This document shows, piece by piece, positions 1 to 64,000 of a stretch of DNA of 64,000 nucleotides. The stretch spans positions 46,970-110,969 of the forward strand of contig NW_026516336.1 in assembly GCF_025602895.1 (NCBI RefSeq), written 5' to 3'. The notes beneath the pieces are model-generated. The model saw only the letters and a program-made list of their open reading frames with translations. It did no database searches and was not told the origin of the DNA. This stretch comes from Polychytrium aggregatum. Its lineage: Eukaryota; Chytridiomycota; Chytridiomycetes; Polychytriales. The stretch's first letter is position 1; every line of letters starts with the position of its first letter. A program made the translations under genes and the position numbers.

Positions 1-895
1 CAGGACCGTTGATGGATAGAAGGAGGGCGGCGGGATAGTTCGACGAAGCGATGGTGGATATCCTGATTCAATCATGCGTGAATCAGGGTTGGTCCAAGAT
101 TGCCGAAGTGTAGTGGCAGCGGCTGGGCCAGACGAGAGTACAACAGCTCGTTGAAGCAGTAATGGACACATGGCCTCCTTGGGTGCTCCTTCCCATGGAG
201 ACGGTCCGTCCTGGAACATGGCTGCAGTCGATATCTCATTACCTAAATGGTGACATGCATATAATATATTGCGACAATGCCCCCAAGCCAAGAACAAGCA
301 GTGGCTGACATACACTGTCGATCCAGAAAGAAACGGGACAGTTCCTTCCTGGCTTCAGAGCCCTGAAACCCGCTGACCTACTGTAGGCCCAAGTGAGCAC
401 GCCGTGAGATTGTTTCCCGTCTTGGTTGGCAATCTCTTTGATTTGGTTGGCTTTGGAAGCATGGTCTTGAATACACTCGGTCAATCTCCTGTATCGATGT
501 GGGGGTGTGATGAACTCGTTCACCGAGCACACATGGATGAATTGCTCGATCAGCCGTAGCTACTGGACAACACAGTTGGTTTCTGCCGTGCACCCAAGTG
601 CTGTCGCATAGCAGAGGCAGTGAAATGAAGCCGAATCGACCTTCCACTCAGCAGAATCAGATCGGCCCGGGTCTTACGCCGTCCTGGTTGTCTCATGGGC
701 AGCAAGAGTCATGGACTGGACATGTGTATATTGGCATGCGAGACAGCCGCACCATTGTGGAGTGTCCAGGTGTGCATGCAGAGAGCAGATCGATGAGATG
801 ATACAGAGTGGGTATTAATGGGATGGGATGGATGCACATGAGGCGGGTGCAAAGTCGGTGGTGCTTGGACCGCTGTTGGCAGTATATCAGCCAGT
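1..895. other. gene-free left edge with one dispersed-repeat copy
   Basis: No open frame here resembles a protein, and the short frames lack splice-site or domain support. The only recognisable content is the dispersed repeat at 323-493, described separately. The rest is the 3' flank of the BCS1-like gene, which ends at 896 on the minus strand. Confidence 0.5.
323..493 (-). repeat. dispersed repeat, inverted copy of 24096-24266
   Basis: Reading the minus strand, this roughly 170-base stretch closely matches the plus strand at 24096-24266, with scattered substitutions and small indels. The 24 kb copy continues directly from a Fanzor/TnpB-like C-terminal coding remnant. In the matching frame this copy reads the same tail, with an in-frame stop after T-G-D and then P-S-V-F-K-T-M-L. 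The conserved RuvC-III segment is absent, so only the extreme 3' end of the element survives. Confidence 0.75.
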
Positions 896-3198
896 TTACG
901 AGTCGCCGTCGCTTGGCTTGGATCCAGAAGTGTCCTTCTCGGCCGAAGCGTCCTTGCCGTCCTTGCCGTCCGAGTCGCCGTTCTCGGCCTTCTCTTTCTC
1001 ATTCTGCTTCTGCTCTTCCTCGCGCTTCTGCTCTTCCTCGCGCTCCTGCTGTGCCCGATACGCTTCCTTGATCGCCTGCTCAATCTCCCACTCGGACTTT
1101 GCGCCAGCCTGGATCTCCGAGGCCCGCTTCAGGAGCTCCGGGACCACGCTGTCGGGAGCAGCCCGGTTCAGGATCATGATCCGCATGGCGTCGGCAGGGG
1201 AGATGACGTGCTCGGGGAGGGTCTCGACGCCCTCGAGCACAGCAGCAGGATCGTCCATGACGGCGCGGTACATGTGCGCGAACTGGTACTGGGTGCAGTA
1301 GCCCAGGTCCATGTGCAGGTCGATGCGGCCGGGCCGGATCAGGGCCGGGTCCAGGACTTCGGGGTGGTTGCTCGTCATGATGACAATCATGCCCTCCTCG
1401 GTGACATAGCCGTCGAGGCAGTTGAGCAGCGCCGAGAGGGTGAAGCCGGTCGAAAACAGCCTGGCCTTCTGGTCCAGCGAAGGACCCATGATGCTAATGT
1501 CCTCAAACGCAGGCATCTCGGCATGCAGCAGGGCACGGCTGGTCCGCGAGTGCACCGTCTTGGACTGGGCATCAATGTCCTCAAAGACAATCACCGAGTT
1601 CTTGGGGATGCTGGAGAAGGCCGACTGCAGCGCGCTGTCGTCCTTGATCTCCCGGAGGTTGATGTAGTAGAGGTCGCGGTTGAGCGACGAGGACAGGGCG
1701 TTGACCAGGCTGGACTTGCCGGTGCCCGGTCGGCCTGAGAACAGATAGCCGCGGCGGTAGGGAATGCCCATGCGGGCGTAGAACTCGCGATCGGCCGTGA
1801 AGGTGGCAATGTCCTTGCGCAACTGCTTCTCCTGGGCCATGTCGAGCGAAACGGCGTCGATGCCGCGGCTGGATAGATGCACAGGCAGCGTGGGTCAGCG
1901 ACGAAGCAGATGACCAGGGCGACGATGGGTGCTGTGTCGGTGCGATGGACCGAGGCATGTGCTGGCACCAACGGAAGCGACCCGATCCCGGCTGCCCGAT
2001 TCACGGTGCATGGCTCACCTCGAGTGCAGAGTGCAGGTCATGTTCCAGTAGTATGAGCCGGCGTCCCAGGAGGCAGCGACTCGCTCGTAGCGGCCTCGGG
2101 TCTTGTTGCGCTTCCGATGGCGCTCGAACTGGCGGGCGACCTTGATGACCCAGTTGCGGATCCACTCGACGTTGTACTTTTTGCCGGGGGTCTCGGGGCA
2201 GATGACGATCGTGGGCTCGGCTCCGGCGCGCATCGAGCGAGACGACTCCGAGTTGTTGTTTTCCTCGCCATTGTCGGCCTTTTCGAACCAGACGCGGAAG
2301 GTGTCGCCGTCATCCTGGAGCTTCATGCTCTTGCTGTTGTCGACGGGGAGGATGTTGAAGTCCGAGATGTCCTCGTCATCGACATCGTCTGAGTCGTTCG
2401 AGATGGCGCCGTCTGCACCGAGCTCGCTCTTGCCCGGCTTGGCGTCGCCCTCAGGCTCCTTGGTCGGGTCCGACTCTGAGGCTGCGGGCTTGCTCATTGC
2501 TGCCGAGCCGGCAGCGAGAGTGCCAGAGACGCCGGCCGAGGACTCGAAGGGGACGAGCCGGAACTCGCCGACCTCCTGGCCCTTGGCCAGCTTGGAGATC
2601 AGCCAGGCGAGCGACAGATAGTGCTCGTTGACACAGCGCTCGCCGTACGAGTCGATGCGGAAGTATTCGACGCGGAGACTGATGTCTTCGGAAGTGAGCA
2701 TCCAGCTGCCGATGTTGTCCCAGATGTACTTGGCAAGGGCGAGGCCGATGGTGACGATGGCGGAGGTTGCTGTGGGGCGAGTCGAGAGTCAGCACTGCGG
2801 GAACGGACAGTCACCCGAGAGACAGAGCCACCCCGAGGACATGCTGCTGTGCGGAACGGGAGCAGCACCGGGGACAGGCTCGTCTCGGCTCGTCTCTACT
2901 CGGCTGCACAACACTCACTGAACATGTCGACGACGTAGATGCCGGTGTTGATGTAGTTGCCAAAGTGGACCGGGACCCAGGCCAGCAGCAGCATCTGCAG
3001 CTGGGACTGGCTGAAGAGATCGTAGATGGGCTTGAGGCTGCCACCGGTCAGCTGCTGCTGCAGATGGGTCCAACCGCTGTTGGCGGCATGGCCGAGCGAG
3101 ACGACGTGGCTGACGAGCAGCGACGCCTGTTCGTGGGCGAGGAAGGGCAGGAGCCAGAGCAGCCACGACTCGGCGGCGGATGCAGGCACGGGCGTCAT
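896..3198 (-). CDS. BCS1-like mitochondrial AAA+ ATPase
   Basis: A three-exon gene: 3198-2919, 2769-2019 and 1868-896, with introns of 149 and 150 nt that have GTGAG donors and CAG acceptors. Phases agree and give 667 residues. The N-terminal part has hydrophobic segments (W-L-L-W-L-L-P-F; A-I-V-T-I-G-L-A-L-A) followed by the BCS1-type region. The AAA module has Walker A G-R-P-G-T-G-K-S near residues 389-396 and Walker B V-I-V-F-E-D-I-D near 440. Family knowledge: Bcs1 sits in the mitochondrial inner membrane and translocates the folded Rieske protein into complex III. The protein is longer than classical Bcs1 (about 420-460 residues) because of an acidic, low-complexity insertion before the AAA module and a Glu/Lys-rich C-terminal tail. 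Fungi often carry several BCS1-like paralogues, so true Bcs1 function is not certain. Confidence 0.87.
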
Positions 3199-3263
3199 GG
3201 ATTGGATGAGGATGAGATGAGATGGAGATGGGTGGTTGGCAGAAGTCGAAGCGAGTGAGGGGG

Positions 3264-3271
3264 TATTTATA
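3264..3271 (-). promoter_or_regulatory. TATA-box-like element of the BCS1-like gene
   Basis: On the minus strand this reads TATAAATA, about 66 nt upstream of the chosen ATG at 3198. Spacing and sequence fit a core promoter and support that start over an in-frame ATG further upstream. Confidence 0.45.
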
Positions 3272-3923
3272 TCGACAAACGGAGCCAGAGGCGTGGGAAG
3301 GCGAAGCACCATGGGAATGGCAAAGTCGCTGGGACCCATGTGTGGCTGAGCTGTGGCTGTGTTGTGTGACAGCGCAATCCGGATCGAGCCAGGTGCACTG
3401 GATCCGGAGCGATCCGCAAGCACGTGGACTGGTGGTTGCACGTGTGTGGTGTGGTTGCACATCAAGGCAATGATGTCGTCCATCGACAACCACTCACTCA
3501 CCACTCGCTCACTACTCACCACGTCCAGACCAGCTGAGTCCAGTTGGGCACATCGGAAGATCTGTGTATCTCCTCTGTGTCGCTGTCTCGATCACCAATC
3601 CTATCTCTATCTCGGCATTGGATCTGTGGGTCCTGATGGTGATCATCATGACAGCTGTCGATGGAGGACGGCGTTGCAGGTCTGAGTGAGTGAGCTGCTG
3701 CCAACCAATCGATATCTAACGCTGGTGGCAATGACAGATGCTGGATGTGTGGGAATGCGGGTGACACGTATTGATTGACTGGCACTCGATCCATGGATCC
3801 AATGCGATCCTGGTTTCGTGACTGTGCCACTCTCATTCCATTCCACCCATCTCATCGCCTCATCGCCTGGACATCATCATCGCACTCTCCTCATATCCTA
3901 GTCTGTTGCATCCCTCAACCAAC

Positions 3924-5408
3924 ATGGCTCACCCGGCCATCGATGAACACTACCCAGATAGATTCACCATCATATGCTGCAACGACAGTTTCCAGCTTGC
4001 CCTCGATCACAGCAGCATCAAGTCCCTCCTCCAAGTTTGCAGGCGTGCCCGACTTCTCCTGAGCTTCAAGGTTCCTCGTTTCCACTCATGGTGTCAGACT
4101 GCAGGGCTATGCAATCCAGACGGACAGATAGAGATCGGTCTCACACCGAGCGACCAGATTGCCCTCTCGCCGCACTGTGATGATCAAGACACAGCCGACC
4201 GATCCTGGCTCGTTGCTCAGGCAGACCAGGGAAACGCTGCCGCTTCATACTTCCTCTCAAGGATCCTTCTTGCCGACCTTGTAGCAAGTAATGTATGGCG
4301 GCTCAAGCGGATAGTCGCACTCCAGCCCATCTTGCGATTCTTACACTCAGCAGCCCAGGCAAACCACACGATGGCACAGTTCCGCCTGGCCAAGTGCTAT
4401 CTCTACGGACTCATGGTCAACCAAGACCACACCAAGGCTGTCAAGCTCTATCGCAAACTTGCCGATCGTGGAATCTCTCAGGCTCAAATTGCCCTCGGTG
4501 GATGCTATGAGAATGGTGAAGGTGTCGATCAAGAGTATAACACAGCCATCGAGTGGTACTCAAAGGCTGCCGACCAAGGCAGTGAAGACGGCCGGCACCA
4601 TATCGTGTTCCTCCAAGGGTGGCTCTCGTTCATCGGCCATGATGTCGAACAGAGCGACGTTAATGCGCTCAACCACTGGCAGGAAGTCAGCACCCAGTCC
4701 ACCGATCCGATCATCAAACCCATCGCAACTCACATGGTCGGATGGATGCACTACCTTGGCCGAGGAACCGTACGCGACGAGCCAAGGGGTGTCAGGATCA
4801 TCCGAGAGAACAAGTCGGACCGTTTCAAGCTCGGAGAGTCCGAGAGTCTGGCTGCATACGGTGATGCCAACTCCACCTCGCCCGTTGCCCGCAAGCTCTT
4901 CCAGTTTTGCCAGTTGGGATCAGATCGTGACTGGCTCTGCAAGCACTTCATGGCTCTGTGTCTGCACCATGGTTTCGGCACTACCCAGGACCGGACGAAG
5001 GCAGCTTGTATCTTTGAGCAGCTCGCCAACGACGGCCACAGCGACAGCCAGTTGCGGATCGGAAAATACCTCCACTGGGGCCTGGGAGTATTGGAGGACC
5101 GAATTACGGCATTCGAGTGGTACAGCAAATCGGCCGACCATGGCAATTCGTACGGGCAGTGGATGACTGGTGTATGCTACTACTGGGGACACGGAGTCAT
5201 CGAGGACGGAACCAAGACAGTCGAGTGGGGTCGTAAGTCGGCTGAGCAGGGCAATCGACAAGGACAGTACCGACTCGGTGAATGCTACAGAGATTATGAA
5301 TATATGCCTGAGGACATCGACGCTGCCGTCCTCTGGCTCCGCAAGGCCGCCGACCAGGACTTCCAGCTTGCCATCGACAGCCTCAAGGAACTCGGCAAGT
5401 GGCCCTGA
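3924..5408 (+). CDS. Sel1-like repeat protein, paralogue 1
   Basis: An intronless frame of 494 residues starting at the ATG at 3924. A conserved N-terminal module (F-T-I-I-C-C-N-D-S-F; V-C-R-R-A-R) is followed by a run of Sel1-like repeats of about 36 residues with the usual A-x-x-x-L-G-x-x-Y-x-x-G-x-G-V pattern, for example A-Q-I-A-L-G-G-C-Y-E-N-G-E-G-V and S-Y-G-Q-W-M-T-G-V-C-Y-Y-W-G-H-G-V. Sel1 repeats are TPR-like helical hairpins that scaffold protein complexes; no catalytic domain is visible and no specific function can be assigned. Two paralogues (5790-7374 and 39734-41266, both minus strand) and a pseudogene (13908-14283) share the same architecture and N-terminus, so this is a local lineage-specific family. 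Confidence 0.9.
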   Translation: MAHPAIDEHYPDRFTIICCNDSFQLALDHSSIKSLLQVCRRARLLLSFKVPRFHSWCQTAGLCNPDGQIEIGLTPSDQIALSPHCDDQDTADRSWLVAQADQGNAAASYFLSRILLADLVASNVWRLKRIVALQPILRFLHSAAQANHTMAQFRLAKCYLYGLMVNQDHTKAVKLYRKLADRGISQAQIALGGCYENGEGVDQEYNTAIEWYSKAADQGSEDGRHHIVFLQGWLSFIGHDVEQSDVNALNHWQEVSTQSTDPIIKPIATHMVGWMHYLGRGTVRDEPRGVRIIRENKSDRFKLGESESLAAYGDANSTSPVARKLFQFCQLGSDRDWLCKHFMALCLHHGFGTTQDRTKAACIFEQLANDGHSDSQLRIGKYLHWGLGVLEDRITAFEWYSKSADHGNSYGQWMTGVCYYWGHGVIEDGTKTVEWGRKSAEQGNRQGQYRLGECYRDYEYMPEDIDAAVLWLRKAADQDFQLAIDSLKELGKWP

Positions 5409-5789
5409 TCCCGAGTTTGACCGACGTCCGCCTCGGATCCTTGATTGACACTGTGTACTATCGAATGACTCGGCTATGACAACTCGTAATAGTTCACAGT
5501 GCATTATAGTCAGCGAGGACCACAACAGGTGTGCATGAGCTTGTTGTCTAACCCACTGCCGGATACCGTTTGGTACAAAGGCTTGTTAGAGGGCAGCACT
5601 ATTTGTATATCGGATGTATTCAATGTCAAATACAACATCACTGCTTCATCGGATCCACTCTGCAAGTTCACTTCTTCGTATCGTGGTGTCTCGTTGAGAC
5701 GCTGAAAGTGCAATTTTTTCTGGCTGTTTGCATGTTCAGTGTTGAGTCATGGTTATTTGGAAGTGGTACTTGAGAATCGAACACAGAGA
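5409..5789. other. convergent intergenic region with duplicated 3' flank
   Basis: No gene is seen. Part of this DNA (around 5600-5700) resembles the 3' flank of the third Sel1 paralogue (around 39470-39600), for example the shared stretch GTCAAATACAACA. The duplications therefore included flanking DNA as well as the coding frame. Confidence 0.5.
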
Positions 5790-7374
5790 TCAATGCCACT
5801 TGCCGAGTTCCTTGAGGCTGTCGATGGCAAGCTGGAAGTCCTGGTTGGCGGCCTTGCGGAGCCAGAGGACGGCAGCATCGATGTCCTCAGGTATATATTC
5901 ATAATCTCTATAGCATTCACCGAGTCGGTACTGTCCTTGTCGATTGCCCTGTTCGGCCGACTTACGACCCCACTCGACTGCCTTGGTTCCGTCCTCGATG
6001 ACTCCGTGTCCCCAGTAGTAGCATACACCCAACCATCCACTGTCCATACGAGTTGCCTTTGTCGGCGGACTTGCTGAACCACTCGAATGACTTCTCGTAA
6101 TCCTCCGATGCTCCCCAGCCAAAGTGGTAACACATTCCGATCCAGAACTGGCTGTCGCTGTGGCCGTCGTTGGCGAGCTGTTCCAAGGTACCCGCTGATT
6201 TCTTCTGCTCCTCCTTGGTTCCATCTCTAAGCAACAAACACACAGCCATCAGATGACTACACAGCCAGTCTTGGTCTGATCCCATCTGGCAAAACTGGAA
6301 GAACTTGCGAAATGCGGGTGATTCAGAGTTGATGTTGTGCCAAATCGATGCCAGACACTCATCCTCCCCGAGCTTGAAACGGTCCGACTTGTTCTCTCGG
6401 ATGATCCTGACACCCCTTGGCTCGTCGCGTACGGTTCCTCGGCCAAGGTAGTGCATCCATCCGACCATGTGAGTTGCGATGGGTTTGATGATCGGATCGG
6501 TGGACTGGGTGCTGACTTCCTGCCAGTGGTTGAGCGCATTAACGTCGCTCTGTTCGACATCATGGCCGATGAACGAGAGCCACCCTTGGAGGAACACGAT
6601 ATGGAGCCGGCCGTCTTCGTTGGCTTGATCTGCTGCCTTGGAATACCACTCGATCGCGGTGGTGAAGCTCTGATCGACACCTTCACCACTCTCGTAGCAT
6701 CCGCCGAGGGCGACTTGAGCCTGAGGGATCCCGCAATCGGCTAGGCTACGATATATCTCGACAGCCTTGGTGAAGTCTTGTTTGACGCCGCGACCGTTGA
6801 GATAGCATTCTGCAAGATGGAACTGGGCCATGGAATGGCTTGCCTTGGCTGCCCTCTTCAGATGGTGGAAGATTTGCTGATGCTTGGCATTCTCTTCAAG
6901 CTCATCGTCATCGTCTGCTTCTGTGTCGTTCTCAGATTGCAACACCCGAGCAAGGAGATACGAGACCGATGCGTTTCCTTGGTCTGCTTGAGCAACGAGC
7001 CAGGATCGGTCGGCTGCAGCCTGATCCTCGAAGTGTAGCGAGAGGGCGATCTGGTCGCTCGGTGTGAGACCGATCCGCAGGTGTCCTTCCAGATTGAGTA
7101 GCTCCATGCTCTGACACCAACGGTGGAAGCGAGGCATCTTGGAGCTCAGGAGGGGTCGGGCTCGTTTGCATACTCTGAGCAGGATCTTGATGGTGTTGTG
7201 GTCGAGGGCAAGCTGGAAACTGTCGTTGCAGCATATGATGGTGAAAATGTCTGGGTTGTGTCCAAGGGAGAGCTGGTTGATATCGGGGATCGACGAAGTT
7301 GCTCTGACTTCAGCTTGGCTTTGGTGGGTGGCAAACGATGCCGTGGCTGAAGGAGGCTCGATCATGCTGGACAT
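5790..7374 (-). pseudogene. Sel1-like repeat protein, paralogue 2, frameshifted
   Basis: The frame starts at the ATG at 7374 (M-S-S-M-I-E-P-P) and shares the F-T-I-I-C-C-N-D-S-F module and Sel1 repeats of paralogue 1. Near 6035-6045 there is one extra base in a G-run compared with paralogue 1 (TGG ATG GTT GGG TGT against TGG ATG ACT GGT GTA). This moves the frame so that the original reading ends at 5962, while the ancestral C-terminus (Y-Y-W-G-H-G-V ... K-E-L-G-K-W) continues in the next frame to 5790. The coding sequence is otherwise intact, so this is either a very recent lesion or a homopolymer assembly error. The gene faces paralogue 1 tail to tail. Confidence 0.85.
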
Positions 7375-9351
7375 GTTGACGGAGACAGGATGGAGGCAAG
7401 GGGACGATGGAGATAGACAGGAGACAGAGAGGCAGGTTGTGGCGAAGCAAGCCAAACTCTGGCAAGCCCAACACTGGCCATCGAACACACACTCACACGG
7501 AAGTTGTCGGTGATCATCCAGAACGGTCCAAGTGGGACAACCGCAATTGACATCTTGATACGAGTCATCGTGCTCGATTCCACTATCAACAGACAATGCA
7601 GCGCAGCAAATCAGCGACGACCACAACGGGTCCGGTGAGTGCTCCTCGGGCGACTTGGGTTCATTCGATGGGAGGCAATATGTCATCGTGGAAAATGCGT
7701 GCCCCACGCGGAGTCGAACCTGCGACCTCGACACACCAATCATGCCAAGACGCCAGCCACAGGTGGATCGATCCATGCGCAGCAAATCAGGTGACATCCT
7801 CCACAAGGCAGACCCGAAATCTCGTCCACCAGCCACACAACATCCAGCCGACTCGCTGACAACCCGCCATCACCACAAGCCAGCCGACACAGCTCGCAGA
7901 CAACAACGACCGCTGCACCGCCAGCCAATGCCTGAAACGAAGCAGCCAATGCGACTCAGATTGAGTCAAGCTGGCCGATGTCTTCTGGCCGAGGTCTCTT
8001 CCGCAACGCTGTTTGAGCCAGCTCTGCCCCGTTGGTTGCTGGCAAAATGCAGCTTATGAAAGGAGCAGACGGCAGGAATACCATGCAGCCGATCTACAGA
8101 GAGCGTCGACGCAGACACAAGTCGGTGAGATCTGCGGAGAGCATATGGCTGCATCCAACAATGGCCAGCAAGAGAAGTGTCCAAACATGCAGCCAACGGG
8201 GATCGCCAGCATCTCTGCTCCACAGCCAGCCCCGGAGTTTATGTCCTTGGCACCTCAATGCCGGGCTTGGGCAGTTGAGCCTCAGCGTTCAAAATAGGAA
8301 CCGATACTGTCCCTGCGTCTCAATTTCCGAGTGTCCCTCACTCCCCACTTTGAGACCAGTCGTATCTTGAACGGATCGTTGTCCCTCGTATTCAGAGTGA
8401 CAGCTTTGCACTGCGCCTCTGCTTTCCTTGAGCTCACCTCGACATCATTTCCTTGCTGTTGAGCACCCTTTGCACTCTAATATCACTTTGACCGCTCCCT
8501 CTCGGCTTGACATCGGACACGCTGTATTCCAGTCCTGTCATCTCGCTCGTCCCTGGGCCCAAGTCTTGGGCTGGGACACTTGCGTTCCCAATCGAGCCCC
8601 TTCGTTGGGTACTTGACAGTAATGTGTGGTCGACTCGGCGTTCAAAGCAGGACTGTGTTGAGATTTCGGATGGTTGTGCCCTGCCAGCGGCACTCCTGTT
8701 TGACTACCCAGCCTGCACAGCGAGATGGACAGCTTGTTGGCATGGATTGACCTTTGCGATTGTATCAAGAGGCATTCAACACTGTGTCGATGGGGCTGCC
8801 TTTCCGACTTGTCGATGCACTCTCTCGGTGCGGCTGCCGAGTTCGGCAAATCCTCGACCAGGCTTTGGGCAGGCTTGCGAAATCCGCCACCAGATTTGCC
8901 CCCTTTCTGCCCCTCGTCGCCCTGATCTCAACCTGCAATGTTGACGGAGGTCTTGATCCTCCTTCTGACGGTCCTTGTGGGCCTGCTCTCGCTGTTGTTG
9001 CTCAAGAAGGACACGACACCAGGTCAGCGACAGCAAAGTGATAAGCTGATATGGACTCCTCGATGACGATGAACGGACTCGGCTGCACATCTTGGAGGGT
9101 GTGGTGTTCTCGATGAGTGCCACGCAACGACGCTAGAATGGTGACTTGGATGTTCGTGGTTGGTCGTCGCTGGAGCCATTGATCGACCCAATCTGACTCG
9201 ACCTCGGTTTTGGGCTGTCTATCCATCGACGCATACATGACAGGAGAAGCACAGCTCGCTGGACCAAATGATTCCTCTGTTGAAGCGATCGGCCAGGAAA
9301 ATGGCCCTCTGATGAAACCAACGGACTCGCAAAAAGGCAAGAGATCGACCG
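7375..9351. other. long intergenic region without a supported gene
   Basis: The first 130 bases upstream of 7374 resemble the 5' flank of the third Sel1 paralogue upstream of 41266 (shared GTGGCGAAGCAA and ACTGGCCATC blocks), so the duplicated unit includes the promoter. A tRNA-like remnant lies at about 7700-7756. The remaining frames are short, lack domains and are not considered genes. Confidence 0.5.
7700..7756 (-). other. tRNA-like remnant with A- and B-box-like motifs
   Basis: On the minus strand the sequence has an A-box-like TGGCATGATTGGT and, 14 bases later, a perfect-looking B box GGTTCGACTCC followed by a GTGGGGCAC acceptor-like end. The space between the boxes is too short for an anticodon arm, and no 5' strand pairs with the 3' acceptor. 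It is not a working tRNA; it could be a deleted tRNA gene or the head of a tRNA-derived SINE. Confidence 0.4.
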
Positions 9352-12126
9352 ATGGCTCGACCCAAGGTCCCAGTTCTCAAATACAGCCCAACGAAGGATC
9401 ACCCAAACATTCCCTTGGACGCGAGCTATTACACTCCAGCGACCCCCACACAGCATTGGGAGTGCCAGAACCAGTATGAAAAACACGACGTCTTCATCAG
9501 GTTCGTGGCACTGCATCGGCATCTGCACAATTTCACGCACCTAACTTGTGTTCTGCAGCTATCGAGTCCAAAGCGATACGGGGAACGCAGATGCCTTGCA
9601 CGGAACCCTCGCGAATACTCCCCGTGGCCAAATGGCCCTCCATCCATACCTAGACGTCCAGTGTCTCTGTAATGGCATGGACTGGGAGCAGGGTTTCATC
9701 AATGGCCTCTACAACTCCAGTGTCGTGGTCGTTATACTCTCTGAAGATGGTGTGAAGCGGACCTTCGATGCGCACAACACACCCGACAATCAGTTACTGG
9801 AGGTGGGCTGTGGCTTATCCGGATCTAAACTGCCAGGCAATCCGGTAATATTGACACTCTGATTCCCTACTGATCCAGCATGCTCTCAAGCGAATGAAGG
9901 ACACTACCACCACCGATCGCCTCGTCATCATCCAACCTGTCCTCATGTGGTCCACTCGAATTGTCGGAGACGAGGTCTTGAAGAAGGAATACTTCCCACC
10001 AGTCAATCAGTTTCCGAGATATCCTCCAATGCACAGGTCCAGTCCGCTGTTTGATGGCAAGCCCATGACTATTCAGCAGACAATTAAGGAGTTGTTCAAG
10101 CTGCAAGCACTCAAGGCTGTCGATACAGCCGCTCTCAGACAGTAAGTGTGAATGACTTTAATAGCGACTCATCCTTATCGCTGACGAGCAGTCGCCCCCT
10201 CCAGCCTGGCTCCTGCGTTTCGAGAGCTTGTCACCAAGACCAAGACGGCAGCAGTCCAAGGAGCAACATACCACAAGGATAGTCCCATCCAGCTCACTGC
10301 CGAACAGGATTCGCTCTTGCGATCCCTCCTCGATCCTGTCGACTCGGCCCTGGACAGAAGGGCACTCGAGGATCTGTATGTCGAGGGAACCCGCCAGTGG
10401 CTGTTCGACCAAACAACCGACTGGGTCAACCAGGACACCACCGACACTGTCCTGTGGGTCAATGCCGTTGCTGGAGTGGGCAAGTCTGTCGCTGCTGCCC
10501 AGATCGCCAACATCCTCACGGCCACCAACCAGCTGGTGTCGGCGCTGTTCCTCAAGTACAACGACATCCGCAAGAGCGATCCACGAGTGGTGCTGAACAC
10601 CATCGCATACGGTCTGTGCAAGTGGTACTCGCCGATCGGCCGCAAGCTGCTCGAGGCTGGCCACTCCAAGGACAATCTCGACAAGATGAGCATCCCCGAA
10701 CTGTTCAAGGCCGTGATTGCCGATCCACTCGAGGCCATCGGCGACTACAGACCCAAGGGATCGGTGATGATCCTGGTGGATGCACTCGACGAGTGTTCTC
10801 CGCGCGACCAGCTGCTCGGTCTGCTTGCCGTGCGCTTCGTCGAACTGAACAGGACCCGTCCGTGGCTCAAGCTGCTGCTGACATCCCCGACCCGAGGACG
10901 ATATCAAGGCAGCATTCGATGGAGTCCCGACCAAGACGATCGAACCCTCGAGCGAGGAGAACATCCGTGACCTCGAGGTGTTCATCCACCACCGACTTCG
11001 AGTGTATGACATTCTCAGTGACTCGAACCGCACCGAGGCAGTCGCCATCCTGCTGGACCAGTCCAAGACATTCGTTTGGATCAACCTACTCCTCAACACC
11101 GTCGATGCAGCATCCAGAGACGGCCCAGTGACACTCGCCACGATCAAGGACATCAACGACAGCGCCGCCGATGTCGGCCAGCTGTACCACAAGACATTCG
11201 CCAAGATCCACTCGCAGTCGAGCCACCCGGCCGAGCTGGTCACGGTGGTGTCGGCGATCGCCACGGCCCAGTCGATCCTGACCCCGCAGATCATCGCCGA
11301 TGTGTTTGGACTCGAGATCGGCGTCGTTCGCGAGTGTCTCAAGAGCCTCAGTCTGGTCCTCGATCCAGGCGCCAACGGACTGGGTCCCCGAGACAGCCAG
11401 TCCACCAACACCGAGGTCAAGTTCAACCACAAGTCGGTGGCGGACTATCTCCTCGGCGACACATCGGCTGGCCATCCGTGGCATGTGTCGGACTCGTTCC
11501 ACACGGTGTTTGCCCAGGGATGTCTCGGCGTGATCCTCTCGCACGAGCCAGTGATCAACATCTGCGAGATCTTCGACTTTCACGACAAGATCCCAGACCT
11601 CGAGGACAGGGTCGCAGTCAAGATCACACCGTCGCTGCGATACAGCGTCGCCCACTGGATCACACACTTTGTGTGGTGTGTGGACGGAGAGGCCGAGTCG
11701 AGTCCGGTGTGGCAGTCGGCCGAGATGGTCGATGTGGCAGCGGTGCTCACTCGGTTCGTCAAGACGCATGTGTTCTTCTGGCTCGAGTGTGGGTCGCTCA
11801 CACATGTGGTCAAGCCGATCATCGAGCAACTGGCTGTGCTGCGAGGAGTGACCAACATGGCACCCAGCACCATCATCGACGACACCACGAAGGAACTGGT
11901 CAAGGACACGTATCGATTCATCCGCGAGTTTGCCGATCCCGTCATCAAGAGTGCACCACAGGTGTACAACTCGGGGTATGCATTCACACCGAAGGAGACG
12001 GCGATCTACAAGACATATGCCGACCAACTCGAGGACAAGATCCCGTTCCTGGTCACCTGCGGTCCAGCACCCACCTGGGATCCGTGTGAGATGACACTTG
12101 CTGGTCATATTGATGGAGTCAGCTAG
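9352..12126 (+). CDS. TIR-NACHT part of a broken TIR-NACHT-WD40 protein
   Basis: Exons 9352-9500, 9559-9802, 9879-10141 and 10205 onward join in phase. Splicing of exons 1 and 2 creates D-V-F-I-S-Y-R, the classic TIR strand A; further on come C-L-C-N-G-M-D-W-E-Q-G-F and S-S-V-V-V-V-I-L-S-E. A NACHT-type NTPase follows: P-loop A-G-V-G-K-S near residue 307 and Walker B V-M-I-L-V-D-A-L-D-E near 407. Near 10885 an extra C relative to the expected T-S-R-P-E-D-D motif moves the frame by one, and the protein continues in the next frame through the helical region to 12126. There a TAG stands exactly where a Ser would join the WD40 domain. In fungi, NACHT-WD40 (NWD/STAND) proteins include incompatibility and immune-like receptors. 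The lesions suggest a recently inactivated allele unless they are assembly errors. Confidence 0.83.
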
Positions 12127-13329
12127 GTTGCGATCTCACCCGATGGCAAGTGGATCGCCTCAAGTTCCGGGTCACCACTTGGCTCTAGCGGTAATGCCAT
12201 CAAAGTGTGGGATGCGACCACGGGTCAGCTAAAGCTCACTCTTGTGGGACACATGGATTATGTGTTTTGCGTGGCCACCTCCCCGGACGGCAAATCGATT
12301 GTCTCTGGCTCAGATGACAAGACCATCAAGATGTGGAATGCTACCACGGGCCAGCTGAAGCACACTCTCGAAGGCCACACAGACAGTGTGCTCTCCGTGA
12401 CATTCTCTCCTGATGGCAAGTCAATATTCTCTGGCTCGGGTGACAAGACCATCAAGATTTGGGATTCTACTACCGGCCAGCTGCATTCACGAAAGGGACA
12501 CAGAGGCTATGTGAAATCAACAGCCGTCTCGCCCAATGGCAAGTGGATTGTCTCCGGCTCTCGCGACAAGACCATCAAGATGTGGGATGCCACCACTGGC
12601 CAGCTGAAGCACACTCTCGAAGGGCATCAAGGCAGTGTGCTTTCCGTGACATTCTCTCCTGATGGCCGGTCAATCGTCTCAGGCTCTCGTGACAAAACTA
12701 TCAAGGTGTGGGATACTACCACCGGCCAGCTGAAACAGACCTTGGAGGGACACAGGAGAGAAGTGAACTCTGTTGCCATCTCGCCCAATGGCGAGTGGAT
12801 TATATCTGGCTCTGAAGACACAACGATCATAATTTGGGATGTTGTCACCGGTCAGCTGAAGCAAAATCTTGAAGGGCACGTGGCTGGTGTGAGCTCCGTG
12901 GCCATCTCTCCCGATGGTGACGCAATTGTATCTGGCTACGCTGATGGGACTATCAAAGTGTGGGATGCGACCACGAGCCAGCTAAAACACACCCTTGAAG
13001 GACACAAGAGTGGTGTACACTCTGTAGGGTTCTCCCCCGAAGGAAAGTCCATCCGATCCCGTGACTGGAATAATGGTCAATTCCTCTGGGTTCTTCAGGA
13101 TGATCGCTGGATTTGTTCCGAAGAAATTTCTGCCAATATTCTTCCTCAATCCAGCGTCTCTTCCTCCGACGAGTGGGTCGAAATCAACGACTCACCTCAA
13201 TGGATCCACCACCGTCACCACCCCGTCAAAGTCCCTCACTCGCTCTTTCATGATTGGGATATCCGGGCGCTCACGTTAATGGGTGGACTTGCGATGGTCA
13301 AGTCTGCCCCCCCCTTATCATCGTGGTGA
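12127..13329 (+). CDS. WD40 beta-propeller part of the same NLR-like gene
   Basis: Directly after the TAG at 12124-12126 the frame continues V-A-I-S-P-D-G-K-W and runs through about eight WD40 repeats to 13329. Each repeat has the pattern G-H ... V-x-S-V-x-x-S-P-D-G-K-x-I-V-S-G-S-x-D-K-T-I-K-x-W-D-x-T-T-G-Q-L-K. Several repeats (for example around 12361-12450 and 12611-12700) are nearly identical at DNA level. High repeat identity is a known property of fungal NWD genes, where it allows repeat shuffling and diversification of recognition. The first in-frame ATG after the stop is at 12205, so a separate protein is possible, but the clean match to the upstream frame says it was one gene. Confidence 0.85.
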   Translation, partial: VAISPDGKWIASSSGSPLGSSGNAIKVWDATTGQLKLTLVGHMDYVFCVATSPDGKSIVSGSDDKTIKMWNATTGQLKHTLEGHTDSVLSVTFSPDGKSIFSGSGDKTIKIWDSTTGQLHSRKGHRGYVKSTAVSPNGKWIVSGSRDKTIKMWDATTGQLKHTLEGHQGSVLSVTFSPDGRSIVSGSRDKTIKVWDTTTGQLKQTLEGHRREVNSVAISPNGEWIISGSEDTTIIIWDVVTGQLKQNLEGHVAGVSSVAISPDGDAIVSGYADGTIKVWDATTSQLKHTLEGHKSGVHSVGFSPEGKSIRSRDWNNGQFLWVLQDDRWICSEEISANILPQSSVSSSDEWVEINDSPQWIHHRHHPVKVPHSLFHDWDIRALTLMGGLAMVKSAPPLSSW

Positions 13330-13907
13330 GTTGGTTTTGCTCATTTTCCGTATTCTGGTTCTCGACTGACACCTCCACCCCCTCTCCTCAGCCGATATAT
13401 CCGACTCTCTAGTTGCCCTTGGAGAAGATATGAATGATGCTGAGCTTGGCCTAGCCTCTTCGGGTTGCAGAAGAGAGGGCACACATTTATTCAGAACGAA
13501 ACACAAGATTACGATGAAAGAGAGGACTGGGTGCCGAGCCATCTGCTTCAGTTTGTTCGATACGTGAGGAACAGATCGTGGTCAGGATGATCATGGAGAT
13601 TGCAGTGGTAGAGCTGATTGCTGGTGGCGGTCAGCATGGCTGCGTATGAACCAAGAGGAAGCGGACAATGCAAGGGGCGGAGCCCTTGGGGGCGAAAGTG
13701 AGAACAGACATACGATGGATGCACCGAATCAGACAATTTCCAATTCCGTTCTTTGCACGACAGCTCGTCATGCCCAAAATGAAACGAGTCGTACCGATTG
13801 AGGTATAGACCGTTGCTCACAAGATGCCTCCGGCAGAAGGGAATCTGTCCGGTGGTCGTCTCTGGTGGTGGATGAATTGCTCGAAATAATCCCGCGCCTG
13901 AAGCAAT
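13330..13907. other. intergenic, nothing recognised
   Basis: Only short frames without domain similarity are present. A 90-codon minus-strand frame at 13548-13820 has no splice context or family resemblance and is not counted as a gene. Confidence 0.4.
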
Positions 13908-14283
13908 CCGCCAGCAAATCCTCCTCCATCTGGCGAAGACGACCGATGCCGGTCGTCTTGGGGCACAGTTCCAGCTAGCCGAATGCTATAACGTTGCAGT
14001 CGGTGTCAACCAAGACGTCAAGATAGCTGCCGGACTGTATCAAGCAAAGATGGACGATGCCATGTTGTATTCCTCCAAGGTGGCTCTCTTTCATTGACTA
14101 TTATGCTGAGTAGAGCAACCTGTCCACCGATCCAATGATCAAACCCATCGCCACGCACATGGTTGGCTGGATACACTACCTCGGCCGAGGACACCGACGC
14201 TGCCGTCTTGTGGTATCGCAAATCCGCCGACCAAAGCTTGCCACGGGCGATCGATTCTCTTGAGCAATTCGGCAAGTGGCCTT
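13908..14283 (+). pseudogene. Sel1-like repeat pseudogene (decayed fourth copy)
   Basis: Three separate pieces align in order to the Sel1 paralogues of this window: F-Q-L-A-E-C-Y-N-V-A-V-G-V-N-Q-D-V-K (about 13970-14025), M-I-K-P-I-A-T-H-M-V-G-W-I-H-Y-L-G-R-G (about 14130-14190) and D-A-A-V-L-W-Y-R-K-S-A-D-Q (about 14195-14235, ending E-Q-F-G-K-W). Large internal blocks are deleted and the frame changes between pieces. No functional protein can be made. Confidence 0.8.
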
Positions 14284-15343
14284 GGTCTCGAGGCCCTCCG
14301 AACGTCGTCTCCCAAATGCTGTGCGGCGACAGACGACACAGGCGAGCACAACACTACAAGCAGAGCATTCAGGCAAACGACATCCAATACAAGCATTAGA
14401 TTGTTAGACCCCTTGGGCTGTCAAATGGCTTCGATAGAGTGGTGAAATATGAAAGTGTCTATCCCTGTCCTTCAGTATATCTCGGTACCGATACAAAGGG
14501 GATTCGTCGACAAGTGAAACCGAGGCTACGGCTCCTGGAAGCCATGGATAGGACCGAGCAATCATATCTAATCAAAGACAGCAGTCCATCGTGGATAATA
14601 CTCTTGCCTCATCTTTACCCTGAAGGCCGCCCCGTTGCTGGCCAAGTTGCACCGACACTTCTTATCGAATTGGGACTGGATCAAAAACTGGACGCAGGTT
14701 TTAGAGTCTAGGCCGCCGAGACACATGATTTTCGGATGGCATCGCCCCAAGTAGTGAATGGCTCTCCCCTGCGAGATTTATGGGCCGTTGCGAACTCTCT
14801 GGTGCCGAATAGTGTATTGGTTGGTATCGAGTCTACAGCGTCGGAGCGGGCGGTTTATAGTGATGCTGTGTGGACTTGGATATATGAGCCACCGGTCCTC
14901 CTCCTCCACTTTCTCCCTTTCTCCAGTATCTCAGCGTCGCTCTAGTCGGAAGGTGCCTGGCTCCGTATCTACCCTTCTGTCCCCAAATGCTTCGCCCACA
15001 GCCGGGCTGGCCTTCCTCGCGGAGCACGCATCACAATCTGCTCAGTATCCTCTTTCTCAGCACTATTTCTGTTCTGGTCAGGCATGTCGGTCTGGTCGAT
15101 CTTGTCGGTCTGGTCAATTCTGATGCTCACTCTGGCGTTGCGACCAGCCAGCGCGATGCCGGAAGTTTGCATTTTGAAGCGGCCGTTGCCACAACACTGC
15201 TTCGGGCGAGAGAGAGAGAGCCATCGGTCGAGACTATTGGGTGGTATGGTATCGGTCAGTACTATTCAGCTCATCGACGACGGCTAAACTGAACCAATCC
15301 CTCAGACGGATCACAATAGCACATCCGCCTTGCGCCTCACCTT
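14284..15343. other. intergenic, no supported gene
   Basis: A few frames of 60-120 codons occur on both strands but none has a recognisable domain or consistent splice sites. The right part is the 3' flank of the velvet gene. Confidence 0.4.
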
Positions 15344-16812
15344 TCAATCGTCGTCCTGGTACGGTCTTCGAACGATTTTGATGACGCCCTGGTCGATGAG
15401 ACAGCGGGCAAGCTGGCTCATATCTAGATTGGCGGGAACAGGGTGTAGGGTGGAAAGTGTGCGAGGCAGTCAGCGATTGGAATTCCTTGCTTGTATTCAT
15501 GTCTCCCCCTCACAGGACGACTGCCACGGTTAAACTGTGGGAGAGTGGGCCCAGCAGTCTCCTTGGCCAACAAACCGAGCCGCGGGGATGGCGCCCAGAT
15601 CCCCGGTCGACCTCCCCCCCCACCTCGGCCACCGGGCCGCCCCAACAGGCCCGACAGGCCTCCAGGCACAGCATATCCCGCTCGAGCATACCAGAAAATT
15701 CCCTCCTGTTGGGAGACTGGAAGACCGAGGATGTGACCGACGAGCCCCTGACGGGAATGGGAAAGGCATTGTGGCTGTGGAATGTGAGGGAGGGAGTTCC
15801 AAGTCGTCCGTCGAGGCACACAAGCAGAGGGAGAAATTCGGGAATGGCGGGTGTCAGTGCAGATCTCGATCGATATCATCCAACGGATCGGAAACGAGTA
15901 GGCTGGCCCTCTTAATGACGGATCGCAGGCCGGCGACGGTGTGCTCAAGCCACGCATGGACAGGGGCATGGTAAACGTAGCTCGGTAAGGCCGAGGGTCC
16001 CGACGAAAGCGACTCGTGTAAATGACAGCCGCGAACCAGCCAAGATGACAACAGCCATCAAAGAGGATAGCAACAGCAATCAGAGCGGATGGCGACAGAA
16101 ATCAAATGAGATGACAACAACAATCAAAGGGGATGACAGCAGCGATCAAAGGGGATGACACCTGTGCGGGAGGCGACTCGAACCCGCTGCCCTGGCTAGG
16201 GCGAGGCGGGCCCAATCCTCTGTGGATACGTACAGCTTTAGATCCACCAGATGGAACCGGAGGCGGAAGGGTCCTTCGCCCCGGACGTTCAGGTTGTTGA
16301 AGACGAAAAAGACGCCCGGTCGTCCCTCGGTATCGCGAGCGTAAATGCTCTCGGAGACGGTTTGTCCAAAGAGCGCTGGCGGAGGCAGCCCAGCTTCGCC
16401 ATTCAGGTTGCCGGCAAGCGGCTCCACTGCTTCCGGGAAGAGCTCAGCATGAACTACAAAGCGGTGGGGTGCAGCAAAGGCAGGATGTGCGCTGTGGCAG
16501 CAGGCGGTCATGCCGATCGAGGGAGAGAGAAGGGGGCAGCCTTAATGCTTTGCTGCGTCTCTTTGCTGTCCACCAGACGCCCCAAACGCTCCAGCATCCC
16601 GGATGCGAGCACCCCCTCTCCCACAAACCACAAGCGGGCACCCACCTATTGTTGAATGTCACTCCACTCTGGTCTGTGAAGACAAGTCTCAAGATTGGCA
16701 CAGGGCTGACGGAGCAGCTGGCCGCCGTGGGGATGCACCTCGGGGTGCGCTCTGGGTCGGGCTGGTCGATGATGATGAGGCTATACTCGCCAAGAGGATC
16801 ACCGTCTCCAAC
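15344..16812 (-). CDS. velvet-domain regulator (5' exon not located)
   Basis: Four exons in phase on the minus strand: 16812-16646, 16491-16234, 15774-15692 and 15423-15344, giving 195 residues. They cover the velvet fold in order: E-Y-S-L-I-I-I-D-Q-P near the start, F-V-V-H-A-E-L-F, G-V-F-F-V-F-N-N-L-N-V-R-G-E-G-P-F-R-L-R-F in the middle, then V-T-S-S-V-F-Q-S-P and the C-terminal Q-L-A-R-C-L-I-D-Q-G-V-I-K-I-V-R-R. Velvet proteins are fungal DNA-binding regulators with an NF-kB-like fold that link development and secondary metabolism. A TAG sits just before codon 1 of the first exon shown, so a 5' exon ending in phase 0 must lie upstream; 18816-19514 is a possible but distant candidate. The third intron (16233-15775) contains a minisatellite. 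Confidence 0.82.
16044..16153. repeat. 22-bp minisatellite, five copies, in a velvet intron
   Basis: Five consecutive 22-base units with a consensus close to GATGACAACAGCAATCAAAGGG, each diverged by a few bases, followed by the start of a sixth. They lie inside the large third intron of the velvet gene. Confidence 0.8.
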
Positions 16813-18815
16813 CTAAGAGGAAAGCAGGAGATGCATCCATCAGCGCCGTGATATCAGAAGCTGAGCAGGGGGATCGTGAGGGGCTATCGAGGCGAGACTC
16901 GGTGACTGCGTCCCGAATGGCGCGATGAGCGCCGGAATGATGGAGCTCTCTGCTCAGTTTCCGGCATCCGCGCAAAGGGGCTGCAGAGGCTTTAACCGAT
17001 GTGGGGGGGGAAGTAGAGAGCCGGTTCCGGTGCAGGTTGATGCAGTGCATGCAACAAGAGGGTCGGAAAAATAAAGATGGAGACCAAGGCACAAACGAGA
17101 GACGAACCTGGAGATAGTCAGGCCGTGGGCCAGAGCACAACATAGCGGCAGGGTCGAGCAGCTGGCTGTTCCAGTTTGGCGAGGGAGACTGGCGGCACCA
17201 CCGAAATTCTGTTAGCGGCCCCAGCAAGCAACGGGATGGGCTGGGTCGGCAAGGCTGCAGGGGGGGGGCAGGCGCGGGTTGGTAGCAGAGAGGAGGCGCT
17301 GTGCCGAGCGACCGGGATGGTGAAGCGCCAGCCGGCACCACCCGAGCGACGGCACTGATGCATCGCTGCCGGAGAGGCGCAGGGTCCTGCTTATCGCTTG
17401 GTGCGGTTGGGTTGGGGGGGGGAAGTGCTCGAGCGCATGGCCATCGAGGAGCCGCCGACCAGCCGGCCGGAGTATGCACATACCGCAGATGGAGTTGGCG
17501 GAGCCTTGGGCGATGCCGGCATGACTTGGTGATGGTTGAGGTACCCGTGTTTATGGATGAGCATGGGCAAGACGATGCAGAGCCGAATATGTGGCCAAGA
17601 TATACCCCAGCTGGTCACTCTCCACCGCCGATGGGTATCCAACTTGCAAACATGCATGGGGGCTCGCCACCCAGGCCGCTTCGGCTCGGAGATGCATACA
17701 TCCGTGCCCGCATCCGCTCTCACGCGCAGGGCTCATGACATGGGTGTATTCATGAACCTCGCTTGCTATGCACATTCCATCGGCAGGCGGCTCAGTGTGT
17801 CGCCGCATGGTATCTCTGTCGCAACTTGTCCCTAGCCAAGGCGGCGAGATGTCGAGAGCGTTGGACAATAGCGCCGAGATTCCCGTCGCTGCCGCCGTGG
17901 GTGCGGTACAAACTGTCAATCCGACAAGACAGCCGAGCATATCGCTTGGATACACCTGTCTCGTGGGTATCAGGCCTGGCGACTTTACGGACGTGGTCCT
18001 GATCTTTGCGTCGAATAGGACGCAGGCTCGATCGCAACGGCGAGGCCGAAGCAAGATGGGGGATCCGAGAGTGCTCGGCCTGATACCCTTGGCTTTCAAG
18101 CTCGGGGCACTGCTTGCCTTGGGGCCGCTCGCCGGCGGGCTGTGCTACACTTGTGCCATATGCCGAGGCAGTGCATGAACTTGCTTCCAGGAGGGGTCGG
18201 AAAGTTGCACACGCTTCCTCCGTGCTTGGGCTTGGGCTTGGATGGACTGGGTGAGCGGGGTGGACTGGGTGGATTGAATGTATGCCTCCCCACCGTTGAG
18301 GCATGTGGCTCCTGCCCTGCGGTCCAGCGACGCAAATAAGGGATACCATGTTGGTGTAAGAGGGGCGACAGGGTATGCGGTGTCTCCAGGCAAGGGGGTC
18401 ACAGCCGCTTGTTCGGGCTCGCCATGACGGCAAGTTCGGCTGATGAACGGCGCACCCCAAGTCGATGCGTAGCCGCCAGTCTGCCGCTAAAATCGGAATC
18501 TTTGGTCATTTGGACGAACCTGAGTCTCCGGATGTGGGTGGGAGATGGATGCCTCGCGGTTTGGCATCTCCGAGCTGCCTGGCGTGCAGGGCAAGTATTG
18601 ATCAAGGGTTGGGATGTGAGGAGTAGGTCGCTCCATATCCTCGATCGTAGCCATAAACTTTTTCACGAAGCAGAGGTGTCAGCCCAAACGAACCCGTCAG
18701 TGACCGAGTCCAGCGATTCCTCAAGATTCGCTCTGGATCTGGTCTGTTGCTGTGCATCGAACAGTGGTCAATGCTCGATCTGAAGGAGGGTTGGGGGCTG
18801 TGAGGCTGAGCTTAC
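16813..18815. other. region between velvet exons and the 19 kb frame
   Basis: No convincing exon was found. It may be a long first intron of the velvet gene or intergenic DNA. A minus-strand frame of 226 codons at 16799-17479 is rich in Pro, Ser and Cys, overlaps the supported velvet exon in another frame, and is not accepted. Confidence 0.35.
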
Positions 18816-19514
18816 CAGGGGATGATCTCTGCTGAATGTGCAAAGAACGGGCTCGCTTTGATAAGGAGCAGCGCAAGTACACCAGCTCCTACTGGCACTG
18901 GTGCTGATAGCACCGCCGGCAGCGATATCAGTAGCGATGTTGATGTTGTCGCCGCAACTGGTTTTATCGGGTTGGCAAGCTGTCATGTGTCCCTCGAATG
19001 CAAGTATCTGCTCAGGGTGGTTGTTCAGAAGCTGCCACACCAGAGGATCGATAAACTCAGGACCAAGCGAGCCTCCAGAGCCAGGGTGCGCAACAGCATC
19101 TGTTGGCGAATGCAGGACGGTCGTGGCGTCCCAGGACAGGCTCGGCGACATTCCGGGAGAACAGGCAGATAGGGCACGGAAAGCCATCTCCGAGTTGCCG
19201 TCTTCTGCGCTTTCAATAAGCTTAGGCGAGCCCGAAATGGGGTTGGGCGACCAAGGACCAAAGCTGGCAGAGAAGTCGTTGTCATGGTCGCCCGAGTGAG
19301 GCCCTGAGAGGACAGCGACAAAGTCCAAGATATCTGCCCCGAGTCCCGGTGAGCCAGTATCGCAGTACTCGCCTGCAACCGTGACTGCACCGTCGCAACT
19401 GCTGTCAGAGAACACGGCCCCGGGGCCGTCATCGGGACAGGCCGGCAAGACGGGGTGAAGCAGGGTGTCGCCTTGGATGCCGTTGGGGTCTTCTTGGCTT
19501 TGCTGTTGGCCCAT
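18816..19514 (-). CDS. hypothetical protein exon, Ser/Asp/Gly-rich
   Basis: An open frame from the ATG at 19514 (M-G-Q-Q-Q-S-Q) for 233 codons, ending at a good donor GTAAGC in phase 0. Composition is acidic and low-complexity, with no domain recognised. The exon ends in the phase that the velvet acceptor at 16812 requires, so it could encode an N-terminal extension of that protein. The implied intron of about 2 kb is far longer than its neighbours, so the link is speculative. Confidence 0.35.
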
Positions 19515-19670
19515 TTTCGCTGCGGGAAAGCAGTGCAGACTCGATTTCGGCTTCGGGATGCGGTTCCGCTTCGCTGACCGGTTGGCGATCCGCACCGTGG
19601 TTGCTTTTGGTCGGTCGTGAGCACAGTGATGAGCTTCGGGGACTCTGGCTCTTGCTTCGGCCTGAGACAA

Positions 19671-20694
19671 CAGACGGAGAGAAGGAAAGCAACGGTTTCA
19701 GCCGGCGTCGATGATCTGGTGCAGGACTGCCCAGAAGTCTCCCGACCGACGCTGTGAAGGAGATCTGGACAGGCAGCGTGCGAATGCTGATCCTTGCTTT
19801 GGCCGCAGGAATCAAGAGCCGCCCGATGGCCCACAGCGGCCGCCGTCGGTTCCTGCTCCGAGATGCGAGCGCAACAAACACATCGTCGCAGGCCTACTTC
19901 GCTTCGGGCAGCTTGTCGTTTGGGTATCGAGCTTGCCGCCGATCTTGCAGGAAATGTCTCCTCGCCAAAGGATGCGCAAGAGCAGCGTCGAGGCGGCGAT
20001 GGTCCTTGTCAACCCGCTTGACAGGTTTTGCACCGACATCGACAAGGGCAGGGTTCTGCTGTCCGGACGCTGCCGATGGCGATGAAATCACGGAGTGTCG
20101 TCGCTCGTCGGATATGCCATTGCGTCGTCGCTGGTCGGATATGCCATTGCGTCGTCGCTGGTCGGATATGCCACTGTGTCGTCAATGGACTGCCCAGATC
20201 GATTTCTGCGCCATAGTGTGCCCTGCGCTTGGCCCACTGCCGATATTCAGAGCCTTCTCGACCTGCTGCGATCGGGAACGTCAGAGCAGCTGTGCTCTTG
20301 GCCATCCCCTCGCCGGGTCAGCAATCCTTCGGGTCCAGACGCCGGCCGTCTGCGGCGAACGGCCGGGAACAGCAGGCCGATGCTGCTGAATACCAATCAC
20401 ACCTTCTGGTGCTGCCCGCCGCCCTCCGCTCCCAATCACAGCAGCATCGTTTGTTGGATGTGCAGGCCAGGAATGTGCCGTCGACGAAGCTCTTTCGGTC
20501 CTCCACTGCCATCGGCTCCGTCGACTCTCTGGTCTCTGTGCAATCGTCCCTCGACAACCTCCCAGCCAAACTCAACCCAGAGTATCGATTGAATTGATTG
20601 TCGCTGAGTCGTAACGCCTGTCGCTGTTTCCACTGGCCTGCTCCGACTCGCTGCCTCGACTGCCCTATCCAAACTCGCTGCACCGCCAAACCCC
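19671..20694. other. upstream region of the SHANK-like gene with a 27-bp repeat
   Basis: Frames are open on both strands but none has a domain. A plus-strand frame ending at 20597 (N-P-E-Y-R-L-N) looks compositionally reasonable and could be a terminal exon, but no partner exon was identified. A tandem repeat at 20098-20178 is listed separately. Confidence 0.35.
20098..20178. repeat. 27-bp tandem repeat, three copies
   Basis: Three consecutive 27-base units containing GTCGGATATGCCATTGCG. The last copy differs at two positions. The unit length is a multiple of three, but no accepted coding frame covers it. Confidence 0.75.
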
Positions 20695-23600
20695 ATGGCC
20701 GAAAGCTCAACCGCAACAGCAGCAGCAGCAGCGGGCACCTCAGCGCCTGCTCCGGCCGCACCGATAGTGGCAGCAGCCGCCCCCGTCCCGCTCGTCATCC
20801 GAGTGTCGATGCCGAATCTGGGTCTGCAGAAGGCCCTGCGGGTCAACAGCACCGACACCGTCTGGTCGCTCAAGCGGCAGGTGATGGACAAGCTGGCATC
20901 CGACGTGCGGGATTCGCTCAACTATGGCTTGTTTCTGCCCGGCGTGGCCGGCAAGATGGGCAAGTTTCTGGAGGAAAAGCGGGACATTGCCAGCTACGGG
21001 ATCGAAAATAACGTAAGCGGTGCGAGAAGGAGAGGAGGGATGGATCATCGGCCTGCTTCATCGATCCAGCCGCAGGCGGAGTGAAATGGGGGGGCTTTGG
21101 GTGTGTCGATGACTCCCCACGGCGCGGCACGGCGCTTCGACCGATCGATCGATCGATCGAGGCCGATTCTCAGATCCTCAACCATTCCCACAACCCCGTC
21201 AGCGGACGCTGGAGTTTGTGCCCAAGGCCAGAGCCCATGTCGCCAACTCCGAGGTTCTCGAGCCCAGCACCCTCAAAAAGGTCCAGAAAAAGTTCCTCGA
21301 GGACATTACCAAGGGCAACATCGAAAAGGTTGTCGAGAAGGGCCAGAAGGGCCTCGATCCAAACTTCTGGTCGGACAACGGCGGTAAGCTGGTCTGGTCT
21401 GGTCTGCTCTGGTCTGCTCGGCCCTGCGACATGTGTTCCTCCTCCTTTGCTGTTCTTTGCGCTCCTTGAGGGACCAAGCGATGCTGACCCTTGACGTTTG
21501 TGCTGCATTTGACGTTGGTGCTATTCGCCATCTCTGGTGATGACACACTTAACTGTCGGTCGGGCTGGTCTCGCGGCCTATGGATGTCTCCGGCTGTATG
21601 TGCGGTCCTGCAGATACATGCTTGAGCATGGCGGTCATGTTCAACGACCGCGAGATGATGGTCGTGCTCATGGAAAACGGCGCCTTTCTGGATTATCGTG
21701 TGAGCGAGAAGGACACCTGGAAGACCCCGCTCCACATTGCAGCCCACCACAACAAGGTCATTGGGCTCCAGGCGAGTATCGCTCCACAGACTCGGTAGTT
21801 CCGGATCAAGCTTGGCTCTGGACGAATACGAGCCCGGTGGCGCCCACTGCGATTGCGATGCTCCGGCTCTTTCTTTGGTCCAGCAGCACCGGCGACTTGC
21901 GCTGACCTTGTCTGCATCCACTTCCTTGTCGGTATCCGCTTCCACAGGCTCTGCTCGACTTTGGCGCCTGGGTCAACTGCGTCGATTCGCTGGGACTCAC
22001 TCCGCTGTGGTACGCCGTTGCAGGAAGCCACCTTGAGAGCGTCCAGAAGCTGCTGGCCGCCAAGGCCGACACCGAGATCTTTGATGACAATGGCAAGGGG
22101 CTGCTCCACCAGGTAACGGATGGAAAGATGGACTTACACTCTTGGTCATGTCCGCGGCAGCCGGTATGGTGAACGCTGGGTTCTGATGCGTTTCCGATAA
22201 TCTACCGGGACGACAACTGGGTCAATCTATTTGGGCGATCCGCCGGGAACAACACCACAGGCATGTCTCAACGACACCGGCTCGATCGCTGGTCTCCTCA
22301 TCGACTACGGCGCCAACATAGAGGCCACCAACAGCGCCGGAAACACCCCGCTCCATGTGGCCTGCAGCCGGAACTCGAGAGAATGCGCCCGCTGGCTGCT
22401 GATGCGCGGAGCCGACCGCACCAAGGTCAACAAATCGAGCCAGACGCCTCTGCAGGTCGCTGTGCTCTCGGGAAATCTCGAGCTGTTTGAGTTTGTCAAG
22501 GCATTTGACGAGAAGGACATTGGTGGGTGAACTTTGGTGCCAACAAGGCGATGGGAGACTCGCAGGATCCATGCTGTGCAAGTCGATGGGGCGGGGTGGC
22601 TCTCGCTGTCTGCACATGTGTGTGCTCGATCGCAGATTCCCACGCCTACTGATATGCCGGCTGATATGCCCGCTGCATCCTGTCCGACCTCCTTGCAGTC
22701 CCCAGGCCCCCCAACATGTTCAGCGAGGACGCTCCTCCCCTGCCTGTGCTGGCATCGCGCAATCATGGATCCGTTGGGGTCATCCCAAAGCTCCAGTCGC
22801 CATCCATCCGCTCGGCGCTCTCCTACAGCACGCTCTCGGATCACAGCCGCACCAACAGCGAGCTGCACACACCGATGGCCGGATATCAGAAACAGACCCT
22901 CCACGGGTCCATCCTAGGCGGCCTGCATGTCAAGGTTCCCTCCGGCCTCTCGGTCGAGGGCAGCTGCTCCAGCTTTGAGGAGTGCCAGCGCACCTCGACG
23001 ACAAACAAGATGGTCAAGTCCGGATCCTTGTCCTCGCTGGCCCCTGCGAGCGCCGAAAAGGCCCCTCGTCGCAAGTCCGGCATTCTCTCGGGCGGCTCTC
23101 CAGGCTCGGCTGTCGGCGGCTCAACCACCGCATTGAGTTCCCCGTCGACATCGGCAGCCTCGCAGAGCGAGCTCCCCAAGCGCCCGTCGTCGGTGTCGCA
23201 CGCTGCGACGCCATTGTCGATGCTGTCCAAGAAGCAGATGCAGCCAAGAGCCAACGTCCCGCCTCCCCCTGCCAGCCCCCCCAAGGCCGCCGTCAATCCA
23301 AACATTCCATCGCCGCCTCCACTGCCCGTCTCAGCCGATCCCGCACCACCACCACCGCCGCCGCCAGCCGTCCCGAGCCTCGCCAATGTTCCACCACCAC
23401 CGCCGCCGCCGATCGCCGAGGAGGCAGCGTTTGAGGCAGGCAAGATGCCGCGCCCCTTATCCAGCTCCAACGACTCGCTGCAGCAGTCCATGACGGACAT
23501 TACCACTCCGCTGAGTGCCGGGCCCCTGCCGTCGTCTGCGGGCTCGGTCGGCGTGGTGCTGGGCCGACTGCGCGACCTGATCAAAGCCCAACCGGCAGAC

Positions 23601-23729
23601 TCGGCAGTGCTGCTGGGCGAGTTCAGCAACTTTGAAGATATCTTCAAGGACATGGCCGAGCGGCTCGAAAAAGCCGAGCAGCACGTCCAAAAGCTCGAGG
23701 AGGAGCGCAAGAAGCTCGTGACGATCTGA
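20695..23729 (+). CDS. SHANK-like scaffold: SPN-type domain, ankyrin repeats, Pro-rich region
   Basis: Six exons join in phase: 20695-21012, 21203-21383, 21614-21771, 21948-22112, 22261-22522 and 22699-23729, giving 704 residues. After an Ala-rich start comes a ubiquitin-like domain with S-L-N-Y-G-L-F-L-P-G-V-A-G-K-M-G-K-F-L, then L-D-P-N-F-W and ankyrin repeats (G-A-F-L-D-Y-R; G-L-T-P-L-W-Y-A-V-A-G; I-D-Y-G-A-N-I-E-A-T-N-S-A-G-N-T-P-L-H; S-Q-T-P-L-Q-V-A-V-L-S-G-N-L-E-L). This order and these motifs match the SPN-ankyrin module of animal SHANK proteins, including D-A-L-N-Y-G-L-F and the linker to the first ankyrin repeat. The C-terminal half has polyproline tracts (actin-regulator or SH3/EVH1 ligands) and ends in a short coiled coil. 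No PDZ or SAM domain is seen. The third intron (21772-21947) has a GC donor. Confidence 0.85.
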
Positions 23730-23955
23730 GCGTACCGTTGGCGCGAGCTTGCTTGTTGACGGACGATGGCCCAGGCCCTGCTCCAGGCTCCGGGCTCCGG
23801 GCTCCGGGCTCCGGGCTCCTATGGCTCGGGAAAGCAAGTGTCCATGGGGCCAAAGGCAACTGAGCGGATACAGGGTTTCCAAAATGAAATGGGGCATCCC
23901 TGTTTTGTGCATGGCTGTGTTTTTTCTGTGACCTGAATACACCCACCCGCTCATT
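23730..23955. repeat. 3' flank of the SHANK-like gene with a short GC-rich repeat
   Basis: At about 23785-23820 the 7-base unit GGGCTCC is repeated about five times. No gene is seen here. Confidence 0.6.
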
Positions 23956-24220
23956 GCATTCATGGCCAAGCACAGCACCATCTTGATATCGAGAAACCAC
24001 ACTTTGTCCGGAGCTGTGCAAGCTGCCATACGCTGTGGGATCGAGGCATCAATGCCTCAAGGAACATGATCTCGGTATGCCAGTCGATCATCGCCACAGG
24101 AGATCGACCGGGTGTATTCAAGACCATGCTTCCCAAGCCAACCAAAACCACTCGATTGCCACCCATGACGGGAAACAATCTCACGGCTTGCTCACTGGGG
24201 CCTACGGAAGTTCGGCAGGT
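23956..24220 (+). pseudogene. Fanzor/TnpB-like nuclease C-terminal remnant
   Basis: One forward frame reads S-C-A-S-C-H-T-L-W-D-R-G-I-N-A-S-R-N-M-I and then V-F-K-T-M-L (about 24018-24135). C-x2-C followed by D-R-x-I-N-A-S-R-N is the zinc-ribbon end plus RuvC-III motif of TnpB and its eukaryotic relatives, the Fanzor RNA-guided endonucleases. The frame has a stop upstream near 23932 and lacks the RuvC-I and RuvC-II regions and the first cysteine pair, so this is a 5'-truncated remnant. Its 3' part recurs inverted at 323-493. Fanzors are known from chytrids, where they ride on transposons. Confidence 0.6.
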
Positions 24221-24266
24221 TTCAGATATCTGAAGCCAGGAAGGGAAGGTGTCCCGTTTCTTTCTG
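24096..24266 (+). repeat. dispersed repeat, partner of 323-493
   Basis: The 3' portion and tail of the Fanzor-like remnant, closely matching the minus strand at 323-493. Two copies in 24 kb suggest a moderately repeated mobile element. Confidence 0.75.
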
Positions 24267-24743
24267 GTTTGACTGTAAACTACTTGGGTCCAATGATAAT
24301 CTATTGGTGACGGCTCCAAATGCTCGGCGTTTCACAGGACATGAACATTGTGCAAGTGCAGCCGTGTGGAGCGCGATGGATGAAACAGAGCTTTGAGCGG
24401 GCTCGCTGACAGACGCCGATACTGAGAAACAGCCGCAGATGCAACAAAAACAGATGCGCACAGCGATCGCTGGGCAAATGACTAAGCAGGACCAGATATG
24501 GCTGGGAGTGGAGTGTTGCGCTGGAGACGGAATGTCCACGATACAGCAGCAAAGTGTGGACAAGGAGTTGCTCTTCGAGGCCGTTGACTTGCTCGTTAGT
24601 CTGCATGTGCGTCTTTGCGTGCTCTCTGATTTTCTGATTCGCTCGATGGCTCATATCCTTGGTCGATGGCATTCCAGAGGCCAAGCGATTCGAGAAGCTG
24701 ATGTGGATGCGCTGATGGCTGGGTGGATCGCTGGAAGGCAGCA
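24267..24743. other. intergenic between Fanzor remnant and NAR1
   Basis: No supported gene. The right end is the 3' flank of the NAR1-like gene. Forward frames over 24439-24867 are open but run antisense to the last NAR1 exon. Confidence 0.45.
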
Positions 24744-27299
24744 CTACCACTTGACCGCCAGGGGGTTGATGTCATTTTTCTCGATGGCTCGGTACTGGGT
24801 ATGGAGCATCTGCCGGGCTTTGGTGCTGTCGGGCCCGCCGAGCCAGGCTCTGCAAGGTGATGCGTGAGTGTGGAATCGGTGAATCGAGGTGATGCGGGAA
24901 CAGAGACGGGTTTGGCGACCAGTCAAAGCGCCTCGGGCTTTGGGCAATCAAGAAGAGCTCGAAGCAGACGAAGGATGCATGGTGGAATGGCTGAGGGGAG
25001 GGGCCACGGCTTGCCGACCTGGCAAGTTACCGTGTTCATCTACTGCCAATTGGCCAGCAATGCCGGGACAGCAAATACGGCGGACAAACGGAGGAGATCA
25101 TCGATACCAATAACGCGGCGACGGCCACGACACATTGGATTTCGATAAGGCTGCAGAAGGGGTGGGTTAGACGCATCCCTGTGACTCACCTGTACAGCTC
25201 CACGACGGCAGCATTCTCCTCGGGCATCTGGATGCCACCTTCCCCGGTGCCCACGGAGCGATAGACTTCCTCGACATGGGCAACCCAGGACCGACTCGCG
25301 CCGACGCCATTGGTTGCCGCTTGGTTCTCGTCAGCGAGCTGGCTGGATGTGTGGGACTCGGGCTTGAGCTGGCCACCTCCATTGATGCAGCCCGAAGGAC
25401 AGGCCATGACTTCGACAAAGTGGAACTCGGACTGACTCGACGAGCCACGAACCCTTCGTGCAGCCCCGCCGGCCGTGCGTCCCGCTGCAGCAGGCTTGAC
25501 CTTGCGCACCAGATTCTGGATGTTTCGGAAGCCATAGGCTGCCACAAACCGCAGCACAACCCCGCCCCTCTCGGGCAGGTTGAGGCAGACCTCGACAAAG
25601 TCGAGATTGCGGCCGGGCTTGATCTCGACGCCGTTTGTGCCCATGGCGACGTCGACGGGGGTCAGGATGTGGCCAAACAGCTCCTTTGCGGCGTACCGGA
25701 GGACGTAGGACAAATATCCTCCAGAGGACGAGCCCTCGGTCGAGTGCAGCAGTGCAAGGGTGCCGTCCGGGGACTGCGAGGCTTTGGTGAATCTGCAGCA
25801 ACCACAGCAGCGGGGGCGGAAACGGCCACGGGCTAAAGTCAGCGCACAGCGACATATCCACATGACAGGATGACGGCGATGGGCATCTCAAGGGCTGTGG
25901 ATGACAGACAATGCTTTCGGCACGGCGCTTACACAGGCTCGAGGGGCACCTCTGGGACGAGCGACAGATCCGTGATGCCTTGCTCCTTCAGAAGCAGCTC
26001 GACCTCGCCCGTGGTGATGACACAGTCCACATCCCGGGTCCGCATGACGTCGCTGTAAAAGTCTTCTCGCGAGGCTTCGAGCTTCTTGTCATAGCAGGGC
26101 ATGACGGAGACATGGTAAATCTTGTTGGAAGGGACGCCCAGTCTCTCGGCGAAAAAGTCCTTGACGATCGAGCCCATGATCTGCTGCGGTGACTTGGTGG
26201 TGTCGATGTTTGGGATGATGTAGCCGTGGGTCTTTTCGGCATAGCAGATCCAGCCTGTGGATGGTGGACGGCGGAATACGAGCAGTGGAGCGGGTCAGCG
26301 AGCCGCGGGTTTTGAGCAATTCGCGGCGATCGGGGCATGGTGCCGACGGCGATGTGGATGGCGGTGGGAAGAGTGGTGAGGATGGCAGTGGGAATGACGA
26401 TATGGATGGTAATGGCAGCGATGCAAGCAGCGACACAGCGGCCATGCACCGACCTGGACATGCGCTACTGAGCATCGGAAGCACACCGCTGGACGAGCCG
26501 GATGCGAGCTGGCTCTCTTTGAACCGCCGGACGAACTCTCGGGAACACTCCACGAGACTAAAGTCCCGGGAAAAGGCAGTGTCGAAGACGTAGTGGCAGC
26601 CCAGCGACTTGAAGAAGGCAGTCAGCCTCCGGTGAGTCTGGAGCGGCAGGATGCTGTGCTTTGCGGCGATGGATGCCCTTGATTGCGGGGAGAGCGAAAT
26701 GACGATGGTTCGGATGTCGTGCGGGCGGTTTTCCTGTAAGCCCGTGGATCCAAGGCGGCGCAAATGGTAAGCAACAGAGACCCATATCGTGCGATGGCAT
26801 GGATCGAGTATCGGAAGGATAAGGCGTGAGGAGCGGTGGTGGAAGCTGACGGCTGGTCGATTCGCCTGACGGATGTGGCCTGGAGTGGGTCGATTGACTC
26901 AAAGACACAACGACGGAGGATAGCGCAGGGGGGGGGAGTGCAAACCTGGAGGGCCTTCTTGTTCTCCGTCAGCACCGAGTACAGCTCATTATGTGATTGC
27001 ATCGTGATCAGAACCGACTCGGCCGAGGTGATGCAGCCAGAGCAAGCCAGGCAGTCGTTCAGGGTGATCGAAGCCTCCTCCAGCTTGGTCGACGAGCCGT
27101 CGCTGAGGGAGACCTCGTGGTAGGAGCCGGTGTTGTCGATGCGGATTTCGGTCCTGGCCGTGCCGGAGTCATCGGCGCTGCTGGAGGCTGGGCCGCTCGG
27201 GGCTCTGGCCGAAGGCACCGGGAGAATGCAGGCCTGCGAGGGCTGGATATAGTCGTTGAGGTCGGTGAGGACGAGTGCGCCGGAGAAGTTTCCCGACAT
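24744..27299 (-). CDS. NAR1: NAR1/NARF-like cytosolic Fe-S assembly protein
   Basis: Five exons in phase: 27299-26946, 26733-26454, 26254-25933, 25792-25190 and 24849-24744, giving 554 residues. The N-terminus ([12 protein letters not shown]) and [15 protein letters not shown] carry the first Fe-S cysteines. The hydrogenase-like core has [34 protein letters not shown] and [13 protein letters not shown]. The last exon ends [11 protein letters not shown] and a terminal K-W, typical of the family. Nar1 binds two Fe-S clusters and works with the CIA machinery that loads clusters into cytosolic and nuclear proteins; it resembles Fe-only hydrogenases but is not one. The short last exon, 340 nt from the previous one, was placed because its phase and C-terminal motif both fit. 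Confidence 0.93.
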
Positions 27300-27810
27300 G
27301 GCTGCAGTAGTTCTCGATGGGTGGAGTGCCGTTGTTCAGATGGATGGACGGACGGACGGATGGATGAGGGGATGCGACCGAGTCAGCGCTGGTGCAGGAC
27401 GAGATCGGGCGGTGGCATGGGCATATCGCAGGATTTGTCAAGCGGGCAGCCGATCTCGGGCGATAGCGGAAAACAAAGCCCGTCCGCGGCGCTGGTTGGC
27501 CAACCGACCCGATTCGCTGCTGCGCTCTGGCGACAAGGCGGGCATTCTGGCTGGATGTTGTCAATCGGCACTTGCGATGCTGTGGTGTGCTCGGCCGATG
27601 ATGTACCATGGGGTTGGATGTCCAGGGGAATGCCCGGGGGATGCCCGGGGGATGCACAGGGGAATGCCCAGGGGAATGATCCGACTCACTTGGCTGTCCT
27701 TGCCCGAGGGCTTGTGTCTCGCCTCTGTTCAACACGACGTATATATCCGCCGCAGTCCCAACACCCAATGTGACCGATATCTGTGTGCTGTATTGGGGGC
27801 TCCCACACGC
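27300..27810. other. intergenic with short tandem repeats
   Basis: The NAR1 5' flank and the 3' flank of the ARC1-like gene. A 4-base GATG/GACG repeat lies at about 27335-27371, and a 12-13-base imperfect repeat (CAGGGGAATGCC and CGGGGGATGCC) at about 27625-27682. No gene is seen. Confidence 0.5.
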
Positions 27811-29754
27811 TTACTTGATCGAAGCGCCGACCACGCTCTTCACCGTGCACTCGCCCTTGGCGGTCTTCAGCACACACTCCTTTCCAGACGACGGCTCCAC
27901 AAAGCATGCGCGCTTCTTTGCGTCGGTTCGGAGGTGGGGCTGGATGGCCTCAAAGACTTTCTTCTTGGGGTTCAGCTGGGCCTCGGGCTCGCCTGGGAGT
28001 TGGATGCAGCCAATGAGGCGTGGGCGGGATTGGCAGAGTTAGCCAGGGCATTCCCGCGAGCAGGTCACTAAGGAAAGTACTGGCATTTTGCGCGCGGGCC
28101 TTCTTCTCCTCCGCCAAGATCGATACTCACCCTGGTGTCCGTCAAAGTGGGCTCGATCGCCAGGCTTGCTGCCTTTGGGAGCGTTGATGAGCTCGACCGT
28201 GCCGTCGGCGCCAGTGGCCGCCAGAACCATGGCCTGGCTCTCGATGCCTCTCATCTTGGCCGGCTTGAGGTTGCAGAGCAGCAGGACCAGCTTGTTTTCG
28301 AGCTCGCTAGCCTCCATGTACTTGACCAGACCCGACACAACGGTTCGTGGAGCACCCTCGCCAAGATCGACCTGCTCAACGTAGAGGGACTCGGCATCGG
28401 GGTGTCGCTCGACGGACTGGATCAGGCCAACGCGGATGTCGAGTCGGCTGGGGTCGGGGTCGGAGGAGGCCGCAGCAGCACCTGAAATGGATATCGACGA
28501 TGTGTTTGCGCCAGCATGGACTCGGGTCAGCGGCAGTGGTGGACGGCGGCAAATCGAACGTTCACACAAGTGCGCGAATGCACACACAGCTCGCACCTGC
28601 GGCAGGCTCGGCCTTGGGCTCTTTCTCGGCCTTCTTGGATTGCTTCTCAGTCTTGGAATCTTTCTCGGCCTTCTTGGGCTCCTTCTCAGCCTTGCCGGCA
28701 GTTTGGGCAAGCGGAGCGTCGGCAGCGGCAGCGGCAGCCTTGCCCTTGGGGGCTCCAGCCGGGGGCTTCTTTTCCACAGCCGGGGACTTCTTTTCCACAG
28801 CCGGCTGCCACAGTTTTTGGAGGTTCCAGGAAAGGATCGTGTCAGGCCGCATTGCATCAAGCCAGACCATATCAGAATTAGCTGGGATCGCACCACGTCA
28901 AAATCATATCAAAATCACACCAAATCGGATCGCTGTATACTATGTCATAGCATGCCTGGCCGTGCAAACGACGATTGGGTTGATGGGACAAACCTTTTCC
29001 TCGAAAGGATAGTCGAACGAGATGTCGACGAGGTGGTAGTACTCCGAAGGGGTCTTGAGCCCATCGTGGAGGATGTGCTGGATCAGGTCAAAGTAGCGGG
29101 TAAAGTTGGCATACTTGATTTTATCAGCGACTGACATCTTGGCCTAAGCGATCAGGAGAAAGTGTGAATCCGTTATTATTGGGGACTGACAGTGACTTGG
29201 ATTAGAGCCCATCGATCCAGGCAGCGCCGCGATTACAGAATGCTTGCAGGTGATGGTCAGTCGGGAGCGAAAGCAACCCGCAGCGACAGCCCCAGGAGGC
29301 AACGTACGGCGGTGGTGTAGATGGCGTCATAGACGAAAATATCGGCCAGGGTGAGGTGGTGCGATACGAGATACACTCGAGACGAAAGCTGGGTGTTGAG
29401 ATGCTGCAGATGGCAGGCATGGAAGACGGCAGAGTCAGAACATTGCGCCAGACGAGGAAAACCGTCCTCGAGATTGATCCTCGATGCGAGTGGCAAAGGC
29501 TTGGGCAGCAACAGTACCTCGACCGTCTCCTGGAGCTTGTCCTTGGAGGTCAAATTTTGCTTCAGGGAGTCGATAGCGGCGAGCTGCCACTGGACGATCT
29601 CGGCCTTGTCGGTCTCGGTCGATCCCAGGAGCGACGCAGAGGTCTTGTGGGCAAGGACCAGCGAGTGAGCTTGTGCGAGCAGATCCGTGGCCTGAGCGGC
29701 CTTGGGGGTGTCGACATGCAGATATGCGGCGAGGAGAGCAAGAAGATGCGACAT
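27811..29754 (-). CDS. ARC1/AIMP1-like tRNA-binding cofactor
   Basis: Five exons in phase: 29754-29308, 29143-28994, 28804-28597, 28481-28131 and 27992-27811, giving 445 residues. The first 150 residues resemble the GST-C-like N-terminal domain of Arc1 and related aminoacyl-tRNA synthetase cofactors. A Lys/Ala/Glu-rich linker (E-K-E-P-K-K-A-E-K) follows. The C-terminal part is an EMAP-II/Trbp111 OB-fold tRNA-binding domain: L-D-I-R-V-G-L-I, R-H-P-D-A-E-S-L-Y-V-E-Q-V-D-L-G, R-T-V-V-S-G-L-V, L-C-N-L-K-P-A-K-M-R-G-I-E-S, then A-M-V-L-A-A. In yeast, Arc1 holds methionyl- and glutamyl-tRNA synthetases and increases tRNA capture. The gene lies head to tail upstream of NAR1 with a 511-bp gap. An additional small exon between 29308 and 29143 cannot be excluded. 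Confidence 0.88.
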
Positions 29755-30872
29755 TGCAGACAGAGTATCGGCTTATTCGCTGGGCGGGAGGATGCGATCG
29801 TGGACTGAGGGCGACGAAGGACGAGCGGTCTTTGGCGCAATGGACGACAGAACAGATCGACCGAGGAGATCTCGCCGAGGAGTGCTGCGCTCTCGGCCAT
29901 GTGTGAGTCACATGGATGTGCTGCGCACGAAGAGGGATCCATCCACACTCGATCCACACGCACCGGATCGATTTGGCTGCATCCATTCCGCGTGACATCC
30001 CAGCAAGCGGTGCCACAGCAGCGCCACAAATGCACCAAATGTCGTGTGATCTGGCTGCGCACAATACCGCGTGCCGTGGCACAAACGCGCACCCTGCACA
30101 GACAGAGCCACAGACAGTGCACAGACAGTGCACAGACAAGGCCACAGACAAAGCCACAGACATGGCACAAATCCGCCGTGTACCTGGCGGCTGAGTCCGT
30201 TACACCCACCAGGCTGCACACCGCCTGGTCGTCGCTTGGCGTGGGCTCTTGGTGACCCAGAAACAAGGTTTGACCACCGTGGGCGCCAAGCCCGTCACTT
30301 GTGCTCGATCTGGGCTTTCGCCGCAGGCACATCCCTGGTTTCCCACGGCGGCTACTCCTGGGGAAACCCGTGGTCCAGCCTATCACCCGGGCGACATTCC
30401 ATGGTGCAGGTGGCATTGGTGGTCACCTGGGGTCTCTGTGTGAGGCACCGGACCCTGCCTGCCTGCCCTCGACCATCACCGGTCTTGCGTCGTCTGTCCA
30501 TGGCGTCCCGGTGTACTCTTCACTCGCTACAGCTTCCGCTTGCACCCCGGGCTCGCTCCACCCATACCCCCGCCCACTTGTCCGGTGATGCACCAGGGTC
30601 GTCAGGGCTGAAAATTTTGATGCCGAGCAGCATCAGCTGATGAGAGCATGCCCCCTCCTCCGCCAAATTTGATCATGCCGCTTGCGTGGGATGCAGGGCT
30701 TGCCCACGCAGGAGCCTGGTAGGTTTGAAGCCATCTCCTGAAAGACACGTCTCTGCCCCAAACCACCTCGGTGTCCAGTTTCGCATATAAACTCCATCGC
30801 CGCGCGGCCTTGGACGGTCCGCATCCCTCACTGCCGACGCTCCTCTCCCTCCCCTCTTCTCAACTCCTCACA
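29755..30872. other. intergenic with CA-rich low-complexity stretch
   Basis: At about 30095-30175 a short unit close to ACAGACAGTGC or CCACAGACA repeats several times. Forward frames through it (T-D-S-A-Q-T) are low-complexity and not accepted. The right end is the promoter of the hexosaminidase gene. Confidence 0.5.
30786..30791 (+). promoter_or_regulatory. TATA box of the GH20 gene
   Basis: TATAAA, 87 nt upstream of the ATG at 30873, with a pyrimidine-rich (CTCC/TCCCT) stretch just before the start codon, as is common in strongly expressed fungal genes. Confidence 0.5.
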
Positions 30873-33036
30873 ATGGTCTCATTCAGAGCCGCTGCTGCCG
30901 TCTTTGCCTTTGCCGGTGCCGTCGCTGCCCAGTCCCACGCTGCCGGCGACTACCTCTGGCCCTACCCCGCCCAGGTCACCGACAAGAAGGCCCTCATCAG
31001 CGCCCGTGGCTTCACTCTCGCTGACAACAGCCAGAACAACGAGAACGTTGTTGCTGCCTTTGGCCGTCTCCAGGCCTCGGCCCGCTCGCGCTTCTCTGCC
31101 TCCAAGGCCAAGAACTCGCTCAAGGTCACTGTCTCGATTGCCAAGGATGAGGGATTTGCCGCCAAGGACCTCGTCGGTGCCGATGAATCGTACACCCTCG
31201 ATGTGAGCTCGAGCGGTGTCAACGTCAAGGGTGAGTTGTGTGCCACGGCGATGCACTCTGATCAGGATGGATGAGATGTGGCTCATGATCGATTGTCCTG
31301 CGATGCACGATCTGATTGTCCACGTCCTTGACCGCGGCCATGTCACGCTCACCATGATGTGTATGTCGCACTCACTGACCTTGATACTGTCGCACTCACT
31401 GACCTTGATACTGTCCCATTCACTGTCCCTGCCATCAACTGCACAATCCCGCTCCCACTCCCACACAACAGCCAACACCCAGGTCGGCGCCATCTACGCC
31501 CTCCAGACCCTCTCCCAGCTCGTCACCAGCAGTGGTCAGGTCGTTGCTGCCACCGTCAACGACGCTCCCGCCTATGCCTTCCGTGGTCTCATGCTCGACA
31601 CTGCCCGCAACTTCTTCCCTATCGAGGACATCAAGCGCATAATCGACGGTCTGGCCTACTCCAAGATCAACGTCTTCCACTGGCACATCTACGACTCCCA
31701 GTCGTTCCCCATCGACTGGCCCTCGTACCCCCAGCTCAAGGCCACGGCTTTCAAGGATGCCAACGGCAACCCCAAGGTCTACACCGAGCAGGATGTCCGT
31801 GACATCGTCCAGTATGCCTTCCAGCGCAACGTCCGTGTCATTCCCGAGTTCGAGGCCATCGGCCACAACGCCGTCTTCGCCGCTGCCAATCCTTCCTTCG
31901 TTGTGGGTCTCAACCACGCTCCCTGGGATGGACGCAACGGCGATGCCAACAATGTTTCTACCGGTGCCGTCATGTGGGGCACCCAATGGTGCAACCAGCC
32001 TCCTTGCGGCCAGATCGATCTGACCAACCAGGCTGCTCTCGAATTCTTCAACCAGCTTGTTGCTGAGGTTGGTGCCTGGTTCGAGGACCCCATTGTTCAC
32101 TTTGGCCACGATGAGTTCAACTACCGTGTCTATGGCACCACTCCCGACAGCTGGGACTCTGTTGATGTCAATGGTATCTACGAGGTCATGGCTCAGGCCG
32201 AGCCCAAGCTCCTCCAGATCGCCGAGACAAACAACAAGCTCTACGGTGCCTGGGACGACATTGTCACCGACTTCAACGTCCAGAACATCATCCCCAAGGA
32301 CACCTACATCTGGAACTGGCAGGGCGACAACTCGGCCATCCAGAACTTTGCCGACCAGGGCTTCACCAACATCATCGCCTCTCCTTCCAGCGTTTACTAC
32401 CTCGACTGTTCTCCCACGGCTCGCTGGTGCACGAGCACTTTTGAGCGTACCGTTCCTGACAGTGCCCTCAATCTCCCAGGCTATGCCACCTTTCCCGGCC
32501 AGTGGCACAACTGGACGTTCATCTACAACTACGACACCACCGCCGGCTTGACCGACTCTGCCAAGAAGGCCGTCATTGGCGGTTCGGTTGCGCTGTGGAC
32601 CGAGACCATCAAGCGCCACAACCTCGATCGCTACGTCTTCCCCCGTACCTCTGTGTTCGCCGAGCGCTACTGGTCTGGCCATGCAGCTCCTGCTTACGAT
32701 GCCGTCAAGACCGCTGCTCGTCTCGAACGTTTCCGCACCACCCTCATCAACGAGCTCCAGATCGCCGCTGCCGATCTCTCTTACCTCGGTAACCAGGAGG
32801 GCACCGTCTTCCGTACTGAGTGGTGTGATGCCAACCTTGCCACTCCCGGCCAGAAGACTCACGAGTGCTGCTTCCCTGGCGAGCCCCTCACCGGCCACAA
32901 CGGCTCTCCTCTCAACACCACCGTTGGTGCTCACTTCCCCACCGGCGACGAGGCCGACTATTGCAAGATCGCCGCCTCCTACAACACCAACTCGTTCACC
33001 CACGTTGTCCCCAAGCCCACTCCCTATCCCTACTAG
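30873..33036 (+). CDS. secreted GH20 beta-N-acetylhexosaminidase
   Basis: Exons 30873-31230 and 31472-33036 give 640 residues. The start is the ATG at 30873, followed by a signal peptide (F-R-A-A-A-A-V-F-A-F-A-G-A-V-A-A). The catalytic barrel has A-F-R-G-L-M-L-D-T-A-R-N-F-F-P, I-N-V-F-H-W-H-I-Y-D-S-Q-S-F-P, V-I-P-E-F-E and the acid/base pair in H-F-G-H-D-E-F-N. The usual family signature is H-x-G-G-D-E, so a His replaces the second Gly while the catalytic Asp-Glu pair is kept. Late Trp residues of the substrate pocket are present (A-L-W-T-E-T). Family role: release of terminal GlcNAc from chitin oligomers, in cell-wall turnover or chitin feeding. Codon use is strongly C-ending, suggesting high expression. 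The 241-nt intron has a 24-bp tandem repeat. Confidence 0.95.
31365..31430. repeat. 24-bp tandem repeat in the GH20 intron
   Basis: Two perfect 24-base units (GTCGCACTCACTGACCTTGATACT, written here once as GTCGCACTCACTGACC plus TTGATACT) followed by a diverged partial third copy, all within the intron. Confidence 0.7.
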
Positions 33037-33692
33037 GCTGGATGACATTCAAAACTCTCTCTCCCTGTCCATTAGTGCGCCGCTTGTGATGGGTTTCTGA
33101 TCTCCTATGATAATACTTTGTCTCCCCATCTAATGATGCGACTGCGGGTTTCTCTGTGCTGTGACGCCTTTGCTGATCTGAAGCGAGGGTGTAATCTTGA
33201 CAATACAATGCCATACAACGCAACACATTCGCTGTTAGTTTGGTTGTTGAGATCGGTGCGTGGTCAGCGGTACCGTGCGGACCTGCGGATCGATGCTGAC
33301 CGACGTAACTCTGCTCTGTGGGTTGGAGGTCAGCCCAGCCAGATGAGCCCGAGCCTAGTGGGGCTGCGAAGAGAATAGGCTGAATCTGCATCCGTGCCAG
33401 GCCGGAGCCACAGCCCGGCGATCCGCCACAGATGCAGGCGAGCACTGTATCAGTGCGATGCGATGTTCAGATCCGAGGCATTCACGGGTGGCGTTGGTGT
33501 GGCAGCACGCGATTGCCTCTGTCCTCGTGGTTGGGCTGGAGACTGGAATCGATGGCCGGCTGGCACAGCACCAAGAATACAGCAACCCCAGGGTATTGTT
33601 GCTGAGTCACCCCGGGCGCTCGATGTATAAGAGGGGCTTTCGTTCGCACTGCAACACCGTCGCCCATCCCATCGCTCAACTCATCGCATACG
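33037..33692. other. intergenic between GH20 and the TIR-NB-ARC-TPR gene
   Basis: No gene is seen. The right end carries a TATA-like element before the next gene. Confidence 0.5.
33626..33631 (+). promoter_or_regulatory. TATA-like element of the TIR-NB-ARC-TPR gene
   Basis: TATAAG, 67 nt upstream of the ATG at 33693. The position resembles that of the other TATA-like boxes in this window. Confidence 0.4.
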
Positions 33693-36600
33693 ATGTCATC
33701 TGCCGCTGGTAGCGAGCCGTTCCAGTGCCCCACGCACGGGCCCAAGCATGCCTTCTTCCTCTCGCATCGGCGCTCATCCGACGAGCAGATTGCCCGAGAC
33801 CTCAAGCGCCTCCTGGCTTCGGTCGGCCAGCGTCGCCATGGCGAGCCCATCTCGGTCTTTCTCGACTCGGACTGTCTCGACGGGACAGCTGGCGTCTCCA
33901 CCGATGCCCTTCCCGGCAGCGCCGTTGCCGTCCTGCTCGTCAGCAAGTCGTCCATGAACGGAATGAAGGAACTCGCCGACCAGGGCGAACCCGACAGCGT
34001 CGTCGACGAAATCAGGACAGCCCTGGATCTCAAGGATGCCAAGCCAGACCTGCCTGTCCTGCCGCTGTGCATTGCGACTCTGGAGGATGTGGGTATCCAT
34101 CTGGACGACCTGGCATCATGCCATCATCGGACATGATCTGATATGCAGGGCCCATATCGGATGCCACTCGCTCACTCACTCACTCACTCACTCACTCACT
34201 CACTCACTCACTCACTCACTCACTCACTCACTCACTCACTCACTCACTCACTCACTCACTCACTCACTCACTCACTCACTCACTCACTCACTCACTCACT
34301 CACTCACTCACTCACTCACTCACTCACTCACTCACTCACTCACTCACTCACTCACTCACTCGCTCGCTCTCGCAGGGTGGCTACATTGACTTCAAGCCGT
34401 ATATGATGTCTTTCCCCAGCGACCCCAAGTTTGCCTCGCTCAAGCACACCATCGACCGCATGAACCAGATCCAGATGTACGGCTTCCGCCCCGACCAGCC
34501 CCACAAGCGTCTCTACCGTCTGCTCACCCTCTTCAGCCCCATCTTCTCCAACCCCGGTCTCCGCGACGCCATCCCCACAAAGTACTATGTCGACAACCTG
34601 TTCCTCGGCGACATGGGCCATCTGGACTCGCTCCTTCGTCAGGTCACCCTGACTGGTCGCGCCGTCGTCTCGGGCATGGGCGGCATGGGCAAGTCCGTCC
34701 TGGCTCGCCAGTTCCTCCAGTTCATGATGGGCACTCTTGCCGTCAGCAACGACGGCGAACTCGACGGCTTCAAGCTCGAAACTGTCGGCATCAAGCCGCA
34801 GTACAGCCGCATCTACTGGGTCAACTGCGCGACCGAATCGACGGCCCTCGACAGCCTGGTCGACATCTTTCCGCACATCAAGCCCGGCGAGATCAAGCAG
34901 CATGCCTCTCGGATCCTCTCCCAGAGCCGCGAGTATCTCCTGGTCCTCGACAATGTGGACGACATGGCCGTGGTCGACTCGGTGTTTGAGCACTCTGTCG
35001 CGGCCGGATTCAGCGGCGACGTCGTTGTGACGACCCGGTTGTCGGCTCTCGACGAAGGACCCTTCCTCACGGCCCTCGGGGCCAAGCTTGACGACTTCCA
35101 GCAGGCTCCACTCCGCCTCGAGTCGTGGAAGAACGAGACAGCCTTTGACTACATCCTGGCGACATCGCCAATGATTGCCGTGAAGGTGGGCACCGACCAG
35201 GACCGAGCAACGCTCCGAAAGCTCATGGACCGGATCAACGGATATCCCCTCGTGATCCAGACGGTGCGGATCTATGCCGAATGCAACGACACGCCGATCG
35301 ACGAGATCGAGGCGCAGTTTGCCCAGGCACTCGAGGAGCAGGATGGCGAAGACGAGACCCGGTCGTCGCTCAAGGTGATCGTGGATCTGTCGATGAGCAC
35401 GCTGCTGAAGAAGGGTGCAGTGGGAGTCGAGGCATGTCGGCTGTTTGGGGCGATCAGCCTGCTGGCGCCAGACGACATTCCTCTCGAGCTGATCACAGCG
35501 ATTGCGCAGAAGATGGAGCTCTCGGCCGATGGTGAGTGAGTGACGGCAGAGTTGTGCGAGGGGTGTGGGCGAATATGCTTGACGGCGTGGATGAATGGCA
35601 AGCGAATGCCCAAGCGATGAGTAATTGGCGATGAATGCACAAACACACGAATGACTGATGGTGATTGACGAACCATATCTCTGTCCAGCTGCCCATCTCG
35701 TCAAAATGGTGTGCGAGAGTGGTCTGCTCCGGCCCGGGCCCGACGAGCAGTACTACACGCACTCGCTGACGCAGAGAGTCGCCCACGAGTGGGTCGTCGA
35801 ACATGGCGAGCTCAACAGCGACCGGATCGAAGATGCCACTGGCGAAGCGCTCCTAGATAGGATCAAGATTCCATGCAATCGCAAGGACTTGGAGCTTGGT
35901 CGCCACCTCGACCTATATGCCCGCAACACTGTTCCCGACATCCTCACCAAGAGACTCCACTTTGAGGTCCTCACCCGCATGGGTCGCGTCACCGAGTCCA
36001 GAGGCGCCTATCGGGAAGCAGAGAGCATCTTCACGTTGCTGTTGCCAAAGATCATTGCTTTCCACGGCACACGACATCATAGCGATGTCGCCGCCAATAT
36101 GAGCAACATGGCCGTCCTCTATTCTGCGCTGGGACGCCACGAGGATGCACTCAAGTACTTTGAGGAGGCGATAGACCTTCTTTCCAACCTGTTTGGAACC
36201 CGGCGAAACCTTGCGGTCGCCCGGATTATCGGCAATGCCGGTGATTCCCTCAGAAACCTGGGGCGCCTCCCCGAAGCGGCAGCGCACATGCAAGAATCGC
36301 TCGATATCATGATCGAGAGTATTGGAACCCGCGAGCATCCTCTTGTTGCCACGACGCTCAACGGCCTGGCAGGTATCTTGCAAGACCAAGGCCGTTTCAA
36401 GGAGAGTTTTGAGCTCTATCAAGAGGCGTATGATCTCATGATCAGGTTTCCAGAGACCAGCAGCGACATTACCATTGGGACCGTGCTCTCCAACATGGGA
36501 TCAGCCGCCCTGAAAGTAACTCGCTACCAGGTGGCACTCGAGTATCTTCAACAGGCGCTCGATATCCGCCTCAGGGTGTTTGGAACACGCGAGCATCTCG

Positions 36601-38441
36601 ATATCGCCACGACCCTTGGGGAACTCGGCATCGTAGCCTTGCATCTTGGGCAATACGAGAGCGCAGCCAATTATCTCAAAGAGTCGCTTGACATTACCGT
36701 CAGGAGCGTCGGGACAAGGGAGCACTCCGACGTTGCCACGGCCTTGACCAACCTCGGCACCCTTGCAAGCTGTCAGGGTCTTACCGCACAATCGCTTGCC
36801 CTGCACATGGAAGCACTGACCATCTTTCGAAAGGTCTTTCAAAACAAGCCCCATCCCCTCATCATCACGGCCCTCTGCAACATTGGCGATGTTTCCAAGT
36901 CCCAAGACGATCCCGTCGGCGCCTTGTCACGGTATTTCGAAGCCATGGAGATGGCAGCGAGTGTATACAGCACCCGCGACCACCCCAAGATCGCCTCGAT
37001 TCTGGTCAGGATGGCATCGATTGTTGGCGATATGAATATGTTTGATCAAGCCCGCGGCTTCTACCTGCAAGCCCTCGACATCTATGTCAAGGTGTATGGG
37101 ACTCGAGAGCATGAGGATGTCGCTCTCTTGCTCAACAACCTGGGGTGTGATGCCCGCGTCGAGGGAAAGCTCGATCAAGCAATGGAGTACCTGCGGGAAG
37201 CGCTCGATCTGCGTATCAAGATCTTTGGCACCAAGCTGAACCCCGATGTTGCCGAGTCGATCAATAACATTGCGGCAGTTGAATGGAACCGTGGTCACAG
37301 CGACGAAGCCATTGCACACCTTGGGGAAGCCCGTGACATTCTGATCACGGTGCACGGCTCCAAGCAGCATCCAAAAGTTGCCAGGACAATCATGAATATG
37401 GCCGAGATCTACCGCAGCCAGAGCCGCTACCGAGAATCCACTGCTGCTTTCCAGGAAGTCATTGAGATACAGATGCAGATCGATGAGAACCGAAATCATC
37501 GCAACGTTGTGCGCTCTCTTGACAGTATTGCTGAGATGGCTGAAGATCTGGACGATGTCGACGAGGCTCTGGAGGCGCTCCAAGAGGTCTTGGTCATCCG
37601 CAAGTCAAACGGCGATGAGGCCGCCACGATGAAGCTGCTTCACACAATGGCCAAACTGGCAGGCGAACACAGCCGCTTTGTTCAGGCTCAGACATATAAC
37701 AGCGACTTGCTGGAACTGGCCGTCAGGCTGCTTGGCACCAGAGAACACCAGCTAGTCGCAGAAACACTCAACAATATCGGCCTGGCTTTGTCTGCACAGT
37801 CCTCCTTTGAAGAAGCCGTGAAGTATCATCTCGAGGCGCTCGATGTCGCCCTTCGACTGCACAAGTCCCGCGAACACGTTGACGTTGCGAGCATATTTGT
37901 CAACCTTGGCAATGCCGAACACGGCTGCGGGCGCTTGGAAGAGGCCCAGCAGAGGTACCAGGAGGCCCTCGATATATTCTCCAAGGTCCTGGATAGTACG
38001 GATCACCCTATATTTGCTATGGTCGGAGAGTGTATGAAACAGGTTGAAGAGGACAAGGCCATGCAACTGGCCATGCACGATGTCGCCAAAGTTGATTGCG
38101 ACGGTCAAGGAATGGACGGTGCTGCCGGGGACCCAAATGTAGTTGCGCCAGCGAAACAACATCAAGCAGACGACTCGTGCGCATCATTCGTGATTCCTGC
38201 TGAGCACGACAACGGGATTGGAGCCACTGATGAGAATGAGGAAGAGATCGAGAAAACAATGCCAAAAGATACTGGAGATGCAAACGGTGTCGAGGCCGAT
38301 GAGAAAGTAAGAGCACAGGAGCCAGTGTCTGATTACAATGCCAACGAGTCAGCTGCCAAGAGATCGAGGGCGGAATCCGTGGTTGAGGATGTCGGGGTAG
38401 CGACAACGAGGGTCTGCCAGATCGGCTGCGTTGTAATGTAG
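33693..38441 (+). CDS. TIR-NB-ARC-TPR receptor-like protein with C-terminal CaaX box
   Basis: Three exons in phase: 33693-34088, 34376-35531 and 35689-38441, giving 1434 residues. Exon 1 is a TIR-like domain (H-A-F-F-L-S-H-R, then I-S-V-F-L-D-S-D-C-L, V-A-V-L-L-V-S-K-S). Exon 2 is an NB-ARC NTPase: P-loop G-M-G-G-M-G-K-S, Walker B region Y-L-L-V-L-D-N-V-D-D and sensor V-V-V-T-T-R-L. Exon 3 holds at least a dozen 42-residue kinesin-light-chain-type TPRs with G-T-R-E-H-x-D-V-A-x-x-L-x-N-L-G, then an acidic, lysine-containing tail that ends in Cys-Val-Val-Met, with another Cys four residues before. That is a CaaX prenylation signal, implying membrane anchoring. The architecture matches NLR/STAND receptors. 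The donor at 34089 was chosen because phase and a plausible join (T-L-E-D to G-G-Y-I-D-F) agree. Confidence 0.88.
34165..34364. repeat. (CACT)n microsatellite, about 50 copies, in an intron
   Basis: Nearly 200 bases of uninterrupted CACT tetranucleotide between the TIR and NB-ARC exons. It ends at CGCTCGCTCTCGCAG, which serves as the splice acceptor, so the repeat occupies the intron's polypyrimidine-tract position. Confidence 0.95.
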
Positions 38442-38515
38442 CAGGGTCAAACCGAGTGCAGAGGAGAGGATACAGTGAAGAGTCGTTCGATCTGGTCCGG
38501 CAATACAGGACCATT

Positions 38516-39350
38516 TCATAAATCATTCCGATCACACCTATTCCAGGAAGAGTGGGACAGTATCCACTTCAAAGGCACGCCGAGATCATGCTCCTGGCTG
38601 TGCTCTTGCTTCGCTGCGGTCAGGCAGCACTTGAAGGCGCTCTCAATCTCGGCGTTCTTGCTGAATATGAGTGGGCCTGCCAAGAAGATCTGCGGGTCCT
38701 CGATGCTGTTGCCGTCAAGCATGTCGATATGCATGTTGTTGTACTGCACAATGTTGTTGGAGTGGTTGAATATGGTGCAGTCCTTGAAGATGTGCTGGTC
38801 CGGGTGCTGCTGGCGGATACGATCCATCGCTGCGACTTCGTGGTTGATCTCGCTGTGTTGATGGTGGCAGCGAGCGGTGACTTGGATGGAGGGATGATGG
38901 CACCACAGTTGATACAGGTCTCCAGGATATGGTCCTTTGCATAGCCAGCGAAGTAGATTATGTGGGTGGTGTCTTCATCACAAATCGGAGTGGATGAACG
39001 GCACCAGGATGGTGTGGATATTGTGGTGGATCTCGAGTGGTCGCCCTGGCGGCTATCATTTGAGTGATTTGACGGACAGGATCACACGGATGTGCGAGTT
39101 GGTGCTGGGGTTGACCATGGTGGCATCGTCCTTGTCGGTGAACTGGGCAAGGTCATGGGCTTTGGCGTCGAGATGGGCATAGATACGGACAAGGTCGCTC
39201 TTGATGACGCTGGTGTCCTGGCCGATGTGGATCGAGAGGATGTGGTACTTGCCCTTCGTGGTCCATAAAGTACATGGCGAGCTTGATGGAGCGGACCTGC
39301 TTTCTCCGGTTCCATGTGGCGAGGGATGGTCTGGATCGTGCTCACTCTTT
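38516..39350 (-). pseudogene. decayed protein-coding gene of unknown family
   Basis: Minus-strand frames look like real protein but are broken by frame changes: S-I-H-I-G-Q-D-T-S-V-I-K-S-D-L-V-R-I-Y (39200s), I-I-Y-F-A-G-Y-A-K-D-H-I-L-E-T-C-I-N-C-G-A (about 38880-38950) and M-D-R-I-R-Q-Q-H-P-D-Q-H-I-F-K-D-C-T-I-F (from 38827), continuing to 38516. Between the last two pieces a one-base shift is needed, and another is needed near 38970. No family was recognised. Introns could explain some breaks, but no good donor/acceptor pairs were found. Confidence 0.4.
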
Positions 39351-39733
39351 AGACATCCATGGCTGCAGAACGAGTATCGATTGTCGTGGTGGAGTTGTCG
39401 TTGTCGAGTCATTCGATGCTCACTCGGTCGATCAACATCAGCGATTCTTATGGGACAGCACTGTTGTATATTGGATGTATTGGATGAATTGGATGTATTG
39501 GATGTACCGGATGTCAAATACAACACCAATCGGCCATTGCCGCTTTCTCGGGATTACTTTGCAAGTCCACTCTTTGGTATCATGGTGTCAGGGATGGGTG
39601 TGGGCGGCGCAATTTTGTTGGATGTTGGATAATGTAGCTTATTACTTTGGGAGTGGAACATGGGAGGGACTCGGGGATCAAAACCTTCCCATTTGCCGAG
39701 TTGCTTGAGTTGGTTGATGGCAACATTGTTTCC

Positions 39734-41266
39734 CTAGTCGGCGGACTTTTGGAACCAGACGAAGGCGGTGTCGATGTTCTTGGGGACACCATAGCCGAAC
39801 TGGTAACACTCGCCAAGAAAAAATTGTCCGTATCGATTTCCCTGCTCGGCTGATTTGCGATACCACTTGGCTGCTTTGGTGTAGTCCTCGGTGACTCCAA
39901 TTCCATAATAGTAGCAAAAACCAACCATATTCTGCCCATATGAGTTGTCTTGGTTGGCCGACTTGCAGAACCACTCGAATGACTTCTTGTGGTCCTGCGA
40001 TACACCCACACCCCAGTAGCAGCACTCTCCGATCCAATATTGACTGTCGCTGCGGCCTTCGTTGGCGAGTTGCTCAAAGTTACCGGCTGCCTTCTTCTGG
40101 TCCTTGGTGGTTCCGAATCCATAGTACAGACACACAGTCATGAGGTGTCGACACAGCCAGTCGTGGTCCGATCCCAGCCGGCAGAGATTGAAGAATTTGC
40201 GGGCTGCGTGGGAGTTGGAGTCGGCACGCGTCCCAAAGAACTTTGTAAGACACTTGTCCTCACCCAGCCTGAACTCATCCGATTTGTTATCGCGGATGAT
40301 CTTTGTACCCTTCTGTTTGTCCTGAACGGTGCCCCGGCCAAGGTAGTGCATCCATCCGACCATGTGGGTGGCGATGGGTTTGATGATTGGGTGGGTGGAT
40401 TGGGTGCTGACCTCCTGCCAATGGTTAAAGGCATCGACATCGCAATGTTCGACACCATGGCTGATCAGCGAAAGCCAGCCACGGAGGAACACAATGTGGA
40501 AGCGGCCGTCTTCGCTGCCCTGGTCTGCAGCCTTGGAATACCACTCGATGGCTGTGTTATACTCTTGATCGACACCTTCGCCAATCTCGTAGCATTGACC
40601 GAGGGTTATTTGGGCCTGAGGGATTCCGCGTTCTGCAAGATCACGATACAGTTCGGCAGCCTTGGTGAAATTTCGGTTGACACCAATGCCATCGTGATAG
40701 AAGTCAGCCAGGTGGAACATTGCCATCGTGTGGTGTGCGTTGGCGGCATTCTCCAGATGGCGGAAGATTCGCTGGCGGATAGCTTGCTCCTTGTGCTTGT
40801 CCATATACCGCTGGCGAGCGACATCGACTTGAAGGATTCTTGCCAAGAAATACGATGCGGCAGCGTTGCCTTTGTCGGCTTGGGCAACGAGCCAGGATCG
40901 TTCAGTTGTCTCTTGATTCTTGCGGTGCAGGGAGAGAGTGATCTGGTCACTGGGTGTGAGGCCGATCCGCAGCGATCCGTCTGGACGACACAGTCCTTCC
41001 TTCCGACACCAGTGATGGAAGCGAGCTATCCTGAAGCTCAGAAGGGGACGGGCACGCCTGCACACTCGGAGGAGGGTCTTGATCGTGTTCAGGTCGAGGG
41101 CAAGCCAGAAACTCTCATTGCAGCATATGATGGTGAAAATGTCTGGGTTGTGTTCGAGCGAGAGTTGGGTGATATCAGGCATCGACGAGGCTGCTCTGTC
41201 TTCAGCTTGGGTTTGCTGAGTGGCTGATGATGCTGTGGTTGAAGCAGGCTCGTTCATGCTGGCCAT
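39734..41266 (-). CDS. Sel1-like repeat protein, paralogue 3, truncated by a stop
   Basis: Starts at the ATG at 41266 (M-A-S-M-N-E-P) with the same F-T-I-I-C-C-N module and Sel1 repeats as the 3.9 and 7.4 kb genes, for 510 residues. It stops at a TAG (39736-39734) where the paralogues have CAG (Gln) in A-D-Q. The frame after the stop still reads the conserved C-terminal N-Q-L-K-Q-L-G-K-W, so a single substitution shortened the protein by a few tens of residues. All full Sel1 repeats remain, so it may still work. Confidence 0.88.
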   Translation of the reverse strand: MASMNEPASTTASSATQQTQAEDRAASSMPDITQLSLEHNPDIFTIICCNESFWLALDLNTIKTLLRVCRRARPLLSFRIARFHHWCRKEGLCRPDGSLRIGLTPSDQITLSLHRKNQETTERSWLVAQADKGNAAASYFLARILQVDVARQRYMDKHKEQAIRQRIFRHLENAANAHHTMAMFHLADFYHDGIGVNRNFTKAAELYRDLAERGIPQAQITLGQCYEIGEGVDQEYNTAIEWYSKAADQGSEDGRFHIVFLRGWLSLISHGVEHCDVDAFNHWQEVSTQSTHPIIKPIATHMVGWMHYLGRGTVQDKQKGTKIIRDNKSDEFRLGEDKCLTKFFGTRADSNSHAARKFFNLCRLGSDHDWLCRHLMTVCLYYGFGTTKDQKKAAGNFEQLANEGRSDSQYWIGECCYWGVGVSQDHKKSFEWFCKSANQDNSYGQNMVGFCYYYGIGVTEDYTKAAKWYRKSAEQGNRYGQFFLGECYQFGYGVPKNIDTAFVWFQKSAD

Positions 41267-41607
41267 GTTGACGGAGACTGGATGGAGACAAGTGGTGACG
41301 GAGCTGGACAGGAGACAGTGAGGGAATTTGTGGCGAAGCAAACCAAACACTGGCCATCTAACACACACACACAAGCCTGGCTCGATCCGATGGTTTGCTG
41401 GCTGGACTCGCTGTTGTACAAGTACTGCCACATACACTGCCACATACATAAAATCGATCATGGAATCGAACATCGTATCGAGTCCTGCATTCTCGCCAAG
41501 GCAAGATGTAATAGCCATTCCAACCAATTCCACATCGACACCGACACTATGGCCCCAACCTGCTGCACCAAGCACCGCCAGTTTGGGTCCATGGGGTGTT
41601 TGCGAGG
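41267..41607. other. duplicated 5' flank of the Sel1 gene
   Basis: The first about 100 bases match the 5' flank upstream of 7374. The remainder shows no gene. Confidence 0.5.
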
Positions 41608-42250
41608 CTACACCATGCCCTCGCCAAGAATGTCCTCCGAGCTCGCATTCTTCAACAGAATGTTACGAGCCCCATTGATGTCGCGATCTATCATCAACCC
41701 ACACTCCCTGCAATGATACACCTTGGCTGCTCCCAGGTCCCGCTTGATGTGCCCGCACCGAGTGCATGTCTTGCTCGTGTACTCGTCCCGTGTCCTGGGC
41801 TTGGTTTTCGCCCGGACGGACAAGTGGCTCCGAGACCACGATGTAGAACTTGCCAGTCTTGGTCCGCATGATGCGGGTGTCGCAGAGGAAGGGAAGCTGC
41901 AGTCGGCGATCCTCGATGGTCCCGTCGGCACGGAGGCGGGGAAGGAGGCTCCTCTCCATCCGGCTGTGCTTGGGCGGCTTCTTGACACATTTCATGCTTC
42001 TGGACAGCATGGGGTGGTCGCCATCGGCATCCACAGGCTGTGGAAGAGGCGGACGCAGAAGCTGCACAGGAGTGTCTTGTGCGCTGGGATGGGCCAGCTT
42101 GAGAGCATCCATGTGGTATATGTGAGCTGACGACAGATCGAGACATAAACGGCCCGCACCATGCTGTTGAAGAGTGTGATCACCGAGGAGATGCACGGAT
42201 TGTGGTCGAAGGTCTAGTTGTATCAGATGAGGTATGGGATGTCTTCGCAA
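41608..42250 (-). pseudogene. Fanzor/TnpB-like RNA-guided nuclease, internally deleted
   Basis: The C-terminal frame (to the TAG at 41608) reads Y-T-S-K-T-C-T-R-C-G-H-I-K, then Y-H-C-R-E-C-G-L-M-I-D-R-D-I-N-G-A-R-N-I-L. This is the four-cysteine zinc ribbon plus RuvC-III Asp of TnpB/Fanzor proteins, complete and unmistakable. Upstream in another frame lies the family's preceding block, D-G-T-I-E-D-R-R-L-Q-L-P-F and M-R-T-K-T-G-K-F-Y-I-V-V-S-E-P-L (about 41825-41930). The two blocks meet near 41825 with the RuvC-I and RuvC-II region missing and the frame changed, so an internal deletion has removed the catalytic core. The N-terminal limit is not resolved. Fanzors are eukaryotic, transposon-borne relatives of TnpB, and chytrid examples are known to be active. 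Confidence 0.78.
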
Positions 42251-42428
42251 AAGTTTCTGGATATCGTGAGGCGGGCCGGTTGGGATGCAGGCCGATGGCG
42301 GATGCTTATGCTTTTGAGTGAAAATCCAAACCCCATCCAGCGCATGTCACAACAGGGACACAGCATCCGACTCAGGGACAGATAACAAGTCAAGGGACCA
42401 AATGGTGCGATATATTGATCACATTGAG

Positions 42429-42899
42429 CTAATAGGAGGAAGTTGTGGGGTCGCCGCGTCTGATGGCAGCGACCTTTTCCTCACGGAGGACTCGCTCGGT
42501 CTTGATGCGTTCGCGAAGGAGCTCGTTTTGCAGCCAAAGGTTCTTGAGTCTGAGCATTATCATTGGATCTTCGAACTTGACCGTGGTGCTCGGCTGCTCT
42601 GTGGTTTCAATGACGACCTCTATAGAGACATCGGGGCTCGAAAGTCGGCGGCGAGATCGAGGAGGGAAGCTGGGCGAAGCTCTGGCACCCTCGGCGGCGG
42701 GCTCGGGACTCTGACGTGGAGGGGACTTTCTCTTCAGACGAAGGGGAGTCGAGTGTCGCGCAAAGAAGCGAAGGGTGGAGCCTACGGGCGTCTCTGCTGG
42801 TTCTCGAGAAGTGCTGGCCGAAACACCATTGACGATGCAGTGCTTGGTGTACTGCAGGAAGCAAGAGATGTCTTGTTCCTCGTCGGGGAGCTCGTCACG
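42429..42899 (-). pseudogene. 3' part of a gene cut off by the first retrotransposon
   Basis: A minus-strand frame is open for 156 codons from the retrotransposon junction at 42899 to a TAG at 42431-42429. It enters from the right without a start codon. It is charged, with a Lys/Arg/Ser-rich middle (R-L-K-R-K-S-P-P-R-Q-S-P-E-P) and a helix-like end (L-R-L-K-N-L-W-L-Q-N-E-L-L-R-E-R-I-K). No family was recognised. The opposite strand is also open, so coding status is not proven. If real, the gene lost its 5' part when the chromosome end was broken and capped at 42900. Confidence 0.4.
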
Positions 42900-42900
42900 A

Positions 42901-44097
42901 TTTTTTTTTTTTTGTTACTATAGTCAACTTTATTCAAGAAGACAAGCCATCAGGTCCAACAGGTTGGTACCCCGGCACGTTGAGTAGTCAGGCAAGCCTA
43001 TTTACTCCTGTTGCAGCCTAGTGCTGCCTCAGCTGCCCACAAGGTCTGAGACCAAGCGGGTGAACACATTTTCGAGCAGTTCCCACAAGGGAACAGCAGG
43101 ATCGAGGGGAGGTCGGGGTGGTGGGGTGACAAGTGCTGGCACTATACTACGCTGTGATGAGGGTGCAGGGAGAGACTGCAAGGGCGGGACTACACTAAGT
43201 GTGGGAGTGGGTGGTGGTGCTGGGTGTGCACCAAGTGCAAATGTTCGGAAGGCATTGCGGGGAGCGGGTACATGAGCAGCAAGCGATCCAAGTGCGGGAG
43301 GGGTGCGACTGCGAGGGGGAGTGCGATCGAAACTGAGCAGGTCCAGCAGCTTGTCCACTGGTCCCACTCCGGCTATACCACTTTCCACCCAAGTCGGGTG
43401 GGCCGTCTTGAGGGCTGCGACCTTGCGGACCAGGACTTGATGCGGATCCACACACTGCTGTGCGTGGGTCCTGGTCAAGTCGATCCCGGATCCGTGTCGA
43501 GCCAGGTTCTTGCACTTGCGGTATCCAAACCTGAAGTGGCCTGGGAGAGCACCGAGTCGCCATCGGACCATGAACATGAGCATGACCATGGATCCTTGGT
43601 ACCCGCGAGCCTCCCAGAGTCCCGACATCTTGGTCGACGGGGTGCAGGCGGCGGTGAGTTGCTTGGAGCGGTCGAAGCCGTTCTTCATGTGGTCCTCGAA
43701 GATGAGGGTCTTGATCGGGACGGGCTGGGGTCGGGGCGGTCCGGGCGGCGGCGGCTGGTGTCGGGTCTTGCCTCGGTAGATCTCCGTGGCCGTGAGGGAG
43801 TGGTCGGCCTCTTGTCGGCGGACCACCATGGCCCAGTGCGGATCGGCTCGGACTCCTTGGCCGAGGAACTGGTCGGGGTGGTACGGCGCAATGATCTTGT
43901 TGCGCAGGATCATCGACAGCATCTTGTCGCCGTCAGAGACTTGGTCGTCCCAGCGGGCCCAGTTCTGCAGGGCCAGCATCTTGACACGGACCGACATCTT
44001 GGGGAGGCCGCAGTTGAGGTGCATGGCACCGACGGGAGTGCCGGGGCCGACGCGGAACATGGTGCGGAGGGCCGTCATCTGGGCGTCGTCGAGGCGG
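42901..44097 (-). mobile_element. telomere-array retrotransposon copy 1 (family 1, 5'-truncated)
   Basis: Starts at the left with 13 T (the poly(A) tail on the minus strand), then the shared 3' end (GTTACTATAGTCAACTTTAT on the plus strand). It carries the last 357 codons of ORF2 (43029 to 44097) and is cut at its 5' side exactly where the next element's poly(T) begins. It shows small sequence differences from the other copies, so it is an older or separate insertion. Confidence 0.92.
43029..44097 (-). pseudogene. ORF2 C-terminal fragment of copy 1
   Basis: Encodes the region after the RT domain, from R-L-D-D-A-Q-M-T-A-L-R-T to the terminal L-V-S-D-L-V-G-S. It retains the conserved H-A-Q-Q-C-V-D-P segment near a Cys/His-rich motif. 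No endonuclease or RT domain remains. Confidence 0.85.
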
Positions 44098-46880
44098 TTT
44101 TTTTTTTTTGTTTTGATAGTTGTATATTCAGGAATATTCAACATGCCATCAGTATCGCAGGATACCCGGCAGTGGGTGGCCAAGCTCGCTCATACACCCC
44201 TGTTGCGGCCTTCGCCGACTCTCCAGCCCACACGGCGAGCCATGCGGGTGAACACTCCCTCTAATAACTCCCAGAGGGAGTCGCACGTTTCCAGGTCCCT
44301 CTCAGGGATGTCGGGGGTTGGTTTATCCAAGTCTCCCTCTAGTATCAACTCGAACCCACTCCAGGGTTTGCTGTGCGGTGTTGGGTCTTGACTTGCCCTC
44401 AAGGGAGTGTGAGTTTGTCTGTGGGAGGGGTACTCGGGATTTATCTCGTATCCTGGGGTCTGACCTAGTCCCAAGTCATCGTCGGACTCTGGGATCGGGT
44501 CAGTACTTCGTCCTTGGGAGGGCGTGGGAACCACTCTCGGTTCAGGGCCGGGGACTGGATGTCTATTCGTCTCCCTGGCCCGGTTTCGGTCTCGGTTCGG
44601 GAGGGAGTCTTGGTTGCCATCAGGGGAGTACTCTGAGCCAGACTCTGAGACTGACTCTGAGGTTCCTCCCCAGTTCGACCCCGAGGCAAGGTCTGAGCTC
44701 GGTTCGGGGTGGTGGGGCTCTAAGTCCACACTCTGGTCGGAGTGAGGTACTAAGTCCCCACCAAGGTCAGAGTGAGGCACTAGGTCCCCACTATGATCGG
44801 AGTGGGATACTAAGTCCAAACTCTGGTCAGTGTCCCAGCAGTAGTGTCTTCCACTATCGAGAGACAGTTCGTCAAGCTCGTCCCAGATTGGTCTCGGCGT
44901 TGGGTCGGTTCTTACCAAGAAGTCAAAGTCAATGTCGTAGTCTGACACTGAGCTGACTTCAGAGCCAAGGTCCGAGTCCACTTCGGGGCCAGTCAGTCGG
45001 AGCCTCCCCATCCGAGCAATCACTCCCGGTAGAGAGCTCCAGAGCCGATCTCGATCATCAAAGTCGTCGTCTACATCAGCATCACTGATGCCAGTGTCAT
45101 CATCTGTATCCGAGACTATTGATGCGATCAAAAGCCCCGGTCTCTCCCCTCGCTTCCCCACCGAGTGATTATTATTGTTATTGCCATGTCTCTCTCTCCC
45201 TGGTGTTTGGGTTCCCACACCAGTGTGCTGCTGTTGCTCTTCTCTATCCTTCTTGGCTTCAAACTCCAGCAAGTCAAGCAGCATGTCTATAGGCCCCACT
45301 CCTTCGACTGTGGGTTTGACCCAGCTTGGGTGGGTCCGTGCGAGTTCGTTGACCTTTCTTGCCAAGATGCCTTTGGGGTCGACGCATCTTTGAGCGTGGG
45401 AACGGTTAAGGTCTACTTTGATTCCGTTCTTGGAGCACCATCGGCAGGGTCTGCTTCCTCCCTTGGTGTGTCCTGGGAATATCCCAAGTCGCCATCGAAT
45501 CATTAGCTCGAGGATAGGCTGACTACCTGTGTATCCCTCGGCTCTCCACAGTGCCGACATCGAGGTTGTCGGTGTGCATGCAGCTGTGAGTTGTTGGTCT
45601 CGTTTGAACGCTGTCCTCATGTGTTCTGTGAGGATGGCTTCTCGCAGAGGGATCGCCAAGTCGTCCTCTTGGGCAGCCTGGGCTCGCTGTCGATGTCGTG
45701 CTCGTCCGTTAGCCGGGTCTGGGAATGCTCGAAGATACCTGTTCTTCCGTAGGTCCCGGGCTAGTCGCAGTGTCCACTCTGGGTTGTTGCAGAGTAGTGG
45801 TCTATCGGGGTCGAGGAACGGGTGGAACCAGCTCCTTTGTGTCCCTATGGTTTTGTCCTTCTTCCTTAAGGCCGACGCTTCCGTTCCAAGGAAGGCCTCG
45901 GTCGCTGTCAATTCAGGATTGGTGTCCTGCCTGGCCATTAGTCGTTGCCAGTGTTTGTCTTGCAACAGCTTGTGTCCAAGGAATTGCTCGCCTGTGAACG
46001 GGGGTGAGCGGGTGTTTCTGAGGACGATCGATATCATCTTTGAGTTGTCTGCGATCTCGTCGTCCCATCTTGCCCATGTCTGGAGTGCCAGTATCTTTGC
46101 TCGCATCGACATCTTTGGTAGTCCACAGCTGATGTGCATTGCTCCTATCGATGTCCCTGGTCCTGCGCGGAAGAGTGTGCGGAGGGCCGTCATCTGTGCT
46201 TCGTCGATACGGTCCTGCTGGTCGCTTGGGAGGAGGTCCAGGGCCAGTCCGTATTCGAGTGTCGGTCTAATGAAGGTCCGATAGACTCTGACAAGCGTCC
46301 TTGCCGATGCCGTTCCCAGTCGGGCTCCGACCTTGATCATGTAGTCTGTCGCCATCTTGGTCTTGTCGATCAAGTGGTCGATCTGGCGACTAACTCTGAA
46401 ACCATCCACATCGATGATCGCACCGAGGTACTTGTATTCTTGGACCTCTGGCAGCTTCTCTCCGTAGAGATAGATGCCATCAGACCGATCGGGGTTTGCG
46501 GCCGAGAAGATGGCTTCACACTTCTTGGGTGCGAACCTATACCGATTGTCAATGCTGTGTTGTTCGCAGAGTGCCAGGAGTCTTTGGGTCGATCCCGGGG
46601 ACCCGATCAGCACTCCGTCGTCTGCGAACCAGAGCGAATTGACTCTGATCGACGACCGGCCGTTGATTCTCAGCTGGACGTCTTGATGTGGGGTTGAGCC
46701 TTGGGGTCCGATCTTGTGCCTGAGGATCTCGGGCAGATCGTCAATAAACGCACTGAACAAGAGCGGACTAAGTACCGAACCTTGGATCAGCCCCTTCTGG
46801 AGCCACACTGGTTCCGACCGGCGTCCTTTGCTTGCAACTCGGACTTGGGTCCTGTCGAACATTGCCTTCAGGATCCCTAG
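44098..46880 (-). mobile_element. telomere-array retrotransposon copy 2 (divergent family 2, 5'-truncated)
   Basis: Begins with 12 T followed by its own 3' end sequence (GTTTTGATAGTTGTATATTC), unlike family 1. It lacks ORF1, the endonuclease and part of RT, and ends at 46880, where the next poly(T) starts. The same orientation and the same kind of junction show that two related families use the same mode of attachment. Confidence 0.9.
44190..46880 (-). pseudogene. ORF2 fragment of family 2: RT and long acidic C-terminus
   Basis: Open from the 5' junction to 44190, about 896 codons. The RT part has G-L-I-Q-G-S-V-L-S-P-L-L-F, the active-site box W-F-A-D-D-G-V-L-I and Y-L-G-A-I-I-D-V-D-G-F; the domains before motif 3 are missing. 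A C-terminal knuckle C-R-W-C ... H-A-Q-R-C-V-D-P is intact. After it comes a Ser/Asp/Gly-rich extension of about 280 residues with a short repeat (S-D-x-x-x-D-L-V-P-H), absent from family 1. It is open throughout apart from the missing 5' part. Confidence 0.88.
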
Positions 46881-49800
46881 TTTTTTTTTTTTTTTGTTAC
46901 TATAGTCAACTTTATTTAAGAAGACAAGCCATCAGGTCCAACAGGTTGGTACCCCGGCACGTTGAGTACACAGGCAAGCCTATTTACTCCTGTTGCAGCC
47001 TAGTGCTGCCTCAGCTGCCCACAAGGTCTGAGACCAAGCGGGTGAACACATTTTCAAGCAGTTCCCACAAGGGAATAGCAGGATCGACGGGAGGTCGGGG
47101 TGGTGGAGTGACAAGTGCTGGCACTATACTACGCTGTGATGAGGGTGCAGGGAGAGACTGCAAGGGTGGGACTACACTGGTTGTGGGAGTGGGTGCTGGT
47201 ACTGGGTGTGCACCAAGTGCGAATGCTCGGAAGGCAGTGCGGGGAGCGGGTACATGAGCAGCAAGCGATCCAAGTGCGGGAGGGGTGCGAGTGCGAGGGG
47301 GAGTGCGATCGAAAGAGAGCAGGTCCAGCAGCTTGTCCACTGGTCCCACTCCGGCTATACCACTTTCCACCCAAGTCGGGTGGGCCGTCTTGAGGGCTGC
47401 GACCTTGCGGACCAGGACTTGATGCGGATCCACACATTGCTGTGCGTGGGTCCTGGTCAAGTCGATCCCGGATCCGTGTCGAGCCAGGTTCTTGCACTTG
47501 CGGTATCCGAACCTGAAGTGGCCTGGGAGAGCACCGAGTCGCCATCGGACCATGAACATGAGCATGACCATGGATCCTTGGTACCCGCGAGCCTCCCAGA
47601 GTCCCGACATCTTGGTCGACGGGGTGCAGGCGGCGGTGAGCTGCTTGGAGCGGTCGAAGCCGTTCTTCATGTGGTCCTCGAAGATGAGGGTCTTGATCGG
47701 GACGGGCTGGGGTCGGGGCGGTCCGGGCGGCGGCGGCTGGTGTCGGGTCTTGCCTCGGTAGATCTCCGTGGCCGTGAGGGAGTGGTCGGCCTCTTGTCGG
47801 CGGACCACCATGGCCCAGTGCGGATCGGCTCGGACTCCTTGGCCGAGGAACTGGTCGGGGTGGTAGGGCGCAATGATCTTGTTGCGCAGGATCATCGACA
47901 GCATCTTGTCGCCGTCAGAGACTTGGTCGTCCCAGCGGGCCCAGTTCTGCAGGGCCAGCATCTTGACACGGACGGACATCTTGGGGAGGCCGCAGTTGAG
48001 GTGCATGGCACCGACGGGAGTGCCGGGGCCGACGCGGAACATGGTGCGGAGGGCCGTCATCTGGGCGTCGTCGAGGCGGTCGCGCAGAGCCGGGTCCGGG
48101 ATGTCCATGGCCATCCCGTATTCGAGGGTCGGCCGCACAAAGGTCTTGTAGACCTGGGTGATGGTCTTGGCCGAGACCTTGCCGAGGGTGATGCCAAGTC
48201 CAACCACGGTGTCGGTGACCATGTGGACCTTGCGGAGGAGCTTGTCGAACTGGAGGTCCGGGCGGAATCCGTCAATGTCGACCATGACACCGAGGTAGCG
48301 GAACTGGAGGACCTTGGGCAGCTCGGTGCCGTACAGCTTGGCGGGATGGAGCTGGTCGACGTTGCAGGCCGAGTACAGCACCTCGCACTTGGGAGGCGAG
48401 AAGCGGTAGCGATTGTCGACACTGTGACGCTCACAGATGTCCAGCATGGCCTGGGTGCGGCCAGCCGGACAGATGAGGACACCATCGTCGGCAAACCAGA
48501 GCGAGTTGACCCGGAGACGGTGGTGGCGACTGGAGGCAAGCACAAGTCCGTCCTCGGCTCGGAGCAGTCCAGGCAGGTCGTCAATGTGGGCACTGAACAG
48601 AAGGGGACTCAGGACCGAGCCTTGGATGAGACCCTTCTGCAGCCACACAGGCTGTGACGTGCGGCCCTTGCTGGCGACGCGGACAAGAGTGCGGTCGAAC
48701 ATGGCCCTGAGGACCCCGACGGCGACCGGACCAGCACCTCGGGCGGCGATCTTGTCCCAGAGGCGCTCCCGCCAGACAGTGTCGTAGGCGGCCTTGATGT
48801 CGAGGAAGACCAGGCTGTACTCGTCGTCGCAGATCTTGTTCATGCGGACAAGAGCGTCGAGCGAGTACACCTGGTCGAGGGTGCCTCGGTCCGGGCGGAA
48901 GCCTCCCTGGGCAATGTCCATGATGCCGATCTCGCGGGTGAGGAACGGCAGCAGGACTCGCTCGGCGATCTTGCGGAGGACCTGGGTCAACCCGATGGGC
49001 CGGTACATGGCCGGATCGAGGATCGAACCCTTGTTCTTGTAGACCGGGTGGATCAGGACAGTGTTCCACTCGGTCGGGACGACGGAGGCCTTGAGGGCGG
49101 CCAGCAGGATGGCCCGGAGCCAGGGAGCGACCACGGGAGCGACAGGGTGCAGCATCTCGGCCTTGATCTTGTCCGGGCCGGAGGACTTGCGCTTGGGGGA
49201 CTTGACGATGGCATCGGCCACCTCGTCCGACGACAAGCGGGGAATGGATCGATCCTCGGGGAGCAGGCGCGGAACAGTGTCCAGGGGTCTTGGGCCGACG
49301 GTCCGGTCAAAGGCGGCACCGGGGGTGTCCTGGGAGTGCGAGGAGACCTTGCCGTAGTGGACCACAAGTCGCTCGAGGGCCTCGTCCGAGTTGTCAAAGT
49401 GGAAGGCGTCGTCGAGCTCCTTGCGCTTCTTCATGGCGGCCAGGGACTTGGCGACCTCGGAAGCGTTGAGTGAGTGCAGCTTGTTCATGGCCAGGGTCTC
49501 GGCTGCTCGGCGGGACTGGACGATGAGGTTCTTTTCTTGTTTGCGGACAGCGCGGAGTTCGGCGCGCTTGTCCTCGGCGACGCGGAGGGAGAGCCCGGGC
49601 AACTTGAGCTGGTAGATGAGATCGCGGCGCCTCTCGCGAAGCTGCCGCATCTCGGGGATCAGGGCCGGGTCCTTCCAGACGGTCTTGATGGAAGCCTTGC
49701 CGATGGTGGAGTCGGCAGCGGTGGTGATCAGGGCGATCATGATGGACCAGGCGCGGTCGATGCAGTCCTGGGCCGCACTCTCCGAGATCGGAATGACCGA

Positions 49801-50599
49801 TCCCCTTGAGATTGGCCGGAGTGCAGCCTGTATGCGCTGCAGACCGCGTTCGCGCTCGTCCAGCAGCGCCAAGAGGTACTGGGCGCGGACGGCGGGATCC
49901 TCGAGCTGGGCGATCTTCCACTGCCATTGGTCGACCTTTGGGTAGTACTTTGGCTGTACCCGCAGAGTCGCCCAGATGGGGAAGTGGTCGGACTGGCCAC
50001 GGAAGGCACCGGCAGTGTCGACCTGCAGCAGCGGGTCGTTGTTGGCCTGGCGATGCGACACAAAGATGTAGTCGATCGTTGTCCAGCTGGGACCCCGCTG
50101 CCGGGTGTGGGTCGGGATCACAGCTGGAGGCACAACGCGGAGACCGGCGCGGGAGACAGTGTCCTCGAGGATCTTCTCCCTGCCACGGAGCGGCGTGGGC
50201 AGTCCGCTCAGGGCACTGAGGTGGGCATTGAAGTCACCCACCACAATGACCTGGGCGTCGGGGAGGGCGGCCTTGGTGTGGATCGACTGGAGGGCCTCGC
50301 GGTAGTCGTCCAGCTTGAGGCTCGGGGACAGGTAGAAGTTGCCGATGTGGATGACGTGTTTGTATGTCACCCACATGGCGTCGCCCTTGTCGCTGACTTC
50401 AATGTTGGTGAAGTCGTGCGGGTCGATCCTGGCCGGGTTGTAGAGGATGGCGATGCCTCTACCGGCGCGGCAACGGGGACCAGGGACCTTGACGGCATAG
50501 CCACAGAGAGGGCTGCGGGGTTCGAGGTCGGCGAGGGTTTCTTGGACACCGACAAAGTCGATGTCGTTGGTGTCGATGAGGTTCTTGAGTTCAACGTCG
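46881..50599 (-). mobile_element. telomere-array retrotransposon copy 3 (family 1, lacks ORF1)
   Basis: Begins with 15 T. It contains ORF2 almost complete but stops 28 codons inside it at 50599, where the poly(T) of copy 4 follows. ORF1 and the 5' UTR are missing. No telomere repeats lie at either junction. Confidence 0.93.
47011..50599 (-). pseudogene. ORF2 of copy 3, missing its first 28 codons
   Basis: An intact frame of about 1196 codons with apurinic-type endonuclease residues (V-Q-E-T-L, V-V-G-D-F-N-A-H-L, T-I-D-Y-I-F, S-D-H-F-P) and the RT domain with F-A-D-D. The first endonuclease motif (S-F-N-V-C-G-I-N) is lost at the truncation. By chance the frame continues into the adjoining poly(A) and adds lysines. 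Confidence 0.9.
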
Positions 50600-50729
50600 T
50601 TTTTTTTTTTTTTTGTTACTATAGTCAACTTTATTTAAGAAGACAAGCCATCAGGTCCAACAGGTTGGTACCCCGGCACGTTGAGTACACAGGCAAGCCT
50701 ATTTACTCCTGTTGCAGCCTAGTGCTGCC

Positions 50730-53700
50730 TCAGCTGCCCACAAGGTCTGAGACCAAGCGGGTGAACACATTTTCAAGCAGTTCCCACAAGGGAATAGCAG
50801 GATCGACGGGAGGTCGGGGTGGTGGAGTGACAAGTGCTGGCACTATACTACGCTGTGATGAGGGTGCAGGGAGAGACTGCAAGGGTGGGACTACACTGGT
50901 TGTGGGAGTGGGTGCTGGTACTGGGTGTGCACCAAGTGCGAATGCTCGGAAGGCAGTGCGGGGAGCGGGTACATGAGCAGCAAGCGATCCAAGTGCGGGA
51001 GGGGTGCGAGTGCGAGGGGGAGTGCGATCGAAAGAGAGCAGGTCCAGCAGCTTGTCCACTGGTCCCACTCCGGCTATACCACTTTCCACCCAAGTCGGGT
51101 GGGCCGTCTTGAGGGCTGCGACCTTGCGGACCAGGACTTGATGCGGATCCACACATTGCTGTGCGTGGGTCCTGGTCAAGTCGATCCCGGATCCGTGTCG
51201 AGCCAGGTTCTTGCACTTGCGGTATCCGAACCTGAAGTGGCCTGGGAGAGCACCGAGTCGCCATCGGACCATGAACATGAGCATGACCATGGATCCTTGG
51301 TACCCGCGAGCCTCCCAGAGTCCCGACATCTTGGTCGACGGGGTGCAGGCGGCGGTGAGCTGCTTGGAGCGGTCGAAGCCGTTCTTCATGTGGTCCTCGA
51401 AGATGAGGGTCTTGATCGGGACGGGCTGGGGTCGGGGCGGTCCGGGCGGCGGCGGCTGGTGTCGGGTCTTGCCTCGGTAGATCTCCGTGGCCGTGAGGGA
51501 GTGGTCGGCCTCTTGTCGGCGGACCACCATGGCCCAGTGCGGATCGGCTCGGACTCCTTGGCCGAGGAACTGGTCGGGGTGGTAGGGCGCAATGATCTTG
51601 TTGCGCAGGATCATCGACAGCATCTTGTCGCCGTCAGAGACTTGGTCGTCCCAGCGGGCCCAGTTCTGCAGGGCCAGCATCTTGACACGGACGGACATCT
51701 TGGGGAGGCCGCAGTTGAGGTGCATGGCACCGACGGGAGTGCCGGGGCCGACGCGGAACATGGTGCGGAGGGCCGTCATCTGGGCGTCGTCGAGGCGGTC
51801 GCGCAGAGCCGGGTCCGGGATGTCCATGGCCATCCCGTATTCGAGGGTCGGCCGCACAAAGGTCTTGTAGACCTGGGTGATGGTCTTGGCCGAGACCTTG
51901 CCGAGGGTGATGCCAAGTCCAACCACGGTGTCGGTGACCATGTGGACCTTGCGGAGGAGCTTGTCGAACTGGAGGTCCGGGCGGAATCCGTCAATGTCGA
52001 CCATGACACCGAGGTAGCGGAACTGGAGGACCTTGGGCAGCTCGGTGCCGTACAGCTTGGCGGGATGGAGCTGGTCGACGTTGCAGGCCGAGTACAGCAC
52101 CTCGCACTTGGGAGGCGAGAAGCGGTAGCGATTGTCGACATGCTGTGACGCTTCACAGATGTCCAGCATGGCCTGGGTGCGGCCAGCCGGACAGATGAGG
52201 ACACCATCGTCGGCAAACCAGAGCGAGTTGACCCGGAGACGGTGGTGGCGACTCGGAGGCAAGCACAAGTCCGTCCTCGGCTCGGAGCAGTCCAGGCAGG
52301 TCGTCAATGTGGGCACTGAACAGAAGGGGACTCAGGACCGAGCCTTGGATGAGACCCTTCTGCAGCCACACAGGCTGTGACGTGCGGCCCTTGCTGGCGA
52401 CGCGGACAAGAGTGCGGTCGAACATGGCCCTGAGGACCCCGACGGCGACCGGACCAGCACCTCGGGCGGCGATCTTGTCCCAGAGGCGCTCCCGCCAGAC
52501 AGTGTCGTAGGCGGCCTTGATGTCGAGGAAGACCAGGCTGTACTCGTCGTCGCAGGATCTTGTTCATGCGGACAAGAGCGTCGAGCGAGTACACCTGGTC
52601 GAGGGTGCCTCGGTCCGGGCGGAAGCCTCCCTGGGCAATGTCCATGATGCCGATCTCGCGGGTGAGGAACGGCAGCAGGACTCGCTCGGCGATCTTGCGG
52701 AGGACCTGGGTCAACCCGATGGGCCGGTACATGGCCGGATCGAGGATCGAACCCTTGTTCTTGTAGACCGGGTGGATCAGGACAGTGTTCCACTCGGTCG
52801 GGACGACGGAGGCCTTGAGGGCGGCCAGCAGGATGGCCCGGAGCCAGGGAGCGACCACGGGAGCGACAGGGTGCAGCATCTCGGCCTTGATCTTGTCCGG
52901 GCCGGAGGACTTGCGCTTGGGGGACTTGACGATGGCATCGGCCACCTCGTCCGACGACAATCGGGGAATGGATCGATCCTCGGGGAGCAGGCGCGGAACA
53001 GTGTCCAGGGGTCTTGGGCCGACGGTCCGGTCAAAGGCGGCACCGGGGGTGTCCTGGGAGTGCGAGGAGACCTTGCCGTAGTGGACCACAAGTCGCTCGA
53101 GGGCCTCGTCCGAGTTGTCAAAGTGGAAGGCGTCGTCGAGCTCCTTGCGCTTCTTCATGGCGGCCAGGGACTTGGCGACCTCGGAAGCGTTGAGGGAGTG
53201 CAGCTTGTTCATGGCCAGGGTCTCGGCTGCTCGGCGGGACTGGACGATGAGGTTCTTTTCTTGTTTGCGGACAGCGCGGAGTTCGGCGCGCTTGTCCTCG
53301 GCGACGCGGAGGGAGAGCCCGGGCAACTTGAGCTGGTAGATGAGATCGCGGCGCCTCTCGCGAAGCTGCCGCATCTCGGGGATCAGGGCCGGGTCCTTCC
53401 AGACGGTCTTGATGGAAGCCTTGCCGATGGTGGAGTCGGCAGCGGTGGTGATCAGGGCGATCATGATGGACCAGGCGCGGTCGATGCAGTCCTGGGCCGC
53501 ACTCTCCGAGATCGGAATGACCGATCCCCTTGAGATTGGCCGGAGTGCAGCCTGGATGCGCTGCAGACCGCGTTCGCGCTCGTCCAGCAGCGCCAAGAGG
53601 TACTGGGCGCGGACGGCAGGATCCTCGAGCTGGGCGATCTTCCACTGCCATTGGTCGACCTTTGGGTAGTACTTTGGCTGTACCCGCAGAGTCGCCCAGA

Positions 53701-54409
53701 TGGGGAAGTGGTCGGACTGGCCACGGAAGGCACCGGCAGTGTCGACCTGCAGCAGCGGGTCGTTGTTGGCCTGGCGATGCGACACAAAGATGTAGTCGAT
53801 CGTTGTCCAGCTGGGACCCCGCTGCCGGGTGTGGGTCGGGATCACAGCTGGAGGCACAACGCGGAGACCGGCGCGGGAGACAGTGTCCTCGAGGATCTTC
53901 TCCCTGCCACGGAGCGGCGTGGGCAGTCCGCTCAGGGCACTGAGGTGGGCATTGAAGTCACCCACCACAATGACCTGGGCGTCGGGGAGGGCGGCCTTGG
54001 TGTGGATCGACTGGAGGGCCTCGCGGTAGTCGTCCAGCTTGAGGCTCGGGGACAGGTAGAAGTTGCCGATGTGGATGACGTGTTTGTATGTCACCCACAT
54101 GGCGTCGCCCTTGTCGCTGACTTCAATGTTGGTGAAGTCGTGCGGGTCGATCCTGGCCGGGTTGTAGAGGATGGCGATGCCTCTACCGGCGCGGCAACGG
54201 GGACCAGGGACCTTGACGGCATAGCCACAGAGAGGGCTGCGGGGTTCGAGGTCGGCGAGGGTTTCTTGGACACCGACAAAGTCGATGTCGTTGGTGTCGA
54301 TGAGGTTCTTGAGTTCAACGTCGTTGACGTTGATGCCACAGACATTGAAGGAAGCGACGGTCAGGGATGTCTGGGCCCTGCCGCCTCCCTGCGAGGGGTG
54401 TGGATTCAT
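50730..54409 (-). pseudogene. ORF2 of copy 4, disrupted by small insertions
   Basis: The sequence is nearly the same as the intact ORF2 of copy 5, but it has small insertions near 52140-52155, near 52255 (CTCGGAGG against CTCGAGG) and near 52556 (GCAGGATC against GCGGATC). These move the frame within the RT domain. The endonuclease part reads from the ATG at 54409; the C-terminal part is open to 50730. Clustered one-base insertions could be assembly errors in a near-identical repeat. Confidence 0.88.
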
Positions 54410-56691
54410 TGGAGTCGTGCAGCGCTGCTGCTGGCCCGGGGGCCCTCTCCTTCAGAGTCAGTGTCCATGACGGACAGCGGGACTCTGTAGGCGGGGTGAG
54501 GCTTGCTGGGCTTTGACGAGGCACCAGCGGCGGGGGCAGCAGCAGCAGCGACAGCAACGACAACGGCAGGGGCAGCGGTAGCGGCAGCGGCAGAGGCAGA
54601 CGACGAGGCAGCGGCAGCGGCAGAACCAGGGACCTTGGGGACGGCGGTGATGTCCGCCCGCTTGACCTCCTTGCCGGATAGGGCCTTCTTGAGGAGCGAG
54701 TCGTACTCGTCGCGGTACTCCTCGGGGATGCGCATCTGGATGCAGCGGCGGACAGGGGCGGTCTTGGCCTTGGCTGCCTGGCGGAGGGACTTTGCCATAA
54801 AGTTCTTGATGGCATCGGATCGGGACAGGGCCAGTCCATGGTGCTTGAGACCATGGATGACGTCGTAGGCCGGTACGACCCTGACCCTGCCATGTGTGGA
54901 CGACAGCGACTCCAGACGGGCACCAAGGTCGGCCTTGTTGGATTTGTCGCGGACAAGGACCTCCATGACCGTGGCCTCAGGGAAGTTGATCTCGGCCAAC
55001 TCCCTGGTGTCGATGCCGCATCGCTTGAGGTTGCGGCGGACACTGCCGAGGTCGCCACAGCGGATGCCCTCGACGTACAGCCAGTCCATGTTGGTGACGG
55101 CCTCCCTGAACTTGTCGTTCCGGAGCTCAGAGTTGGCGACCGTCCCGGGGACAAGGACTGGCTGGCGGTGCTGGTTGGGCTGGATCGGCTTGGAGGAGCC
55201 TGGCATTCGGCCGGTGGTCAGCATCCTCTTCCATTCGTCGAGCTGGCTGGCCTCGGACATGCGGCCGACACGGCTCTCGGCCTCCCGAACGTTCTTCAAG
55301 AGAGCGGCCTTGTACGAGGGAGACGGGGCGGAAACAGGGGCAGAGCCAGGGAGGGAGCCGGAGGACTGGGTCTTGGAACCGGGGGACTGGGTCTTGGGGG
55401 TGGCAGTCTTGTTGGCAACAGACTTGCGGAGCTGCTCCGTGGCACGGCTGATTGCCACATTGGACTTGGCGATCTTCTGGACCATGGCCTTGGTGGCAGC
55501 ATCCATGTTGTCGGCCACGAGTGCCTCGAACAGGATGGACTGCACCCGGTCAGCCTCTCGCTTGAGGATAGCGAGGGCCTCCTCGGGTTTCATCGCAGGG
55601 ACGGGAGCCTGGGACGGAGGAGGGGTCTTGGCCTTGACGACGGGTCGGGGCGGAAGGACGGGCCTGGCCTTGGGGACAGGGGACGCAGTGCCAACAGCAT
55701 CAACAGCTCGACGAGCTGGATCGACGGGGTCAGCAGTGGAAGCAGGGGCTGCTCGAGGGGCGCCTTCAGAGGCACCACGGGGGACGGCGCGCTGCTTGTC
55801 CATGGTCTTGAGGCCGCACTTGGTGTGGAAGTTCTCCTTGAACTTGTCCGAGAACGCATCCACAAACAGCTTGCGGGACTCCTTGGTGGTGCGGCTCATG
55901 TGGGCCCAGAACTGGAAGGCCGACATCTGGCCGGGGCAGGGTCCGTCCTCGAGGGCCTGGGGACACTTGAGCTGGAGCTCGTCCTTGCCGTGCTTGACGA
56001 CGATCCAGGGATCGGCCGAGGCGAGCTTGCACTTGCGGCACAGGACAGTGCACTGCAGCTTGGCGGTCACGGCCATCCACAGCTGGTTGTTCATCTTGGT
56101 GACGTCGATGATCTGGGTTGCAGCCTTCTGATCATCGACGTCGGACGAGGCGTGCCACTTGCGCCAGAACTCGTCGCGCCAAGGAACCGAGACGACGTCG
56201 GCACTGGGCTGGACAACAATGTCCATGGCACAGTGGTCTTGGTGGGGAGCGGCGGAGGAGGACACGGGAGCCAGGGACTCGGCAGGGTGGTCTTGGTCGG
56301 CACAGGAGGACGAGGGCTCAGCGTCAGGCTCTTGGTCCGGGCTGAGGTCTTCTTCGACATTGATGTCCTCCAGTTCATCAATGTCGACGGCGGCACGGGC
56401 GGCAGCGCGGTCCAAGGGCGGGAACGAAAAGTCGGGTTCGGCCGGGAACCTGAACTCGGGCGGGGCCGGGAGCCTGGACTCGGGCACGGACACGGACGGG
56501 AACTCGGACTCGGGGAGACGCTCGTCATGCTCCGGCCTGGGGAGCATGGTCATTGCGTCGGGCAAGGACAGGCGACGCTTGGCGGGGGAGGAAGGGGTGG
56601 CCACGGGTCGCTCCTTGCGCTTGAAGATCAAGCTGCCGACAGCGATGGTCGAGGCCGGGAGAAGGGACTGCTGGGGTCTGTCCTTGGACAT
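54406..56691 (-). CDS. ORF1 of copy 4, nucleic-acid-binding-type protein
   Basis: 761 residues. The acidic N-terminal third contains repeated F-P-A-E-P-type stretches. Near residues 217-250 a putative zinc-binding cluster appears (C-x2-C, then later C-x8-C). A Pro/Ala/Ser-rich linker follows, then a globular part with Y-V-E-G-I-R-C-G-D-L-G-S-V-R-R-N, and a basic/Ala-rich end. No standard CCHC gag-like knuckle was seen, so RNA binding is inferred from its position as ORF1 of a non-LTR element. Its stop overlaps the ORF2 start as ATGA. Confidence 0.88.
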   Translation of the reverse strand: MSKDRPQQSLLPASTIAVGSLIFKRKERPVATPSSPAKRRLSLPDAMTMLPRPEHDERLPESEFPSVSVPESRLPAPPEFRFPAEPDFSFPPLDRAAARAAVDIDELEDINVEEDLSPDQEPDAEPSSSCADQDHPAESLAPVSSSAAPHQDHCAMDIVVQPSADVVSVPWRDEFWRKWHASSDVDDQKAATQIIDVTKMNNQLWMAVTAKLQCTVLCRKCKLASADPWIVVKHGKDELQLKCPQALEDGPCPGQMSAFQFWAHMSRTTKESRKLFVDAFSDKFKENFHTKCGLKTMDKQRAVPRGASEGAPRAAPASTADPVDPARRAVDAVGTASPVPKARPVLPPRPVVKAKTPPPSQAPVPAMKPEEALAILKREADRVQSILFEALVADNMDAATKAMVQKIAKSNVAISRATEQLRKSVANKTATPKTQSPGSKTQSSGSLPGSAPVSAPSPSYKAALLKNVREAESRVGRMSEASQLDEWKRMLTTGRMPGSSKPIQPNQHRQPVLVPGTVANSELRNDKFREAVTNMDWLYVEGIRCGDLGSVRRNLKRCGIDTRELAEINFPEATVMEVLVRDKSNKADLGARLESLSSTHGRVRVVPAYDVIHGLKHHGLALSRSDAIKNFMAKSLRQAAKAKTAPVRRCIQMRIPEEYRDEYDSLLKKALSGKEVKRADITAVPKVPGSAAAAASSSASAAAATAAPAVVVAVAAAAAPAAGASSKPSKPHPAYRVPLSVMDTDSEGEGPRASSSAARLQ

Positions 56692-56800
56692 CGCTCAGCA
56701 GTGGGGAAGGGGACAGGGAGTGTGGGAGCGAGGGCGGGGAACTGGAGGGGCAGAGCTGGAACAAACACAGAGGTGAAAGCAGTGTGGTGCAGGCCACACG

Positions 56801-56938
56801 GTGCAGCAAGAGCAATACAGGTGCAGCAGGAGCAGGACAGGTGCAGCAAGAGCAGGACAGGTGCAGCAAGAGCAGGACAGGTGCAGCAAGAGCAGGACAG
56901 GTGCAGCAGGAGCAGGATAGGTGCGGCAGGAGCAGAGA
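56801..56938. repeat. 20-bp tandem repeat in the 5' region of copy 4
   Basis: Seven units of 20 bases, consensus GTGCAGCAAGAGCAGGACAG, the last one incomplete, lying between the ORF1 start and the telomeric tract. The same array, unit for unit, lies in copy 5 at 63213-63350. Confidence 0.95.
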
Positions 56939-56948
56939 ACTCGATGTG

Positions 56949-57016
56949 TCAGGGTTAGGTTAGGTTAGGTTAGGTTAGGTCAGGGTCAGGGTTAGGTTAG
57001 GTTAGGTTAGGTTAGG
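56949..57016 (+). repeat. interstitial telomeric tract between copies 4 and 5
   Basis: Starts with TCAGGG, continues in TTAGG pentamers with two TCAGGG variants in the middle, and runs straight into the 15-T tract of copy 5. The G-rich strand points to the chromosome end. Confidence 0.95.
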
Positions 57017-57146
57017 TTTTTTTTTTTTTTTGTTACTATAGTCAACTTTATTCAAGAAGACAAGCCATCAGGTCCAACAGGTTGGTACCCCGGCACGTTG
57101 AGTACACAGGCAAGCCTATTTACTCCTGTTGCAGCCTAGTGCTGCC

Positions 57147-60100
57147 TCAGCTGCCCACAAGGTCTGAGACCAAGCGGGTGAACACATTTTCGAGCAGTTC
57201 CCACAAGGGAACAGCAGGATCGAGGGGGGGTCGGGGTGGAGGAATGACAAGTGCTGACACTATACTACGCTGTGATGAGGGTGCAGGGAGAGACTGCAAG
57301 GGTGGGACTACACTGGGTGTGGGAGTGGGTGGTGGTGCTGGGTGTGCACCAAGTGCGAATGCTCGGAAGGCAGTGCGGGGAGCGGGTACATGAGCAGCAA
57401 GTGATCCAAGTGCGGGAGGGGTGCGACTGCGAGGGGGAGTGCGATCGAAACTGAGCAGGTCCAGCAGCTTGTCCACTGGTCCCACTCCGGCTATACCACT
57501 TTCCACCCAAGTCGGGTGGGCCGTCTTGAGGGCTGCGACCTTGCGGACCAGGACTTGATGCGGATCCACACACTGCTGTGCGTGGGTCCTGGTCAAGTCG
57601 ATCCCGGATCCGTGTCGAGCCAGGTTCTTGCACTTGCGGTAGCCAAATCTGAAGTGGCCTGGGAGAGCACCGAGTCGCCATCGGACCATGAACATGAGCA
57701 TGATCATGGATCCTTGGTACCCGCGAGCCTCCCAGAGTCCCGACATCTTGGTCGACGGGGTGCAGGCGGCGGTGAGCTGCTTGGAGCGGTCGAAGCCGTT
57801 CTTCATGTGGTCCTCGAAGATGAGGGTCTTGATCGGGACGGGCTGGGGTCGGGGCGGTCCGGGCGGCGGCGGCTGGTGTCGGGTCTTGCCTCGGTAGATC
57901 TCCGTGGCCGTGAGGGAGTGGTCGGCCTCTTGTCGGCGGACCACCATGGCCCAGTGCGGATCGGCTCGGACTCCTTGGCCGAGGAACTGGTCGGGGTGGT
58001 AGGGCGCAATGATCTTGTTGCGCAGGATCATCGACAGCATCTTGTCGCCGTCAGAGACTTGGTCGTCCCAGCGGGCCCAGTTCTGCAGGGCCAGCATCTT
58101 GACACGGACCGACATCTTGGGAAGGCCGCAGTTGAGGTGCATGGCACCGACGGGAGTGCCGGGGCCGACGCGGAACATGGTGCGGAGGGCCGTCATCTGG
58201 GCGTCGTCGAGGCGGTCGCGCAGAGCTGGGTCGGGGATGTCCATGGCCATCCCGTATTCGAGGGTCGGCCGCACAAAGGTCTTGTAGACCTGGGTGATGG
58301 TCTTGGCCGAGACCTTGCCGAGGGTGATGCCGAGTCCAACCACGGTGTCGGTGACCATGTGGACCTTGCGGAGGAGCTTGTCGAACTGGAGGTCCGGGCG
58401 GAATCCGTCAATGTCGACCATGACACCGAGGTAGCGGAACTGGAGGACCTTGGGCAGCTCGGTGCCGTACAGCTTGGCGGGATGGAGCTGGTCGACGTTG
58501 CAGGCCGAGTACAGCACCTCGCACTTGGGAGGCGAGAAGCGGTACCGGTTGTCGATGCTGTGGCGTTCGCAGATATCCAGCATGGCCTGGGTGCGGCCAG
58601 CCGGACAGATGAGGACACCGTCATCGGCAAACCAGAGCGAGTTGACCCGGAGACGGTGGTGGCGACTCGAGGCAAGCACAAGTCCGTCCTCGGCTCGGAG
58701 CAGTCCAGGCAGGTCGTCAATGTGGGCACTGAACAGAAGGGGACTCAGGACCGAGCCTTGGATGAGACCCTTCTGCAGCCACACAGGCTGCGACGTGCGG
58801 CCCTTGCTGGCGACGCGGACAAGAGTGCGGTCGAACATGGCCCTGAGGACCCCGACGGCGACCGGACCAGCACCTCGGGTGGCGATCTTGTCCCAGAGGC
58901 GCTCCCGCCAGACAGTGTCGTAGGCGGCCTTGATGTCGAGGAAGACCAGGCTGTACTCGTCGTCGCGGATCTTGTTCATGCGGACAAGAGCGTCGAGCGA
59001 GTACACCTGGTCGAGGGTGCCTCGGTCCGGGCGGAAGCCTCCCTGGGCAATGTCCATGATGCCGATCTCGCGGGTGAGGAACGGCAGCAGGACTCGCTCG
59101 GCGATCTTGCGGAGGACCTGGGTCAACCCGATGGGCCGGTACATGGCCGGATCGAGGATCGAACCCTTGTTCTTGTAGACCGGGTGGATCAGGACAGTGT
59201 TCCACTCGGTCGGGACGACGGAGGCCTTGAGGGCGGCCAGCAGGATGGCCCGGAGCCAGGGAGCGACCACGGGAGCGACAGGGTGCAGCATCTCGGCCTT
59301 GATCTTGTCCGGGCCGGAAGACTTGCGCTTGGGGGACTTGACGATGGCATCGGCCACCTCGTCCGACGACAATCGGGGAATGGAGCGGTCCTCGGGGAGC
59401 AGGCGCGGAACAGTGTCCAGGGGTCTTGGGCCGACGGTCCGGTCAAAGGCGGCACCGGGGGTGTCCTGGGAGTGCGAGGAGACCTTGCCGTAGTGGACCA
59501 CAAGTCGCTCGAGGGCCTCGTCCGAGTTGTCAAAGTGGAAGGCGTCGTCGAGCTCCTTGCGCTTCTTCATGGCGGCCAGGGACTTGGCGACCTCGGAAGC
59601 GTTGAGGGAGTGCAGCTTGTTCATGGCCAGGGTCTCGGCTGCTCGGCGGGACTGGACGATGAGGTTCTTTTCTTGTTTGCGGACAGCGCGGAGTTCGGCG
59701 CGCTTGTCCTCGGCGACGCGGAGGGAGAGCCCGGGCAACTTGAGCTGGTAGATGAGATCGCGGCGCCTCTCGCGAAGCTGCCGCATCTCGGGGATCAGGG
59801 CCGGGTCCTTCCAGACGGTCTTGATGGAAGCCTTGCCGATGGTGGAGTCGGCAGCGGTGGTGATCAGGGCGATCATGATGGACCAGGCGCGGTCGATGCA
59901 GTCCTGGGCCGCACTCTCCGAGATCGGAATGACCGATCCCCTTGAGATTGGCCGGAGTGCAGCCTGGATGCGCTGCAGACCGCGTTCGCGCTCGTCCAGC
60001 AGCGCCAAGAGGTACTGGGCGCGGACGGCAGGATCCTCGAGCTGGGCGATCTTCCACTGCCATTGGTCGACCTTTGGGTAGTACTTTGGCTGTACCCGCA

Positions 60101-60821
60101 GAGTCGCCCAGATGGGGAAGTGGTCGGACTGGCCACGGAAGGCACCGGCAGTGTCGACCTGCAGCAGCGGGTCGTTGTTGGCCTGGCGATGCGACACAAA
60201 GATGTAGTCGATCGTTGTCCAGCTGGGACCCCGCTGCCGGGTGTGGGTCGGGATCACAGCTGGAGGCACAACGCGGAGACCGGCGCGGGAGACAGTGTCC
60301 TCGAGGATCTTCTCCCTGCCACGGAGCGGCGTGGGCAGTCCGCTCAGGGCACTGAGGTGGGCATTGAAGTCACCCACCACAATGACCTGGGCGTCGGGGA
60401 GGGCGGCCTTGGTGTGGATCGACTGGAGGGCCTCGCGGTAGTCGTCCAGCTTGAGGCTCGGGGACAGGTAGAAGTTGCCGATGTGGATGACGTGTTTGTA
60501 TGTCACCCACATGGCGTCGCCCTTGTCGCTGACTTCAATGTTGGTGAAGTCGTGCGGGTCGATCCTGGCCGGGTTGTAGAGGATGGCGATGCCTCTACCG
60601 GCGCGGCAACGGGGACCAGGGACCTTGACGGCATAGCCACAGAGAGGGCTGCGGGGTTCGAGGTCGGCGAGGGTTTCTTGGACACCGACAAAGTCGATGT
60701 CGTTGGTGTCGATGAGGTTCTTGAGTTCAACGTCGTTGACGTTGATGCCACAGACATTGAAGGAAGCGACGGTCAGGGATGTCTGGGCCCTGCCGCCTCC
60801 CTGCGAGGGGTGTGGATTCAT
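57147..60821 (-). CDS. ORF2 of copy 5: AP-type endonuclease and reverse transcriptase
   Basis: 1224 residues. The N-terminal endonuclease/exonuclease/phosphatase domain (about 20-245) has its catalytic set in place: S-F-N-V-C-G-I-N, V-Q-E-T-L, G-D-F-N-A-H-L, T-I-D-Y-I-F and S-D-H-F-P. The RT domain (about 490-780) has Y-R-P-I-G-L-T, F-L-D-I-K-A-A-Y-D near 630, G-S-V-L-S-P-L-L-F, F-A-D-D near 730 (the catalytic Asp pair) and Y-L-G-V-M-V-D. The C-terminal part has H-G-S-G-I-D-L-T-R-T-H-A-Q-Q-C, a degenerate zinc knuckle, then a Pro-rich segment. Translation probably starts by re-initiation at the ATGA overlap with ORF1. Confidence 0.96.
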   Translation of the reverse strand: MNPHPSQGGGRAQTSLTVASFNVCGINVNDVELKNLIDTNDIDFVGVQETLADLEPRSPLCGYAVKVPGPRCRAGRGIAILYNPARIDPHDFTNIEVSDKGDAMWVTYKHVIHIGNFYLSPSLKLDDYREALQSIHTKAALPDAQVIVVGDFNAHLSALSGLPTPLRGREKILEDTVSRAGLRVVPPAVIPTHTRQRGPSWTTIDYIFVSHRQANNDPLLQVDTAGAFRGQSDHFPIWATLRVQPKYYPKVDQWQWKIAQLEDPAVRAQYLLALLDERERGLQRIQAALRPISRGSVIPISESAAQDCIDRAWSIMIALITTAADSTIGKASIKTVWKDPALIPEMRQLRERRRDLIYQLKLPGLSLRVAEDKRAELRAVRKQEKNLIVQSRRAAETLAMNKLHSLNASEVAKSLAAMKKRKELDDAFHFDNSDEALERLVVHYGKVSSHSQDTPGAAFDRTVGPRPLDTVPRLLPEDRSIPRLSSDEVADAIVKSPKRKSSGPDKIKAEMLHPVAPVVAPWLRAILLAALKASVVPTEWNTVLIHPVYKNKGSILDPAMYRPIGLTQVLRKIAERVLLPFLTREIGIMDIAQGGFRPDRGTLDQVYSLDALVRMNKIRDDEYSLVFLDIKAAYDTVWRERLWDKIATRGAGPVAVGVLRAMFDRTLVRVASKGRTSQPVWLQKGLIQGSVLSPLLFSAHIDDLPGLLRAEDGLVLASSRHHRLRVNSLWFADDGVLICPAGRTQAMLDICERHSIDNRYRFSPPKCEVLYSACNVDQLHPAKLYGTELPKVLQFRYLGVMVDIDGFRPDLQFDKLLRKVHMVTDTVVGLGITLGKVSAKTITQVYKTFVRPTLEYGMAMDIPDPALRDRLDDAQMTALRTMFRVGPGTPVGAMHLNCGLPKMSVRVKMLALQNWARWDDQVSDGDKMLSMILRNKIIAPYHPDQFLGQGVRADPHWAMVVRRQEADHSLTATEIYRGKTRHQPPPPGPPRPQPVPIKTLIFEDHMKNGFDRSKQLTAACTPSTKMSGLWEARGYQGSMIMLMFMVRWRLGALPGHFRFGYRKCKNLARHGSGIDLTRTHAQQCVDPHQVLVRKVAALKTAHPTWVESGIAGVGPVDKLLDLLSFDRTPPRSRTPPALGSLAAHVPAPRTAFRAFALGAHPAPPPTPTPSVVPPLQSLPAPSSQRSIVSALVIPPPRPPLDPAVPLWELLENVFTRLVSDLVGS

Positions 60822-63103
60822 TGGAGTCGTGCAGCGCTGCTGCTGGCCCGGGGGCCCTCTCCTTCAGAGTCAGTGTCCATGACGGACAGCGGGACTCTGT
60901 AGGCGGGGTGAGGCTTGCTGGGCTTTGACGAGGCACCAGCGGCGGGGGCAGCAGCAGCAGCGACAGCAACGACAACGGCAGGGGCAGCGGTAGCGGCAGC
61001 GGCAGAGGCAGACGACGAGGCAGCGGCAGCGGCAGAACCAGGGACCTTGGGGACGGCGGTGATGTCCGCCCGCTTGACCTCCTTGCCGGATAGGGCCTTC
61101 TTGAGGAGCGAGTCGTACTCGTCGCGGTACTCCTCGGGGATGCGCATCTGGATGCAGCGGCGGACAGGGGCGGTCTTGGCCTTGGCTGCCTGGCGGAGGG
61201 ACTTTGCCATAAAGTTCTTGATGGCATCGGATCGGGACAGGGCCAGTCCATGGTGCTTGAGACCATGGATGACGTCGTAGGCCGGTACGACCCTGACCCT
61301 GCCATGTGTGGACGACAGCGACTCCAGACGGGCACCAAGGTCGGCCTTGTTGGATTTGTCGCGGACAAGGACCTCCATGACCGTGGCCTCAGGGAAGTTG
61401 ATCTCGGCCAACTCCCTGGTGTCGATGCCGCATCGCTTGAGGTTGCGGCGGACACTGCCGAGGTCGCCACAGCGGATGCCCTCGACGTACAGCCAGTCCA
61501 TGTTGGTGACGGCCTCCCTGAACTTGTCGTTCCGGAGCTCAGAGTTGGCGACCGTCCCGGGGACAAGGACTGGCTGGCGGTGCTGGTTGGGCTGGATCGG
61601 CTTGGAGGAGCCTGGCATTCGGCCGGTGGTCAGCATCCTCTTCCATTCGTCGAGCTGGCTGGCCTCGGACATGCGGCCGACACGGCTCTCGGCCTCCCGA
61701 ACGTTCTTCAAGAGAGCGGCCTTGTACGAGGGAGACGGGGCGGAAACAGGGGCAGAGCCAGGGAGGGAGCCGGAGGACTGGGTCTTGGAACCGGGGGACT
61801 GGGTCTTGGGGGTGGCAGTCTTGTTGGCAACAGACTTGCGGAGCTGCTCCGTGGCACGGCTGATTGCCACATTGGACTTGGCGATCTTCTGGACCATGGC
61901 CTTGGTGGCAGCATCCATGTTGTCGGCCACGAGTGCCTCGAACAGGATGGACTGCACCCGGTCAGCCTCTCGCTTGAGGATAGCGAGGGCCTCCTCGGGT
62001 TTCATCGCAGGGACGGGAGCCTGGGACGGAGGAGGGGTCTTGGCCTTGACGACGGGTCGGGGCGGAAGGACGGGCCTGGCCTTGGGGACAGGGGACGCAG
62101 TGCCAACAGCATCAACAGCTCGACGAGCTGGATCGACGGGGTCAGCAGTGGAAGCAGGGGCTGCTCGAGGGGCGCCTTCAGAGGCACCACGGGGGACGGC
62201 GCGCTGCTTGTCCATGGTCTTGAGGCCGCACTTGGTGTGGAAGTTCTCCTTGAACTTGTCCGAGAACGCATCCACAAACAGCTTGCGGGACTCCTTGGTG
62301 GTGCGGCTCATGTGGGCCCAGAACTGGAAGGCCGACATCTGGCCGGGGCAGGGTCCGTCCTCGAGGGCCTGGGGACACTTGAGCTGGAGCTCGTCCTTGC
62401 CGTGCTTGACGACGATCCAGGGATCGGCCGAGGCGAGCTTGCACTTGCGGCACAGGACAGTGCACTGCAGCTTGGCGGTCACGGCCATCCACAGCTGGTT
62501 GTTCATCTTGGTGACGTCGATGATCTGGGTTGCAGCCTTCTGATCATCGACGTCGGACGAGGCGTGCCACTTGCGCCAGAACTCGTCGCGCCAAGGAACC
62601 GAGACGACGTCGGCACTGGGCTGGACAACAATGTCCATGGCACAGTGGTCTTGGTGGGGAGCGGCGGAGGAGGACACGGGAGCCAGGGACTCGGCAGGGT
62701 GGTCTTGGTCGGCACAGGAGGACGAGGGCTCAGCGTCAGGCTCTTGGTCCGGGCTGAGGTCTTCTTCGACATTGATGTCCTCCAGTTCATCAATGTCGAC
62801 GGCGGCACGGGCGGCAGCGCGGTCCAAGGGCGGGAACGAAAAGTCGGGTTCGGCCGGGAACCTGAACTCGGGCGGGGCCGGGAGCCTGGACTCGGGCACG
62901 GACACGGACGGGAACTCGGACTCGGGGAGACGCTCGTCATGCTCCGGCCTGGGGAGCATGGTCATTGCGTCGGGCAAGGACAGGCGACGCTTGGCGGGGG
63001 AGGAAGGGGTGGCCACGGGTCGCTCCTTGCGCTTGAAGATCAAGCTGCCGACAGCGATGGTCGAGGCCGGGAGAAGGGACTGCTGGGGTCTGTCCTTGGA
63101 CAT
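60818..63103 (-). CDS. ORF1 of copy 5, nucleic-acid-binding-type protein
   Basis: 761 residues with the same sequence as ORF1 of copy 4: acidic N-terminus, a putative C-x2-C/C-x8-C zinc cluster near 217-250, a Pro/Ala-rich linker, a conserved globular segment and an Ala-rich tail. Its TGA shares bases with the ATG of ORF2 (ATGA at 60821-60818). In telomere-specific elements of insects the ORF1 protein directs the particle to telomeres; whether this one does is unknown. Confidence 0.9.
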   Translation of the reverse strand: MSKDRPQQSLLPASTIAVGSLIFKRKERPVATPSSPAKRRLSLPDAMTMLPRPEHDERLPESEFPSVSVPESRLPAPPEFRFPAEPDFSFPPLDRAAARAAVDIDELEDINVEEDLSPDQEPDAEPSSSCADQDHPAESLAPVSSSAAPHQDHCAMDIVVQPSADVVSVPWRDEFWRKWHASSDVDDQKAATQIIDVTKMNNQLWMAVTAKLQCTVLCRKCKLASADPWIVVKHGKDELQLKCPQALEDGPCPGQMSAFQFWAHMSRTTKESRKLFVDAFSDKFKENFHTKCGLKTMDKQRAVPRGASEGAPRAAPASTADPVDPARRAVDAVGTASPVPKARPVLPPRPVVKAKTPPPSQAPVPAMKPEEALAILKREADRVQSILFEALVADNMDAATKAMVQKIAKSNVAISRATEQLRKSVANKTATPKTQSPGSKTQSSGSLPGSAPVSAPSPSYKAALLKNVREAESRVGRMSEASQLDEWKRMLTTGRMPGSSKPIQPNQHRQPVLVPGTVANSELRNDKFREAVTNMDWLYVEGIRCGDLGSVRRNLKRCGIDTRELAEINFPEATVMEVLVRDKSNKADLGARLESLSSTHGRVRVVPAYDVIHGLKHHGLALSRSDAIKNFMAKSLRQAAKAKTAPVRRCIQMRIPEEYRDEYDSLLKKALSGKEVKRADITAVPKVPGSAAAAASSSASAAAATAAPAVVVAVAAAAAPAAGASSKPSKPHPAYRVPLSVMDTDSEGEGPRASSSAARLQ

Positions 63104-63212
63104 CGCTCAGCAGTGGGGAAGGGGACAGGGAGTGTGGGAGCGAGGGCGGGGAACTGGAGGGGCAGAGCTGGAACAAACACAGAGGTGAAAGCAGTGTGGT
63201 GCAGGCCACACG

Positions 63213-63350
63213 GTGCAGCAAGAGCAATACAGGTGCAGCAGGAGCAGGACAGGTGCAGCAAGAGCAGGACAGGTGCAGCAAGAGCAGGACAGGTGCAGCA
63301 AGAGCAGGACAGGTGCAGCAGGAGCAGGATAGGTGCGGCAGGAGCAGAGA
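63213..63350. repeat. 20-bp tandem repeat in the 5' region of copy 5
   Basis: Seven units, matching the array of copy 4 unit for unit. In the transcript of the element it would lie in the 5' untranslated region or promoter. Confidence 0.95.
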
Positions 63351-63360
63351 ACTCGATGTG

Positions 63361-63391
63361 TCAGGGTTAGGTTAGGTTAGGTTAGGTTAGG
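63361..63391 (+). repeat. interstitial telomeric tract between copies 5 and 6
   Basis: One TCAGGG followed by five TTAGG pentamers, then directly the poly(T) of copy 6. Confidence 0.95.
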
Positions 63392-63643
63392 TTTTTTTTT
63401 TTTTGTTACTATAGTCAACTTTATTTAAGAAGACAAGCCATCAGGTCCAACAGGTTGGTACCCCGGCACGTTGAGTACACAGGCAAGCCTATTTACTCCT
63501 GTTGCAGCCTAGTGCTGCCTCAGCTGCCCACAAGGTCTGAGACCAAGCGGGTGAACACATTTTCAAGCAGTTCCACAAGGGAATAGCAGGATCGACGGGA
63601 GGTCGGGGTGGTGGAGTGACAAGTGCTGGCACTATACTACGCT
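63392..63643 (-). mobile_element. telomere-array retrotransposon copy 6 (3' stub)
   Basis: 13 T, the family 1 3' UTR and about 120 bases of the ORF2 end, cut at ACTATACTACGCT and followed at once by telomere repeats. It has a one-base deletion in the ORF2 end (CAGTTCCACAAGG) relative to the other copies. It is the outermost element. Confidence 0.94.
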
Positions 63644-64000
63644 CAGGGTTAGGTTAGGTTAGGTTAGGTTAGGTTAGGTTAGGTTAGGTTAGGTTAGGTC
63701 AGGGTTAGGTTAGGTTAGGTTAGGTTAGGTTAGGTTAGGTTAGGTTAGGTTAGGTTAGGTTAGGTTAGGTTAGGTTAGGTTAGGTTAGGTTAGGTTAGGT
63801 TAGGTTAGGTTAGGTTAGGTTAGGTTAGGTTAGGTTAGGTTAGGTTAGGTTAGGTCAGGTTAGGTCAGGTTAGGTTAGGTTAGGTTAGGTTAGGTTAGGT
63901 TAGGTTAGGTTAGGTTAGGTTAGGTTAGGTTAGGTTAGGTTAGGTTAGGTTAGGTTAGGTTAGGTTAGGTTAGGTTAGGTTAGTTAGGTTAGGTTAGGTT
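63644..64000 (+). repeat. terminal telomere tract, (TTAGG)n
   Basis: About 357 bases, almost all perfect TTAGG pentamers, with CAGGG at the start, a TCAGGG at about 63699, TCAGG variants near 63855-63866 and one shortened unit near 63982. It runs to the end of the window with the G-rich strand 5'->3' toward the end, as at a chromosome's right telomere. The period is five, not the TTAGGG hexamer usual in fungi. Confidence 0.96.

Follow-up and report, generated by a model that had tools for sequence, protein, structure and literature searches.

The tip of contig C40 of Polychytrium aggregatum carries six head-to-tail copies of non-LTR retrotransposons, five of family A and one of family B, and this arrangement is probably best explained by end-primed stacking of family A on chromosome ends with later capping by telomere repeats. 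The sequence analysed is a window of 64,000 nucleotides (C40:46970-110969). As C40 is 110969 bp long, the terminal telomeric tract of the window is also the contig end.

Organization of the array

The copies occupy positions 42901-64000 of the window (Table 1), and all six are coded on the minus strand with their 5' ends outward. The preliminary description had reported six copies of two families in one orientation at a chromosome end; copy-to-copy alignment bears out the former, and the TTAGG-type repeat of about 356 bp that closes C40 agrees with the latter. The two junctions that it had placed at 57016/57017 and 63391/63392 are exact. The proximal boundary is the poly(A) 3' end in six of six copies, and the 5' ends differ, with four copies truncated (A1, B, A2 and A5) and two at full length. 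A family A 3' end in the opposite orientation was not found within the window, nor was (CCTAA)3 on its + strand, and an Rfam search of the window gave nothing at gathering score. The host sequence in the window has a GC content of 57%. Eleven matches to the Fungal_trans family, fungal as its name says, and a best GH20 match to an Aspergillus enzyme point to a fungal host.

Nested insertion was rejected as the origin of the array. No truncated copy resumes distally, and the distal host flank is missing in the window: eight 14-mers from the host continuation past the A1 join were searched, and all are absent from it.

Table 1. Features of the array, in window coordinates
Feature	Position	Strand	Remarks
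A1, family A, 5'-truncated	42901..44097	-	98.3% to A4
A1 poly(T)	42901-42913		abuts subtelomeric host sequence
Family B copy, 5'-truncated	44098..46880	-	poly(T) set on truncated end of A1; partial RVT_1
Family B partial ORF2	44190..46862	-	open, 890 aa, starting mid-RT
A2, family A, 5'-truncated near start of endonuclease domain	46881..50599	-	99.76% to A3 over aligned part
A3, family A, full length	50600..56948	-	ORF1 open (54406-56691); ORF2 split between frames
TCAGGG/TTAGG tract, A3-A4 gap	56949..57016	+	68 bp
A4, family A, full length	57017..63360	-	6344 bp including poly(T)15; both ORFs open
A4 ORF2, APE-type endonuclease (EEP) + reverse transcriptase	57147..60821	-	1224 aa; SDH, FADD motifs
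A4 ORF1, without known domain	60818..63103	-	761 aa; 4-bp overlap with ORF2 start
Tandem repeats in 5' UTR (A4)	63212..63347	-	20 bp
TCAGGG + (TTAGG)5 tract, A4-A5 gap	63361..63391	+
A5, family A, extreme 5' truncation	63392..63642	-	251 bp
Terminal telomeric tract, contig end	63643..64000	+	356 bp by pattern

Coding capacity of the two families

Judged by its sequence, family A is an APE-type LINE with two ORFs, the second of which combines a predicted reverse transcriptase with a predicted EEP endonuclease. Profile searches matched ORF2 to RVT_1 (2.4e-24) and Exo_endo_phos (1.7e-13), and the closest solved structures are those of L1 ORF2p. The endonuclease motifs are intact in sequence, and no restriction-like endonuclease family is among the family matches listed for ORF2. 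For ORF1, neither Pfam nor PDB yielded a recognisable relative (best E 0.1). A2 and A4 differ by a dN of 0.005 and a dS of 0.035. Family B is related to family A, with about 74-76% identity where the two can be aligned. The 5' truncation is variable among family A copies, and T runs of 9-19 are present at 89 of the 91 family A 3' ends examined, the other two having 0 and 3.

Placement and polarity in the genome

The exact 3' end of family A occurs 198 times genome-wide, and the flanks of 91 of these occurrences were examined. Among the matches listed, 55 copies lie on contigs of known size of at least 200 kb, and 51 of them are found at most 60 kb from a contig end with the 5' end outward, compared with an expectation of about 8%; random dispersal was therefore rejected. 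For the C-variant of the 3' end (n = 146), 100 were among the matches listed, and the rest were covered only where another search listed them. The motif TTAGGTTAGG followed by T8 marks 38 telomere joins, all of family A and none of family B. Telomere joins of reversed polarity number 0 against these 38, and a backward-read control returned 1 match for the T8 pattern and 0 for the remaining patterns. Contig C39 likewise opens with telomere repeats, followed by family A copies. On two contigs, C28 and C335, inward-facing copies lie near one end.

Family A is thus mainly resident at chromosome ends, although it is not strictly terminal, because internal copies exist. Three were noted: a full-length one on C375 with a possible 5-bp target duplication, TCATC; a 256-bp one at a chance GGTTAGG, with the join GGTTAGG/T13; and an old one of 444 bp. 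Read by eye, as on C375, the flanks of the copy on C112 show no obvious duplication. Internal copies make it probable that the element also inserts in the ordinary way, at a nick. The preliminary description had asked whether copies lie only at contig ends: the terminal, outward placement stands for the 51 listed copies, exclusivity falls with the few internal ones, and many internal copies in other orientations were not seen among the copies listed.

Sequence at the joins

The joins were gathered through the exact 3'-end motif. Telomeric joins are in TTAGG/T phase in 30 of 30 cases examined, and non-telomeric sequence is joined at 61 of the 91 3' ends. Where family A is joined to other element copies, the two are co-oriented in 37 of 37 cases, and one further partial match is co-oriented too. 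These element-on-element joins fall at 28 distinct positions. The underlying element has a native T at the join in 23 of the 27 distinct positions that could be tested, against a background of 18% (p = 7e-14), with 21 of 22 on family A and 2 of 5 on family B, for which the reference is one B copy. The host sequence at the A1 join has a paralogue on C228 that reads on with T past the break, and a native T is likewise found on C224, where another LINE forms a neighbouring join. Many joins are present on more than one contig, so the join counts exceed the number of independent events. Co-orientation together with the native T at the joins suggests that reverse transcription is primed by T-ending chromosome 3' ends. 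The preliminary description had proposed priming from the telomere 3' end, a proposal that gains support from the polarity of the telomere joins.

Telomeric tracts and capping

TTAGG tracts had been described as flanking the outer copies. They do follow A3, A4 and A5, and each of the three begins with TCAGGG rather than TTAGG; TCAGGG is found inside tracts too. It was rejected as the element's own 5' end, because the internal copy on C375 begins with CACATCG without TCAGGG and the truncated A5 is followed by CAGGG. Tracts beneath an element are 20-68 bp long (nine distinct, with one native 5-bp element entry left out), and the two terminal tracts seen measure 356 bp (C40) and 338 bp (C39), the latter being 145 bp uninterrupted under a stricter pattern. 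Capping tracts begin at nine distinct sequences. Sequence matches place a TERT gene in the genome, and a TERT exon frame gave no match in PDB at 0.001. Because the gene is present, the earlier wording of a mixed telomerase/retrotransposon system is apt, with a role in end maintenance putative.

Proposed mechanism and alternative explanations

We propose that a short or uncapped chromosome end would expose a 3' end finishing in T, contributed in the telomere by GGT or GGTT and otherwise by a T in subtelomere that has been truncated or in an earlier copy. This end may anneal to the poly(A) tail of element RNA and prime reverse transcription; priming on the tail would leave the new copy with its 5' end outward and its poly(A) inward. 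Erosion of the outer end might then be followed by a further copy, or the end could be capped with TTAGG repeats, often beginning TCAGGG. The primer would be a free chromosome end rather than a nick within the telomere, the capping agent is probably telomerase, and any host benefit from family A would be presumptive. A broader proposition is tentative and falls a little short of even chances: that in this telomerase-bearing fungus telomerase and end-primed LINE retrotransposition routinely take turns in extending the ends, with family A answering short or uncapped ends through T-ending primers, and family B, like a third type of LINE, joining eroded subtelomere. Neither of the latter two was found on telomere repeats.

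Several observations count against end-primed stacking. Family A keeps intact endonuclease motifs and has internal copies, the T rule is weak on family B, and C28 and C335 carry their inward-facing copies. TTAGG/TT also corresponds to the published TRAS1 nick site, and the interstitial tracts may owe their shortness to breakage and need not have been short as targets, a possibility raised in the MoTeR paper. A quite possible alternative, if slightly less than an even bet, is TRAS-like targeting, in which the endonuclease nicks the G strand of telomere repeats at TT^AGG and the nick serves as primer; truncated joins and those outside telomere repeats would then go back to later breakage and recombination. 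Such targeting would be compatible with free-end priming at other joins, and it is favoured by the uniform phase of the telomeric joins, which equals the published TRAS1 nick, by the internal copy at GGTTAGG/T13, by the intact endonuclease motifs and by the restriction of the 38 telomere-T8 joins to family A. It accounts less readily for the non-telomeric joins at two-thirds of the examined 3' ends, for the consistent co-orientation of the clear element-on-element cases and for the shortness of all nine distinct telomeric tracts beneath an element.

Recombination contributes as well, as repeated units on other contigs show. On C207 a unit made up of two A copies, both truncated, and of tracts of 25 and 20 bp is repeated, and the repeats match A4 about equally each time (100% for one copy and 99.7% for the other, with 99.3% for the last, cut one); on C374 the joins recur every 5177-5178 bp, and identical joins recur across several contigs. 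That the arrays owe most of their spread among chromosome ends to rolling amplification and break-induced replication, with little new retrotransposition, is nevertheless unlikely: the fixed poly(A) 3' boundaries in the window, the varied 5' ends and the T at most joins are as reverse transcription would give, in a set of joins that is limited by the search motif to element 3' ends. An assembly artefact at repetitive contig ends is highly improbable. Some tip contigs are small, the inward-facing copies could be so explained, and the frame splits in ORF2 of A3 could reflect sequencing errors; however, like joins occur on many contigs at differing positions, with one polarity and mostly with T at the join, and C39 repeats the pattern of telomere repeats followed by A copies.

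Comparison with known telomeric elements

Family A shares with MoTeR1 of Pyricularia oryzae and FoTeR of Fusarium oxysporum a fungal host, 5' ends toward the chromosome end and adjoining telomere repeats; interstitial telomere tracts, with extension of the array, are described for MoTeR, and truncated copies for FoTeR. HeT-A has this polarity too. MoTeR and FoTeR have a restriction-like endonuclease, whereas family A has one of APE type, two ORFs and a poly(A) tail. FoTeR is reported as undetected at non-telomeric loci, whereas family A has a few internal copies and stacks on non-telomeric truncated ends. Among fungal telomere elements, of which MoTeR and FoTeR are the two examples compared here, family A would be an APE-type addition.

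TRAS1 of Bombyx mori is a non-LTR element in TTAGG repeats, and its nick at TT^AGG agrees with the join phase of family A; a TTAGGTT end left by such a nick would pair with poly(A). TRAS elements target the repeats internally and, in a review, are reported at telomeres only as full-length copies, unlike the truncated majority in the window. Many family A joins are moreover non-telomeric, and the likeness is one of join phase. HeT-A, TART and TAHRE of Drosophila form head-to-tail arrays by terminal attachment with poly(A) toward the centromere, a polarity shared by family A. They are terminal only and replace telomerase, whereas a TERT gene, TTAGG repeats and internal copies are found here. In our view, accounts of how flies came to lack telomerase miss an intermediate step, the coexistence of telomerase with a terminal retrotransposon. 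A genome where both naturally extend one set of ends would make this coexistence testable, since its joins would preserve the choice of primer at single-base resolution.

GilM and GilT of Giardia form co-oriented arrays whose 5' truncation has been read as end erosion, a layout that resembles that of family A. Athena of rotifers has short telomere tracts at its 3' ends, as does family A, but is described as being without an endonuclease. Endonuclease-independent L1 insertion at uncapped mammalian telomeres is reportedly a case in which end-priming was proposed for an endonuclease-bearing LINE; it belongs to a repair-deficient experimental setting, whereas the proposed end-priming by family A looks habitual. 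Zepp1 of Chlorella and Tx1-1_ACar of the anole are telomere-associated LINEs mentioned alongside MoTeR and TRAS in PMC10088271.

Organization of the array

The window spans C40:46970-110969, and its right edge is the end of the contig, because C40 is 110969 bp long; the assembly searched comprises 64.7 Mb in 418 contigs. Six LINE copies occupy positions 42901-63642, and the array anticipated in the preliminary description, with two families in one orientation, is borne out, with five copies of family A, one of family B and minus-strand coding in all six; their order from left to right is A1, B, A2, A3, A4, A5. A3 and A4 are full length and 99.3% identical to each other, and the remaining four are 5'-truncated. 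TTAGG tracts do lie by the outer copies, measuring 68 bp after A3, 31 bp after A4 and 356 bp after A5. ORF2 of A4 (1224 aa) combines a reverse transcriptase with an endonuclease of APE type, with L1 ORF2p as its closest solved structures; no known domain was found in ORF1 (761 aa). Between the coding sequences of A2 and A4, 45 of 3588 nucleotides but only 12 residues are changed; dN (0.005) is low relative to dS (0.035), a sign that protein function has recently been under selection. Towards the interior, host ORFs with many Sel1, WD40 and tetratricopeptide repeats are situated close to the chromosome end.

Features of the window and of family A loci on other contigs
Feature	Position	Description
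Host ORFs	3906-5408, 5962-7836, 12205-13329, 35658-38441, 39734-41575	Sel1/WD40/tetratricopeptide repeat-rich
Microsatellite	34165-34369	(CACT)51
TCAGGG	56949-56954, 63361-63366, 63643-63648	First repeat beyond element 5' ends
C68 copy		444 bp; 94.8% identity; three T; old
C112 copy		256 bp; no difference from A4; located at a chance GGTTAGG
C375 copy		Full length; poly(A)14; nearer contig end 462 kb away
C335 copy	C335:1834-1871	Telomeric join, 1.8 kb from contig start, facing inward
L048, C28 copy	C28:130833-133857	One copy near the end of a 134-kb contig, facing inward
L084-L091, C207 array	C207:4600-27743	Tandem repeats of a two-copy unit

Genomic location of the elements

A genome-wide search with the last 20 bases of family A, matched exactly, gave 198 occurrences, and its backward-read control gave 0. 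Among the matches listed on contigs known to be at least 200 kb long, 51 of 55 copies are no more than 60 kb from the contig end that their 5' side faces, against a chance expectation of about 8% for a terminal, outward-facing copy; location at contig ends, the check put forward in the preliminary description, holds for most of these copies. The four exceptions are on C68, C112, C375 and C335. The C375 copy is 95-100% identical to A4 in nine 61-bp probes, with a possible 5-bp duplication, and the inward-facing copies near the ends of C28 and C335 may represent inverted tips or misassembly. For family B the exact 3' end was found 19 times, and 11 of its 15 copies on contigs known to be at least 200 kb long are terminal and outward-facing. 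The array is real, and its anatomy and location are well supported.

Joins at the 3' ends and mode of insertion

The telomere-poly(T)-family A pattern occurs 38 times in the genome; telomere-T8, searched with no element named, gave 38 occurrences at the same places (backward control, 1), and a genome search for the reversed-polarity telomere join gave 0. The 91 family A 3' ends surveyed with their flanks, taken from the 198 exact ends, adjoin telomere repeats (30), family A (31), family B (6), part-A sequence (1) or other sequence (23). None of the 37 clear element-on-element joins is in opposite orientation, and the single partial case is likewise co-oriented. Within the elements these joins fall at 28 different positions (A, 22; B, 6), and the next native base is T at 23 of the 27 that are testable (18% expected, p=7e-14), comprising 21/22 on A and 2/5 on B. 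The telomeric joins involve 9 different tracts, 20-68 bp long (one native 5-bp entry dropped), and share the phase TTAGG|T in 30/30.

Where the array begins, the 600 bp of sequence immediately before 42901 have near-identical paralogues (96-99%) on four other contigs and five more at 75%. The C220 paralogue ends with its contig, exactly at the join. The distal subtelomere appears to have been lost from the C40 end, with retrotransposon sequence from the break outward, because the C228 paralogue runs on beyond the break point, with T as its next base, and eight 14-mers of this host continuation are absent from both strands of the window. A third LINE type (L143, C224:32150-32235), with the 3' end GTTTACAATAGTTGTATATTC, is joined to the subtelomere on C224, 21 bp beyond the window's break point; the corresponding C228 base is T.

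In terminal target-primed reverse transcription, the simplest reading of the array, a chromosome 3' end terminating in T would pair with the poly(A) of the element RNA. The TTAGG|T phase fits a TRAS1-type nick equally well, the TRAS1 site being TT^AGG (PMC7265360); since both routes share this phase, sequence cannot separate free-end from nick priming at telomere repeats. At truncated elements and host flanks, a single orientation throughout, together with the absence of the distal parts, favours a free end. The anatomy, polarity and location first noted are borne out, and terminal priming of family A itself is likely.

Tract starts and telomerase

The tract after a full-length 5' end opens with TCAGGG, followed by TTAGG, in the 12 tracts examined and in 17 genome-wide. 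Nine distinct tract starts comprise three with TCAGGG, one from the element's own TCAGG and five running on from GG. TCAGGG is not present at the 5' end of the internal C375 copy and therefore belongs to the telomere side; it may reflect the telomerase RNA template. TCAGGG is also found within the window tracts. The earlier suggestion that telomerase may act beside the retrotransposon at the same ends agrees with the presence of a TERT gene, identified by three Telomerase_RBD matches above cut-off on C408. The same 4-kb stretch contains LLRFVDDFLIIS, which we take to be RT motif C; the frame carrying it had no PDB match at 0.001.

Relation to known elements and recombination

Elements whose 5' ends face outward, and telomeres of mixed make-up, have precedents in the literature on MoTeR at Pyricularia telomeres, FoTeR, SART1/TRAS1 and other telomeric elements. 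Among the titles and abstract openings listed, from a collection with few subscription papers, none described a fungal APE-type LINE with such behaviour. The host of family A is itself probably a fungus. Family A belongs among the telomere-dwelling non-LTR retrotransposons, as a further form of a recognised type.

Recombination, judged from repeat structure, is also active in the arrays. The C207 unit consists of A 3562-6344, a 25-bp tract, A 3410-6344 and a 20-bp tract, and its repeats match A4 about equally each time; the tandem array suggests rolling or break-induced amplification. On C374 (34551-50119), four telomere-poly(T)-A joins are spaced at 5177-5178 bp. Both patterns resemble MoTeR array extension as described in PMC7367193.
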